This document shows, one piece after another, positions 1-64,000 of a DNA stretch of 64,000 nucleotides. The notes below the pieces were generated by a model. It was not told the DNA's origin. It did not search any database and saw nothing but the letters and a program-made list of their open reading frames with translations. Source of the stretch: Aphrocallistes beatrix (lineage: Eukaryota; Porifera; Hexactinellida; Sceptrulophora; Aphrocallistidae); contig OY725501.1 in NCBI GenBank assembly GCA_963281255.1, positions 3,635,674 through 3,699,673 on the forward strand, written 5' to 3'. The position numbers and the translations under genes were made by a program. Every line of letters begins with the position of its first letter. Positions within the stretch are counted from its first letter, which is position 1.

Positions 1-1
1 A

Positions 2-676
2 CTCTGTGGATTGCTGACCAATCGCATTGTAATGCTAGTGCTGGTACTGAACTCTGTCTTTTCAGTGGTTGTCATGTCAGTGGATGAGGTAACGCCTTTA
101 TGGGCTGAACTACAACGGAATCTCGGAGGATTAGATATGTCTATGTGGAAGTACTCAATGATAATTTCGATTAGTACGCTTGCAGCTCTACCTTTTAATT
201 TATCCATTTTCCAAATGATGAATTGGCTTCTAGGAACCCTGAGATCCTATCATGTCATGCTGATACTCTTGATCCCACTACTCGTGCTGGTTCCGTCTGT
301 AACAGCTATAAATAGTGACATTGCTGTCTGGATATTGTTCGGTGTCTTCATGTTTCTAACACGGATTTTAATTTCAGGAGTCACGACTGCTTTGTTGATG
401 TTTACCAGTAACTCCGTGACAGCTGATAGGCTAGGAGCTGTTAACGGATTGTCTACTTCCCTCAGTAGTCTCTTCAGAACGATTGGTCCAATATACAGCT
501 GTTCTGTATTCTCAGCTTCACTGAGAACACACCTCTTCCCGTTTGACTATCATTTCATTTTCATTTTGAATAGTTTTATTCTAGTTTGCTGTGTCTTAAT
601 CGGTTCAGCACTTCCAAAGAGTTTAAACCATAAAATGAAAATTGTTGTTGAAATTGACGGAGATATTGAAGAATGA
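2..676 (+). CDS. Major facilitator superfamily transporter, C-terminal half (5' end outside the window)
   Basis: The reading frame is open from the left edge, so the protein starts upstream and no start codon is present here. About 224 residues are visible, with roughly five or six hydrophobic membrane segments. A stretch near the middle (TADRLGAVNGL, followed by a Ser-rich helix and RTIGP) matches the loop and helix of the drug:H+ antiporter-1 / ZIF-like (zinc-induced facilitator, Tet-like) branch of the MFS, where a GxVNG motif precedes the eleventh helix. The tail is short and acidic (ends IDGDIEE). Role by family: proton-coupled export of small molecules across the plasma or an internal membrane; the substrate cannot be told. 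It lies 383 bp from, and points towards, the G6PD exon on the other strand. The MFS call is firm; the subfamily is an inference. Confidence 0.75.
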   Translation, partial: LCGLLTNRIVMLVLVLNSVFSVVVMSVDEVTPLWAELQRNLGGLDMSMWKYSMIISISTLAALPFNLSIFQMMNWLLGTLRSYHVMLILLIPLLVLVPSVTAINSDIAVWILFGVFMFLTRILISGVTTALLMFTSNSVTADRLGAVNGLSTSLSSLFRTIGPIYSCSVFSASLRTHLFPFDYHFIFILNSFILVCCVLIGSALPKSLNHKMKIVVEIDGDIEE

Positions 677-1059
677 TTTTAACTTAAAGTGTTTTATAAT
701 TTCCACTTATTTATAATTTCCACTTAAATTATTGTATTTTTGAGATAATTTTAATTAAAATTGAATTTGCAATTGATTCTAACAAGGGTATGGGACCATT
801 CCTCCACATAGGTACAGTAGAATTTGGATAAGGGAAGGCATTATTATGACGTACTATCCGTTAGTACATACAACCGAGTTTGTACTACATAGAAATCTAT
901 ATTATAGATGGATTTTGGCTCAGAGAAATGAGTACGTACTAACCGAGTTCTATTGTATGTTAAATCAGAATAAATGAAAAACGTTTTTTGTTTACAATAG
1001 TTACATACTGAAGTAAACGAATTTAAAAACTAGAATGTAGAATTAGAGACAGAACATAC
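677..1059. other. AT-rich non-coding stretch
   Basis: No exon, RNA gene or repeat with clear ends is seen. If the G6PD exon to the right is part of a complete gene, this sequence belongs to its first intron. Confidence 0.5.
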
Positions 1060-1431
1060 CTTGAAGATGGAAGGAGGAAGAGCTAGGTAGTAGACTCTGT
1101 TTCCGTTGGAAGTCTTCTCATACTTGAGTATCTCATCATCTAGCTTCTTATAGGAAGCCAGGTCGCTATAACTGTCTCCTGCAACGTAGGAATTAATGGC
1201 ATAGAACTTCTGAGCTTTAGCCTTCTGCTCTTCAGTGATTTTCAGGAACGGTTCGAGCTTCTCAACCAATTGCCCTTGAGACATCTTCGACCGAGCAAAC
1301 CCGACTATCCGCGTGTTAGGAGCGAACTTGTCCTGTTGGAATATGGACCAGAGGGTGGGGTAGATTTTCTTCTTCGCCAAGTCGCCGCTCGCGCCGAGTA
1401 CGACAAATGTGTAGTGGTCATTCCCCGCCAT
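1060..1431 (-). CDS. G6PD: Glucose-6-phosphate 1-dehydrogenase, first coding exon only
   Basis: The encoded stretch contains the diagnostic N-terminal dinucleotide-binding segment VVLGASGDLAKKKIYPTLW, followed by RIVGFARS, NSYVAG and YYLALPPSIF, all in the order of animal G6PD, which oxidises glucose-6-phosphate with NADP+ in the cytosol to start the pentose phosphate pathway. An open frame exists a few codons further upstream, but the first ATG in frame is at 1431, giving a short N-terminus typical of the family. The exon ends after ...SIFK at a good donor (CAAG|GTATGT). About 124 of the roughly 500 expected residues are here. The rest would lie at lower coordinates, beyond the window edge, yet the MFS gene on the opposite strand occupies most of the remaining space. 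Either intron 1 contains the MFS gene, or this is a detached exon copy. Confidence 0.85.
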
Positions 1432-2530
1432 TTCGTCAGCCAATAAGAGTTAGTTCTAATAATAGATTATCTCGAATTGATTGCAATCTCACACTTAAAA
1501 TGAAACTCTTAGTGTTCTAGGTCAACGGTGTTTTATGTTCAGGTGAAAAGCTATAAAATAATAACGAACACTCTGATATACCCGCTTAAATAGATCAAAT
1601 ATCTTAGAGGAAGAACTGCCTATCCAGTGTAATGAACCTATTAGTATCTGATTTCACTGAGTTGGATGATATACCAGGACTCTTACGTTCAACTTCTAGC
1701 TTATGTGCCAAGTTATTTAGTCATAAAGTTAAGATATATATAGTACAAGTTGTTTAATACGTATGGATACGAGTATTTAAATTATAATGAACTAAACGTG
1801 TTGTATTACTAATGTGCTCTTTGAGATAACTTGGATATGAGAATACTCAAGTTATGCACCTCTCAGGAATAATGAAAGCTGTTAAAACGTTGTACTTATC
1901 TGGATGCAAATATTAGTATTAAACAACTTGAGAGAAAACAGACTCGATATATTTATTTATTTGTTTGTTTATATAACAGAGCTCATTCCTACTGGAGGGT
2001 TAACGAAGCATTGCAACGAGCTACTCAACCAGATTCTGTATTTTCACAGAGTAGCACCTTTAGGATATTGAGCACCAAAGTAAGCAATACAGACAAACAA
2101 TATATGGAATTTATAACACATAAAGGAGGTAAACAAAAATAGAAAACATCCAATTCACTGTCAGCTGGGAATATAAATAAAGACGTTACAGTTACTGAGT
2201 TTCATTTCTGCTCAGAGAGAAGTGAATTTAGGAGCATTTCTTGCATTCTAAACGTGCGGAATAACTATAATAAATTTAGAATGCCATTGTTTGTCATGTC
2301 AACATATTCAATGATACATAAAATATCCCCGACAATAGCAATTTTGCTCATTGGATGGCAAGATAAATATTGTAAGAAGATTCAATGTTAATCCTGTCTA
2401 TTATTTATCTGCTACAAAACTACAAAATGTTCATTAACTAAAATATAAATAAATGATTACAAACCAATGGAAAGTGGGAATTTCCGACCAGAAATGGGAA
2501 AATCATCCCCTAAAGGAAAGCAGTATAAAT
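1432..2530. other. Intergenic, no gene seen
   Basis: AT-rich with stop codons in all frames. Only low-complexity tracts (for example ATTTATTTATTTGTTTGTTT near 1950) are visible. It includes the 5' flank of the G6PD exon. Confidence 0.5.
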
Positions 2531-2539
2531 CTGCAACTT

Positions 2540-2830
2540 ACAACAGTCGTAGTGGGTTGTGTGGCTAAGGCCCCCAATCACGCCCCTATACCGCGTGACC
2601 CAAGTTCATACCGACACAAGGCCAACATGACAAGGTGGAGCTGACCCTAGTCGCCACGAGCTAGGGCAGAGAGAGGAGAAGGACACAAAGGGGTCTGACC
2701 AATGGAAAGCCAGCTGGGCCAATTGTGACCTTAGGTTGTTCTGATTTGGTTTGATTTGGTTTATAGCAAGACACAAAGAACAGCGTAGAATGTACAAGTT
2801 TGTTTATGATAAGTCTGACCTGACTATTGT
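2540..2830. repeat. GC-richer repeat-like segment, possible degenerate SINE
   Basis: This stretch is clearly richer in G+C than its surroundings. It has weak resemblances to a pol III A box (TGGCTAAGGC near 2562) and B box (GTTCATACC near 2605) at a tRNA-like distance. No second copy was recognised in the window and no poly-A tail is clear, so the SINE label is tentative. Confidence 0.25.
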
Positions 2831-2858
2831 TGTATTGTCTATATGTTTTCTTACGCTG

Positions 2859-3780
2859 TTAGAAGATCTTGCCAGAATTCTGAAAGGGAAAGTCTAAAAA
2901 AAAACAAAATTAATAGACAAAAATCCAAAATCAGAAACCACAAACCTATCAATGGAGTGAGCATTGAGAGGAGAGGGAACTCTACGGGATAGATAGAAAT
3001 GTAAGGACAGCTGTTAGGAGATATCTCATCTAAGATATTCTCGTCAACAGGAATGTTTGAAAACACATCACCACCATAGTCACAAGTGAATTTTATCTCT
3101 GATAAGCGAGGCTTGATTTTACGAAGCATTTTTCTGAAATAAACCAATGAATGCAAGTCTCGTTTCTTACGCTTGGTTAAAAGTGGGATTTTGTGTGTTT
3201 CAGGTTTTGGCACAACTCTGGAGACGACGAGAGAACCAACCAGAATCGAAATGTTCTCTTTAGCTAAATTTAGAAACCAATCTTTTAAACGTTCTAAAGC
3301 TTCATCAGTTTTTTGTTCGTTGCTATTTTTAGAACATCCATCCGGATTTTTTCGATACAAGTTAGAGAAAAATAGGATCAGACGGAGGAATGATTTCGGG
3401 GATTGTGATTGGATCATTTTCATTTTTTCTAGGATCATCGCCTGACATTCGTGACAAGGACTATTCGTGATCCAAAAACAAACATCTAACACGGAATTAT
3501 TCTGAGAATAGAATGCAAGCTTTTGTGCAGTATCCTCCTCAACATTCCTCAATGCTAACACTTCACTATGTACGATCTCCTTGTTTGTATATTTCTTAGG
3601 TGTGATACTAGTATTACAGTCTGTGAGGATGACTTCTGTGTTCTGTGTGCGTAGGACCATGGATAGCCAGCAGAGAGTGGTTATCTTACAACTGCAGGTC
3701 CCCCACATCTGATGCAGTTCTGACTCATGGTACTTCTTCTCTGAGATATTCCAGGCTTGAGTAGAGTCTGTTTTCTCCAT
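2859..3780 (-). CDS. AID/APOBEC-like cytosine deaminase, cluster copy A
   Basis: ATG at 3780. Exon 1 (2946-3780) holds the full catalytic fold: a conserved Q-M-W segment (residues 24-26), an ITTLCW strand (33-38), the zinc/catalytic motif H71-S-E73, and S-P-C109-x-x-C112. These are followed by an LILFFSNLY strand and a long C-terminal half with GSLVVSRVVP and ISIYPVEFP. In zinc deaminases His and the two Cys bind Zn2+ and Glu shuttles the proton; SPCxxC after a W-containing strand is the AID/APOBEC style. Expected activity: deamination of cytosine in nucleic acid (inferred). Donor after ...TPLI at 2945 (G|GTTTGT). A T-run acceptor near 2894 would give a 52-nt intron and a short exon 2 ending at 2859, about 289 aa. 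The unspliced frame also stays open to 2851. Exon 2 is uncertain; exon 1 is firm. Confidence 0.8.
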
Positions 3781-3956
3781 TTGCGTAACTAAGAGTTGCT
3801 AGGTAGTGAAATAAGGAAGAGGAGGTAAATCAGCAGAATCAAGACCCGAGAATCAAATAAAACCTGTTTACAAAACACCTAGATGTTGAATGCACTATAG
3901 CGTAGGAACTGAAGAGTAATGAGAAATATAAATAATTTGTGAGTTAGGATATCTAT

Positions 3957-3993
3957 GCAGTGATTATATACTGTTTGCATACGCATATATAAA
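3957..3993 (-). promoter_or_regulatory. Conserved upstream block of deaminase copies A and D
   Basis: A block of about 35 nt lying about 180 bp upstream of the copy A start. It is nearly identical at 13761-13796 (copy D) and 16897-16930 (the truncated relic). Read on the gene strand it contains an octamer-like TATGCAAAC followed by a TATATAA box. Conservation plus these motifs suggest the core promoter; no experimental support is visible in the sequence. Confidence 0.45.
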
Positions 3994-4289
3994 GCTTGTA
4001 CTTGTACGCATTCTGTAGTTAAGAATACGCTATATAATACAAAAAAGAACGTTCTAGAACTATCAGACAGATTCTTTTAGCAATACAGGTCGTTAGAAAT
4101 TAATGGTTGTATAGAATACAGTGGTTTTAAACTTCATGGTAGAAGTTCTAGAATAATCTCAAATGTTGGAAGCCTTTACATAAGATTCAATTTAAACAAT
4201 TCTGTAGTTAAGAATACGCTATAGGAAAGATGCATGCAAAAAAGAACTTTCTAGAACCATCAGACATATTATTTTAACAATACAGATGC
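3994..4289. repeat. Two copies of an interspersed repeat
   Basis: The segment beginning ATTCTGTAGTTAAGAATACG occurs at about 4010 and again at about 4198. Each is followed by a stretch with AGAAC(G/T)TTCTAGAAC and a run into AATACAG. A third related copy is at about 20466-20620 downstream of deaminase G. Its class is unknown. Confidence 0.5.
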
Positions 4290-4583
4290 CCTATAGGCAC
4301 CTACCATCTGATTTGGTCATGAAATGTTCCTTAGGCCAGCACTTAAGCGAGCGAAGTGTGCTTCTTATAAATTCGTCGATCATTTAAAAGGTATAAAAAT
4401 TATCTAAGGTAGTCTATTTTAGTATAAATATTATACGATAGTATAATTTTAACCAAACACGTTTGCACAAGTGGATTAAATTAGTTCTGATTTGAAGATC
4501 GGTCGAAGTGCGTTTCCGATCGAAACGGATTCGGTACATCTCGCTAGATGCTACCACAATCGAAGTCCCCAAAAAGTAGAAAT
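4290..4583 (-). pseudogene. Relic of a deaminase 3' end plus one arm of the large inverted repeat
   Basis: 4290-4533 is a diverged copy of the right arm of the inverted repeat found at 10085-10519. 4534-4583 matches the second exon of deaminase copy C (10570-10619), including its splice-proximal bases. No exon 1 is present next to it. This shows that the association of deaminase exon 2 with this repeat predates duplication of the cluster units. Confidence 0.55.
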
Positions 4584-7130
4584 TCATTATACTTACATCA
4601 GCAGCTCAAGGGATTACCTATACAATTTGAGAAGCGATTTATAATTATTTTGATATATGCAAAACTATTCTCGTCTATGCTGTAAGACTAGTCTCAACAA
4701 ATGCAAAATAAAGTTGAACTTTACCAATAGTTATTCAGTATTTCATTTAAACTTCAAGAATATAACAACAAAACAACAAATAAGACTCTACAAAATATAA
4801 AAAAGGGAATTAAAGAATCGTTACACAGATAGAGTCATTGCTTGTGTTGAATATAGTCCACTATCTCATCTATGATCTAGAAGAAGTGGTGTGGATAAGG
4901 TGCAACGTTACAATAAAACTAGCAAAGTTTTAATGCAGCGCGCAGAAATTATGAATCAATACTTTTTTGAAGAAATAGACAATCCATTTTCAATAAGAGG
5001 AATTTAATTGAGATTAAATATGTTCTTCTACACTCAATAAAGTAAAATGTTTCAAATTTTTTTTCAACACTTTACCGACTATATACTGTCAACTTTTAAA
5101 ATACAAGTTTGTTAGTTTTGTCCACTGATAATTTGATAATCACGGAAAATAACAAAGGTATTCTAACCTAACTTTCCATTTGTCACATCAAGAATAATAC
5201 ATATCATGGAAGTAGATCTTTAACCACATATACTTGTATATATAAAAGGTGTGAAAATTTGTTTGCCATTCTTTTGCAGGTGTGAAAATTTCGCCTAATT
5301 AGATCTTCGAACTTAATCGCAAACCCATCATTTAAAACCTACATGTAAATTTTCATATCTCTACGACTTACCAGTTCTTCAATCAATTCGAACAAACAAA
5401 CAAACAAACAAACAAAAATAAAAAATAAAATATACTACTTACCAAGAGGTAGTGGCTTTCCTCAAAAATAGGACTACGATCTCCTAAATAACATCAAAAC
5501 TCTAATAATTAATTTGAATTTCAGGTTGCGAATGTTTAACCGGTAGAGATACGACGTTACACATCAAATATTTGTTTCGTAAAAGTGTGACATTAAGAAA
5601 TGTCTGTTTTTTACAGGAAACTATAAAGTTTCCCTGAGAAAAAGGAAAATATAAACCGGTTTTAGCCTTCGCAACCTGATTTCAAGATTATGCACCTTCA
5701 ATGGTAGTCCACTGAACCTAACAGGAGAGAATTCAAATTAAAGGTCTGTTGTTTGGCCATTTTTAAATAAAATACACTGGAAATGGGTTTCTATTTATTG
5801 GCCTAAACAGAATGTTTTGAAAAAAGGAAAATTGCTCAGTAAACAACGTTCTACGTTACTATGAAAATTTTGTATTTAAACTTGAGCTAATTGACACATA
5901 TTATCAAGTCTCTAATCTCCGAGAATAGTTTCCATTGATGCATTACCTCCTAAATTTAACTACTACCTTATACCAAAATATTTGAAGAGGGGTGCAGCAA
6001 TTGTAGGAGTTTACATGCGCAAAAAGCTGAAGAAGCTCGAACTCGGATGAGTGAGTAACTGAATGCTTAATTCAGGAGATAAGCGATCTCTGATTTGAAA
6101 GTCTGATATAACTTCCAACAAGTAAGCAAATAAGGTTTGCTTTACAGTCAGAACCCGGACCTATCCGGTGTCCCTGTTTCGTAGGTTCCATTGTCCCTGG
6201 ATTAACAGGAGTCAGGAAGCGTAAAGGTCCCGTACTTTCCTCAGGACTCACCACCATGCAGAAGCCTCGCATTTCTGCAAAAGCATGGTCACTGCGTCCA
6301 GAGCTAAAAGCTTGGAGGCGGCCATTGGGGGAATAGGTCACATTCCGCCCTGGTACCTAGTACCAACTGGTCGTTGGCATGGATGGGTCAGAAAGATGAC
6401 AGCCAAATGGGGTTGGTTCTAACCCAACAACCCTCTAGGTTGGAGGCTATTGTTCATCCTTATGTCTGCCTGCGGCGGATTTAAACAGGAGCCACCCGAA
6501 CATTTTTAAAAAAAATGTCAAACTCCTCAAGCTTCACGCAGCAATCAGGAGAATAAGGGCTTGGGTGGCAAGGTATCCGCCAATGGACAGGCCCGCATGC
6601 GGGTGAGACCCAAGTAGGTGCCCAGTCCTCCACTGGAACTCCATCGTGGGAGGCATCAGGGAGAGGATGGCGGGAAAGGCTCGCGTTACGGTCAGAACCG
6701 AACCTCCTTCCGTTGTTCCTGTTCCCTGGGTTTCATGACCCCTAACTGGCAAAGGAAGGCATGAAGCGACCGCACTTTCTGCAATTTTTTGACTGAGCTT
6801 TGCATTATGCAAAAAGCATGGCGGTCACGTCCTGAGGAGCAAGCAGGTCGAGTGCTCGAGGGACCACAAGCCAGGTTCTGCACTGGCTTCCATAGAGCAG
6901 ACGGGATATAAGGGTGTCGCCCGGACATGTATCTAGACAAATGTCTACAACGACGAGCTCCTCCCGCTTCTTGCTCAGGGTCGACCTCTACACTCCACGA
7001 AGAGTGGAATAGTCGAAAGAAACAGAGAATAAACAGGTAGAACAAAAATAAGATTGTTATTTCTGACCTGAGTCCATTCATCAGAATACTTTCCTTATCA
7101 TCTCTGCACAGCTTGTTGCTAGGTGATACC
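4584..7130. other. Intergenic, repeats only
   Basis: No exon is recognised. Visible items: a short unit at 4820-4840 (TTACACAGATAGAGTCATTG) that recurs at 8586 and 12030 in the same place relative to the neighbouring deaminase genes; an AAAC tract at about 5395-5416; and two related GC-rich copies at about 6140-6345 and 6680-6905, sharing an AAAAGCATGG...GTCACTGCGTCC-like stretch, probably an old interspersed element. Open frames inside these copies look like chance. Confidence 0.45.
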
Positions 7131-8062
7131 TCAATTGCACGCCCCAAAATAGAAGCCTAAAGGAAAGAAAATTAGTAAACAACAATAAAAATTAGCAACA
7201 AACCTATCAATGGAGTGAGCATTGAGAGGAGAGGGAACTCTACGGGATAGATAGAAATGTACGGACAATTGTTAGGAGATATCTCATCTAGGATATTCTC
7301 GTCAACAGGAATGTTTGAAAACACATCACCATTATAGTCACAAGTGAAGTTTATCTCTGATAAGTGAGGCCTCAATTTACGAAGCATTTTTCTGAAATAA
7401 ACCAATGAATGCAAGTCTTTTTTCTTACGAACAGTTAAACGCGAGACTTTGCTAACTTTGACCGTTTCAGGTTCCGGTACAACTCTGGAGACGACGAGAG
7501 AACCAACCAGAATCGAAATGTTCTCTTTAGCTAAATTTAGAAACCAATCTTTTAAACTTTCTAAAGCTTCATCAGTTTTTTCTTGCTCACTGCTATTTTT
7601 AGAACATCCATCCTTACTACCTCGGTACAAGTTAGAGAAAAATAGGATCAGACGGAGGAATGATTTCGGGGACTGTGATTGGGCCAATTTCATTTTTTCT
7701 AGGATCATCGCCTGACATTCGTGACAAGGACTATTCGTGATCCAGCAGCAAAAATCTAACACGGAATTATTCTGAGAATAAAATGCAAGCTTTTGTGCAA
7801 CCTCCTCCTCAACATTCCTCAATGCCTGCACTTCACTATGTACGATCTCCTTGTTGGGAGATTTCTTAGGTGTGATACTAGTATTACAGTCTGTGAGGAT
7901 GAGTTCTGTGTTCTGTGTGCGTAGGACCATGGATAGCCAGCAGAGAGTGGTTATCCTACAACTGCAGGTCCCCCACATCTGATGCAGTTCTGACTCATCG
8001 TACTTCTTCTCTGAGATATTCCAAGTTCGGACAGAATCAGTCATATGCATTTTACTCAACAT
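7131..8062 (-). CDS. AID/APOBEC-like cytosine deaminase, cluster copy B
   Basis: ATG at 8062, with further in-frame Met codons at residues 5 and 7. Exon 1 (7204-8062) encodes 286 residues with QMW (28-30), ITTLCW (37-42), H75-S-E77 and S-P-C113-x-x-C116, all catalytic residues intact. It is very close to copies A and C. The donor is at 7203 (G|GTTTGT); the acceptor CTTTAG|GC at 7157 would give a 47-nt intron. Exon 2 then reads only nine codons to a stop at 7131. Aligned with copy C exon 2, this looks like a one-base deletion in a T run that shifts the frame, so the tail is truncated compared with C. The catalytic part should be unaffected. Nuclear or cytosolic location cannot be read; no signal peptide is evident. 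Confidence 0.8.
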
Positions 8063-8147
8063 TACTATTGGCTAGTGAATCGAGATAATCTAAATAGTAA
8101 ATAAGTTTTATACTGTGGCTCGATAAACTGGGGATGCTGCATTAGTT

Positions 8148-8495
8148 CGAATTTTGATGTTGTGTCGTTAGTTCGAATTTTATGAACTGTCATTAGTTCG
8201 AATGGATTTTCAATGTACTGTCATTGAGTGCCATTTTGGGAGATATTTATAAGAATTGAGGGAAAAGCAGCATTTCTGCTGAGAATATGAGAAAATGTAG
8301 AATGAAAACTTTTAATAATTGCATTGGATGAATTTCGTACCTCAAAAGTACGTTGTTAACTTCGATGTTAACAACAAATAATAAGTATCATATATTCGTA
8401 GTAATGACAGAACCATTTAAAATCCATTCGAACTAATGACAGTATATGGAAAATCCATTCGAACTAATAACAACATCAAAATTCTAAATAATGCA
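8148..8495. repeat. Foldback (inverted-repeat) element
   Basis: The left part contains repeated ATTAGTTCGAATTTTGATG-type words and the right part their reverse complements (CATCAAAATTC, CCATTCGAACTAATGACAG), giving long imperfect arms around an AT-rich centre. It is non-coding, probably a MITE. Target duplications were not resolved. Confidence 0.5.
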
Positions 8496-9432
8496 TGCGC
8501 CTCAATAAACTAAACATTTCGCCAAAGAGTATTACATAACATCAAAATATCAATACAAATATCAAAAATGTGAATACAAGGAATTGTTACACAGTTAGAG
8601 TCATTGCTTTAAGGGAAGAGGTTGCATCGAAATCAGTTACTCGTTCATAATCTAGAAGACAGGATTTTAACGTTAAAACATAACAAGCTATATAAGATGC
8701 ACTCAGTTAGATTAGCATGAATTTTATGAAAATGAATATCTGCCATTTGCTTAAAATTGTTTGTAGGAAGAAAATATGGATATAAAAGTGTGAAAATGTT
8801 CTTGCCAACTTCTTTGTATATGTTAATGATTACTCTCCTATTCAAAAGCTGTTTTAGGAGGACAAACCCAACACTGACTAATTTATCTCTGAAATACTTT
8901 ATAAAACTATTATGATTCCTAAATATGGCGCTAATTCGAAAGTTCTTTACAATTACAGATCCTTCATGCTTACCAAGAGGTAATGGGCATTTGTGCTTAA
9001 AGATGGCACAGTCATCTCCTATAGAAAACTCGTGATCAATCTAATTATTCCATAATTAGATTATTGCATTGAAAAAAACTCGAAATTAGTCTTAACTATT
9101 CGTAACCTGGATTTAGAATCAAACACTTATCAATGGACGTCCCTCTTAACTCTTTGCAATTTTTATATAAATATTTCCCAATACAAGGCTATATAAACTC
9201 TACAATCTTCTAATATAACCCCTGACTTTTTGTTTAAATGGGGGAACCAGGGACATCCATTGATATGTGTATTATGTATTCCTAAATAAAATATTTGAAG
9301 AGGGCTGGAATCGTAGAGGTAATTGCAACTGCTGTATAGTATTAGGTCCATGGTTAAAGAAATAACCAACAAAAGATCCTGATTAAGAAGCATCGACAGA
9401 GAGTGCTGATCTGAAGGTCATTCCAATTTGAA
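8496..9432. other. Intergenic, no gene seen
   Basis: AT-rich sequence between the foldback element and the large palindromes. It holds the shared 20-nt unit at 8586 but no recognisable exon. Confidence 0.4.
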
Positions 9433-9636
9433 GATTAGTTTCAGATGAATGAGGAGTCATCCTGCATCTCCTTTGGGATCTGTCGGGGCCTAGTTTTCAA
9501 CCTGCAAAGAAGGTATATTGACAGGGTTAATGAACCCATTAACCCTGTCAATATACCTTCTTTGCAGGTTGAAAACTAGGCCCCGACAGATCCCGAAGGA
9601 GATGCAGGATGACTCCTCATTCATCTGAAACTAATC
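9433..9636. repeat. Near-perfect palindrome with 100-bp arms
   Basis: The sequence from 9433 to about 9532 is repeated in reverse complement from about 9537 to 9636, with a centre of a few bases and only a rare mismatch (for example CTTTGGG against CCCGAAG). Such a fresh palindrome is expected from a foldback transposon or a replication-fork inversion. Confidence 0.75.
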
Positions 9637-9642
9637 TAGCTG

Positions 9643-10519
9643 CACTTATAATCCGCTTCAAACCGAAACGCATTTCGACCGATTTTCGAATCAGAACTAG
9701 TAATTTAGTCGATTTGTCCAAACGTATTTGGTTAAAATTACACTGTCATAGAATTTTTATACTTGAAATACTACCACTAATCATCGCACATTTTGTTCGT
9801 TTTCTTGCATGAATAGACATATCAGGTTAAACTCGATGATGATTCCTTTTATTTAATAACAGCCATTTAATTTGTTTAGTAGCATTGTACTTTGTTTATT
9901 TAATCCTATTCACTCAACAATGACGTCAACAATCTGAGCTACAACCACTGTCTTACCGTGACTAGATAAGTTTTAAATTGTTCGACGAGTTTATAAGAAG
10001 CACACTTCGCTCGCTTAAGTTGGACTGATGAACATTTCATGCCCAAATCAGATGCCTCATAGGAGCCTAGTGAAACCAAATAATGCTTGGTTTCACTAGG
10101 CTCCTATGGGGCATCTGATTTGGGCATGAAATGTTCATCAGCCCAACTTAAGCGAGCGAAGTGTGCTTCTTATAAACTCGTCGATCAATTTAAAAGCTAT
10201 CTAATCACGGTAAGACAGTGGTTGTAGCTCAGATTGTTGACATCATTGTTGAGTGAATAGGATTAAATAAACAAAGTACAATGCTACTAAACAAATTAAA
10301 TTCCTGTTTTTTAATAAAAGAAGTCATCATCAAGTTTAACCTGATATGTCTATTCATGCAAGAAAACGAACAAAATGTGCGATGATTAGTGGTAGTATTT
10401 CAAGTATAAAAATTCTATGACGTGTAATTTTAACCAAATACGTTTGGACAAATCGACTAAATTAGTTCTGATTCGAAAATTGGTCGAAGTGCGTTTCGGT
10501 TTGAAGCGGATTATAAGTG
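9643..10519. mobile_element. Large inverted repeat, arms about 435 bp
   Basis: The left arm (9643 to about 10079) and right arm (about 10087 to 10519) are reverse complements with scattered mismatches and small indels, around a 7-nt centre near 10083. Both outer ends carry CACTTATAATCCGC. One diverged arm also occurs at 4290-4533. The right end overlaps the last exon of deaminase copy C. It is a non-autonomous foldback element or an inverted duplication; no transposase frame is inside. Confidence 0.7.
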
Positions 10520-11523
10520 TAGCAACAAACCTGGTGTCGATTATTGTAAAAAATTGTCCAAATATTTCTGTACATCTCGCTAGTTGCTACCACAATCGCA
10601 AGTCCCAAAAAGTAGAAATCTAAAAGAAGAAAACTCAGACAAAAATCTAAAATTAGAAACAAACCTATCATTGGAGTGAGCATTGAGAGGAGAGGGAACT
10701 CTACGGGATAGATAGAAATGTAAGGACAATTGTTAGGAGATATCTCATCTAGGATGTTCTCGTCGATAGGAATGTTTGAAAACACATCACCACTATAGTC
10801 ACAAGTGAATTTTATCTCTGATAAGCGAGGCTTGATTTTATGAAGCATTTTTCTGAAATAAACCAATGAATGCAAGTCTTTTTTCTTACGAACAGTTAAA
10901 CGCGAGACTTTGTTAACTTTGATCGTTTCAGGTTCCGGTACAACTCTGGAGACGACGAGAGAACCAACCAGAATCGAAATATTCTCTTTGGCTAAATTTA
11001 GAAACCAATATTTTAAACTTTCTAAAGCTTCATCAGTTTTTTCTTGCTCACTGCTATTTTTAGAACATCCATCCTTACTACCTCGGTACAAGTTAGAGAA
11101 AAATAGGATCAGACGGAGGTATGATTTCGGGGATTGTGATTGGATCGATTTCATTTTTTCTAGGATCATCGCTTGACATTCGTGACAAGGACTATTCGTG
11201 ATCCAGCAGCAAAAATCTAACACGGAATTATTCTGAGAATAGAATGCAAGCTTTTGTGCAGTATTCTCCTCAACATTCCTCAATGCCAACACTTCACTAT
11301 GTACGATCTCCTTGTTGGGAGATTTCTTAGGTGTGATACTAGTATTACAGTCTGTGAGGATGAGTTCTGTGTTCTGTGTGCGTAGGATCATGGATAGCCA
11401 GCAGAGAGTGGTTATCCTACAACTGCAGGTCCCCCACATCTGATGCAGTTCTGACTCTCCGTACTTCTTCTCTGAAATATTCCAGAATTGAGTAGAGTCT
11501 GTTTTCTGTATTTCACTCGACAT
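10462..11523 (-). CDS. AID/APOBEC-like cytosine deaminase, cluster copy C
   Basis: ATG at 11523. Exon 1 (10665-11523) encodes 286 residues with QMW (28-30), ITTLCW, H75-S-E77 and S-P-C113-x-x-C116 intact, then LILFFSNLYRG, GSLVVSRVVPEPE, a lysine-rich linker and ISIYPVEFP. The donor is at 10664 (G|GTTTGT), the acceptor TTTTAG|AT at 10620. The intron is only 45 nt and divisible by three, so spliced (338 aa) and unspliced (353 aa) forms share one frame. Exon 2 starts DFYFLGLAIVV, a hydrophobic stretch. Its last 20 or so residues are encoded by the right arm of the large inverted repeat, so the C-terminus is partly transposon-derived. Start and catalytic core are firm; the use of exon 2 is inferred. 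Confidence 0.8.
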   Translation of the reverse strand: MSSEIQKTDSTQFWNISEKKYGESELHQMWGTCSCRITTLCWLSMILRTQNTELILTDCNTSITPKKSPNKEIVHSEVLALRNVEENTAQKLAFYSQNNSVLDFCCWITNSPCHECQAMILEKMKSIQSQSPKSYLRLILFFSNLYRGSKDGCSKNSSEQEKTDEALESLKYWFLNLAKENISILVGSLVVSRVVPEPETIKVNKVSRLTVRKKKDLHSLVYFRKMLHKIKPRLSEIKFTCDYSGDVFSNIPIDENILDEISPNNCPYISIYPVEFPLLSMLTPMIGLFLILDFCLSFLLLDFYFLGLAIVVATSEMYRNIWTIFYNNRHQVCCYTYNPLQTETHFDQFSNQN

Positions 11524-12638
11524 AACTAGTGGCTAATGAATCAAGAGGATCTAAGTAGATATAATAATCAGTTGTGTAGATTTTATACAGACACGTACAT
11601 GTTATAAATACGAATTACAACCCGTAAGTCTTGATGATTTTATCCTATTTTAAAAGTACGAGTATATTAACTACATTAGTAAATATTGACTAGTTTTCCC
11701 TTTAATTAGAACAAATATTATGACTTTCTCTGGTCCTTCCACTTTATAGTATGGTATCACCTGTGGACACCTCTACACTCAACGACTCAAACGATATATC
11801 AGTGACCTTGCAATAACTATATCGGTAGTTCATTGGAAACTACGCATTCAATTTAATTAAGAAGCTAAGCACTTTATAAAACGATGGGTTGATATTCTGC
11901 CGTACAAAACCATTCTAATCAATGCTGTAAGATGGAAAATAAGTTTCACTTTGTTAGTCAGTTATAAATGGAACTTGAAAAATATTACAACAAAATACAA
12001 AATATACAAAAGTTTGAAAAGAAAGAAATGTTACACAGATAGAGTCATTGGCCGTGTTTAGAAAGGAGTTGCATGCAGTCCACTAACTCATTTACAATCT
12101 AGAAGACAATGTACAAGTAGGATAACGTGTAGTGCAATGTTATGTATGTACATCTTAGCAATTATTAATTAATAATGATCTGGGGTCCATTCTATTTATA
12201 GCATAGACCCCACATTTCTAAGATTTTCCCGATCAAAATGACTTAACCGGAAATGAGTTAGCAAAATTCAAAGTACATTATTGATGTTAATGACCAATGC
12301 AGTATAAATTCTGAGCTGTTAACTACCGTCAGAAATTATGAATCACAATTCAAGCTTAAAACTGTACATTAAAGCGATGATAAGTAAAAAGTAGAATGCA
12401 GCGGGTTTCATAATATTTATGAAAGAGAGTTACATTTCGCGATCAGATTTGTAACTCTTCATTCAAAAAGTCAAATACATTTCGTTATTAAGAAAAATGT
12501 CTAGATATTAGGTAAGTTGAGTTCGTTATTGATATCTAAAAGTTTAGAATAAGCATAATATTTATTATCTCATACTCACCAAGAGGAAGTGGAAATCTTC
12601 GACATTTAAGTCAGTCAGTTCATAGCAAAATAATAAGG
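11524..12638. other. Intergenic, no gene seen
   Basis: AT-rich 5' flank of copy C and 3' flank of copy D. It includes the shared unit at 12030-12050 and following bases also present near 4820 and 8586, evidence that whole gene-plus-flank units were duplicated. Confidence 0.4.
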
Positions 12639-13592
12639 TTAATACATTCTGACCTTAGTCGATCCATTAGAATTGTCATACAATGTTAGGAGGTCTTTCA
12701 ATTGCACACACCCAAAAATAGAACCTAAAAGAAAAAAAAGTTAGCAAACAAAGATCTAAAGAAAGAAGATACAAACCTATCGATGGAGTGAGCTTTGAGA
12801 GTATAGGGAACTCTACGGGATAGATAGAAATGAAAGGACAATTGTTAGGAGATATCTCATCTAGGATTTTCTTATCAGTAGGATCGTGTGAAAACACTTT
12901 ACTATGGTTACTAGTGAATTTCATCTTTGATAAGTGAGGCCTGATTTTATGAAGAATTTTTCTGACATAGCCCAATGATTTCAAGTCTCGATTCTTACGC
13001 TTGGTAAGCGGCTTTTTGTTCGGTTTAGGTTCCGGTACAACTTTGGAGACGATGAGAGAACCAACCAGAACCGAAATATTCTCTTTGGCTAAATTTAGAA
13101 ACCAATTTTTTAAACGTTCTAAAGTTTCAGGTTCGTTGCTGCTATTTTTAGAATATCCATATGGATATTTACAATACAAATTAGAGAAAAATAGAATCAG
13201 ACGGAGGTATGATTTCGGGGATTGTGATTGGATCGATTTCATTTTTTCTAGGATCATCGCCTGACATTCGTGACAAGGACTATTCGTGATCCAAAAACAA
13301 ACATCTAACACGGAATTATTCTGAGAATAGGACGCAAGCTTTTGTGCAACCTCCTCTTCAACATTCCTCAATGCCTGCACTTCCGTACGATCTCCTTGTT
13401 GGGAGATTTCTTAGGTGTGATACTAGTATTACAGTCTGTGAGGATGACTTCTGTGTTCTGTGTGCGTAGGACCATGGATAACCAGCAGAGAGTGGTTATC
13501 CCACTGCAGGTCCCCCACATCTGATGCAGTTCTGAATCATTGTACTTTTCCTCTGAAATATTCCAGGCTTGAGTAGAGTCTGTTTTCTCCAT
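12639..13592 (-). pseudogene. AID/APOBEC-like deaminase copy D, frameshifted at the catalytic motif
   Basis: The start matching the other copies is ATG at 13592 (MEKTDSTQAW...). The frame runs to ...NKEIV and then breaks at about 13383. Compared with copy B, four bases are missing exactly where the His-Ser-Glu codons should be, destroying the HxE motif and shifting the frame. Downstream, the frame starting QALRNVEEE continues with SPCHECQ and the rest of the fold to the usual donor near 12778. A two-codon in-frame deletion (CSCRITT to CSGITT) is also present. A candidate acceptor at 12725 leads to a different exon 2 frame ending at 12639; the unspliced frame ends at 12676. As it stands it cannot make an active enzyme. 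Confidence 0.8.
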
Positions 13593-13760
13593 TTGTGTAA
13601 CTAAGTAGTGGCTAGGTAGTGAAATAATCAAGAGGAGGTAATCCACAGAATCGAAATAAACCTGTTTACAAGATGGTTAGATGGTAAACAAGAATGTACT
13701 ATAGCCTAATAGGAACTAAAGTTATGAGAAATATCAATAATTGTGAGTTAGGATATCTTG

Positions 13761-13796
13761 GCAGTGATTATATACTGTTTGCATAGGCATATATAA
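13761..13796 (-). promoter_or_regulatory. Upstream block of copy D, same as at 3957-3993
   Basis: Octamer-like TATGCAAAC preceded on the opposite side by TATATAA when read on the gene strand. It lies about 170 bp before the copy D start. See the copy A entry for the comparison. Confidence 0.4.
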
Positions 13797-14198
13797 AACT
13801 GCTGACAAAGTTTGTGAATCCGTAGTCAAAGGGAATATTGCATAGTTGGTGGTAAAATGCGTTGGTGTGGAGAGCAAAGTTTAATATTGCGTAAACTATA
13901 TATATTCCAGTAAATATCTAAATTTAGATAAGAACAACATAAAAGAGGAATTGGTGTTTGGATAGAAATACGCATCGCAATAGTACGTTAAAAAATCCCT
14001 GGCCTAGTTTAACTGTGACTAATGATTTGTATATTAAAACATCCCACGAATAAATGGTCTTAATCTTATTATATTTGGCTGTGTAATAATTGTTTCCTTA
14101 ATTTTGTCTCAATCTCTGAATCCCTGTTGGAATTGTAGGGGAAATTACCTTTGCAACTGCAACATTCCTATTTCCTAGGGCAATTATATTAAACAATG

Positions 14199-14346
14199 AA
14201 CTTGATATTAAATATAGCTTACATTTCGTTGTATTATGTCAGAGGATTTCACAGAACTGCTTCAAAGATGGTTTCTCTGCTCTCGAAGTAGTATCAATAG
14301 CCAGAATGCGTAAGTTCTATTCTCAAATTTTCTCTTTATTAATTGC
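14199..14346 (+). promoter_or_regulatory. Conserved upstream block of the E/H class of deaminases
   Basis: The segment from AACTTGATATTAAATATAGC to TTCTATTCTCAAATTT recurs at 21308-21435 directly before gene H and at 25254-25390 before the deletion pseudogene. The shared core is GCTCTCGAAGTAGT, followed by an A-T-rich GTTCTATTCTA. In H it lies about 40-160 bp before the ATG. In E it has been pushed about 920 bp upstream by repeat insertion. Probably the promoter of this subfamily. Confidence 0.45.
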
Positions 14347-14370
14347 TATATCGAGTAACACTCATTTATC

Positions 14371-14641
14371 ACAAGCGCGGCTGGCGGATACTTTGTGTCC
14401 GCCGGAGGCGCCCTTCGGGCGCCTGTGGTCACCATTGATTAATTATATGGGAGATAACATCTCTAAATACTACGTCTGCCCTACTATTATAATCGATATC
14501 GCACGAAAAATCATCAAAATTATCAACTTTTAAAATTTTTGATGAGTAATGATGACGTCATAACAAAGTGATAAGTCATCATTTTTTTATTATAGTTGCA
14601 TCATATGTGAGGTATATTATTTTACAGATTTTCAATTCGTT

Positions 14642-14684
<43 letters not shown>

Positions 14685-15260
14685 AGCGCGCTTCGCTTGC
14701 TTGCGCTGCGCGGCTGGCGGACACTTTGTATCCGCCAGAGGCTCCCTTCGGTCGCCTCGAGGTGACATTGGTAAATTATAAGGGAGATATCATCTCTAAA
14801 TATGTCCATCTTAGTTTTAAAATCGATATCTCACGAAAAATCACCAAATTTGTCAATTTTTAAAATTTTGATGTAATGATGACGTCATAACAAAGTGATG
14901 AGTCATCATTTTTTGATGATAGTTGTATCATATGTGAGGTATGTTAGTATACAGATTCTATTAAAATTTTAGCCTTCTATCTCCTATAATGGCTGAGTTA
15001 TGCCCGAATAACTGTGTTGCTTAACTTTTAAAAATGTGACAATGACGTCATAATTCCATGATGAGTCGACATTTTGCTCTGAGCTCAGAACTTACTGGAG
15101 CCATAGCCAAAAGACTCCCACATGCCAAAAATTAGCTTTCTATGACCGGCAGTTTCTTCAATCAATTCGTTACAGAGATATATATATATATATAGATTAA
15201 TCGAGTTTTAATACATAGTAAGGATATATAAATAAATAAATATACATTAATCGAGTTTTA
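14371..15260. repeat. Repeat block inserted between promoter and gene E
   Basis: Two tandem diverged copies of a 270-300 bp unit (about 14371-14640 and 14685-14960), each starting with a GC-rich GGCTGGCGGA(C/T)ACTTTGT...CCGCC stretch and including GATGACGTCATAACAAAGTGAT. A (TA)n microsatellite at 14648-14682 lies between them. A further partial copy lies near 15000-15080. A 25-nt direct repeat (ATTAATCGAGTTTTAATA...GTAAGGAT) at about 15196 and 15246 abuts the gene E start. Confidence 0.6.
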
Positions 15261-15269
15261 ATAGTAAGG

Positions 15270-16356
15270 ATGGCACAGCGATTACAGCCTGGCGAACCTC
15301 CTCCTTGGATCAGAGGATCCATAGAATATACCGACTTTGATCGAAACCAGATGTGGCTGACAGAGAGCAGAATAACTACCACTTGCTGGTTCTATTTGGC
15401 GGTGTGGAAGCAAGGAGAATACTTCATCCTTGAAAAATGTAAAGTAACGCCCACTAAATCAAAGCATGCGGAACAGATAGTACTGGATTTGATGGAGCAA
15501 AGACTAAAGGAAAATCTTCTTTTCTTCGAGGATGATCCCAATGCAGTCTTAGATGTTATCTTCTGGATGAACAATAGTCCATGCAAAAGCTGCCAATCGG
15601 AAATAAATTCCAGGCTACAAATATTCAAGACGATTCTACAAAAGACTCAGTTCCGATTCATCTTATTCTTCTCCTCCTTTTATAAGAAACCTGACACTAT
15701 CGAAAAGTGCCTCGACAGACTGAATCAATTTTTTGAGAATTTATTCATTCTCGATCTTATAGTAATCGCAGGCCTCTTACTGGTAACTAGGATGGTACCC
15801 AAACCAAATGGGAAAGATGTTGGCGCATATTCTGAAAGGGAACAGAATAATCTAGAGATATTCCGAGAACTCTGTAAAAAGAGGGAAGCCCAGAAAATCA
15901 ATTATCACCACGACTACACCATAACCGTCTCAGATAAAATCGATAATGAAGAGATCGATGAAAAATCTTTCCTTCAAATGAAATCTTTCAAACTCCCACA
16001 CTTCACAATTTGCCGTTCCGATAAACTACACCTTGCACAACTGACTCCCAAATTTGGTAAGAACTACAAATTTATTATTTCAAAAATAATTTTAAATAAA
16101 CACTATAGAGCAGAATTTGCTTATTTATCTGATTATAGGTACAGACAATCTCGACGAAGAGCAATACTCTGAAGATTCTCAAGAAGTGGACAGTAACGAA
16201 GTGCAATACTCCGAAGATTGTGAAGAAGTGGACAGAAACGAAGTGCAATACTCCGAAGATTGTGAAGAAGTGGACAGAAATGAAGTGCAAGAAAGTGTCG
16301 GACAGGAAGACGAGGGAATACCTCCAACTCTTCTTCCCACACTGCCTTCTCCTTAG
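15270..16356 (+). CDS. AID/APOBEC-like cytosine deaminase, cluster copy E
   Basis: ATG at 15270. Exon 1 (15270-16056) has a Pro-rich N-terminus, QMW (27-29), RITTTCW (34-40), H66-A-E68 and S-P-C105-x-x-C108, then FRFILFFSSFYKKP, a helix, and a strand GLLLVTRMVPKP. It ends KLHLAQLTPKF. Donor G|GTAAGA at 16057 and acceptor TATAG|GT at 16138 give an 82-nt intron. Exon 2 (16139-16356) encodes an acidic tail made of three 14-residue units (S-E-D-x-x-E-V-D-x-N-E-V-Q), then PPTLLPTLPSP. Total 334 aa. Catalytic residues are intact. It is closely related to copy H; the 42-nt unit is expanded here relative to the single unit in H. Unlike H, the sequence diverges right after the stop codon and the 3' hairpin is absent. 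Confidence 0.85.
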
Positions 16357-16647
16357 GCCAGTACTGGGTGCTTAGGTTTTCTTATGCTAGCTTATCCATT
16401 GTTTTAACTCTTTTAAAGCTATAGTAGTTATTATTTCACCATTTAAATTGTTCTCTCATCGAATGTTCTGACTTTAATTAAAACCTTAAGATGACTTGCC
16501 ACTTATACATTTTCAATTTCAATTCACTTTCAATTCAACATTCCTAGCCAAAGTATTAATGCTATAGTCCAGATTGCGTAATATTAAATTCCTATACCGA
16601 GTATAAAATATGTGCACAAAAATAACTCAACTAGTTTGATTGTAATC
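16357..16647. other. Intergenic, no gene seen
   Basis: AT-rich 3' flank of copy E. No hairpin or coding stretch. Confidence 0.4.
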
Positions 16648-17060
16648 AGGTCCCCCACATCTGATGCAGTTCTGACTCATCGTACTTCTCTGAGATATTC
16701 CAGGCTTAAGTAGAGTCTGTTTTCTCCATTTGCATAACTAAGTAGTGACTAGCTAGTGAAATAAGAAAGAGGAGGTAAATCACACAATCGAAATAAACCT
16801 GTTTACAAGATGGTTAGATGGTAAGCAAGAATGTACTATAGCCTAATAGGAACTAAAGTCGTGAGAGTATAAATAGTTGTGAGTTAGGATATCTTTGCAG
16901 TGATTATATACTGTTTGCATAGGCATATACAAAACTGCTGACAAAGTTTGTGAATCCGTAGTCAAAGGGAATATTGCATAGTTGGTAGTAAAATGCGTTG
17001 GTGTGGAGAGCAAAGTTTAACATTGCGTAAGCTATATATTCCAGTAAATATATAAGTTTA
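16648..17060 (-). pseudogene. Truncated 5' end of a minus-type deaminase with its promoter
   Basis: This segment is a near-identical copy of 13506-13940. It starts with the first 27 or so codons of a copy-D-like gene on the minus strand (ATG at about 16733, with a 3-base deletion in the Glu-Lys-Lys region) and continues through its 5' flank, including the promoter block at 16897-16930. The catalytic part is absent, replaced by the E gene region. It marks a duplication junction between the minus and plus halves of the cluster. Confidence 0.75.
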
Positions 17061-17429
17061 GATAAGGTTACAAAACACAACAGAAGAAATGATGTTTAGA
17101 TACGTAAACGCATCGCAAAATAGCAGTTTGTTCAAGTTAAATTCTTCATTGCTGTTTTGCAAATATTTGACTCTATAAATATCAATCGTTGTTGGACTTA
17201 GTTTTATACGGATATTAATATAAAGAAGCATATGCGAGGAATATTTCTCTTCATAGAATAATAAAATATATACTGTATATTCTATTGTTCTAAAAGAATA
17301 CCTATGTATGTATTTAAAAATCTTAGAATCTTCTAGAATTAATCAATTCACTCAAATGGTTTCACTCCCATGGGTTACTATATAACGTAAATTTTTTATT
17401 CAAATATAGTCACTTAAAAAGATTTTACT
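17061..17429. other. Intergenic, 5' flank of copy F
   Basis: AT-rich, no coding stretch. The E/H-type promoter block was not recognised before F, so F may use a different promoter. Confidence 0.4.
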
Positions 17430-18401
17430 ATGGTAGAAGCGATGCTAACAATTGAAACTTCTCCTCAGGACGAAGCAATTATATTTACTGATTATCAGAA
17501 AAAGCAGCTTTGGGGAGTAGGGAAAAAAATAACTACAATTTGCTGGTTTTGGCTGGTAGTATGGTATGAAGACAGAAAAACAGTGCTCCTATGTGATCAA
17601 ACGAAACCAAAAAAAAAAAGAGTGCATGCTGAAATCCTAGCACTGAATTCTATTAAAAAATATTTAGAAGAAAATAAATCTCTCCTGGGTAAATCTAAAG
17701 TTATTGATGTAAAATTTTGGATGAATAACAGTCCTTGTTTAAAATGTCAAGATATAATTATTTCAGAATTTCAGCAGTTGAAGGTGATTGTTCCGACTGC
17801 AAAATTTCGTTTTATAATATTTTTTTCTTCTTTCTTCAAAAGACCTAACAGCTATGAAACATGCTTGGAGAATCTCAATTTTTTTTTTGAAAATCTATCC
17901 TTGAAGGATATTTCAATAATAACTGGTCTAATCTTAGTTACTAAAACTGTGCCTGAACCAAAATTGAATAAAAAACAAAGAACATGGATTGTAAAAAAGG
18001 AAAAGGATACACAACAGTTATTTCACACGTTGTTCACTAATATTAATACACGATTAATTATAAAAGAGCAAGAATACATCACAATACCCTCACTTAATAT
18101 GCTTGAAGATGTTAGAGATAAAATTTTGCCTTTTGAAAATTCTCATTTCGCCATATGTCGTTCTGACAGTCAATACCTGGCTCCTCTTATTCTGATATTG
18201 GGTAAGTACTTTCTATACAATTTAATCCATAAACAAAAAAAAATCTACAAAATTCTCTTCATATTTCCTGTTTTTGTTATAGGTACATTGAGGGATTTAT
18301 ATTTTGAGGAACAGGAACAGCAAGATGAGGAGCTAGAAAATTTGAACCGGAGTGATGAAGAGATAATACTTGCACCTTCATCCCCGATGCCTTCTACCTA
18401 A
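17430..18401 (+). CDS. AID/APOBEC-like cytosine deaminase, cluster copy F
   Basis: ATG at 17430. Exon 1 (17430-18201) has QLWGVGKKITTICWF (26-40), H66-A-E68 and S-P-C103-x-x-C106, then FRFIIFFSSFFKRP, GLILVTKTVPEP and FAICRSD. Donor G|GTAAGT at 18202, acceptor TTATAG|GT at 18282: the intron is 81 nt, divisible by three and without stop, so the frame is open even if unspliced (323 aa retained, 296 aa spliced). Exon 2 encodes an acidic tail (FEEQEQQDEELENL...) ending SSPMPST. The gene is noticeably more A-rich in codon choice than E and H and is only moderately similar to them. Yet its last 12 coding bases and 3' flank are nearly the same as those of H, suggesting conversion or exchange of the 3' end. 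Confidence 0.85.
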   Translation: MVEAMLTIETSPQDEAIIFTDYQKKQLWGVGKKITTICWFWLVVWYEDRKTVLLCDQTKPKKKRVHAEILALNSIKKYLEENKSLLGKSKVIDVKFWMNNSPCLKCQDIIISEFQQLKVIVPTAKFRFIIFFSSFFKRPNSYETCLENLNFFFENLSLKDISIITGLILVTKTVPEPKLNKKQRTWIVKKEKDTQQLFHTLFTNINTRLIIKEQEYITIPSLNMLEDVRDKILPFENSHFAICRSDSQYLAPLILILGKYFLYNLIHKQKKIYKILFIFPVFVIGTLRDLYFEEQEQQDEELENLNRSDEEIILAPSSPMPST

Positions 18402-18420
18402 TGCGATCTCGAGCGGAGAG

Positions 18421-18662
18421 TTATATGTGAGTTAAGCTGTGTCTGAAGTAAATGAGTCATTTACTTCAGACACAGCTTAGCTCATACATAATCCTCTACT
18501 TCAGACACAGCTTAGCTCATATATAATTCTCTACTTCAGACACTGCTTAGCTCACATATAACCCTCTACTTCAGACACAGCTTAGCTCATACATAATTCT
18601 CTACTTCAGACACTGCTTAGCTCACATATAACCCTCGTCTACTTCAGACACAGCTTAGCTCA
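18421..18662 (+). repeat. 3' hairpin followed by a 35-nt tandem repeat
   Basis: Twenty bases after the F stop codon, an inverted copy (18421-18455) faces a direct copy (18457-18490) with a 23-bp perfect core and longer imperfect arms. The direct copy is then tandemly repeated: the word ACTTCAGACAC starts at 18463, 18498, 18533, 18568, 18603 and 18641, a period of 35 nt (once 38). Units alternate in one position (CACAGC or CACTGC). In a transcript every unit could pair with the single inverted copy. Confidence 0.8.
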
Positions 18663-19192
18663 GAACTACTCACAGACACTCCTTATTCATCTGGACTCTG
18701 TAGTACCATTACAATATCTCAGAACATGTGACATGTAACGGCCAATTCTAATAATAGTGTGATCCCAATCTTTATTAAATGTCAGTTTAGCTCATTTATT
18801 TCTACTTCAGATAGACTCAGTTATATCCTTGATACTTATTATGTTCAATTTTCTTTGTAAAATAAATTAAATGTCCTTTCCATATATAGTTATCTGATAT
18901 GAGTTGACTTGTGATTCGAGGCATGGAAACTATGCTCAGGAATTCAGACTGGGAAAACTTGAAAATTGTGTCACACTCTATTCAGGATTGCTGTGGTAAT
19001 GAATAGAATTGTATATCATAGTACAATTGTTCTCTAAAATCAAGAACATTCTAGAATATACTCGTGACAAATATTTTATCAGATGTTTAATGCATGCATT
19101 CTGACTCCGTAATATGCACGAATATGTATATCTGACGGACATATAAGCTTTTTCACACGTCTAGTCATTACATTTTTGTTCTGTTACATGTG
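18663..19192. other. Intergenic between F and G
   Basis: It begins with a segment (CAGACACTCCTTATTCATCTGGAC) also found downstream of H and of the deletion pseudogene. No exon seen. Confidence 0.4.
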
Positions 19193-20050
19193 ATGGCAGA
19201 ATATATTCCAACAAGAGAAGTTACTCCTAAAACCAATGAAGTCATTAAATACAGCAATTTTGAAAGTAGACAAATGTGGGGGATGGGGGAAAAGATAACC
19301 ACCATCTGTCGTTATTCTTTGGTAGTAAGAAGGAATGGAAATGAAACTCTCCTTGATAAAGGAAAAACTAGTCCCAATAAATTGAAACATGCTGAAATAA
19401 TAGCAATGGAGAAAATGAAGAAAACATTAGTTAGAAAACGTTCTCTCAACGCTAGCAGTTTGATAATAGAACTAATATTCTGGATCAATAATTCTCCTTG
19501 TGAAGAATGCCAGTATCAAATTGTTCGTGAGTTTCAACAGTTAAAGAAGCTTCTACCGACAGTAAAGTTCCGTTTCATTCTATTCTTTTCTTCTTTTTAT
19601 AAAAAGCCTAATAGATATGAGACATGCTTAGAGAGTCTAAATCATTTTTCCGAAATTTTGTTTAAAAATGATGTACAGGTTACCATGGGTCTGATATTAG
19701 TTACTTGGATGGCACCTAAACCAAAAGGGAGAATTAAAGGAATTCCACCTCGGAAAAGGCAAGATAGGACATTAACTTTGTTTAGAAATCTCTACAAACA
19801 ATGCAAAGAAATCGTGACAAGATATAAATATAAATATACCATTATACCCTCGCATTCGATCTTAGAAAAAGAAGTAAAAAACAAAAATTTTCTTAAAAAG
19901 AAATCCTCTAAAAATCCACATTTTTCCATATGCCCTTCAGACATCCTGGACTTAGATGAACTAAAACTGATATTGAGTAAGTATTCTCAATATAACTTTT
20001 TCCCAAAAATAAAGAACATTCGCAAACAAATCAAGAACAAGAAATCCTGA
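19193..20050 (+). CDS. AID/APOBEC-like cytosine deaminase, cluster copy G
   Basis: The first ATG in frame is 19193. The protein has 285 residues: QMWGMGEKITTICR (27-40), H66-A-E68 and S-P-C103-x-x-C106, then FRFILFFSSFYKKP, GLILVTWMAPKP and FSICPSD. All catalytic residues are intact. At the point where E, F and H splice, G has GA|GTAAGT, a strong donor, but the frame stays open for 24 further codons rich in Lys and Arg (FFPKIKNIRKQIKNKKS). A spliced form would need an acceptor downstream; ATGTAG near 20094 is possible and would give only a few codons. So the product has either a basic, NLS-like tail or a very short one. It is closely related to copy I. Confidence 0.85.
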   Translation: MAEYIPTREVTPKTNEVIKYSNFESRQMWGMGEKITTICRYSLVVRRNGNETLLDKGKTSPNKLKHAEIIAMEKMKKTLVRKRSLNASSLIIELIFWINNSPCEECQYQIVREFQQLKKLLPTVKFRFILFFSSFYKKPNRYETCLESLNHFSEILFKNDVQVTMGLILVTWMAPKPKGRIKGIPPRKRQDRTLTLFRNLYKQCKEIVTRYKYKYTIIPSHSILEKEVKNKNFLKKKSSKNPHFSICPSDILDLDELKLILSKYSQYNFFPKIKNIRKQIKNKKS

Positions 20051-21307
20051 CTGAAAAATCACTTTGGTAATATTTATATTTTTGATAATGTAGTTAATAT
20101 TCTGTGATGATCTCAAACAGATAAGTACATCACTTAGGTTGTGTATGAAAAAGATACAATTCTTAGATATAATTCTTACAACTTAGCTCAATAATCTGAA
20201 AACTTCACCCAGATATATGGACTTTAGCAATATAATGTTTCTAAAAATGGTGCTTTCATTAGTTTGTAACATAACTTATTTTGCCACTTTTTTGTTTACA
20301 TAATATGACTCAGGCGGGCATTACATTTCTGTGAGCTGCAAACATTTCATCATCAATAATTACTTTTTTATTAGTAAAATAACATTTTCTTACCGCACAA
20401 TTAAATACGTAAAAAATGAAATACAATTGGAAGCATTCTGTTGGTCACATAAAATTCAATTTCAACAATTCTGTAGTTAAAAATACACTCTAGAAAAAGA
20501 TACACGCAAAAAGAACTTTCTAGAACCATCCGACAGATTCTTTTAAGAATACAGGCCGTTAGGAATCCATTGCTGTATAGAATTCAGGGTTTTAAAAGTA
20601 ATGATCGAAGTTTCTAGAATAATATCGTTTCTTAATAGACAGGGTTTCTCAGCTTTATGAGAGTATAAAAGGCCATAGGTTAGAATAATATAGAACAGAT
20701 ATCGTAAAAATAGAACATCTTGAAATTTATATACTACGTACATTATAGGACTTGTTTGAGGAATAGATGAGACTATCTTCGTTGGAAAATGAAGAGAATC
20801 CACAAGCTTCTTGATTCGCAAACCAATTCAATTCAACACATAGGTAGAATAATTGTATATAAACTTCAGGCACAGCTCAGCTCACTGATGGACACTCATC
20901 AATCCATCTAGATCGGTAACATTAGACAGGTATGCAGACACAGACGAGAAAATGTTGCTGAACCAAGACATTAAATAACAATGCAAATATTGTTACTTGT
21001 GTTGACTCATTTTGATTCGAGATATTAATATTTGCTTAGGAATGCACAATATTTGTGGAAAGTCTGTTGAATAACTATCTTCGCATGGTCATTCATTCCT
21101 GGAGAGTAGTAAGTATCCACCAAATTCTAATAATTGTAGATAAGACTAGATAATGATTTGATTAAAAGTAAAACTATTTTTAGTAACTTTCTGTAAATAC
21201 ATAATGGGAATCCCTGTGGGAATCGGATTAGAATGGGAATTACCGATATGTAATTCCATTTAGGAAATTACCTATGACGATAACATTCCTAATAGATTAA
21301 ATTATGA
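20051..21307. other. Intergenic between G and H
   Basis: No gene recognised. At about 20466-20620 there is a third copy of the interspersed repeat seen at 4010 and 4198. At about 20868 a degraded version of the ACTTCAGACACAGCTTAGCTC repeat and its following flank (CACTCATCAATCCATCTAGA) suggests that G once had the same 3' block. Confidence 0.45.
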
Positions 21308-21435
21308 ACTTGTTACTAAATATAGCTAATTTGGCTCCATTACTTCCCCGCTCAATAGTAGGCTCTCGAAGTAGTGTTAATAGTTGAATACGCGAATGAT
21401 TATGTTCTATTCTAGAATTTGTTTCTACTGATTAC
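21308..21435 (+). promoter_or_regulatory. Upstream block of gene H (E/H class)
   Basis: The copy of the conserved block described at 14199-14346, here in its apparently original position shortly before the ATG. It contains GGCTCTCGAAGTAGTG and TTCTATTCTAGAATTTG. Confidence 0.45.
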
Positions 21436-21470
21436 TAGTGACTAATAACCGATAACTTATATCATTTATC

Positions 21471-22479
21471 ATGACATGGCTGTTACAGCCAGGCGAACCT
21501 CCTCCTTGGATCAGAGGATCCATAGAATACACCGACTTTGATCGAAACCAGATGTGGCTGACAGCGAGCAGAATAACTACCACTTGCTGGTTCTATTTGG
21601 TGCCGCAGACGAAAGAAAAACATTTCATCCTTGTAAAAGGTAAAGTAACGCCCACTAAAGATCAGCATGCGGAACATATAGTTCTGGATTTTATGGAGGA
21701 AAGTCTGAAGTCTGAGGAAAATCTTCTTTTCTTCAAGCATAATCCCACTGCAGTATTAGATGTTATTTTCTGGATGAACAATAGTCCATGCAAAAGCTGC
21801 CAATCGAAAATCTTTTCCAAGCTACAAATATTCAAGACGATTCTGCAAAAGACTCAGTTCCGATTCATCATATTATTCTCTTCTTTTTATAAGAAGTTTG
21901 CTGACAGTTCATGCCTCGACAGACTGAATGAATTTTTTGAGAAATTATTCACTCTCGATCTCATAGTAATCGCAGGCCTCTTACCGGTAACTAGGATGGT
22001 ACCCAAACCAAATGGGAAAGATGTTAGTGCATATTCTAAAAGGGAACAGAATAATCTAGAGATATTCCGAGAACTCTTAAAGAAGCGGAAAGACCAGAAA
22101 ATCAATTATCACCACGATTACACCATAACAGTCTCAGACGAAATCGATAATGAAGAGATCGAAACGAAATATTTACTTCAAATGAAATCTTTCAAACTCC
22201 CACACTTCTCAATTTGCCGTTCCGACAAACTACACCTTGCACAACTGACTCCCAAATTTGGTAAGAACTACAAATCTATTATTTCAAAAATAATTTTAAA
22301 TACACACTATAGAGCAGAACTTAATGCTTATTTATTTGATTATAGGTACGGACAATCTTAACGAAGAGCAAGAACCTGAAGATTGTGAAGAAGTGGACAG
22401 AAATGAAGTACAAGAAAGTGTCGGACAGGAAGACGAGGGAATACCTCCAACTCTTCTTCCCACACTGCCTTCTACTTAA
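21471..22479 (+). CDS. AID/APOBEC-like cytosine deaminase, cluster copy H
   Basis: ATG at 21471. Exon 1 (21471-22260): QMW (27-29), RITTTCW (34-40), H66-A-E68, S-P-C107-x-x-C110, FRFIILFSSFYKK, GLLPVTRMVPKP and FSICRSDKLHLAQLTPKF. Donor G|GTAAGA at 22261, acceptor TATAG|GT at 22345 (85-nt intron). Exon 2 (22346-22479) encodes an acidic tail with one 14-residue unit and the ending PPTLLPTLPST. Total 307 aa. The near identity to E points to a recent duplication; the two differ by small in-frame indels around residues 74 and 80 and by the number of tail units. The stop codon is followed after 19 nt by a perfect hairpin. Confidence 0.85.
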
Positions 22480-22498
22480 TGTGATCTCGAGCGGAAGG

Positions 22499-22566
22499 TT
22501 ATATATGAGCTAAGCTGTGTCTGAAGTAAATCATTTTACTTCAGACACAGCTTAGCTCATATATAA
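22499..22566 (+). repeat. Perfect 32-bp stem, 4-nt loop hairpin in the 3' region of gene H
   Basis: 22499-22530 and 22535-22566 are exact reverse complements, separated by TCAT. A further direct copy of the right arm follows at about 22573-22597. The same hairpin with the same loop recurs at 25695-25762. It may be a 3'-UTR structure, a small-RNA precursor or a terminator-like element. Confidence 0.85.
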
Positions 22567-22597
22567 TCCTCTACTTCAGACACAGCTTAGCTCAGAA

Positions 22598-23681
22598 CTA
22601 CACTCACAGACTCTCCTTATTCATCTGGACCCTGTAGTCATTATACTCAAATACAAAGAGATGAACACTAATTAAGATGTGTAATCCCAATCTTCAGTGA
22701 ATGTTGTTAACTCAGCTCATTTATTCATATATTAGATAGACTCAATTGTATACCTCCAATATAATGTGTAACTCTGTTCTTCATATTCTTATTAATCAAT
22801 TAAATTTATTAACTGTTACCATAAAACTCGGCAAATTCATTGGTTAGCATAATTTACCATGCTCTGAGGGGCATGCCTAATTTCTAAGTACCCTATGTGC
22901 AAACCTAAGTACCCTATGTGCAAACCTATACTGTTTACCATATGAGGAATGTTTCGAAGTTTGGTTACGTCGGTATAATTTCGATCTTCGAGACGTACGT
23001 ACGTCATGCCAATGGTGCATCTATAATAGGAGCTGCACTGAGAACATACATGTCAACATGAGCTTTGATAAAAGCGGGACGCAGCGTATTATACATGGAA
23101 TTAAAAAAAACATAATGGAGACAATATTAACAAAGATATATACATCTTATCATTCACAATTTCCCAATATACAATAATATATAAATATAAAACAGTAATT
23201 ATATCAATCAAGTGAACAGGGTCATAATGATCCAATAATGATCTAATAATACAAAATACCTAATAGTCATATCTACAAATATGCCTGTTGGATAAAGGAG
23301 TAGGGTTGCCATTTGCCAGTATAAATAGCCTTTTGGGTTTTCAGTGATAGGGTCGCCTTGTACTTTAATTTTTTTGCGGTGCTTTGTATTTAGCTGAGTT
23401 TCCTGTTTATATTTTTTTTTATTTTTTCAGGAGTTGAATCTCCATTTTTTTGTTCTTTTTAGGGAGTTTAAATTTTAATTTTTTTTTGTCATTTTTCAGG
23501 AGTCCAAGTTTTTTCGGTTAGATTAGATGAGGGGAGAGCAATGAGTTTAGATTACGTTAAAAGGCGTTAGTTAATCGACTAGAGCAGATGGTATTTACTC
23601 GAATATTTGGTGTCAGTGAATAGACACTAATATAAATTTATAGGTCCTCCTGATTATTTAACTATATTGCTATTATTAAGT
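22598..23681. other. Intergenic, no gene seen
   Basis: 3' flank of H, then AT-rich sequence. A short direct repeat CCTAAGTACCCTATGTGCAAA occurs twice near 22888-22930. At about 22984-23085 there is a fragment of an interspersed element whose end resembles the one at 62447-62640 (AAAGCGGGACGCAGCG and GTCAACATGAGC). 23300-23510 is rich in T runs. Confidence 0.4.
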
Positions 23682-24355
23682 TTATGATAGTGTGGATGCA
23701 TCTTTTCCTTTCTTCTTTCGATTTGGAATATTATCCCCTTGCCCTTCTTGCCCTTCTTGGTCTTCTTGAGGCGGGCTGGGTGTACCTATTTTTAGCGACA
23801 CAGTAGAACTTCAGTTATCTGAACCCCTCAGTTAACCAAACTAGTACGTATATTACATTTGAAAATGATCCTACTTGAGCCAAGAGAACTAGAAGGATTA
23901 AACAGTACCAAATTTCAAACAACCCCGATAAGACACACTCATCATGTGCTATAAGTTCACCTCAATAAATTAAGTTTCCAAAGAAATACCTACAAAATCA
24001 TTTCTAGTTCATTTCGCCCCTTTTGAAATTGTGTTAATCAAACACATTACACAAATTATTCTCAGATCAACATAAATGAGACTTATTAAGTAGAAAGTCA
24101 CTTATCTGAACTCTAGTTTTTCGAGCTTCAGTTATCCGAAGATTTCACTTATCCAAACCCCCTTCGACTCATCACGTTCGGATAACTGACGTTCTACTGT
24201 ATACTTGAGTGTAAATTTAATTAACTAAAAAATAGCTTACCAATGGGAGAAGGTTGTAAATCATTGAATTCAGTCGATTCGATTGAGCAACATAATTTCG
24301 CTTCATTCTCCATCTCTTCCAAAGGTAAAGTGTTATTGGTTGCCTTGTCAGCCAT
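23682..24355 (-). CDS. Small two-exon protein K1, function unknown
   Basis: ATG at 24355 (MADKATNNTLPLEEME...). Exon 1 (24241-24355) ends at a consensus donor ATTG|GTAAGC. Exon 2 (23682-23785) follows an ATAG acceptor and ends at TAA: 72 aa in total. The N-terminal half is acidic with LEEME and STEFND. The C-terminal half has a PSPPQEDQEGQEGQG stretch followed by a basic NRKKKGK patch. The reason to believe it is real: a paralog (K2, 28514-28781) keeps the start, the splice sites, the phase and the amino-acid pattern MAD-x(n)-LEEME-x(6)-LC-x-S-x-E-x-TEF. The intron phase and G|GTA junction are the same as in the plus-strand deaminases, hinting at exon sharing, but no deaminase fold is present. 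Most of its intron is a MITE. Confidence 0.6.
23801..24199. mobile_element. Tigger/pogo-like MITE inside the K1 intron
   Basis: Terminal inverted repeats CAGTAGAACTTCAGTTATCT at the left and the reverse complement of a matching 24-nt end at the right (GGATAACTGACGTTCTACTG). The right end is flanked by TA; the left flank is now CA. Internal sequence is non-coding. Confidence 0.7.
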
Positions 24356-25253
24356 TTTGTCTCGAGGAAACACCTATTGACTACAAACAGAATGGTAGAT
24401 ATAATTAATCACTATATACAAGCTAAACAGGTTCGATATAATTACAATACCTACTCGATAGATTATGTTAGGCCATTGTTAATAGTAAACTTGATTCAGC
24501 TCCAAAAAGACCTTCTGTGGGATACCAGTTTTCATTGTCATTATTTGAGAAAAAATAAAGCTGTTAATTCAATTCATAGTTGGCTACGATAGTGACAATA
24601 ATGACTATCTATATGCGGTAGCTAAATATCGATGCGGGTGGTGGAGCTGAGAGATATTTCTAACTAACAATGGCCTAAATACTATTAATACTGATAAATA
24701 ACTGGATACATGTGCAAAGGTATATATCTGACTAATATATAGTCCCATCGTTCGCTTCCTTATATATTTGTATGAACTATATAGTATAAGACTATGGTGC
24801 CAGTGGCTATTTAGAGAATATTCTAGAAGCCATAATTTAATTTTTTCCTCAAACTCAATTCAATACAAAGCTAAGCCATAAAATCATCAAAAAAGGAAAT
24901 GTTCCATTACGCCAAATTGAATGATAATTGTCTGTTTGTCCGAATTGATAAAAAACTGCAAAGTCGTAATGAGAATTGGTATGTAGGTGTCTAATGGTGA
25001 GTCTACAATTTGATCTGAACGAAACTTCAACACCTCTGAAAAAACGATAAAATAAATGTCTGCACATTTCTATTCTTTATAAATGGCTTCAATTTCTCAG
25101 CAGCCAACATTGTAGACAAGTTCAACATTCAACCTAACACAGGCAGGCACTCATGGTTAAAAAATATATTTCAGCAAGTTGAGTGTTAGGTAGTGTTAGC
25201 TTTCTGTGCATGGCAGTTTCTTCAAACAATTGCTTATGTAATAAAAACTATTA
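24356..25253. other. 5' flank of K1, homologous to the K2-J intergenic region
   Basis: 24365-25200 aligns in order with 28797-29623: the ACTACAAACAGAAT stretch, the TTCTAGAAGC stretch, the CATAAAATC(A/C)TCAAAAAAGGAAATG stretch and finally GAGTGTTAGGTAG, which in the other copy lies immediately before the gene J start codon. Here homology stops at about 25190 and no J-like gene follows. A divergent K-J promoter was therefore duplicated and the J copy lost. Confidence 0.55.
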
Positions 25254-25675
25254 ACTTGTTACTACTTGTAAATATAGCTTACATTTCACTGTAGTTGGAT
25301 CATAGATGGTTTCTCGCTGCTCTCGTGGTATTCACAGCTAGAATACGCGAACATAACGTTCTATTCTAAAAATTTCTTCCTTTTGATTACTTCATACGTA
25401 CTTCTCAATTTGCCGTCCCGGCAAACTACATCTTGCACAACTGACTCCGAAATTTGGTAAGAGCTACATATCTATTATTTCAAAAATAATTTTAAATACT
25501 AACTACAGAGCAGAACTTTATGCTTATTTATTTGATTATAGGTACAGACAATCTCAACGAAGAGCAAGACCCTGAAGATTGTGAAGAAGTAGACAGTAAT
25601 GAAGTGCAAGAAAGTGTCGGACAGGAAGACGAGGAAATACCTCCAACTCTTCTTCCCACACTGCCTTCTACCTAA
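25254..25675 (+). pseudogene. Deletion pseudogene of an E/H-type deaminase
   Basis: 25254-25390 is the conserved promoter block. At about 25400 it is joined directly to the last 57 or so bases of exon 1 (FSICR...LHLAQLTPKF in frame), followed by the intron (25457-25541, donor and acceptor intact) and a complete exon 2 (25542-25675) with the acidic tail. About 730 bp, including the start codon, HxE and PCxxC, are missing. It keeps the same 3' flank and hairpin as gene H. Confidence 0.8.
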
Positions 25676-25694
25676 TGTGATCTCGAGCGGAGGG

Positions 25695-25762
25695 TTATAT
25701 ATGAGCTAAGCTGTGTCTGAAGTAAATCATTTTACTTCAGACACAGCTTAGCTCATATATAA
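25695..25762 (+). repeat. Perfect 32-bp hairpin, second copy
   Basis: Arms 25695-25726 and 25731-25762, loop TCAT, identical in design to 22499-22566 and placed at the same distance from the stop codon. Its survival without mismatches in a pseudogene argues for recent duplication or for selection on the hairpin itself. Confidence 0.8.
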
Positions 25763-26501
25763 TCCTCTACTTCAGACACAGCTTAGCTCAGAACTACACT
25801 CACAGACCCTCCTTATTCATCTGGACTGTGGTGTATCCTCAGCATTATTACGCTCAATATACGTATGGATATGAACAACAAAAACAAAAAAATCCTGGAG
25901 TTTTAATATATAAGATATACCGTATCTCCCTGAATAAGCGCCGGGTCTAAAGGGTGCACGAAATAAATAAGCGCCAGGGCGCTTATTCGAAGCAATACGG
26001 TATGTATACAGTAATTATCCTCTAAACTTGATATATACATGCTTCTCAACCTGTAATTTAACTAAATCGTGTGATGGCAGGTGACAAATCGTGAGGTATG
26101 GGAAAATAGTATTGCAAACAGTGGTTCTAATTCGTGATACACGACGAGATCGTGAAAGTTGAGAGGTCTGATTATGTATCTGAGTGACCGAGATATACTC
26201 AATGCTTGACAATTATTATTTTCGTAATGAAATAAACATATTTCATACCTTTTTCATTTTTTCATTTTACGATAAAAACGAGATCTAAGTTTAAAATTGA
26301 TCCAAGAACATTTAGACTAAACTGGGGACAAAAGCATTAGAAAACATATATCATACATCTATTCTGATAAAATATATGAATTCTCTGAGTTTATGCATAG
26401 AAATTGTAGGCTTACTCTCCAGGGCAGCATATAATAAGCGTTTATTCACGTATAATTTTGCCATTTGCTAATTTTTTATTAAACATTTGAAATCCTATAT
26501 A
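25763..26501. other. Intergenic before gene I, with a short MITE
   Basis: 25918-26002 is a foldback element (TACCGTATCTCCCTGAATAAGCGCC facing its reverse complement). The rest is AT-rich 5' flank of gene I, without the E/H promoter block. Confidence 0.5.
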
Positions 26502-27362
26502 ATGGCAGAAAAGATGCCAAAGAGAAAAGTTTTTCCGAATAACAGGGGTGCCATAAAATATAATGACTATGAAAGCAGACAAATGCAGGGGATAGGGGAA
26601 AAAGTAACTACCATATGCAGCTATTATTTGGTATTGAGAGATAAAGAAAATAATGAAAGAGAAACTCTTGATAAAGGGAAAACAAGAGCCAATAGATTGA
26701 AACATGCTGAAATAATAGCAATAGAGAAAATGAAGAAAAAATATGTCAAAACACGTCCTCTCTACGCTAGCAGTTTGATAGTAGAACTAATATTCTGGAT
26801 CAATAATTCTCCTTGTGAAGAATGCCAGTATCAAATTGTTCGTGAGTTTCAACAGTTAAAGAAGCTTCTACCGACAGCAAAGTTTCATTTTATTCTTTTT
26901 TTTTCTTTTTTTTATAAAAAACCTCACGGATTCAAAACATGCTTAAGGGATCTAAAGATTTTTTGCAATAATTTGTTCACAAATAATATACAAATTACTA
27001 TAGGTCTGAAATTAGTTACTAGAATGGCACCAAAACCAAAAGGGAGAATTAAAGGAATTCCACCTTGGAAGAAGCAAGATAGGACATTAACTTGGTTTAG
27101 AAATCTCTACCAACAATGTAAAGAGAATGTGACAAACTACACATCTGAATATACCATTATACCCTCACATCCGATCTTTATAAGAAACAAAAACTTTCTT
27201 AAAAAGAGATCAAATCCACATTTCTCCATATGCCCCTCAGACAACCTGGACTTAGATGATCTAAAGCTGACATTGAGTAAGTATTCTCAATATATTTTTT
27301 TCCCAAAAATAAAAAAGATACGGAAAAAATTCAAGAAAAAGATTCAGTCAGACACAACTTAG
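26502..27362 (+). CDS. AID/APOBEC-like cytosine deaminase, cluster copy I
   Basis: The first ATG in frame is 26502. The protein has 286 residues: RQMQGIGEKVTTICSYYLV (27-45; the usual Trp of the QMW motif is Gln), H68-A-E70, S-P-C105-x-x-C108, FHFILFFSFFYKKP, GLKLVTRMAPKP and FSICPSD. Catalytic residues are intact. As in G, the splice position carries GA|GTAAGT but the frame remains open into a basic tail (KIKKIRKKFKKKIQSDTT). The bases encoding the last residues and the following flank (TCAGACACAACTTAGCT) resemble the repeat unit of the 3' hairpins, so the tail may have arisen by reading into that element. It pairs most closely with G and is A-rich in codon use. Confidence 0.85.
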   Translation: MAEKMPKRKVFPNNRGAIKYNDYESRQMQGIGEKVTTICSYYLVLRDKENNERETLDKGKTRANRLKHAEIIAIEKMKKKYVKTRPLYASSLIVELIFWINNSPCEECQYQIVREFQQLKKLLPTAKFHFILFFSFFYKKPHGFKTCLRDLKIFCNNLFTNNIQITIGLKLVTRMAPKPKGRIKGIPPWKKQDRTLTWFRNLYQQCKENVTNYTSEYTIIPSHPIFIRNKNFLKKRSNPHFSICPSDNLDLDDLKLTLSKYSQYIFFPKIKKIRKKFKKKIQSDTT

Positions 27363-28057
27363 CTAAAGGATTTGAATTAGCTTTGCTTAGTTATGCTTTA
27401 GTTGCCCAACCAAAACGTTGTTTAATCTGTTTAGTTAACACCTGTCCAAATTTAACTCTTTTCAAACTTATAGTATTCCTGAAAAAAAACGTTGAGGAAA
27501 TAAAATAGGGGGCACTCATGCCACTATACTATAGTATAGTCGGCAAAACTACTGTAACAAGATAGGGGAATATCACCTCATTCAAGCATAGCCATTATGA
27601 TTATAATTATAGTAACAGGGCAGGACTAAAGATTGGAGATAGAATTTCCAATTTACTACGCTACGTTTGCAGGGTTGCTGTAAGAATCGATTTTCAATTC
27701 CCATTCCCACAACATTTCTGTAGGAAACTCTTATTAGAATTCTTATTACATTCTCTGCGTAGAAATATATGACATTAAAAACAACTAATCGGAATATTTC
27801 AACACGTAAAAGCGTGAAAAAGATGTGATCAACTTATCCCATAATCACCATCGATTGAAGTAATATAAAACAAAAATACATCAATAATTTCCAATCTCCT
27901 CTCAATACATACCAGTATTATATATAATAAGTACAACACAATATTTTCATCTATAACTGGAAAAGGAAAAGGCTGATCTGTTAGGTTAGTTGCTAGACTT
28001 GGCATAGAGGAGGAGTAAGAGTTAGAAGTTACCGATTAGAGATGTAGGTGTTAAGAG
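27363..28057. other. Intergenic, no gene seen
   Basis: AT-rich. A short palindrome-like ACTATACTATAGTATAGT is at about 27520-27540. No exon seen. Confidence 0.4.
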
Positions 28058-28345
28058 AAGTGTAAGAGTGTAAGAGTGTGAGAAAGAGTGTAAGAGTGTA
28101 AGAGTGTGAGAAAGAGTGTAAGAGTGTAAGAGTGTGAGAAAGAGTGTAAGAGTGTGAGAAAGAGTGGAAGAGTGGAAGAGTGTGAGAAAGAGTGGAAGAG
28201 TGTGAGAAAGAGTGGAAGAGTGTGAGAAAGAGTGGAAGAGTGTGAGAAAGAGTGGACGAGTGTGAGAAAGAGTGGAAGAGTGTGAGAAAGAGTGGAAGAG
28301 TGTGAGAAAGAGTGGAAGAGTGTGAGAAAGAGTGGACGAGTGGAA
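28058..28345. repeat. Minisatellite of a 20-nt purine-rich unit
   Basis: The unit GTGAGAAAGAGTGGAAGAGT is repeated about a dozen times, with shorter GTGTAAGA variants at the left edge. A (GT)n run follows at about 28411-28431. Confidence 0.8.
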
Positions 28346-28513
28346 AGGGGTAAGAGTGGAAGAGAATTGGATATAGTAGATGGTAGTTACGTTAAGTTCT
28401 GTTTGGTGTCATGTGTGTGTGTGTGTGTGTGATGAGTAAGGCAGTGCGGCTATCCTCCTGATTAGCTATAATTGGCATAGGTTAGGTTTGTATATGCGTG
28501 ATTTCTCCTCCTC

Positions 28514-28781
28514 TTAGCAGTAATCCTCCCCTTGCTCTTCTTCTTCTTCTTGAAGAGGACGAGCTATACCTATTTCCAGAAATATACCTTGTAATATTTG
28601 AATCGATGCGTTATATATATATCTATGGTTGTAACCACGAATATGGATAAAATGGCTTACCATTGGAAAGAGATGGTTGAGGTGAATCATAGAATTCAGT
28701 GGGTTCCACTGAGGAACATAATTCCGTCTCAATCCTCTCCATCTCTTCCAGACAAGAGAGGGTGTTGCTCTCATCTGCCAT
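28514..28781 (-). CDS. Small two-exon protein K2, function unknown
   Basis: ATG at 28781 (MADESNTLSCLEEME...). Exon 1 (28661-28781) ends at CAATG|GTAAGC; exon 2 (28514-28569) follows ATAG|GTATAG and ends at TAA, giving 58 aa and a 91-nt intron. The tail is strongly acidic (LQEEEEEQGED). It is a paralog of K1, with conserved splice positions and the TEF-x-D...PQPS pattern. It is divergently arranged with gene J (845 bp between start codons), so the two may share a bidirectional promoter. No known family was recognised. It could be a regulatory microprotein or a decayed fragment; conservation between the copies favours a real gene. Confidence 0.6.
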
Positions 28782-29626
28782 CGTAGCTGTCTTTAGCACT
28801 AAACGGACTACAAACAGAATTGTAGGAACTTATAATTAATCACTTTAGATAACAGGTTCGATTTGATTCCTATTGCCAACTTGATAGATTATGTAAATAT
28901 TAAGTTTTTGATAAGCAAAAGAATGAATTTTACATAAATATCTGACTAATATCCAGTCTCACCTTCATTTATATACTATCGTAAAACTCTATACGACTAA
29001 CGCTAGTGGCTACTCGAGAATATTCTAGAAGGTTCATTGCGTTTTAATCCCAACTCAATCCAATACATAGAGAGTAAGGGCAAAGCCTTTAAATTCCTTT
29101 GGACGACGAAAGGAATTTATTATTATATGTATATGTGGTTATAGTTCCAGTGGCATTTAGAGAATATTCTAGAAGCTTTAATCTAATTGTATTCTCAAAC
29201 TCGATTCAATACGTACATGTGAGCAAAAGCTAAGCCATAAAATCCTCAAAAAAGGAAATGTTCCATTATGCCAAGGTGGATGATAATTGTGTTTGTCCGA
29301 ATTGATAAAAAAGTCGTAATGAGAATTGGTATGTAGGTGTCTAATCAATTTCGATCTAAACGAAACTTTAACACCTCTGGAAAAAAAAAATGTCTACACA
29401 TTTCTATGCATTATAACGGCTCCAATCTCACAACAGTCAACATTGTGTTCAATGCAACCAAACACGGGAAGCACTCATGCATACGAAAAATATATTTCAG
29501 AAAGTGTATTCACTATTCATTGAACCAAAGTACCATAAGAAAATATGAATACATAGAATTAGTTGCATTATGCATAAATCTTTTCAATATTAACTTAGAG
29601 ATTATGAACGTGAGTGTTAGGTAGGA
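28782..29626. promoter_or_regulatory. Divergent K2-J intergenic region
   Basis: It separates two start codons on opposite strands and is conserved as a block at 24365-25200. No specific site was identified beyond an AT-rich composition and repeated (T)TAGAGAATATTCTAGAAG words, which are heat-shock-element-like (inverted GAA/TTC: GAATATTCTAGAAG). That resemblance is only suggestive. Confidence 0.35.
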
Positions 29627-31443
29627 ATGGAATATACTCGAGAAGAGAGGTGTGAATTCTGGAAAATAAATGGAATTAGAACTCTAGTTAGGAGTCAGAT
29701 CATCCTGATTACTGAAGGAAGTGAGAGAGAATTGGCATCCGACCATTTCACAGTTGACACAGCCAACCAATCAGATTTCATTAAAATCGTCCACTCACTT
29801 ATGTCCGAAAACGTCATAGACAAATACCTCGCAATGGTAACAACGGAGTCTACCATTGAGTACCGACTGTGTATGAATAATTTCCCACATGCCATTCTCC
29901 AGGACCGAATCTCGGATGCGATGATGGAGCTTAGTTATGTATTCAAGTTGGCTAAGATTAGACTCACTCTACTTTTCGCCAACTCCTCCCACATGATTGT
30001 GAAGCGGCTATCCGATTGGGTTAGAGAGTTAAGAACTTCTAATTTTAGAGTCTTAATCGGTCCCGTTTTAGTCACACGGATTATTCGTCCACCTGATGAC
30101 ATCACGAAAGAAATGCAGCAAGAGAGAATGGAGGAGGACAGTAGACTTTTGAGGAAACTTTGGGCTGCAATGGTGTGCGTTTCAAGAACACTGAGTTCTG
30201 AGAAAGTTATTTTCCTGTGTAGATATAATGGAGAGGATTATTTTCCTTCATCAGTGAGTGATGTGTTTCCAGAGTCAAGAATGGATCAGTTTAAGTTAAT
30301 TACTAACATGTCTATATCGATATTGTCAGACAGTTTTAGTGTAGGGAACTTAACACATAAATTAGTGATCGGTTTCCTTCCTTTCTGTATGGCATTCAAG
30401 CTTAAAAGAAATAAATCGGATGCATTCTCAACAAATCTAATTCTAGAACATTCCCTCACCAAATATGTAGAAGAGAACGCAGCGTTTCAAAAGGTTAACC
30501 AAACTGTAACTGAGCTTTGCCTCGAACTCAGGAAAACAAGACTGCTAATTCGAAGAGTTAAACACGTCATTTTTATTGTATTAGAAAATTCAAAGTTGGC
30601 TAGAGATCGAGTTACGCTCGTAGTGCAAGAAATGAACCGGAAACCAGAAATGCTCAAAGGTGTGAAAGGGATTCTGAAAGGTGTTGAAAATCTGGTGAAA
30701 ATGCAAATCATTCCTAGGCAAATCTCCATGGAAACACACAAGAATGCAGAATATGCATTACATAAAGTTAACCAATCATGTATCGAACTGGACCACATCG
30801 TTATGGAACTAAACTCTGACATCGGGAAATACACTAAATATAGATTCAAGCTAGGAAGTTTGATGGATATTCTCACGAAAATTAATCAAAACTTTGAAGG
30901 CAGTGATTTGTTGCTAATTTTAGAAAAACTGGACTATTTCGGGGTACTCTCCAGGAGTTACGGGACCTGTGTGCAGGTATTCACAGATGAAATAGACTCA
31001 AAAGAAACTCCATTGGCTGGTAGAGATCTGACAGAATTGGAGAGAATGTTGAAACGAATTTCAAACGAAAATAAGTGGATTGCTTCGCAACTGAAACAAG
31101 AACCAAATTATAAAATGGAACAGAAACACGAGTTAGACGAAATGTTACGAAAGAATAAAATTCTACAAAAGTCCTACGAAAAGGAAATCGAAGATGCAAG
31201 GGGTCTAACTCCAAAAGGGGAGCTTGGAAACTTGATTGAATTCAGTCTGCGCTTAAAGTCTGAAATTGGGAGAGACATAACCACAATGGAGAGTACACCA
31301 ATTAATGAAGCGAAAAGTAACCTCGTTATTCCACTGTCAAAAATAACCATCAAGATTTCCACATACTTAGAGCTAGTACTAAACGCCAGGGAAGATTCTC
31401 CAAAAATGCTAACTGAATTCGCCACAAAACTAGAACAGATTGA
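29627..31443 (+). CDS. Catalytically dead deaminase-like protein J with a long helical C-terminus (3' end in gap)
   Basis: ATG at 29627; open to the gap, about 605 residues. Residues 1-250 follow the deaminases motif by motif: EFW at 10-12 for QMW; KIVH56-S-L58 where the others have IVH-S-E; CMNNFPH88-A-I-L91 where the others have WxNNSPC-x-x-C; then RLTLLFANSS for FRFILFFSSF, GPVLVTRIIRPP for GLLLVTRMVPKP, and SISILSD for FSICRSD. Thus the catalytic Glu and both zinc Cys are lost and the enzyme must be inactive. There is no intron at the usual place; the frame continues for 350 residues of charged helices, with predicted coiled-coil-like spacing, after residue 258. The role is unknown: perhaps a regulatory partner or scaffold of the active paralogs. 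Anything read beyond the gap is antisense to SNX29 and not part of this gene. Confidence 0.75.
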
Positions 31444-31643
31444 NNNNNNNNNNNNNNNNNNNNNNNNNNNNNNNNNNNNNNNNNNNNNNNNNNNNNNNNN
31501 NNNNNNNNNNNNNNNNNNNNNNNNNNNNNNNNNNNNNNNNNNNNNNNNNNNNNNNNNNNNNNNNNNNNNNNNNNNNNNNNNNNNNNNNNNNNNNNNNNNN
31601 NNNNNNNNNNNNNNNNNNNNNNNNNNNNNNNNNNNNNNNNNNN
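31444..31643. other. Assembly gap (200 N)
   Basis: A run of 200 N. Both neighbouring genes run into it without ending, so the real distance is probably much larger or the join is wrong. Confidence 0.99.
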
Positions 31644-33522
31644 CCCCGGAGAATTCACTAGCTTCCTCCTGGGTACATACAGCTGTCTGGATGCAAGGAA
31701 CGTCTAGGCCTAATGACGTCAGAGAACTTCGCAGTCTGTGTATAAAGTTATCCTTGGTGATGAGCTCTCTGTGCAGTCTGTCATTCAGCTCCATTAGCTC
31801 CCCGTACATGTCAGACAGCTGTACTATCTTCTCATTGTCCTCGCTAGCTTCTGAGGAGGTTGGAGGGCTGGTCGCTGCCTTCTGATTGACTCCCATCGAT
31901 TCCCGGATTTCCATGGACTGCACCATTCCGACATACTTCTTCAGCTGTCCCTTTAGAAGTTCGTTCTCGCGAGAGAATGAGACTACTTTCATTGTTAGTT
32001 CGTCCCGCTCCCTTTTCATCTCCGACTTCTCCAATTCAATCTCGTCTCTCAACAACACGTTAACTCTCTGCTCCCGTTCCAGTTCGATTTTTATTCGTTT
32101 ATTTTTGTCACTCAGCATCTCGTTTTGCTTACTGAGTGTGAACATTAGTGTTTCTAAATCGTGGCGAGACATTTCGCTGAGTGAATGGTTTGGCAGTGAA
32201 TGGCTCTCCTCCCTAACACCTACGTTGTTGCCGTAACTGGACGCATCTAGGGCAATAGCAGTTGCATTCAGTGCTTCCTGTGCAAACGCGTTCAGTTGAT
32301 TGGGTGATTCGCGAGGAAGTAGGCCTAACTGACTTCCATGCATTTGCGCGGGTATATAAGCGCGTTCTGGTGAGAGAGAATACTTATCTGGAGTCGAGCT
32401 CAACTCTCCTACCAACAGTCTGTGATTCCCGTTACGTTCTTCCGTGTCGGATGAAGAGAGCTGCGAGGACCTTCCGTCCATGTCTAAGCCTTGATTACTC
32501 AAATCTGTTCCATTGTCGGAACCATTGAAAGTGTGCTCGAATATGTTTTCAATCAAAGAAGAATTGCTCGCATCTGTACCCAAGGTTTCCGACCATTCTC
32601 CCACTTTCTGTTTGTGCCTCACTACAATCTCGTTGGCGCTACTATTCCGCTTCACATCTCTGACCTGGTTGTGTCCCCTCCGTCTGTTCTTGCTGTCCTT
32701 CCGCACCAGTCCCTGGGCGGCGACAGTCATGACAGGCTCAGGAGTGAAGTCCCCCTGCAAGAAGTTGGCGGGCTGTACGGAGGCGGAGTTGTAGCTGGAG
32801 ATCTTCTCGCTCTGCGTGAGAGGGTCAGTGCTGTAAGTAATTAGCCGATCTGAACCTGAGACAATCACGCTTTGCTCAAACGCAACGAATTCTTCTGTCC
32901 CCAAGTGTTTCAAGGAAGGGGAGGAACGCCGCTCTTCGGGTCTGGGAGACGGGTTCCTGGAGCCGGCGCTCACTCTCAGTGCGAAGATCACCGAGTTGAG
33001 GCCTGCGGCGCTAGTCGGGAGAACTGAGGACTTCTCGTCGTCTCGGATGAACGCGTGCTCTTCATAGTATTTAACTAGGATCGCATTCTCAGCCAGGAGT
33101 GTCGACAGGACTGTGTCGAGGTTTCTCTCGTTGAGGGAATCCTTCAACCATCCTAGACCGAGGTTGGTTTTGGATATGTCCGCGCCTTGGTCTGTGTACG
33201 AGCTCATGAGTCTCTGATACTGGAACTCAGTCAGGACCTCCTTCACTGCTGGCCAAAACGCGCCCGTTTCCTCCCTTCTGTTGCCTGCCAGCACCTTCTT
33301 CACGATTTTCCCCGCCTTAAGCCGCACGCCGTGTGACAGACAGGCGTCCAGACTGTTGAGCAGGTTGACTACTCTGGGGTCGGAGTCGGTAGCCACGCCC
33401 TGCCCCGCACCGAAGTGCCTCTGACACTGCTTCACGGAGTCCAGGACGGAGGCTAGCAGCAGCTGGCGCACCTGGCTGTGCTTGGATGTGCTATTGCTCA
33501 CTTCAGATTCTGCTAGAGACAT
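31644..33522 (-). CDS. SNX29: Sorting nexin 29, N-terminal RUN and coiled-coil part (3' end in gap)
   Basis: ATG at 33522. Residues about 8-180 form a RUN domain: LDSVKQCQRHFG at the start, FWPAVKEVL, WLKDSLNE and a LPTSAAGLNSVIFAL end, which are characteristic of SNX29. A long Ser-rich linker follows, then coiled coils at about 449-540 with ENELLKGQLKKYVGMVQS, and MYGELMELNDRLHRELI, both matching vertebrate SNX29. The family continues with a C-terminal PX domain that binds phosphoinositides on endosomes; that part is missing because the frame enters the N gap. The whole 626-residue visible part is one exon. Function by family: endosomal membrane trafficking. The codon use is more GC-rich than in the deaminase cluster. 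Confidence 0.85.
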
Positions 33523-34257
33523 CGCTATTACATTATTTGGCTAAATAAATCAGATATTCAAGATTTCTATTTATAGGTACTGATCAGATATTTCTGCAGG
33601 ACAATTGAAGTGTGACATAATCTACAGTCAGGAGGTAGAAGCTATGGAGTAACGAATGCAATCGGAGATTTTCAGGTTATCTGGTTGAATGTATAATACT
33701 TCAGGATATTTCCACTTCGTTAATTGCCAATACTATATGATTCATCCTACTTCGTAGTTTCTACGTCTACGTCTGATTGCAATTAGAAACCTAACGATTG
33801 GTTGATAAGAGCTGATGAATAAATTATCTAATATACTAGAGAACTTATTTTCAAAGTGTAACCATGAGTCCATGACAAAAACATTATTTATGTACTGCCT
33901 ATCCCAACAAAACTTTGTGAAACCGTCAATACTGGTGTCCTTGTACCAGCAGTCCAACCGACACAGGACATTAGACCCATTAGTTCAAGCTGTCGCTAGG
34001 TTCGGATGTCCCCTTGTGGCACTGGGTTTTTTAAGTTATAATATTATAGTATCATTTTGACTTTTCAATTTCCTTCCCAAAAACTTCTGATAAATCATTA
34101 CTTCCATGGTGCACGCATAGTATAATTGGTTAGTTCTCCGGACTATCAACTACTTGAAATGGGACTATGTGTGTCTGCCACTGGATGGTGTGGGGAATCC
34201 TCTAATGCAGTTTTTTGTGATCTGGCGTTTTCACGATCTCTGGAAGTAAATGTACTA
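33523..34257. other. Intergenic, no gene seen
   Basis: 5' flank of SNX29 and left flank of the mariner. A tRNA-like A box is discussed among the rejected items. Small open frames here show no family features. Confidence 0.4.
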
Positions 34258-35594
34258 CAGGGGCATTCAATAAATACTAATCACACCCCACCAAAACAAA
34301 AAATAATTGTGTAAATTGGATGATTTTTACTAAGAATGTTCAAAGTAATCTCCTTTATACTTTACAACAGAATTTAGCCTTTTAATCCAATTTTCAAACG
34401 TCATCCTATACTCATCCTTGGGTATGACTTCGAGGTATTGGAAAATTGCCCGACCAAGGCTGAGCCGATCTTCAAATTCGCGTCCAGAGAGGTGATCTTT
34501 GAGTTTTCTGAACAGCCAGAAGTCACATGGGGCTATATCAGGGGAGTAAGGTGGGTGCAGGACTTCGTGCATACCCATATCTTTAATTTTTTGCTTGACA
34601 GCCAAAGTTTTATGTGGTCTGGCATTATCATGCAAAATTTTGAGACCACGTGTTCCAGTCTTTGGACGACGCTTAAGGTACGATTTCTCAACTTCAGGTA
34701 ACACAACATCAGCGTAGAATTGTCCAGTAAGTGTTTGGCCTTTGGGAACAGGGATCTGGGCTACAGGCCCTAGCCCATCGAAAAATATGCAGTATAAGAC
34801 CTTCGGGGCACGAAAGTCGGACACACAAACAGCTGGGGGTACCTCTCCTTTTTTCAGCCATACCCTGCCATCTTGTTTTCTGATCGGTGGCTTGAATTGT
34901 ATCCAAGTTTCATCCCCTGTTACTATCTCTAATAAACGTCTTGGGTCACACCATTCATAGATTGTGAGGTTTTCCTTGGCCATTTCGAGTCTAGCGGCCT
35001 TTTGTGGAGAAGTCAGGCAATGCGGTACCCATCGCACTTGGACCTTCCTCAGTTCCAACTCCGACTTCAGAATCGTGTGTGCACTTCCCGTTGAAATGCC
35101 AACATTGTTAGCTACGTCCTCAACCGAAGAATGGGGGAAAGAGTCGACGTATTCCTTTACCTCACTCAATTTGTCACTGTTGGTCGCCAGTTTTGGTGCT
35201 CCAGGACGAGGGGCGTCTTGGACAGAGGCCCTGCCTTCCCTGAACAGGTTTACCCATCTTCTGACAGTTGAATATGATAGAGAATCTTCTCCACATATCA
35301 TTGCCAGCTCCTCATAAATAGACTTTGGAGGGATTTCGAGGATAGTGCGAAATTTGACATACGTCCGTTGCTCAATTTCAGAGTAATTAGGACAAGAAGC
35401 CATGCAAAATATGATAGTCCAAAATGTAGATATCTAAAATCACTGAAACTCGAGAAATAATGGAGTAATCAACTCCCTCTAAGTTTTGTTATAGAGTTAA
35501 AATATGGTTGTATATAATTGCATTGAGTTGACTGGGTTTGTAATACTCTTTCATTGAAATATATTTCGTGATTAGTATTTATTGAATGCCCCTG
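34258..35594 (-). mobile_element. Complete mariner transposon with TA target duplication
   Basis: Terminal inverted repeats of about 27 bp: CAGGGGCATTCAATAAATAC at the left end, and its reverse complement at the right end, each extending a few bases inward. The element is flanked on both sides by TA (34256-34257 and 35595-35596), the target of Tc1/mariner elements. Length 1337 bp with one intact transposase frame. Confidence 0.9.
34330..35403 (-). CDS. Mariner transposase, intact DD34D
   Basis: ATG at 35403, 357 residues. The N-terminal helix-turn-helix part includes SYSTVRRWVNLFREGR and a GRPG-type hook (DAPRPGAP). The catalytic triad is D164 (VTGDETW), D259 (ILHDNARPH) and D294 (YSPDIAPCDFWLF). 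There are exactly 34 residues between the last two aspartates, so this is the mariner DD34D class; the short WVPHCL linker motif is also present. The frame has no stop or frameshift, so the element is young and could be active. It cuts and pastes the element at TA sites. The length is slightly above the usual 345 or so residues. Confidence 0.92.
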   Translation of the reverse strand: MASCPNYSEIEQRTYVKFRTILEIPPKSIYEELAMICGEDSLSYSTVRRWVNLFREGRASVQDAPRPGAPKLATNSDKLSEVKEYVDSFPHSSVEDVANNVGISTGSAHTILKSELELRKVQVRWVPHCLTSPQKAARLEMAKENLTIYEWCDPRRLLEIVTGDETWIQFKPPIRKQDGRVWLKKGEVPPAVCVSDFRAPKVLYCIFFDGLGPVAQIPVPKGQTLTGQFYADVVLPEVEKSYLKRRPKTGTRGLKILHDNARPHKTLAVKQKIKDMGMHEVLHPPYSPDIAPCDFWLFRKLKDHLSGREFEDRLSLGRAIFQYLEVIPKDEYRMTFENWIKRLNSVVKYKGDYFEHS

Positions 35595-35685
35595 TATATT
35601 CCCCATAAAAAATTGAAATCATCAATTCATAACATTCAAACTATGCTAATGTACCTACGTACAACTGTAATTATTCAAACATTCC

Positions 35686-35906
35686 TAATTTACGGGATGG
35701 AACGGAACCATTCCGGGAAATCTGAACACCTAATTTACGGAACTTTTAGATGCCTAGTTTACGGAACATCCCATTCCAGATATTGCAAAATATTCCGTAA
35801 ATTAGGTATTTAAAATTCCGGAACCGTTCCGTCAAGTTCCGTAAAATAGGTACTCAGATTTCCCGGAATGGTTTCGTTCCATTCTGTAAATTAGGAATGT
35901 CCAATT
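35686..35906. repeat. Foldback MITE with TAATTTACGG motifs
   Basis: Outer arms ATTCCTAATTTACGGGATGG and CCATTCTGTAAATTAGGAAT are inverted. Inside, several (T/A)CCTAATTTACGGAAC units occur in both orientations. It is related in design to the elements at 41449-41795 and 59833-60023. Confidence 0.65.
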
Positions 35907-35962
35907 ATTCGAGTCAAAATGAGTGAATTTTATTTAGCTTACCTACTAGGTCAGTGGGACAG

Positions 35963-37732
35963 ATGACATCTCTCAACACTCCCCCTTACTCGTGGAAATG
36001 TAAGCTACAGAACTTGTCTTCGCTCTGGGTTATCAGGGAGTTCGTCATAATCTTGAAGCTGGCCCTGCCCATCATCCTAGCCTTCATCCTCACCAACCTC
36101 GCACCATTTGTTACAATCATCTTCGCTGGTCACATTAGTATCGAGGAAAAATACTTGGATGGAAGTAGCATTGCGATTTCCTTCGCTAACGTGACAGGAA
36201 GTGCTCTATCCGTCGGACTGAGTTCAGGACTCGAAACGCTATGCTCGCAATCTTACGGTGCCAAGCAGTATAAAAGATCCGGTCTCTACTTCCAACGGAG
36301 TTTGTTAGTGCATTTTCTGATCTGCTTTCCCCTAGCCGTGGTGTGGATGAACACAGAGACCATTATGCTCCTCTTGGCTCAGGACACCCAGGTCGCTAAG
36401 GTAGCTGGGGACTTCATGACCATATACGCCGTATCCCTACCAGCCATCCAAGTTAGCTTCTTGGCTCTGAAACTTTTCCAGTCGCACAACATCGTATTTC
36501 CACAGATAATAGTCATACTGGTCAGCTTGCTTTCCAACGCAGCCATACAGTACCTCCTGGTTGTTTATTTCCAATTCGGCATCCCTGGTTCTGCAGCCGC
36601 CTTAACCATATCACAATATGTCCTAGCTCTGGGGTACATTCTCTACTTCCGGTTTTCACACCTATATCATGAGACTTGGAACGGTTGGGGAATACAATCG
36701 CTAAAGGGCTGGTCCCAATACCTCAAGTACGGAATCCCGGGGATGTTGATGCTATGTTTCGAGTGGTGGTCATTTGAGAGTGGCTATTTTTCAGTTGGTG
36801 CCTTCAGTCCATATCCAAAGATCGAACTCGGTATTTACTCCGTCGTGCTCACATTCGCGACTATCCTCTACTCCATAGCAGAGGGTTTCACCATCGCATC
36901 CACTGTCCGTGTAGGAAACCTTCTCGGCAGTAACCAGCCTAGGAATGCGAAACACACCAGTTTCCTTCTCTACGCCATAATCTTCACCACCGGATCCACA
37001 CAGTGTGTACTGCTGTTCTTAGTTAGGGGGTCACTCGCTAGGATTTTCACAGATGATATCTGCATCATCGCCGGGTCTGCCTGGCCGATAGCTGTCGTCG
37101 CGATCTTCCAGATCATCGACGGGTACCAGAGCGTGGCGGGTGGGGTGATAAAGGGGTGTGGGAAGCAGAAGTATGGTGCGATTATAAATGTGATTACATT
37201 TCAAGTGATATCGTTACCACTCGCTTTCTACTTGGCGTTTGGGTTGAAATGGTACACTTCTGGATTCTGGGTCGGGTTGGCTATTGGGATATTCCTACAT
37301 GCTATCGGCTACTCGTTTGTTCTGCTCTGTGTAAACTGGCAGGAAACGGCTTACACAGCAATGAAAAACGCCGGTCTTACAATTGATACAAATGTCAATG
37401 AGAGCGATAACAAAGAATCGTTTAGAGCAAAGAAATTGATGTATTCTCGTGTGCCAAACAGCCAATCAAGTGACAGCAATGAGAGTGCAACTGAGACTGA
37501 GGAGCTAGATAAGAATACTCTGGAGCAGAGTGAGGAGTTTAATGCCTCGAAAGAGGATGAGACTATTGGGAAGAAGGAAGCTACCTTTCTGATTGCATTC
37601 CGATCGCTTACGTTGCTATTGTGTGTACTCTTCCTCACAGCTGGAATCATTTTAAGGCAGTTCGACTTCTCATTCAATTTCTACAAAGCGAATTCTGCTG
37701 CTAACTCATCGTTTTGCCCATACATTGCATAG
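35963..37732 (+). CDS. MATE family (SLC47-like) multidrug and toxin extrusion transporter
   Basis: The first ATG in frame is 35963 (MTSLNTPPYSWK). The protein has 589 residues in one exon, with 12-13 hydrophobic segments. Diagnostic features: LALPIILAFILTNLAPFVTIIFAGH in helix 1, SGLETLCSQSYGAKQYKRSG after helix 2, IPGMLMLCFEWWSFE in helix 7 (conserved Glu), ASTVRVGNLLGSNQPRNAK, and GVIKGCGKQKYGAIIN. These are the signatures of eukaryotic MATE/SLC47 transporters, which exchange organic cations for protons at the plasma membrane. A hydrophilic Ser/Glu-rich loop precedes a final membrane helix. The length fits the family (about 570). A downstream MATE could serve detoxification. The assignment is secure; the substrate is not known. 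Confidence 0.9.
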   Translation: MTSLNTPPYSWKCKLQNLSSLWVIREFVIILKLALPIILAFILTNLAPFVTIIFAGHISIEEKYLDGSSIAISFANVTGSALSVGLSSGLETLCSQSYGAKQYKRSGLYFQRSLLVHFLICFPLAVVWMNTETIMLLLAQDTQVAKVAGDFMTIYAVSLPAIQVSFLALKLFQSHNIVFPQIIVILVSLLSNAAIQYLLVVYFQFGIPGSAAALTISQYVLALGYILYFRFSHLYHETWNGWGIQSLKGWSQYLKYGIPGMLMLCFEWWSFESGYFSVGAFSPYPKIELGIYSVVLTFATILYSIAEGFTIASTVRVGNLLGSNQPRNAKHTSFLLYAIIFTTGSTQCVLLFLVRGSLARIFTDDICIIAGSAWPIAVVAIFQIIDGYQSVAGGVIKGCGKQKYGAIINVITFQVISLPLAFYLAFGLKWYTSGFWVGLAIGIFLHAIGYSFVLLCVNWQETAYTAMKNAGLTIDTNVNESDNKESFRAKKLMYSRVPNSQSSDSNESATETEELDKNTLEQSEEFNASKEDETIGKKEATFLIAFRSLTLLLCVLFLTAGIILRQFDFSFNFYKANSAANSSFCPYIA

Positions 37733-38942
37733 TCTTAGACGTTATTTCATGTTTTAATCCATTTCGCACATTCTGTGCATTTTATTTTCGGTTTAGTTAT
37801 GATACAAAAAAAAGTTTTTCTTGTTTATTTCAGTGCAGCTCCTGTGTACATAGTAACTGCAGTATAGTATTGGAACCAATAACGTCCGTACGTATACGCG
37901 ATTGTGAAAATCGACTGAAATCATATTCTCCCCCATATGAACTTGCAAATTTCTAGAGGTAGAAAGTTCCATCTAATATGGTGTTGCTTCTAATAATATA
38001 TTGCATTGACGTCTGCTTTTAATCTGAAGGTTCATTGCTACTGTAATATAAAGCGGACAATTCTAAACTTTTAGCTAAGCAATGCTTATTTAGTATAATT
38101 ACGACTCCTATTATGTCTCTGGAATCAGAGAATAGATGAAATACTATACGTGTAGAAACCAAAAGATATGCTCTATTTATCCGTGTGGTATACTATCAAG
38201 TAAGAGATGATGCATGCTGATCATAGAACTATGGTCAGTATGCATCATCTCTTATTTGATACCACAAAATGCAAATGTCAGCTTCGCTTTGTATTTGCTA
38301 ACAATAAGCTAGTTGAAATTTATGACAATATTTGTGTTCATGTTAAGTCCATATAATATTTATCTTATTTGTATTAATAATGCGGTTTGTTTATCACCTG
38401 GTTCTAGGTCTGTTTGCAGACCATTTGGTAGCTTTTGCAATGGAAAGTTCCTTTTTTTGGAATTTGGGAAATATTTTGATTTCTCTCCCAACCTAAAATT
38501 TGGTTATGAATACTCACGGAGAAGAGTAGAAAATGTTTTATTTTTTAATATTAATTCTAGCTATGTACTATTCATAGCACAATTAAAAGTTGTTATATTA
38601 TTTAGACAAGGAATCTATACTATGTCGGTACACATGAAATATTTACGATGTTGTTCCACAATGTAACAGGGTTTGTACTACACATTTTATTTTCTACGAT
38701 GCCAACGTTATTTTAAAGTTTTTTAACTAATGTGTGTTCAGAGAAAACATATTTTCGGGAAAAAATATAAGAATATAAAGACACGTGTTCCTGGACTATT
38801 AAGACTCCTCTGTGGTTACATAAATAAATCTTTCTACTACACATTAATTTTATTTTTTAATTCAAATCTTAAATACACAAGCTTTTACAAGGAAATTTAG
38901 AAGTTATTATTAGCAATATCTATTCCTTCACGGCTTCTACCA
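37733..38942. other. Intergenic, one strong hairpin
   Basis: No gene is seen; a 117-codon open frame at 38313-38666 is AT-rich with no family features. 38185-38265 forms a nearly perfect hairpin (GTGGTAT... facing ...ATACCAC, with about 38 paired bases and a 3-nt loop around AAC), listed separately. Confidence 0.45.
38185..38265. repeat. Isolated 81-nt hairpin, possible small-RNA precursor or short MITE
   Basis: The arms pair almost throughout: GTAAGAGATGATGCAT on one side with ATGCATCATCTCTTAT on the other, followed by GCTGATCATAG with CTATGGTCAGT. One bulge of five bases lies near the base. The orientation is undetermined and there are no target repeats. Confidence 0.5.
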
Positions 38943-40136
38943 TTAATATTTGTGGATAGCATGAGTGCCTTGTCCTGCAAGGATGAAAAGGTCCGAATCC
39001 ATCACTGCCACGTCTAAACATTCCATATACTCCCCACCGTTGCCAATCGAATGTACCCATTTTCCAGCTGAATCGAAAACCTTCACACAGTCATGCTTTT
39101 TATCCACGATATAGAAATTCCCTTCTGCGTCCAATTCGAAGGCCCTAGGGTCCATTGGAACGCCTGGGGTCTCACCGTATTCGACCAGTCTGCTCACCAG
39201 CATTCCGTGTCTGTTGAACTTCCAAATACATTGCTCCGACGAGTGTAAAACGTAAATGTACTCTGCGTCAAACTTCACGTCGATTGGGGTTATGAGGTGA
39301 TTGTATGCCAGGCGTTTAATGCAATGGCCCATTGGGCTGAAAATGGATACTCCGTTGTTATTCGTATCGCAGACGTAGATAGTCTCTTCCTTTCCGTTAT
39401 TATAGACTGCGATACCGCTTGGATGGTTGAGTTTATGCGCACTCTTTCCTTTCCCACCGAACCTTTTGATGAGCATTCCAGTTACATCGAAAATGAACAC
39501 GTAATGAGACTTAATGTCCGTAACGTAGACTTTGTCGTTCTGAATGCATAAGGCATATGGACCAATCATGTCTGGGTGTTTTATGGAGATAATCAGGTGG
39601 CCCTCACTGCTTAACAAATGCACCATTTTTTGTTCAGAATCCGTTACTCCTAATATTTCTGTTTCTTTGTCAATCGCGATTCTTTCAGGGACCACGTGTG
39701 AGAAGGTAGCACTGAATGAGGTCAACGATTTGATTGGTTGGACTTTAAGCTTGTAGCTCGGAACCGGTCTCAAGCTGATCGTTGCTAGGCTACGGAGGTT
39801 TGGCATGTATTGGTCGTTCCATTGCACCTCAAGCATTTGTGGTTGGCTACACATCAATTTAGACTTTTTACTCTCGATGACACTGACTAAATCAAGCGCC
39901 ATGGAATCTAGCGAAGCTGTCATCTCCTCTATTTTCTTGATATCTTCAACTTTCTTTTTTCGTTGGACCATTTCGTTCACGGCGAGATTTTCCTTATTCT
40001 CCAGTTCCTCGTTCATCTCTTTCCTGAATTCATCTATGAGCGCGTGTAGCTGATCACACTTTGTGTCTATTTTGCTGCGGCAGACTGAAGCACTTGACAC
40101 AATCGCATTTAAATTTGCATCGAACCTTTGAGCCAT
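38943..40136 (-). CDS. Coiled-coil NHL-repeat protein (TRIM-NHL-like, no RING)
   Basis: ATG at 40136, 397 residues, single exon. Residues 1-110 are a charged coiled coil like the B-box C-terminal region of TRIM proteins. Residues about 150-397 make an NHL beta-propeller with repeated patterns: GPYALCIQNDKVYVTD, HPSGIAVYNNGKEETIYVCD, DPRAFELDAEGNFYIVD and GGEYMECLDVAVM. No RING or B-box is present, so it is not by itself a ubiquitin ligase. NHL propellers bind RNA or protein. Its specific role is unknown. Large families of such NHL proteins are common in invertebrates. Confidence 0.8.
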   Translation of the reverse strand: MAQRFDANLNAIVSSASVCRSKIDTKCDQLHALIDEFRKEMNEELENKENLAVNEMVQRKKKVEDIKKIEEMTASLDSMALDLVSVIESKKSKLMCSQPQMLEVQWNDQYMPNLRSLATISLRPVPSYKLKVQPIKSLTSFSATFSHVVPERIAIDKETEILGVTDSEQKMVHLLSSEGHLIISIKHPDMIGPYALCIQNDKVYVTDIKSHYVFIFDVTGMLIKRFGGKGKSAHKLNHPSGIAVYNNGKEETIYVCDTNNNGVSIFSPMGHCIKRLAYNHLITPIDVKFDAEYIYVLHSSEQCIWKFNRHGMLVSRLVEYGETPGVPMDPRAFELDAEGNFYIVDKKHDCVKVFDSAGKWVHSIGNGGEYMECLDVAVMDSDLFILAGQGTHAIHKY

Positions 40137-41402
40137 CTTGAACAGTATACACTTGCTTGATCACAAACGAATTTATATTAAATCAGTCCACTCGTTGATA
40201 CTTGATATATACAAGAACTGATGATGTAATCCCTGAAGAGTAGAGTTGACATCGCACCAATCTTATGCTAGATCAGGGGATAACATTTCATTTATTATCC
40301 ACTGACTAAAGAACTTATACAATGATGTTCTTGTAATTGCATTTATTTCCTTGTAGATTTTCCTATTGGCTATCCCCGATTGAGTATTTTGAAATTTTAA
40401 AAAAATGATATCTTATTTAGCAGAAATCGAAAGCTTAGACTGAACTAGATCATGGGTAATACTAATATATTCTGCTTAGCTTTGAAATTTGTTGGAGTTT
40501 TGTGTGGGGATATTTTTTGTTTTTATTCCATAGTATGTTATCGTATCTACCAATTAAGTTAGGTTTTCTATATCCCTGAGACACACGTTACTAGTAGAGG
40601 TGAAGAGTTAATGCCATTATTGTATCGATTTAAAACAATTTATTTCCGAATGGGAACATTCTCCTAAACTTCGGAGCGCTTAGGCTCTGTTAGTTGAGAG
40701 TTTTACTGTTAAACTAATCGATAATAGACATAGTGGTTATTGCTTAATAATCGAGGTTAAACTAGGAAATCTGTATTATATGAGATAATTAGAATTCGAT
40801 ACAATCATGGCTATACTCATAATATGTGCTATTCTAACCTCATTATTCATGATAGTTGTTGCTAATATTCCGCCTCTTCAAATGCATGTGTATTGTAATG
40901 TAGATCTAAATATAGATTCCTTGTTTAATTGTTGAAAGTAATGAAGTAATGTTTCCGAATAGCTAACCAATCAAAGTTCTCTTTATGAGAAATGGAATTC
41001 AAAATTTTCATACTTCCGGGACGAATAATTGACGTCCGTTTTTCTTGATTATTTTTTTGTCAATAAAGAATTAATTGTTTTAATTTGAAATATTTGTTTT
41101 TTTCAAGAAAAGAGTTCGTGACACAATCAACTTGATAATCTTGCCTTTATTAAAATAATATAATTTCCTAAGTCAATTGTATATACAAATTCATTGGTCA
41201 GAAAGCTCTCACAAAGTTACCTATAATTCAATGGTCTGGTTGGGACAAAATTCGGACAGAAAAACTTATCCAGTTGAAATATTTCCGGTAACGACGGCCT
41301 ATCATAGTTCTAGATGAGAGTTTACATTTATAACCTGGTTAGCTAGAGACATGGAACTCATCTGGTATTGAAGGCTATGTATACGTACAATAACTGAAAC
41401 TA
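40137..41402. other. Intergenic, no gene seen
   Basis: AT-rich 5' flank of the NHL gene. Nothing recognisable. Confidence 0.4.
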
Positions 41403-41910
41403 CAGGTGACTCTGCTTAATCGGGACACTTTGGTTCCGGATATTTTGTGGGCATACCTAATTTACGGGACAGTCCCGGAAAATCTAGATGCCTAATTTAC
41501 GGGACGGGACGGCATCCCGTCCCGTAAATTAGGCATCTTAACTCGTCCCATCCCGTAAATTAGGCATCTTAACTCGTCCCGTCCCGTAAATTAGGCACCT
41601 TTTCTGTCCCGTCCCGTAAATTAGGCATCTTGACTCGTCCCGTCCCGTAAATTAGGCACCTTTTCTGTCCCGTCCCGTAAATTAGGCATCTTGACTCGTC
41701 CCGTCCCGTAAATTAGGCATCTTGACTCGTCCCGTCCCGTAAATTAGGCATCTAGATTTTCCGGGACTGTCCCGTCCCGTAAATTAGGCATGCCCATATT
41801 TTGTCCCGATTAAGCGGAGTTCCCAATTAACCGATGGAATTTAGTATTAGCTTCTATGTATAGGAACCATTCCGTTCTGGAGACTCGTCCCGATTAAGCG
41901 GAGTTGATCT
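41403..41910. mobile_element. Pogo/Tigger-like MITE split by a nested element
   Basis: Outer ends CAGGTGACTCTGCTTAATCG and CGATTAAGCGGAGTT match the family at 48987-49142 and 61188-61358 (ends CAGTCGACTCCGCTTAATNGGG). Its body is interrupted at 41449-41795 by another element. Confidence 0.65.
41449..41795. mobile_element. Nested foldback element with 9-bp target duplication and internal 31-nt repeats
   Basis: Flanked by ATATTTTGT at 41440-41448 and 41796-41804, a 9-bp duplication as made by Mutator-like transposases. Ends are GGGCATACCTAATTTACGGG and the reverse complement of GGGCATGCCTAATTTACGGG. The interior holds eight or so tandem units of CCCGTCCCGTAAATTAGGCA plus a variable decamer. 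Confidence 0.75.
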
Positions 41911-41965
41911 CATTTATTTTGCTATATTCCCTCGGAATGTATTGAATGCCATGTATACAGTAATT

Positions 41966-42135
41966 AACCATGGGCGTAGCCAGGATTTTTTGTAGGGGGG
42001 GGGGCATATCAACCAACTGGGGGGTCTGGGGGCAAAGCCTCTGGAAGCTAACAACAATTTGTCCCACAATTTGGACAGATTCATCAAATTTTGAGGTTCT
42101 AGAAATACGAATTACCTCCGATAACACTCCCCTCT
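41966..42135. repeat. Truncated copy of the GGGCGTAGCCAGG repeat
   Basis: It starts ATGGGCGTAGCCAGGATTTTT and then has G-runs and GGGTCTGGGGGCAAAGCC. It shares its order with the element at 43824-44034 on the opposite strand but lacks the second end. Confidence 0.55.
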
Positions 42136-42266
42136 CACCAATTATTTTATAATTTACTAAATAAATAATCAGACTTTATCCAGCCAAGAGGGTAGCTGAC
42201 CCCCTCTCCCTACTCCCTTAACAGTAACTGAATATATCCCATTTTAATTTAGCTATATTCCTCGGA

Positions 42267-43289
42267 ATGGGTCAGAACCAAACTCGACAAGACTTCGAGT
42301 GGACAGAGACTCAACACCCTCACACCTATCGGACACGTTTGATCCTAGACAAGCACCCTGAACTGAAAACACTCATGGGGACTTGCCCCGTCATAAGATA
42401 CTCCGTATCCGCTCTAGTTATCACTCAGATAATGGCTGCTTATTTCGCTTCATACCTATCCTACTTTTGGGTTGTTATCCTGGCGTATTGTTTCGGTGGA
42501 GTTATCAATCATAGCTTGACACTAGCTATCCACGACATCTCCCATAACATCGTATTCGGGAATCGCTACCCATGGGCCAATAGGCTTTTCGGAATGTGGG
42601 CCAACCTCCCTATTGCGGTTCCTATGTCTGTCTCCTTCAAGAAATATCACGCAGAGCACCACAGATTCCAGGGCACGGAGTCTTTCGACTCAGATCTTCC
42701 ATTGGCTATTGAGGCCAGATTTTTTAACTCGACATTCAGAAAAGTCGTCTGGATGTTCTTGCAGCCTCTTTTTTACTCCTTTAGACCGTTTTGGGTTCGT
42801 CCCAAACCACCTAACAACTTTGAAATCTTAAATTTCATTGTCCAGATCATCTTCGATTTATTGATACTCTACTGTTTCGGGTGGAAATCCTTGTTCTACC
42901 TTCTGATCGGGACTGTCCTCTGTTTAGGCGTCCACCCAATGACCGCACATTTCATTGCCGAGCATTATATGTTCGCACTCGGATATGAGACATACTCTTA
43001 TTACGGATATTGGAACTTTCTCGCTTTCAACGTAGGCTATCACAATGAGCACCATGACCTGCCGTACATCCCTGGTTCCAAGCTCCCATTGGTCAGGGCT
43101 ATGGCGCCTGAATTCTATGACCCCCTACCGCATCATTATTCGTGGTGGGAGGTCTTGTACGGGTGGATCTTTGAGGAACACATGGGGCCTTTTACGCGGG
43201 TAAAACGAATGCCCAGCAAGAAGATCCTCACTTCTAAAGACAAAGTGGTTAAAAGCCAGAACTTAAACCCGGTAGGGAAGGCGGAATGA
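42267..43289 (+). CDS. DEGS1: Sphingolipid delta(4)-desaturase (dihydroceramide desaturase)
   Basis: ATG at 42267, 340 residues, single exon. N-terminal Gly2 in MGQNQTRQDFEW fits the myristoylated start of the family. The three histidine boxes that hold the di-iron centre are present: H89-DIS-H93, H128-AE-HH132 and H259-NE-HH263. Other family marks are NHSLTLAIHD, FGMWANLPI, SFKKYHAEHHR, ILQPLFY-like FLQPLFYSFRP, and HFIAEHYMF followed by ETYSYYG. Reaction: introduces the 4,5-trans double bond into dihydroceramide in the ER membrane to give ceramide. The first box is HDISH rather than the more usual HEIAH. Length is near the usual 323. Very secure. Confidence 0.95.
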   Translation: MGQNQTRQDFEWTETQHPHTYRTRLILDKHPELKTLMGTCPVIRYSVSALVITQIMAAYFASYLSYFWVVILAYCFGGVINHSLTLAIHDISHNIVFGNRYPWANRLFGMWANLPIAVPMSVSFKKYHAEHHRFQGTESFDSDLPLAIEARFFNSTFRKVVWMFLQPLFYSFRPFWVRPKPPNNFEILNFIVQIIFDLLILYCFGWKSLFYLLIGTVLCLGVHPMTAHFIAEHYMFALGYETYSYYGYWNFLAFNVGYHNEHHDLPYIPGSKLPLVRAMAPEFYDPLPHHYSWWEVLYGWIFEEHMGPFTRVKRMPSKKILTSKDKVVKSQNLNPVGKAE

Positions 43290-43823
43290 ATTTCCTTGGG
43301 TGATAGTTGGTTCAAATGGAATGTAGTTATTTAACCAATTATTTATACGCATCTATGTATTCTATGCATACACATATTAGATTGTTCTTTTGGTTAGTAA
43401 TTTGTTTCGAATAATTCGTGATATAACTCAGTCATTGAATGCCTAATAGCTCTGTAGAAGTTTACTCAAATATTTGAATTTTGTACGAATTTAGTGAATC
43501 AAGTCGACTCAGTCGACGTTAACAAACTCAATAATTTTACTATTTGTAAATCAGAGATTAAATATTTGTCCAAGATTTTGTAATAATCAAGTCAAGAACT
43601 CGTGATGACGTAACTTTTTAAGGTGAATATATTATGATTCAAGCAGTTAATTATTCCGTTTATGACTGGACTTTGGAGTAATACATACAGCCTAGTTACC
43701 CTTCTAAAATGATCTCTAGTGATTGCTACGATCGCAAGTTTGAAAAGTTCGCTTTTTATTAGATTCCTTTTCCCGTCTATCAACGGTTTGTTTCGGGATG
43801 GATCTTTCATTGACTGTCACCAA
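43290..43823. other. Intergenic, no gene seen
   Basis: 3' flank of the desaturase; AT-rich without features. Confidence 0.4.
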
Positions 43824-44034
43824 GGGCGTAGGGAGTCCCGGAAATTAGGTACTTTTTCTGTCCCGTCCCGGAAATTAGGCATGCCCCAACATTTGATGAC
43901 TCTGTCCAAATTGTGGCACAAATTGTTAGCTTCCAGGGGCAAAGCCGCTGTACTCTACTGGGGGGGAGTTTACAGCGCCCCCAGACCCCCCAGCTAGATG
44001 ATATACCCTACAAAAATTCCTGGCTACGCCTATG
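43824..44034. mobile_element. Non-autonomous element with GGGCGTAG...CTACGCC ends
   Basis: The left end AAGGGCGTAG is followed by a fragment of the GTCCCGGAAATTAGG family. The right part reads GGGGCAAAGCCGC...CCCCCAGACCCCCCAG...ATTCCTGGCTACGCC, the reverse complement of the 41966 repeat start. It is a composite or nested non-coding element. Confidence 0.5.
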
Positions 44035-44493
44035 ATCGTCACTGATAAGGTACGAAATTTCTGTATCCCACGCACAGCGGAGCAAGCAGTATAATCCAAT
44101 GAGCATAAAAACAATCTAGACACATTATTTACTTTTAAAAATATATAAATTCTTCAAAAATATCACACAATTCTCTCAACTATACAGACGAATTAATTGG
44201 CGCCTATAAACACAGTTCGGAGACATCTTAGCTTATGAGGCATCGAAGAGAAATGGAGAGAACCTAAAGTGAGAAATAATAGATTAAAAGAACAAGGGAT
44301 GGGATCATGGGAGTGTGATTCAAAAATTATGGGATGAGGACACAATCCGTATTTGATGTGTCATCAACCTAGGAACGTGGTTTTATTTATTTAAAAATAT
44401 CTTCTAATAACAGACTGTGGGTATTCCTATAGAGAATCTACAGTGTGAAAAGTTTTTAAAAGTTTTAAAGTCAAGCTAGTACACTTATTCACC
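44035..44493. other. Intergenic, no gene seen
   Basis: 3' flank of the NACHT-LRR gene; no features. Confidence 0.4.
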
Positions 44494-47400
44494 TCAATCA
44501 CAACACTTCAGTTCGATTGAGACCTGATTGGCTGTACTGGTCAGTTGCATATACTGTGTTTCATCTGGGTTCAACAGTTCTTTCTGGAAGATAACCAATC
44601 TCTTCAACGAGCGCATTGTATACATGAGGTTGGAGAGGGTTTCACAGGATTTGGAAGTTAACTTCGCGTAAGCTATCATTAAGAACCTCAAATTCCCATG
44701 CAAAATCACTATTTTACTCAGTTTAAGTAACCCCTTATCTCCGATAGGGACTCGCCATAGCTCTAAGCACATTAGCGATTTAGGTAAAGTTAGTATTTCC
44801 AGCTTTCTTGTTCCTAAATCTATTCGGCAATATTCGAGTTTGAGTTTTACAAGAGACTTGAACTCACTGAGAGAGTCAAAAAAAGTCTTTAGTATGAGTA
44901 CTCCGATGGACTCAATCTTGTAGAGAATCAAGGTTTTCAGAGTTTCACTGTTTTTCTTTAGAAGCTCGTAAAGGTGTTTTTCAAAACCCTTCGTTTGTTC
45001 AGAATACCCACTGATATCCAGGTAGCTCAGTTTACACAGAGGTGAAATTTGGGACAGGATGGAGTAGGCATTGTGCTGATAGCAAGAGATCTCTTGCAGG
45101 TTAGTCAGGACTGCTAGACAGGACGAAAGTTTGGCTAATTCAACGTCAGGAATACCAAAAATATGCAGACCTCGTAGATTAGTCAATTTGGTTAGTTTGG
45201 GCACTAAAATTGGATAGTCTTTCGCATTATCTCTGCAACGGAAGTAAATGTTGGAAATCTGGTTCTTTTGAGCTATCAATGGTTCAAGTATTTGGGGAGA
45301 AATGGTATTATAGGACAAATTGATTGAGCTAATATGATGGTCTTCAGTTAGCATTTCCAAGTCTTTTATAAAAGTATTGTCATTGAGCGAACATCCTTCT
45401 AGATTGAAGCTGAAAACAGTGTTTGGCAAGTCTCTAATAGTATGGAGGTATTCTTTTATATGCGAGTATTCCTTGTCAACGAATTTGATCGTTAGATTTT
45501 CCACTGAACATTCCTTCAGTTCTTCTATAAGCGAGAGAAGATCTTGACAAGTGAGATAGCGCGAATCAAAATAAAAAAGATGAATTTTTTTGAAAAGATG
45601 GAATGATTTCGTTAGGTTGTGCCAATCATTCGGTGCTATTTCACTCTGAATGTATAATGTAACATTTTTCAGCGATGCTTGTTGGCCACCCTTTTTATCT
45701 CGCAATGCCAACGGTTCCAATGGTTGTAACTTTGTTTCTACTAAGAAAGGTGAGAGTGAGATGAATTGGTTAGTGAATAACTGGCAATCCGAGAAGTTGA
45801 ACAGATTATCTTCATGTTTAGATTCGTATCTATTTTGGTGGAAACAGGGGAACTCATTGTATGAAAGAGTGACTAGTTGGTACTTGAATATGATGTATAG
45901 GAATAGTTGAGCGTCTTTCTGCTTGATACCGCATAGAAAACGCATTACCATTTTAAACAAGGCGAATGTTTCATTTGTACTGACTACATATCTCGTGATA
46001 AGAAAAATGTCCCTGGTCTTTTCGTTACTCAGCCATAATGCTCCCACAAATTCTTGCAGCGTCAAATGAGAAAATGACCAAACCTTCGTTTTCTCTTTAT
46101 CTTTTTTGATAGATACGTTAACTAAGCCCAACCATTGGCTGTCTATTTCGTCTTTATCCAACACAAGTTTGAATTTGCTAGTTGAAGTCAATTTCCTCTC
46201 TGCAACACCGAGATAAGCAACTTCTCCAATTGAATTGAGGCAGTTTCTTACATTCGCTTCTAATTCATCTAGACTTTCCGCTTTCATATTTTTCTCTTCT
46301 TTCAAGTTCATTCTGCATAACTGCCGCTTTATCAAGTATAGAATGAGAGAAGAATACAACTTTGTCAGTGTGTACGATGTGGCAATGTGGGATCGAAATA
46401 GAGTAGCAAAGAAGGAGGCATTGACGGGTATAAGGGAGAGTAAATTGATTTCATGATGAGAGTGGAACATCTTTAGGCAGGCTTTGAATTTATCTTCATC
46501 CAATTGGTTTTTGAAGTATCTATCGCGATTATCTGGCGAGAATCCTAACACCTGAAAGTAGAAATCGATTTCGATATTCGAGATCGCACCGCTTATGTTG
46601 GACCATTCGCCTGGCCTGCTCGTTAGGATGAGTGTGCATTTGGATAGGAAAGGTTTTCTTTGCAATAGGACGGAGAGTAGAGTTTGTTCGACACGGATAT
46701 TCTGAGTAAACTCATCCATGCTATCTACGATGAGAAGCAGGCCTTCTCCTTCAGTGTCGAGGAGATGTTTCGCAAGTTTTTCTCTCCATCGTGTGGAACC
46801 ATGGTCAGGCATTCCCAGTTGTAGCCACTGTCGCACGAACTCAGGAGTGACACCTTTTCCTTCCTTGTTTCTTTGAATTTCTTTTGAATGCCAATCTGGA
46901 TTTCTACATGGAATGGTTATACAGTAGTCAAATTTTTCAAGATCGCCATCACTGTAAAGTAGAGCGATACGGGAACACAAAAACGTTTTCCCGCTTCCTG
47001 GATGGCCAATAATCAACCAGGTGACATCTTGCCTCAATTTGTAGTCTCTGTCTCTTTTGTCTTTGATTGCGATGTCAATCAGATTCTTCGATTTCAAGAG
47101 ATCGATAATGTCCATTTCTTTTGGATCTTTTGTAGCGGTCTTTTGTGGTATTTGCGATTCCGTTGTTTCCCCTTTTTGGTGGTATAAAACTTTTCCAAAA
47201 AATCGAGTTCATTCTCTGTGCTTTCATCTTCCACTGATAAGAAATCTGGCTTCTGCTCAAGCACTGTCAGAGGTATGTAGATATCTTTTAGCGAGATCTC
47301 GTCTTCCCCTAGGATGGATTCAACCTTGGAATACTGCGATACCATGTATTGCTCGAGAAATTGTTTCCACATTTCGGTCTCTGGAATCTCAATCTTATTC

Positions 47401-47954
47401 TTTATCCAATCTCTAAATAATTTTGCAAACTCATCCCGACTCATAGATTTGAATTTATTTCGTAATGCAGATAATCTTTCTAATAAATCTTTTCTTTTGA
47501 GATTTTTTAGTCTATCTTCAAAAGTAATCAAATCTTTAGTAATGGTCCCATTTTCAATACAACTTTCTAACATTTTATCATAATCTGATTCCACTGCTCC
47601 CTTAAAAGGTTCAAATCCAGGGCCACGGGCGATTAGTTTCCAATCATCTTTTTTAATATCTTTTCTTAGAAGGTCAAATAATTCTCCCATTGGGGTTTTT
47701 TTCCTCTGATGGAAGTTTTTATACATTTTTACTTCACGAGCAGTTCCACAGAGGTCGCTTCTCCCCACGCCTCTTAATGCCACAATAAGATCGTCGTGAT
47801 TAAAATTCTCCCAGCTATCAATCCTCGTTACAAAATCAACTGGATCCTCCATTGTCTCTGCCAATCCATGAGGAACATTAAGTACTGCTGTCAACTTTCT
47901 GACATCTTCTTTGGTTAGTTTATCCCTGAGCTCTACTTCATACTCATCAGCCAT
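44494..47954 (-). CDS. NACHT-LRR innate immune receptor with tandem death-fold N-terminus; one frameshift
   Basis: ATG at 47954. The first frame (47954-47094) encodes two helical death-fold/DED-like modules (about residues 4-75 and 90-170) and a linker ending DIYIPLTVLEQKP. It is followed at 47169-47177 by a homopolymer pair (AAAAAGGGG on the gene strand), where the frame must shift by one base. The continuing frame reads through the MDIIDLL start at 47115 and on to 44494. It contains a NACHT ATPase: Walker A G37-HPGSGK43-T44, Walker B LLLIVD129-SMDE, sensor TSRPGEW, and the winged-helix region with SFSHLTLQEFVGALWL. About ten leucine-rich repeats follow (LTNLRGLHIF, LCKLSYLDIS, FKSLVKLKLEYCRI). 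Expected role: cytosolic danger sensing and assembly of a death-fold signalling complex. The shift may be an assembly error or a real inactivation. Confidence 0.85.
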
Positions 47955-48035
47955 TAATTTCACCTAAAATATACTCATAAACATGAGCAGCGCCAGCTCC
48001 TTGGACGGGTTGTGCAGGGGTACTGATTTATATAC

Positions 48036-48514
48036 AGTAAGGGGACAAAAGTATTTCAACACTTGATTCTTTCCCATACAAATAATACTAAATGGGTCTA
48101 TTCATGAAGAGGGTTACTTCTAAACGATATGGGATACAGCTAATTGGATTCCAGATTCGAATAATACGCGTTCAAATTAGTCACAGGTTAATTTTTCTAA
48201 TTAATCATTCATTCTAACTTTTTGTAATTATCAATCAGTGCCACCTTATGCCACATAAACCCATTTTGACCACTATACATGATGGCAATGAATTACCTAT
48301 GGTGGCTCAGGCTGATAAGATTGTTCATTGAGTTTAATAATTTATTAGTTATGTTCAACTATAACCAATTCGAATGTGTAGATTTCGAATCTGAAATCAG
48401 ATTTTTAGTATCTCTTTGAATTTGAACGTATTGCCCTTCATGAAAAAATCCGATTTAGTATTTTTTGTATGGGAAAGAATCAAGTGTTGAAATACTTTTG
48501 TCTGCTTAGTGTAT
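48036..48514. mobile_element. MITE with 50-60 bp terminal inverted repeats
   Basis: The left end GGGGACAAAAGTATTTCAAC ACTTGATTCTTTCCC faces its reverse complement at about 48460-48508 (GGGAAAGAATCAAGTGTTGA AATACTTTTGTC). TA dinucleotides lie at both outer borders. Non-coding. Confidence 0.7.
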
Positions 48515-48986
48515 ACTATACGTACATGTATTTCCCTCTGGCGCCCAATCAATGGGTGAAACAGGGGTATAGGGGGTTGCAGGGAGGTGCGACTGTACCC
48601 CCTTGCGCTGTCCATGCTTACAAACAAGAAAAACTGTAAACAATTCCCATGTCCTGTCCGCGTATACTGTATAAGGGCATCTCTCTATAATAACTGCACT
48701 AAGACCATTTGATTTATTTTTGCTCGAGAATGGTTTTAGCAGAGTACTATACAGCCCTCCAGAGATACGCTCCGTGTCTCAAACTCAATTTTCATATACC
48801 TAAATCGATAAATAGCATTTTAATAGGGAAATTGGGTAATATTCTAAATTTTGACACTCCTAAACACTTTCGAGCTTAAAATCATACGCCTAAAGGAGCG
48901 TCTCGCGCTCCTAGATAATCCATTGGGTTTTAGTGCATTTTTTATTAACAGGCGAAATTCTATGTTTTGGTCCTGTTATGCTAATA

Positions 48987-49142
48987 CAGTCAACTCCGCT
49001 TAATCGGGACAAGTCTCCAGGAACGGAATGTTTCCCATACGTAGAAGCTAATACTAAATTTCATCGGTTAATTTGGAACTCCGCTTAATGGGACAAAATA
49101 TCCAGGACCAAAGTTTTCCGATTAAGCGGAGTCACCTGTACA
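48987..49142. mobile_element. Pogo/Tigger-like MITE
   Basis: Ends CAGTCAACTCCGCTTAATCG and GATTAAGCGGAGTCACCTG, flanked by TA on both sides (ATACAG and CTGTACA). It contains a TTAGTATTA...TTCTATG-type interior shared with 41820-41880 and 61265-61300. Confidence 0.7.
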
Positions 49143-50129
49143 TTAAATTTGCTTTATTTTAAACTGAATGTGTTTATATATATATACCCCCTGTTCAAAA
49201 TAGGTCTAGAACTTTAGGTCCCATTGAATCTTTTGATAATAGAAATTGAGTATTTTCATCAGAATACTTATGATGATTCAATTGATGTTTAATATGAAAA
49301 CAAATAGGAAATACACAGAGACTAATTGCGAACTTACTTGCAGTAGAAAACGCTGAAATATTGAAAAGATATATACTTTAGATGAACTTTGGACGTTAGT
49401 TATAGATAAGTAAAAAGGCGGGTAATGAAATGAAATACATGAGTTTGTAACCTATTAATGTTTTAGAGTGAATACCTATAGCCGTAGCACATCCCGCACA
49501 CTCAGTGTAATTTGATAATACCTCAGAGTTGACATCGATACTTCAATCCAGCTCTACGTAGTTTATACATATAATCTGGACTTATGAAACTCGGGGAGTT
49601 TGACCTGATCAAACAAAATTTTTTGAGAGTTACCAATGAACAAAAGACCACAAGACCCACGATAAAAGCGAGACATAATGGAGATATTTCATGTAAAAGC
49701 GGAACATTGAAATTACCCATAATTTGAGAAAAAAGCAGGTCTCCCCGCCAAAAATGGGACAGTTGGCATGTATGAAAATAGAATACTTTTGTTGTAGTTT
49801 ATTTTTATAACTCTTGCCATTTATATATCTGAGTTACAGACAAGACTTGTAATCACTTGGTTTGTAAAATTGGGTAATGTGGGTGAATTTAGTTTGCAAA
49901 TATTCTATAAAATATCTGAGTTCAAACATTCAAACGTTTAGGGTTAAATCAAACACAACTCCGAGATTTGCTATCTAGCAACTGGAGAAGCAAAGCGGCA
50001 CAAAAAAATCGGGAATTCGGGGAGCAATCGTTCTTCATATCTTTATCTTTCTAAACTACTTGTATCTTGCCTACACCTCTCCCGTTACAAGTTTACTTTT
50101 TATTTAGAACATATTAATTAATAGTCGAT

Positions 50130-51605
50130 ATGGCAAATGAACCAGATGTACCCAGGGACAACCAGCAGACACCTGAAGAAGAAAGAAAACCCACTAAACC
50201 CACTAAACCCGCTGAAGATATCGAGGAGCAACAAAAAACAGTTAAAACTTTCATCGGAGTTTTGAAATCTGAAATCCGCGAATGGGACTGGAAAGAGTTG
50301 AGTTACTTAATAAGAGAAGTTGAATTTTTGTCTTTCGAGGCCAGAATTAAACTCTTGATTCAGGAAGGAACTCTAGCCAAGGATCTGGGAGAATTTACCC
50401 GCGTGATGAGAGTGATTAACCGCAAAGATATTGAAGCGAAAATAACACAACATAGAGCCTACTTCAGTGAAATATCAGACTTCGTCTTTGTAACGCTTCT
50501 ACTGAATGAAGTTTCTGAAATAGAAAAGTGGAAAGCTATTTTGAAAGAATTCATTTCGTCTAAACATGAAATGGTGACTCAATTGGTTGATGAAGACAAG
50601 TCTGTCAAAATGGATTCAGTCTATGTTCCACTAACGACTGTTGAGAAGAAAACTAGAGATGTGAAAGAGGAGGACGAAACGGATTTGAAGGAGTTAGAAC
50701 TTTTGAGAGAGATAACACGTGAAGGCAAGGGTAAAACTCTAGAGTTAGCAGAAGAACTTGAGAAAATCGAGGAATCTAAGCCTCAAATCTGGTGCTTGAT
50801 AGGTAACCCAGGCTGTGGAAAGAACTTCCTTTTCCATAAGACGGCGCTTAGATTCGGTAGAGGGGAATTGACTCGCTTCTCATATGCTCTCTCAATCCAA
50901 TGTAGCGATCCTTTCTGGCAGTACATGGAGTTCAATAAGAACCACGTGATAGACGATGCCTTCATTCAGCAATGGTTGAAACTATCAATGCCGATTCATA
51001 ACTGGACTCCTTACATGACCAACTACATCGTAGAGACAGAGGGAGACGGACTCCTCCTCATTCTGGACAGCATGGATGACTTTGTCGATGTGGTGGGTGC
51101 TGCCTTCCGTCAAACACTCCTATTTCGCCTCCTCACTCGGACAAGTCTCCCCAGGTCCACTATCTTGGTGTCCACTCGCCCTGGAGCCTACCTCGAACTC
51201 ATTAGTTCCCATCCAGAATTGAAAATAGATGGTTGCTTACAAGTATTGGGATTCTCACCTGAAAATCGTCATCTTTATTTCCGTAAACAGATCAAGGAGG
51301 AAGAGAAAGTGACTCAATTACTGAGTCTTTTCGAGCAGAGTGACGAAATGGATAAACTCTCTCTCGTTCCTGTGAATGCGTCTTTATTCGCAGCACTCGT
51401 TAGAGAATCTCAAGTGTTAAATGCCGTCACTCTCTCACAGCTCTATTCCGAGCTTATGGCGTATCTCATTCGAAAGCAGATGGCGAGAATGGGTCTGGAA
51501 AGAATGGAGAAGAGAAAAGTTCTATTTCATCTTCAACCTATTGTGCTTGACTACCTGTCTCGGATAAAGAATGTTGTGAATAAGGAGAGAATGGATATTT
51601 CCTGA
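50130..51605 (+). CDS. Short NACHT protein without LRRs and with altered Walker A
   Basis: ATG at 50130, 491 residues. A Pro/Lys-rich start (KPTKPTKPAED) precedes one death-fold-like module (about 38-150), the linker VYVPLTTVEKK shared with the neighbouring NLR, and a NACHT core. The P-loop reads G225-NPGCGK231-N232: the Ser/Thr that coordinates Mg2+ is Asn, so nucleotide binding or hydrolysis is probably impaired. Walker B LLLILD313-SMDD and VSTRPGAY are kept. The protein stops soon after the small helical region (YLIRKQMARMGLE), with no winged helix and no leucine-rich repeats, where its paralog at 44494-47954 continues. It may act as a decoy or adaptor in the same complex, or be a truncated relic. 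It is head-to-head with its paralog, 2.2 kb apart. Confidence 0.85.
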   Translation: MANEPDVPRDNQQTPEEERKPTKPTKPAEDIEEQQKTVKTFIGVLKSEIREWDWKELSYLIREVEFLSFEARIKLLIQEGTLAKDLGEFTRVMRVINRKDIEAKITQHRAYFSEISDFVFVTLLLNEVSEIEKWKAILKEFISSKHEMVTQLVDEDKSVKMDSVYVPLTTVEKKTRDVKEEDETDLKELELLREITREGKGKTLELAEELEKIEESKPQIWCLIGNPGCGKNFLFHKTALRFGRGELTRFSYALSIQCSDPFWQYMEFNKNHVIDDAFIQQWLKLSMPIHNWTPYMTNYIVETEGDGLLLILDSMDDFVDVVGAAFRQTLLFRLLTRTSLPRSTILVSTRPGAYLELISSHPELKIDGCLQVLGFSPENRHLYFRKQIKEEEKVTQLLSLFEQSDEMDKLSLVPVNASLFAALVRESQVLNAVTLSQLYSELMAYLIRKQMARMGLERMEKRKVLFHLQPIVLDYLSRIKNVVNKERMDIS

Positions 51606-52140
51606 TTCATTGTTCAGATCTTTCGGCGACAGAAAATCCTGTTAAATCTAATGAACTTTTATGTACATTTGCGATATTATTTTTAACTGTTTCTTATATA
51701 TATATATTATTAATTCGTATTTCGTCTTTTGTTAAATTATTTCGTCTTTTGTTAAATATGGATTCGTAATGATTCTTGGTGGATGACGAAGTGTTACAAA
51801 TGTTATAAATCACCAGACACCACTTTAGGCAAATTTATGGCAAAATTCTGAGAAAATGCGCTTTTTATTTGCACAAATTTGAAAATATTCCTGACATCTT
51901 TATTTATAGCCCCAGCCATTGATCAACGACCAGTTTATATTGAAAAAGTGTTTGGAAGTTTGTTGATTATTTGACCCAAGAATTAATGACACTCCTTGGA
52001 TCTTTCTCACGATTTACGGCAGTTATAAGTATGAGTCATGATCTAAGCTCTATTCTTAATGCTTCAGTGGTCCATTCACTTACATTAGCTGCAATAGCTT
52101 ATTTACAGTCGTAATTGAGATATATAGCTTAGAGGTGTTA
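51606..52140. other. Intergenic, no gene seen
   Basis: AT-rich, with a short (TA)n and a doubled TTTCGTCTTTTGTTAAAT near 51720. Confidence 0.4.
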
Positions 52141-53024
52141 ATGGCTAGCCGCTGGAGAGAGTGGGACATTGACTTCAAAGACTCCATAATTCCCAATGGA
52201 CACTCCGTGATCAGCAATCAGGACTATCCTCAGCCTGAGAAGCTGGACCAATCAGATGTCACGCCTGCCTCAATTCCCAGCGACCTGCTGGAGTTGATTG
52301 AGCGGGAGAGTGCCAGTAGGCGCAGGCAGGACTGCATCGTCGTGACTAGCTCCAAACACGGAGACAACTACCTATACACCAGGGATGGGGAAATGCAGAT
52401 GAATGATCAGGTATAGGACTTGTTAGTATTATATATATATATATATATATAGTTTTCTGTTTGTTTGTTTGTTTGTTTGTTTTTGACAAGTAGATGCTAA
52501 TGTGCACTAACAAACAAACAAACAGCAGGCAAATATTATTGAATAAATTTATCTTAATTACTTGATTTACTGACCAATCAAGAGTTTCAGGATTCCATAT
52601 AGGAGTACAGAAGTGAGGAACAGGAAATAGGCTTGCATTCCAAATCTCAAAACCAGTTGCTAGATACTCAGGACAGAGGCGTAGGGGTGGGAAGAGCTCA
52701 GTTAATGAAACAGAGAGTGAACATGGTTACTGCAGGGAACAAACAGAATGTGAGCTGTTTACCTAATTTGTTGTTGTTATCCTCAGTGTTTTGAGGCATA
52801 GGATTTAAGTTTTTGGATTTTCGAATGAATGCAAGTCGTTTTAAATAATTTTACAAAACTTGAATATATTTGAAATCTTCTCACTATGTATTAGAACTAA
52901 AATATGAACAAACTTAAGGCATTTTGGAAGAGATCCTATTTTTCTAATTTCTCCTTTCTTTTAGAAACCGCAGAAGAAACCTATTGGTCGTGGGAGAGGT
53001 AAATCTAAGTCAAATCCGAACTGA
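52141..53024 (+). CDS. Small two-exon protein, function unknown
   Basis: ATG at 52141. Exon 1 (52141-52410) encodes 90 residues beginning MASRWREWDIDFKDS, with SDLLELIERESASRRRQD and YLYTRDGEM. The donor CAG|GTATAG follows in phase 0. Exon 2 (52965-53024) after a TTTTAG acceptor adds KPQKKPIGRGRGKSK and a stop: 109 aa. The tail is a basic GRGRGK patch that could bind RNA or serve nuclear entry. The intron contains (TA)n and (TTTG)n tracts whose AAAC counterpart follows nearby, forming an inverted pair. I do not recognise the family; the higher GC content of exon 1 relative to its flanks supports coding. Confidence 0.6.
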
Positions 53025-54905
53025 TTTTGTTTGTTATTTTGTTGTGTAATCATTACATGCATACTTGAACGCCCTTACATACTATCCAATTGATTGATAT
53101 GAACCTGAGAGAATAGTACTTTTGTATATCCCCATTTGCCACTTGATATCTCAGATATGAGACTTCAATTAATATAACCCCATTAATGATTAGATAAATG
53201 GTAGGAGGGACGAATTTTATTCTGAGGGGTAGGGAAAAGTTAACACCCTATTTGTGGATTATAAAACTTTTTTTTTCATTCAATTTTAAAAAAAGTGATT
53301 GAAAATAACTTCATACAGTCAGGGTCGCTTAATATGAACATTTGTTTATTATGAACTAACCTCCTGGTCCCAATTTCATTTTTTAGATAGGATTTGTATT
53401 GAATCAAGTTCGCTTAATAGAAGTATCTCTATTATGAACAGATTTTTTGGTCCCCTGGTGGTTCACAATAAGCGACCCTGACTATGTTTTAAAATTTGTG
53501 AGGTTTTAGGAAAGTTGAACTTCGATACATTTGAAGAGAATAAAGTTTTTATTTTCAGACAAAAAGTGTAGGTCAAATAGTGAGAGAGGGAAGATATTGC
53601 ATTGTGTAAGATAACCCTCTCTCTCCGGACCCAATCTACTGTATTGTTATGAGCTATATATACCAACTATTCTATTAAGAATAGACATGTGGTTGGTTAA
53701 TATATCAGAACTCATACTAAGTCCTAGAATACACCATAATAATATTTTCCAGTCCTTCAATCTTCCCAAATCTGGCACAGTAATGAGTTGGCTATTATAA
53801 TACTAATACTAATAATAATATTTCGACCTTATAGAATCCACTGTTTTCATAATGGTTAACTGTCATCATAATGTAAAACTATCCCATTCATTATCTCGTA
53901 TGAGAATAGCATACTGTACTCTTTTGTATTTTAATTACTCGAACTATTACGGATGTGTTAGTCTCCAAACAAACGCGGATTATAATAGCAGAATATGTGT
54001 TAACTCACAACATGGTAACTTACAATGGATTCTCTTGTAACTCGAAATTTGATCGCATATCACTCGAGGAAACTAGAAATTTAAGATTATTCAAGGATTC
54101 TACACATTTTTAGAGAAATGTACCAATTTTCTAGAATATTAAAAATATCTTTTCAATGGGTTGGAGTTTCAGAATAGTTTCGTATACAGAGTTCTCCCAT
54201 GGCGTTTTGGCCTATTGGCCTGAGGCACCTATGCTCGAAAGGGGTTTCGACAGAATGTCTAAAAATAGCTAAGCACACTAATGACCAAATATGGTGATAT
54301 ATCAGCTGATATTCCTTCAAAATCAAGACCAATCAACTTACACCCTTCCGAAAATTCTTAGGAAGAAACTGATATAGAATTCTCTGCGAATGTGGATCTG
54401 TTAATTACATATTTAGTTTTCTTTTAATAAGTGTAAAGCTTTTGGATTTTCTATCTAACTGAAAAATCCAGATTAATTAGAAAAATTTTAAAACTTTAAA
54501 ACATTTCCTCTAACAGTTCCCTAAACCAGCAGATCCTATTTCTGGTGGGAATAGTCTGAAATGTGGCAATCAAATCGAGGTACTTTTCAGCTTCAAAATT
54601 TGCTTTCAGGAAAAACCTGTCAAAATGTTAGCAACTTTTTCGTGAACAAAACACGAGTTGCTAATAATTATGGGAATACCGCTGTCTATTCTTATTTTCC
54701 TGTTCCACAACTAATTTCTATTTCTAGACTATTCACCATTCAACACAAATTTAATTCATAACTAACATTAATGAGTAGAATAATATATCATTATAACATC
54801 TACGAGATACAAATATTACCATCTTGTAGAAAACAACATAAATATTGGTCAATGGGAGAATTATCTATTAATAGAATACGTATGGTATTTTTAGAAGTGA
54901 GCGGG
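53025..54905. other. Intergenic with one MITE
   Basis: 53316-53484 is a pogo-like MITE (ends CAGTCAGGGTCGCTTAATATG and ATAAGCGACCCTGACTATG, TA-flanked). The remaining sequence is AT-rich 3' flank of the forkhead gene; no exon seen. Confidence 0.5.
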
Positions 54906-56027
54906 TTACTGTAATTCATGCAGGTATTGTTCATGCGGCCAATGGAATGTGGAAGGTGTCAAAATATCATTTTTCAACTCAGGAGAGTTACTCTCGTCAG
55001 AAGTTAGACTGTTATTTCTCTGCTGCACCAAATCTCCATGTGCAAATGAGAAAAGCGATTGTTTGTCATTTTTGAGTTGTGACTGTATGAGATGTGCGTA
55101 TGGGATGGGATAGTGGTAGTTAGGGTAGTGGAGATAGTTATGTGTGTAGTTTTGATTGTAGAGGTGTTGGCAATCGAGATCTTCAGGTTTAGTGTAATAG
55201 TTCTGGCAGTAGCTGTTGAACGGTGGAGAGTTTAGGTCCCCTATTTGAGGAACTTCTCCTGTCGGGGAAAGCTCACTCTGTCCACTGTACAGCCGCTGAT
55301 AATACTCAGCTAGGTTAGGAGGGTATACTGTCGTAGAGTCGGCGAGATAGTACGCCTCTTCTTCCCTCTCGTCGATTTGCAGTGAGAACTGGGACTGGAA
55401 ATCAGTGTCTTTGTCCTCAGAAGGTCTTCTGATTGGTCGCCTCCTACGCCGCTTATAGTTCCCCTCTTCGAAAATGACTTCGTTCTTAGTATCTAGCGTC
55501 CAATAGTGCGATTTCCCAGATTTCCCGCCTTTAGATGAAAGTTTTACAAAACACTCGTGCAGTGAAAGGTTGTGACGAATAGAGTTCTTCCATCCTTGAT
55601 TTTCCCTCAGCTGATAGTACTGGAAGTTGTCGACTATGTATTCGTATATCCCATTCAGAGTCATCTTCTTCTCTTCACTGCTCTCGATCGCCATTGTAAT
55701 CAGTGCTACATAGCTGTAGGGCGGTTTGATGGATGAATTCAGTTTTGGGACGTATGGGTTGGTTGAAAAGTCGGTGAGTTTAATCATTCGCGCTGGAATG
55801 GTAGGCGTTGGAAGCTTGGGGAGACTCTTAATCGTTTTCTGCAGTTCCAAGGTCTGCTGGATGCCCTGCCTGATTTCGATTTCCAGTTTCATCAACTCTT
55901 CTTGAGTTGTTGGAATCAATTTGTTTGGCGGTGCGATTATGATTGGTTCGTCTGGCTTTTTGTTTCCAGGCGATGCGTCGTTATGGCTGTGCATTTGGTG
56001 CTCTGGAATTGAAACTGGGGAAGACAT
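54906..56027 (-). CDS. Forkhead-box transcription factor, FoxL2-like
   Basis: I chose ATG at 56027 ([10 protein letters not shown]). A longer frame from 56087 would overlap a TATA box at 56071-56076, so it is unlikely to be translated. The protein has 373 residues, single exon. The forkhead domain is at about residues 101-196: [48 protein letters not shown], and [25 protein letters not shown]. The EGNY-R-R-R-R-R end is typical of FoxL2 and near relatives (FoxI, FoxQ). It binds DNA in the nucleus to control development. The N-terminal region has a short helix ([11 protein letters not shown]). The C-terminal half is Tyr/Asn/Pro-rich. Forkhead is certain; the FoxL2 subclass is a judgement by eye. 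Confidence 0.9.
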
Positions 56028-56070
56028 TTGACACTGGAGTAAGGAATGAAATGTGGTATTGGAATGTGTA

Positions 56071-56076
56071 TTTATA
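56071..56076 (-). promoter_or_regulatory. TATA box of the forkhead gene
   Basis: TATAAA on the minus strand, 44 bp before the chosen ATG, leaving room for transcription to start about 30 bp downstream with a very short leader. Confidence 0.45.
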
Positions 56077-56951
56077 GTATGCCACATACAGCCTATTAAT
56101 TACCAGCATTCACCAATCATAATGGGATTTGAATGGCAATTATTAACTATTGTGATTCGTTTGTAATGCATTGTTCTTTGGACAATTACTTCAAGCTATT
56201 ATTCCTGAAAAACTAACTAACTTTATTACTGAATTAGAACGTAAAATATATTCTTTTGAATTTAAATCGTTTTCTGAGGTATGGGCTAAATGAAATTTAT
56301 CCATTATGTCCCAACTTTTGGGCACACATATAATACTTTTCTATTGCGTCCCGCCATATCCCGCGAAATTAAACGCTGCGTCCCGCTTTTATCATGGCTC
56401 AAGTTGGCATAGATTATTTTGTAGATTGAAAAATTTAATCTTTTTCATAGATATTTATACATAACATTCCTGTGGTACGTATATGTATCTACAATCAAGA
56501 TAAGTCCGAATGACCTATAATTCTTCTTGAAAATCGCATCTTCCACTCTTAAATGATCGAAATCAAATATACCTCAAGCCAGCAGTTTCCAACCTTTTTT
56601 TGGACCTGGGCCTCTTATGCAATATTCCTATATTCTGTGGACCCCCTCCCATTAACTATAATAAAAGTTTCGAACCTTGTATGGACCCCTGGTATCTTCT
56701 GTGGACCACTAAGGGGTCCATGGGTCCCAGGTTGGGAACCACTGCATTAAGCAATGCTTTCGCATACTTTTCATAGCCGCATTAGCTACACATTGAGATC
56801 TATGCCTAGAGCACTACCCCCCAAGTGGACATAGATAACATAGTGCTTGTAACTGCTTAATTACAGCAGTTAATTGTAACTAAATATATCCATTCTACAC
56901 TTAATTATATCCTAAATTTAGCTACACTTATTAGCTATTATCACCGTCGTG
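56077..56951. other. Intergenic with two repeat fragments
   Basis: About 56316-56412: a fragment of the GTCCCGC...CAAGTTGGCAT repeat. 56581-56745: a hAT-type MITE-like copy (CAGTTTCCAACC at one end, GGTTGGGAACCACTG at the other). The rest is 5' flank of Dr1. Confidence 0.5.
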
Positions 56952-57620
56952 ATGGCTACGTTCGATTTCGATACTGGAGAGCGAGGGTTGGAAGACGAAC
57001 CAGGTCTTCCCCGACTAACCGTCAACAACATGATCAAGGAAATTCTTCCAGAAACAAAGGTTGCTAAGGAGTCTAAAGATCTAATAATAAACTGCTGCTC
57101 TGAGTTCATACATGTCATCTCTACGGAAGCGAATGAGCTTGCGGAGAAATCAAAGAAAGCACACACCCTTATTACTCCCGATCACGTCATCCAATCACTG
57201 AAGAACCTCGGTTTTACTGAGTATGTCGATGAGGTAACAGTAGCTTATAAGGAATTCAAAGAGACGTATAAGAAAAAGAAAAGCCATCCGAAGAACGAGA
57301 CGCATTTGAGTCAAGAAGAGTTGCAGAAGCAACAAAAGGAACTTTTCGAACAGGCAAGGGTAGAGCAGTTTCAGAAAGACCAGGAGGAGTATATGAAGAA
57401 TTTCCAACAGGCACAACAACAGATGTCGACTGGAGGGCCTATCAGCATCCCTGGTTATTCTGGGTTTCCGCCAATGGTACCTGGGATCCTACCTCCTGTC
57501 CCCACTCAGTTCAACTCGTACGGAACGGTAGATGGTAGCGCGAACAACCAATCAATTTCTTCCGGGAGCAGTGACGCGTTGGAATCTTTGAGTAGTGACA
57601 GTGATAAGGAAATGTTGTGA
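56952..57620 (+). CDS. DR1: Dr1 / negative cofactor 2 beta (NC2-beta)
   Basis: The first ATG in frame is 56952 (MATFDFDTGERG). The protein has 222 residues, single exon. The histone fold spans about residues 18-96: LPRLTVNNMIKEILP, KDLIINCCSEFIHVISTEANE, and TPDHVIQSLKNLGF, matching Dr1. Then comes a Gln-rich helix (LSQEELQKQQKELFEQAR) as in animal Dr1, and a Pro/Gly/Ser tail ending in an acidic DSDKEML. Role: dimerises with DRAP1 (NC2-alpha), binds TBP on promoters and blocks TFIIA/TFIIB entry; nuclear. Longer than human Dr1 (176 residues) because of the tail. Secure. Confidence 0.94.
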   Translation: MATFDFDTGERGLEDEPGLPRLTVNNMIKEILPETKVAKESKDLIINCCSEFIHVISTEANELAEKSKKAHTLITPDHVIQSLKNLGFTEYVDEVTVAYKEFKETYKKKKSHPKNETHLSQEELQKQQKELFEQARVEQFQKDQEEYMKNFQQAQQQMSTGGPISIPGYSGFPPMVPGILPPVPTQFNSYGTVDGSANNQSISSGSSDALESLSSDSDKEML

Positions 57621-57710
57621 ATTTGTTGCATCAAATGAATGAATTGTGTTTGCTCAATTTAAATTAATTCAATATCAATGCTATTGAATATTGACGTTAA
57701 CGATCTATAC

Positions 57711-58214
57711 CAGTGGTCTTCAAACTGGGGTACGCGTACCCCTGGGGGTATGCGAGGCTTCTCATGGGGGTACGCGAGGCTTCTCATGGGGGTACGTGAG
57801 GCTTCTCATGGGGGTACGCTAGGCTTCTCATGGGGGTACGCGAGGCTTCTCATGGGGGTACGCTAGGCTTCTCATGGGGGTACGCTAGGCTTCTCATGGG
57901 GGTACGCTAGGCTTCTCATGGGGGTACGCGAGGCTTCTCATGGGGGTACGCTAGGCTTCTCATGGGGGTACGCTAGGCTTCTCATGGGGGTACGCTAGGC
58001 TTCTCATGGGGGTACGCTAGGCTTCTCATGGGGGTACGCTAGGCTTCTCATGGGGGTACGCTAGGCTTCTCATGGGGGTACGCGAGCTCTCTTTGAGACG
58101 AGTCTGTTAAGTATGTCATATCTCATTCAACCATAATTTCTCCTTACTTGGGGGTACGCGTAAAGTTCAAAAAATAGCCAGGGGGTCCGCTGGGAAAAAG
58201 TTTGAAGACCACTG
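57711..58214. mobile_element. hAT-type MITE containing a 22-nt minisatellite
   Basis: Ends CAGTGGTCTTCAAACT and AGTTTGAAGACCACTG are exact inverted repeats. The 8-bp target duplication ATCTATAC lies at 57703-57710 and 58215-58222, the hAT signature. The interior (about 57739-58083) is some 16 copies of a 22-nt unit, CATGGGGGTACGCTAGGCTT plus CT. Confidence 0.88.
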
Positions 58215-58222
58215 ATCTATAC

Positions 58223-58528
58223 CATATGTGGGCAAAGTGCGGCCCGCGGGGTTCGTTTGGAAAGGGCATGAATGCGGCCCGAAGAATTTTCTAGGACACT
58301 TTTAGCCCTTGAGAGGAGTAGATTTTATTTTTCGATTCATAAATCGCTTTCTATAATTTTATAATGGTATTGTACAGTATACACTTGAATTATTATTCTA
58401 TAGACGTGTGTGCTTGTATGTATTTGTTCATTTTTCATGGTAGCAAAAACATTCTCAAATTTTGTGGCCCGCCAAGTCTGCTCAAAGTTTCACTGCGGCC
58501 CGAAAGCTAACTTTTGTGCCCACCCCTG
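58223..58528. mobile_element. Second hAT-type MITE in the same target site
   Basis: It begins CATATGTGGGCAAAGTGCGG and ends with GTGCCCACCCCTG, diverged inverted repeats of the hAT type. It shares the left duplication 58215-58222 with the first element and has its own ATCTATAC at 58529-58536. Confidence 0.8.
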
Positions 58529-58734
58529 ATCTATACTGTCTGGTGGGACATATGTGAGAATGTTTAGTTATTGAAACGTGAGAATAAGGCAGTTTATCGA
58601 TACGCTTATATTATCTAATGACAAGAATGTTCAAACTACGAATCTTCCATATTTAGGTGCTATAATGGTATATAGTTTTAGAATCGTTGTTTTTGTGTTT
58701 GAATTTAGTAAACAAAAGAAAAGAAAACAATTTT

Positions 58735-59661
58735 ATGTCTGTTTCGTCAGAAGACTCGAATCCACCTCTTCGAGAAATGAGGATAGGACCTGAATTCCAA
58801 TCTTCTCTTCCTAGTTACGAAACAGAATACAAAACTCAGTCAAATTCGACACTTCTCTGGTACCCACCCTCTGACCACATTCCAGACATCACCTTGACAA
58901 CGCAGGAATTCTATGAGAAAGGATACTCAAGACAACGTGTTTTGGAGGTTATTTTTAGAAACAATTATGACGTGTCCGTTTCGAGAAGTGTTTTGTTGAA
59001 AGAAGAGAAATTTGGGACGAAATTTTCGAAAGTTGAAAAAAATAATTTTGAATTAGGCTATCAAGAATTTGAGAAAAGATTCGATGCCATCCAATCAAAT
59101 TACTTGTCTCATAAAACCATTCCCGAAATAGTCGGATACTATCACACTTGGAAGCGTGACAAGCCTGTCTCTAAAGTTGACCTAAAATTAGAATGCTATT
59201 TTGAGAACTTGCATTGCGATCCTAGTTCTGTGGGTGAGGTGGATAGGAACTGGCAGCAGGACGGAGTGAATGACAATGTCAGTGTCGATATCGAAGAGTT
59301 GAAAACGGTTATGATGGACAGGAAAGGAGATGAATTGGAACAGCTAGAGGTTGAGTGCGAAAATAATAAGATTGCGATGCAAGTTAATTCTCATTCAATT
59401 CGTTTGCTCAAGTCTACTCGTTGCTATGAAGAAATAGAAAAAATGCGCCCCCAATCTTTTCACACCTCCAAGCACAAGCAAGCTAAGAAGTGTAGTATGC
59501 CTAGAAAGCGATTGAACAATGCAGAAACACCTGAGATAGTGAGCAACTGTGACAGCCCGAAACGTGCCAAATATACGGACGAAGTTAATAATAATAAACA
59601 TGACGACAACAACAACAACAACAACAACAACAATGATAATAATAATATTCCCTTCTTGTAA
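58735..59661 (+). CDS. ELM2-SANT domain protein, CoREST (RCOR)-like
   Basis: The first ATG in frame is 58735 (MSVSSEDSNPP). The protein has 308 residues. An ELM2-type start (MRIGPEFQSSLP, about 15-26, then LLWYPPSD) is followed by a helical region (EFYEKGYSRQRVLEVIFRNNYDVSVS). A SANT domain is at about 97-142: FSKVEKNNFELGYQEFEKRFDAIQS, and HKTIPEIVGYYHTWKR. This order is that of CoREST and related corepressor subunits that bind HDAC1/2. The second SANT domain of CoREST is absent. The C-terminus has a basic stretch and ends in a poly-Asn run encoded by an AAC microsatellite (about 59605-59645). RERE or MIER relatives are alternatives. Possibly an upstream exon is missed. Confidence 0.75.
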   Translation: MSVSSEDSNPPLREMRIGPEFQSSLPSYETEYKTQSNSTLLWYPPSDHIPDITLTTQEFYEKGYSRQRVLEVIFRNNYDVSVSRSVLLKEEKFGTKFSKVEKNNFELGYQEFEKRFDAIQSNYLSHKTIPEIVGYYHTWKRDKPVSKVDLKLECYFENLHCDPSSVGEVDRNWQQDGVNDNVSVDIEELKTVMMDRKGDELEQLEVECENNKIAMQVNSHSIRLLKSTRCYEEIEKMRPQSFHTSKHKQAKKCSMPRKRLNNAETPEIVSNCDSPKRAKYTDEVNNNKHDDNNNNNNNNNDNNNIPFL

Positions 59662-59832
59662 GATCAGTTTGTATATGTGTTCTATATTATTTGGAGGTAT
59701 ACGGTTAGTTCATACTTTTTTACCTTAAAAATTCGATTGTAATAGCTCCATTAAAATACCTTAGTTTGTATGGACATTGGACATAATTGTCTTAATTCCT
59801 AACTGGGTTCATTGTTTCAATTTCAGTTTATG

Positions 59833-60023
59833 GGGCATGCCTAATTTCCGGGACGGGGCCGTTCCGGAAATTAGGTATCTTAACCCGTCCCATCCCGGAA
59901 ATTAGGTACCTTTTCTGTCCCGTCCCGGAGATTAGGCATCTTGACTCGTCCAGTACCGGAAATTAGGTACCTAGATTTTCGGGATGATTCCGTCCCGTCC
60001 CATCCCGGAAATTGGGCGTGCCC
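59833..60023. mobile_element. Foldback element of the GGGCATGCC family
   Basis: Ends GGGCATGCCTAATTTCCGGG and CCCGGAAATTGGGCGTGCCC, flanked by AGTTTATG at 59825-59832 and 60024-60031. It is related to 41449-41795, with GAAATTAGG in place of TAAATTAGG. Confidence 0.75.
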
Positions 60024-60137
60024 AGTTTATGAGAAAGTCAAAAACAAATTAATTTAGACTTTTAGAGTAATCTCAAAGTGTCAAGAATCCTTCTCTACAA
60101 GTCTGTAAGCTAAATATAGTTCTGAATAGCTATTTTC

Positions 60138-60968
60138 ATGGCAACAAGAGACCCAATTATAGAACAAGATGACAGTGATAGCGAAATTATAGTCGCTCCA
60201 ATCTTGAATTTCTCAAAGAAGTACCACTCCATTTGTACAGACATCAACAGACTGAGTTACCCCGAAATTAAATGTTATCTCAGCGCCAATGGTAAATGCA
60301 GTGAAGGCTGTATTGAAGTTTTAAACCGACGTGTGAAAAATTTAGTCCCCAAACCAATGGCATATGTTGAAAAACCGCAGCCAGACTATTATTTAGTTTT
60401 AGATTTTGAGTGCACCTGCGATTATCCAAAACCGAAAGATTTCAAACACGAAATCATTGAATTTCCGATTATTTTATTGAACAGAAAGACTCTTGAAATT
60501 GAATCTGAGTTCCATTCATTTTGCAGACCAATTATCAACCCGGAATTAACCAAATTCTGTTTCGACTTAACTGGCATTACTCAGAAGCAAGTTGATAACG
60601 CCCCAACTTTCAATGAACTACAGCCGGTGCTCAACCAATGGATGGCTGAGAAAGTTTACGCGAAAAATGTTTCGTTTGCTTTTGCGACAGATGGGATTTG
60701 GGATTTCGACAAATTTCTTTCCCCGCAGTGCCAATATTCTAAAATTAGCTACCCCGACTATGCAAAGGAATGGGTGGACGTTCGCAAACACTTTTCACGT
60801 TGCTATGGTATTACAGGAAGTATTTCGTTTATGATGGAATGTTTGGGGCGAAAGTTCGATGGAAGAATGCATTCTGGATTGGATGATGCTAGAAACGTAG
60901 CTAAGATCCTAATTCAAATGCTGAAAGATGGGAATTGTATGTCTTGCAATCGAGTTATTGGTAAATAA
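60138..60968 (+). CDS. ERI1: 3'-5' exoribonuclease ERI1
   Basis: ATG at 60138, 276 residues, single exon. A SAP-like segment is at about 36-70 (RLSYPEIKCYLSANG). The DEDDh exonuclease follows: D89 and E91 in YYLVLDFECTC, HEIIEFPIILLN, FCFDLTGITQKQVD, D185 in FATDGIWDFDKFL, and H245/D250 in HSGLDDARNVAKI. All five catalytic positions are present. Role: trims the histone mRNA stem-loop and 5.8S rRNA and degrades siRNA, so it limits RNA interference; nuclear and cytosolic. Human ERI1 is 349 residues; this one is shorter at the ends. Secure. Confidence 0.92.
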   Translation: MATRDPIIEQDDSDSEIIVAPILNFSKKYHSICTDINRLSYPEIKCYLSANGKCSEGCIEVLNRRVKNLVPKPMAYVEKPQPDYYLVLDFECTCDYPKPKDFKHEIIEFPIILLNRKTLEIESEFHSFCRPIINPELTKFCFDLTGITQKQVDNAPTFNELQPVLNQWMAEKVYAKNVSFAFATDGIWDFDKFLSPQCQYSKISYPDYAKEWVDVRKHFSRCYGITGSISFMMECLGRKFDGRMHSGLDDARNVAKILIQMLKDGNCMSCNRVIGK

Positions 60969-61802
60969 ATTATTGATTACCTTGCAGTGTGTTGTGTATT
61001 ACTGACCTCCTTTTAAACCAACCATATTTCTTTACATAGCTCAACTAGCTAGTATATAAGGCTTTTAACAATACACAAATTTAGGTCCGGAGGGATAGGA
61101 TTATCTGACTTTTGTTGAATACCTCTTTCCTATCTCACCATTTGACCTACTTTTTGCCCGAATTAGAAATCAAATCTCTTCAAAATACAGTCGACTCCGC
61201 TTAATAGGGTCACATCGGTCAGAGGACATTTTGCCCCGATTAAGCGGAGAACCCTTGTAAAAGAAAATATTTAGTATTAGCTTCTATGTGTGAGAGCTAT
61301 TCCGGTCCTGCCAAAAGTGGCCCGATTAAACAGTGACCCTATTAAGCGGAGTCGACTATGTATGAAATATTCATATTTACGTCTTAATTCAACCATTTCA
61401 ATACGGTTGACGCGTAACGTATGTTATATAAGCTTTTTATTCAATTTCCATCGAAAGCATTACAAATATAATCAAAAGTCAATTGAGAGCTAAGAACATT
61501 GTACCAAAAGATAGAGTTATCAGTATCAATGGGATTATGTCGCTATTAATAGCTGCGAGTGACGTCAGGCCAGTGTCAAGTGTGAGTGTCGGCTTAGTTG
61601 TCCTGCGAATGTTGTGGATCTTTCGAACCGCGTTTTCTGAACACGAAAGCGAGGTACATTCCTAAGGGAATGTTTGGGAGTTACCGTATATGTGAAAATA
61701 CGTCAATAACGAACAATAAACAAAACAACAACACAGCAACAAAGGAATGTTAGAATGCAATGCGAAATTCCTAAACATATGTTAGATACGTGTTTGTCCC
61801 CA
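60969..61802. other. Intergenic with a MITE and a short repeat
   Basis: A repeat AGGTCCGGAGGGATAGGATT...TTGACCTACTTTTTG at 61082-61165 recurs at about 63240-63325 and 63443-63515. 61188-61358 is a TA-flanked pogo-like MITE (CAGTCGACTCCGCTTAATAG facing ATTAAGCGGAGTCGAC). No exon was recognised. Confidence 0.55.
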
Positions 61803-62090
61803 AACGTTCAGAAACCACACAACTACACAATACAACTACACAACTACACAATACAGCTACACAATACAACTATACAATTACACGACTATACAACTACACG
61901 ACTACACAGCTACACGACTACACAGCTACACGACTACATGACTACACAACTATACAACTACACAGCTACACGACTATACAACTACACAATTACACAACTA
62001 CACAATACAACTACACGACTATACAACTACACAATTACACAACTACACGTCTACACAACTACACAATTACACAACTATACAATATGATAA
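61803..62090. repeat. Minisatellite of CTACACAA-type units
   Basis: Irregular tandem ACTACACAA, ACTATACAA and ACTACACGA words over nearly 290 bp. They produce meaningless Tyr-Thr-Thr-rich open frames in two phases. Confidence 0.85.
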
Positions 62091-62143
62091 TAAGACAATA
62101 AACATTAACAAACTACGATGTGGTCGTCAGTAGTAATACTTAC

Positions 62144-62381
62144 CAATAATATCCCATTCTTCTTGACTTATAGAACCCTAGAAATCATTTAAATATGAAT
62201 ATACACTACTAATGCTAGATAATAATAATTATTATTATTGTGAGAAGGAACAACCGTATCTCTGTCAAAAGCTTTCATCTTGAATGCTAGATCCATGTAC
62301 TTGTCATCATGAGCGTACTCATCGAACAGATCGTAGAAGTTCACGCACCATACACACTCCATTCCGTACTCAGCTAGCATC
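62144..62381 (-). CDS. Two exons of an unrecognised minus-strand gene, possible EF-hand
   Basis: The upstream exon (62255-62381) is bounded by TGTAG|G and ACG|GTTGTT and encodes MLAEYGMECVWCVNFYDLF followed by DEYAHDDKYMDLAFKMKAFDRDT. The downstream exon (62144-62177) is bounded by TTCTAG|GG and ATTG|GTAAGT and encodes GSISQEEWDII. Joined, the phases agree and the junction reads DRDT-GSISQEE, close to an EF-hand calcium loop but one residue short. Further exons should lie on both sides: at higher coordinates 5' and between ERI1 and here 3', but none was recognised. The splice sites and frame agreement make this more than chance; the identity is open. Confidence 0.45.
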
Positions 62382-62446
62382 CTACACAACACGCGATGTA
62401 TTACGTAAATAGCTCAATACTCGTCTATTTAATGTTGCCATTACAT

Positions 62447-62640
62447 ACTTGCCAACTGTCCCGTTTTTGGCGGGACGTCCCGCTTTTTTTACTCTTCTAT
62501 TGAGCTAATTTTCTCAAGTGTCCAGTTTTTACATGAAATTTTCTCATTATGTCCCGCTATTTTTATTCTATGCATGATCATTTTCTATTGCGTCCCGCCA
62601 TGTCCCGCTTTTATCACGGCTCAAGTTGGCATGTATGGCA
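62447..62640. repeat. Interspersed repeat with GTCCCGC motifs
   Basis: It starts ATACTTGCCAACTGTCCCG and ends CAAGTTGGCATGTATG, roughly inverted, with multiple GTCCCGC words in both halves. Fragments of the same family are at about 22984, 49670 and 56316. Confidence 0.6.
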
Positions 62641-64000
62641 TTATAAACTTGTGAGGTGAATAGCTATAGCCTACATTCCGTACGATATTGGGCAATACGC
62701 ATTGGAGTTAAACCTTACTTTGACACGAGGATCCATTCTATTTATAGAATAGACCACATGGTCGTAACCACCAGACCACAAACCCGGTGGTACGTCGATA
62801 TTATTTTGAGGTCTTATTAAAGTATTTAGGTACTCGAATAATCTTGAAATGACGAGAAAACACCATCGAAACAAATGGCTACAATTTATTCTATCGTTCA
62901 ATCATAACTACAAACATTTTAGGAAAATGAATATTTTTTCATTTTTCTAAAATATAACTTTGTATAAGGGATTATCTAGGAGCAAGAGACGCTCCTTTAG
63001 GCGTATGATTTTAAGCCCGAAAGTGTTTAGGAGCGTGAAAATTAGAATATTAACCAATTTACTCTTTATTATAATGCTAGTTATAGATTTAGGCGTATGG
63101 AAATTTATTGCCTTGAGACTAGGAGCGTATCTCTGGAGGGCTGTATATCCTCTGCCTTTGTGGATAATGAAAGTGAACCACATTTCTTTCGCATAACAAT
63201 AGAGTTGGTATTTAAGTCTGCAGAGGGAGGTAGTGAGTGTAGGTCCGGAGAATAGGATTATCTAATTAACCGAGTCAATTCGTTGGCAATGAAGTCTCCT
63301 GTTCAATTTTGACCTGCCTTTTTGTTGCAAGACTCAAAAAGGAATTTTAATTATGTGTTAAATTCTATTTATAGAAAATCTCCCGCACTTTATGGGCTCA
63401 CTGCTCAAATTGTATTGATCTAAACCCAACTTATGTGTATATTAGGTCCGGAGAGATAGGGTCATTTTCATTAAGCCTGTAAGTTCCCTCTCGCAATTTG
63501 ACCTACTTTTTGAAATAAAACAAATTTATTTTTATAAATGTCAATTTCAAGCTATTTGAATCCATAGCATTCTATAGAGTAAACATCTGGTTTTCTCAGC
63601 AAAATTAGTACAGTCAGTCCTCTCTAATTGTCCAGGTTCTCTATTTTCCACTTGCCAGAATAGGAGTACTATGTGCACACACACTTCGAATTCTCTAATT
63701 GTCCAGGGTTCCCTAATTCTCCACTTAGGATCCCATTACCCAATGGTGGACAATTAGAGAGGACTTAGTATCTACTGGCTGTACTGGGTAATGAAGAGAG
63801 AATATATCGTATGACTTGAACAAAAAAGTAAACATTATATAAACATCATATAAACATATGTAAACATCATATCAACATCTTGTAACATATGTAAACATGG
63901 TATCAAAGTATCCATCCAATCCAATCCAATTAGCAAGATGTGTGATAATCTTATTGCGCAAGTGACTAAATTTAGAACAAAACTTTGTTATATTTTTATC
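62641..64000. other. Intergenic, repeats only
   Basis: 62975-63160 matches about 48730-48925 in reverse (GGAGCAAGAGACGCTCC, AGGCGTATGATTTTAAG). Two more AGGTCCGGAG repeats are at about 63240 and 63443. A TA-flanked MITE spans about 63612-63768 (CAGTCAGTCCTCTCTAATTG facing CAATTAGAGAGGACTTA). Short TAAACATCATAT(A/C) repeats are at about 63828-63905. No gene is seen. Confidence 0.5.

Follow-up and report, generated by a model that had tools for sequence, protein, structure and literature searches.

AID/APOBEC-like deaminases have been described in invertebrates, among them the sea urchin SpAIDL and brachiopod LaAIDL proteins (Liu et al. 2018), multi-copy families with the motif H[AVS]E-PCxxC in which intact genes stand beside frameshifted paralogs (PMC5956068). 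Two of these proteins, SpAIDL1 and SpAIDL4a, are 193 and 194 residues long, and the zinc site of AID/APOBEC-like deaminases was defined in the same study as H[AVS]E-x(24-36)-PCxxC (PMC5956068). Some of the invertebrate relatives have measured activity, and they are expressed at microbe-facing tissues, with one being induced by bacteria (PMC5956068). Passages of two further papers place another clade, SNAD4, in sponges (PMC8201067, PMC11004436), and a passage of the latter gives a signal peptide as characteristic of SNADs (PMC11004436). In the literature on AID/APOBEC-like genes in sponges, we found only these remarks on SNAD4, made in reviews or fish papers, and two papers on glass sponge genomes use neither "deaminase" nor "APOBEC" in their main text (PMC10280926, PMC10282587).

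Here, we analyzed an array of deaminase genes in the glass sponge Aphrocallistes beatrix. The window, a stretch of 64,000 nucleotides, is part of contig C15 in a genome of 100.5 Mb and 28 contigs.

Organization of the Deaminase Array

Eight intact deaminase frames were identified in the window, as the first-pass annotation had counted, and all of them have kept their zinc residues. They form two head-to-tail groups, one of three frames on the minus strand at 2.9-11.5 kb, the other of five frames on the plus strand at 15.3-27.4 kb. The minus-strand frames are m1 (2854-3780), m2 (7175-8062) and m3 (10465-11523), and those on the plus strand are p1 (15270-16169), p2 (17430-18398), p3 (19193-20047), p4 (21471-22358) and p5 (26502-27359). 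Of these, p3 had the top score in the array to the family NAD1 ("Novel AID APOBEC clade 1"). In whole-genome protein searches with P0001, P0006 and P0003 (11, 11 and 10 matches), the matches on this contig were confined to the window.

The zinc-site motif H.E-x20-45-PC..C occurred eight times in the six frames of the window, always at an intact copy, and it did not occur in any of 20 windows simulated from the first-order Markov chain of the window. Each intact copy has H[A/S]E and PCxxC, and the expectation that SPCxxC would follow HxE after about 33-37 residues held throughout (8/8). The spacing from E to P is 33-35 residues in seven copies and 37 in p4, one above the published range of 24-36 (PMC5956068). 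The frames encode 285-353 residues, some 90 of which form a conserved C-terminal extension past the deaminase domain. Judged by eye, none of the eight copies has a hydrophobic run in its first 30 residues.

Inspection of the 3' ends of the genes indicated that several are probably spliced. In p1, exon 1 (15270-16056) is followed by an 82-base GT-AG intron and by exon 2, which brings the gene to 15270..16356; in p4, the corresponding parts are exon 1 (21471-22260), an 85-base GT-AG intron and exon 2, for a gene of 21471..22479. This intron is conserved between the two copies and closes the deaminase frame, and exon 2 is open in both and encodes an acidic tail, to which p1 has added extra tandem repeat units. 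The frame of p2 passes through the likely intron site into an acidic tail resembling those of p1 and p4, and no exon 2 was identified for p3 or p5. The three minus-strand copies likely have a T-rich intron of 45-52 bases (GTTTGT...TTTAG) at the homologous place. In m1, exon 1 (3780-2946) would be followed by a probable 52-base intron (2945-2894) and by exon 2 ending at 2859 (gene 2859..3780); in m2, exon 1 (8062-7204) by a probable 47-base intron and exon 2 to 7131 (7131..8062); and in m3, exon 1 (11523-10665) by a probable 45-base intron and exon 2 to 10462 (10462..11523). The putative second exons of m1-m3 are short and poorly conserved. If left unspliced, these copies would instead have a predicted hydrophobic tail, and the m1 frame then reaches 2854.

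Assignment to the AID/APOBEC Family

The top Pfam family of all eight intact copies belongs to the AID/APOBEC group, in agreement with the earlier proposal that these proteins are AID/APOBEC rather than dCMP or tRNA deaminases. Four of the eight (p1, p3, p4 and p5) scored above the cut-offs of both NAD1 (PF18778) and APOBEC_N (PF08210). As whole proteins, m1, m2, m3 and p2 fell under every curated Pfam cut-off, with best E-values of 1.2e-5 to 1.3e-4, and m1 exceeded two cut-offs only if scored together with the neighbors in its frame. NAD1 outscored SNAD4 (PF18750) in p1, p3, p4, p5 and m1-m3; SNAD4 was the best family for p2 only (24.1 bits against a cut-off of 27), and p1 (27.2 bits) and p3 (27.0 bits) reached that cut-off. 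The NAD1 and APOBEC_N matches cover the deaminase part only, residues 27-153 in the case of p1. There was no match to Inv-AAD (PF18785) in this genome, and the relatives P0003 and P0012 carry a precomputed label for that family. The dCMP_cyt_deam_1 family (PF00383) was never the top family and reached 22.9 bits against a cut-off of 25 in its best intact copy, m1. A metabolic or tRNA deaminase was rejected on this Pfam ranking.

Searched alone against PDB sequences, p1 found no deaminase, giving three unrelated matches (E 0.06-0.48). The family alignment comprised 17 of the 18 search matches together with p2 and m3 (P0008, a piece of m4, being left out). A profile of the family had APOBEC-2 as its sole PDB sequence match at E <= 0.1. 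Structure models were made for p1 only, from 9 and 19 sequences, and were of moderate confidence, with the C-terminal extension modeled at low confidence. They predict a deaminase fold of five strands in which a helix separates strands 4 and 5, and the strand-helix order agrees with the one read from the sequence. In each of three structure searches with these models, all 50 matches listed were AID/APOBEC proteins, and no dCMP deaminase, CDA or tRNA deaminase chain was among them. Together, these data indicated that the fold and family are very likely AID/APOBEC.

Broken, Partial and Inactive Members

The array also contains broken, partial and catalytically dead members. The one frameshifted copy expected, m4 (12679-13592, minus strand), is split: a 4-base gap relative to its paralogs puts it out of frame and costs it the catalytic His, and its two pieces are read apart. 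Two relics were clear among the three that the first-pass annotation had listed: the 5' end of a minus-type copy at 16647-16729 on the minus strand (DNA 87-95% identical) and the 3' end of a p1/p4-type copy at 25357-25570 on the plus strand (88-93% identical). The third could not be confirmed; what was seen were two short stretches, at 4484-4583 and 9639-9697, that match the 3' tail of m3.

The member described earlier as inactive (29627-31443, plus strand) is an open frame of 604 codons (29627-31440) that then runs into masked N, and the chance of such a frame in random sequence of its composition is about 5e-20. Profile comparison showed it to be homologous to the deaminase family (hhalign probability 97%, E 1e-10), although Pfam alone gave no deaminase family for it, only weak unrelated matches. 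The HxE and PCxxC residues have been replaced. A deaminase-like N-terminal region of about 170-190 residues is followed by a long region rich in L, E and K, which from its composition is probably helical. The readable frame is followed at once by 200 masked bases (31444-31643), which hide its 3' end. We propose that this catalytically dead protein with its long tail would act as a regulator or scaffold and not as an enzyme.

Selection and Editing Footprints

The dN/dS values of the five close pairs were 0.50 (m1/m2), 0.47 (m1/m3), 0.58 (m2/m3), 0.57 (p1/p4) and 0.47 (p3/p5), distant pairs being saturated at silent sites. In four of these five pairs pN was lower than pS at p<0.05 (m2/m3, p=0.06), and dN/dS above 1, the mark of positive selection, was seen in none of them. 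Comparison of the m4 piece with m1-m3 gave 0.76-0.84. The description of the family as fast-evolving is thereby retained in the sense of relaxed constraint and copy turnover; as a statement about dN/dS it does not stand, with all five close pairs below 1. By its position, the aromatic residue that follows the LFFS strand should correspond to APOBEC loop 7. Both pN and pS of the loop-7 segment were above the gene average in four of the five close pairs (m2/m3 was unchanged there), and since the two are raised together we make no claim of positive selection for loop 7.

Footprints of deamination were sought in retroelements at 30 loci, drawn from 150 RVT_1 matches scored among 713 candidates. 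Thirty-five pairs were compared, using one match of at least 400 bases per pair, and 11 of them were >96% identical. In this small sample, none of the 11 near-identical pairs had a strong one-directional excess of C>T or G>A; the largest retroelement skew was 16 against 9, in the pair L038/L048.

A Second Cluster and the Phylogeny of the Family

A second AID/APOBEC-like cluster was found on contig C6 (3746822-3763040, loci L021 and L022), comprising eight frames with the motif. Among these is a short copy that shares 96% identity with its neighbor, and one frame ends in GY-rich repeats. The seven frames scanned matched APOBEC_N with E-values of 7.6e-6 to 3.5e-14, and this cluster is closer to APOBEC_N than the window array is. 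The two clusters are distant kin only (hhalign probability 57% and 71%; E 1.1e-4 and 3.7e-5), and a fully supported branch split them in a tree of 25 proteins that included P0008 and five of the C6 frames.

When this tree was rooted on C6, the minus copies grouped with P0009 and P0010, which are of another source (support 95/96), and the plus copies formed a second group with P0003 (92/99, just under the full-support mark). On this rooting, both types predate that split, and each multiplied later in this lineage. P0003 is 80% identical to p1 and 78% to p4, with nothing closer in this genome; it lies on a contig of 23,760 bases, a length also given for the contig of a protein identical to m2. 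P0022, whose contig also encodes proteins near-identical to those of C6, has no match >77% here. Such differences would fit a copy number that varies among individuals or closely related species.

Genomic Neighborhood and Host Genome

The neighbors of the array include a Forkhead gene and, 13-20 kb away, two NACHT-domain (NLR-like) genes at 44494-47208 and 50118-51605. Together with the GT-AG introns, these neighbors argue that the locus is animal. A bacterial or viral origin, or contamination, was considered and rejected, in that 95 viral-contig and 110 genome-contig pattern matches included none confirmed as a relative; the scans used one or two short wider-family patterns and are insensitive to distant kin. 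Other features of the region are a mariner/Mos1-like transposase whose frame is uninterrupted (34330-35433), close to the array, an inverted repeat between m2 and m3 (9745-10421) whose 335-base arms are 96% complementary and 7 bases apart, and a rise in G+C at 6001-8000, around the 3' side of m2, to 0.454 from 0.313 and 0.334 in the adjoining 2-kb windows.

Searches run without a positive-control genome gave no match to Wnt or innexin in this genome. Frizzled had three matches, each within one open frame, and SRCR had at least 150 (151 matches listed, 150 of 308 candidates scored), with large SRCR-domain arrays on contig C4 at 4.93-5.82 Mb. Published passages report that Wnt is missing from glass sponges (PMC5684314, PMC10282587) and that their genomes are compact with many single-exon transcripts, that of Aphrocallistes vastus having 80.32 Mb, 19,578 genes and 12,409 single-exon transcripts (PMC10282587). 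Taken with the host searches, these features point to a glass sponge.

Discussion

We consider the array, with a probability of roughly three in four, to be a subfamily of AID/APOBEC-like polynucleotide cytosine deaminases that expanded in the lineage of a non-bilaterian animal and acts by the mechanism set out here. The zinc-site motif, the profile match and the predicted fold place the proteins. Genes at the locus have been duplicated in tandem, some copies have died, and those that survive are under purifying selection. In each intact protein, zinc would be held by the His and the two Cys, water would be activated by the Glu, and C would be converted to U in a single strand of DNA or RNA gripped by loops that surround the site. 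The enzymes would be intracellular, based on no hydrophobic leader being visible. The many copies and their turnover would reflect conflict with viruses or retroelements, whose nucleic acid the enzymes would mutate as a means of restriction. Catalysis on single-stranded polynucleotides is likely, because the site is intact and some invertebrate relatives have measured activity (PMC5956068). The anti-virus or anti-transposon role put forward in the first-pass annotation is plausible from clustering, duplication, gene death and precedent, and a first test for editing scars in retroelements was negative. Counting against the reading as a whole are the four intact copies below every curated Pfam cut-off, the lack of a deaminase among the PDB sequence matches of p1, the moderate confidence of models made for p1 only, the near-identical retroelement pairs without a strong one-directional excess and the close gene pairs, none with dN/dS above 1.

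A less probable reading, although one to be taken seriously, is that proteins of the same fold do non-immune work, as RNA editors or in development like APOBEC1 or APOBEC2, within an ordinary birth-and-death array. APOBEC-2 as the only PDB sequence matched by the family profile (E <= 0.1), the purifying selection on close pairs and the retroelements compared, which lacked an editing footprint, would all suit such a role. However, the genes form two clusters of many copies, some of them broken or partial, and show copy differences relative to other contigs, a pattern more typical of conflict genes. The expression of invertebrate relatives at microbe-facing tissues, and the induction of one by bacteria, also speak against it (PMC5956068).

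It is very improbable that these genes are duplicated metabolic dCMP/cytidine or tRNA-editing deaminases: at E <= 0.1, PF00383 does match 14 of the 19 family members, the best of them at E 8.6e-5, but it was outscored by an AID/APOBEC family in every intact copy, and all 50 matches listed per structure search were AID/APOBEC proteins. We give equally little credence to the open frames being decaying pseudogenes with residual similarity. Such decay is evident in the same array, in the broken copy, the two relics and the catalytically dead member, and in the higher dN/dS of the m4 piece; against this, eight stop-free frames have all their zinc residues, and pN was significantly below pS in four of the five close pairs.

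Beyond the favored interpretation of an expanded deaminase subfamily, we offer a tentative and rather doubtful extension, that glass sponges have a large, two-cluster, copy-variable AID/APOBEC restriction repertoire rivaling the primate APOBEC3 array, in which a dead deaminase with a long helical tail is retained to regulate the active copies or to serve them as scaffold or decoy. If the enzymes are active, they would represent an expanded mutator arsenal near the animal root, long before antibodies, in a retroelement-rich genome. With the paralogs as a tractable set, one could then ask which targets the ancestral AID/APOBEC enzymes had, how pseudo-deaminases originate and what role they play, and whether copies turn over in step with invaders, as those of primate APOBEC3 do. 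With the sponge array and the second cluster, the early-animal history of this defence family becomes testable.

The array shares the superfamily of SNAD4, and probably the host phylum, and two copies reach the SNAD4 cut-off; however, NAD1 scores higher in seven copies, and the array proteins have no visible signal-peptide-like leader (by eye), unlike SNADs. Relative to NAD1 and APOBEC_N, its best profile matches, the array adds the C-terminal extension of ~90 residues and, in p1, p4 and probably p2, the acidic exon-2 tail. In the structural alignments, sequence identity to human AID and APOBEC3s is 9-16%. Multiple copies, the zinc motif and intact genes alongside frameshifted paralogs are common to the array and to SpAIDL/LaAIDL, whereas the frames of the array are longer than SpAIDL1 and SpAIDL4a, and its activity is predicted where that of some SpAIDL/LaAIDL proteins has been measured.
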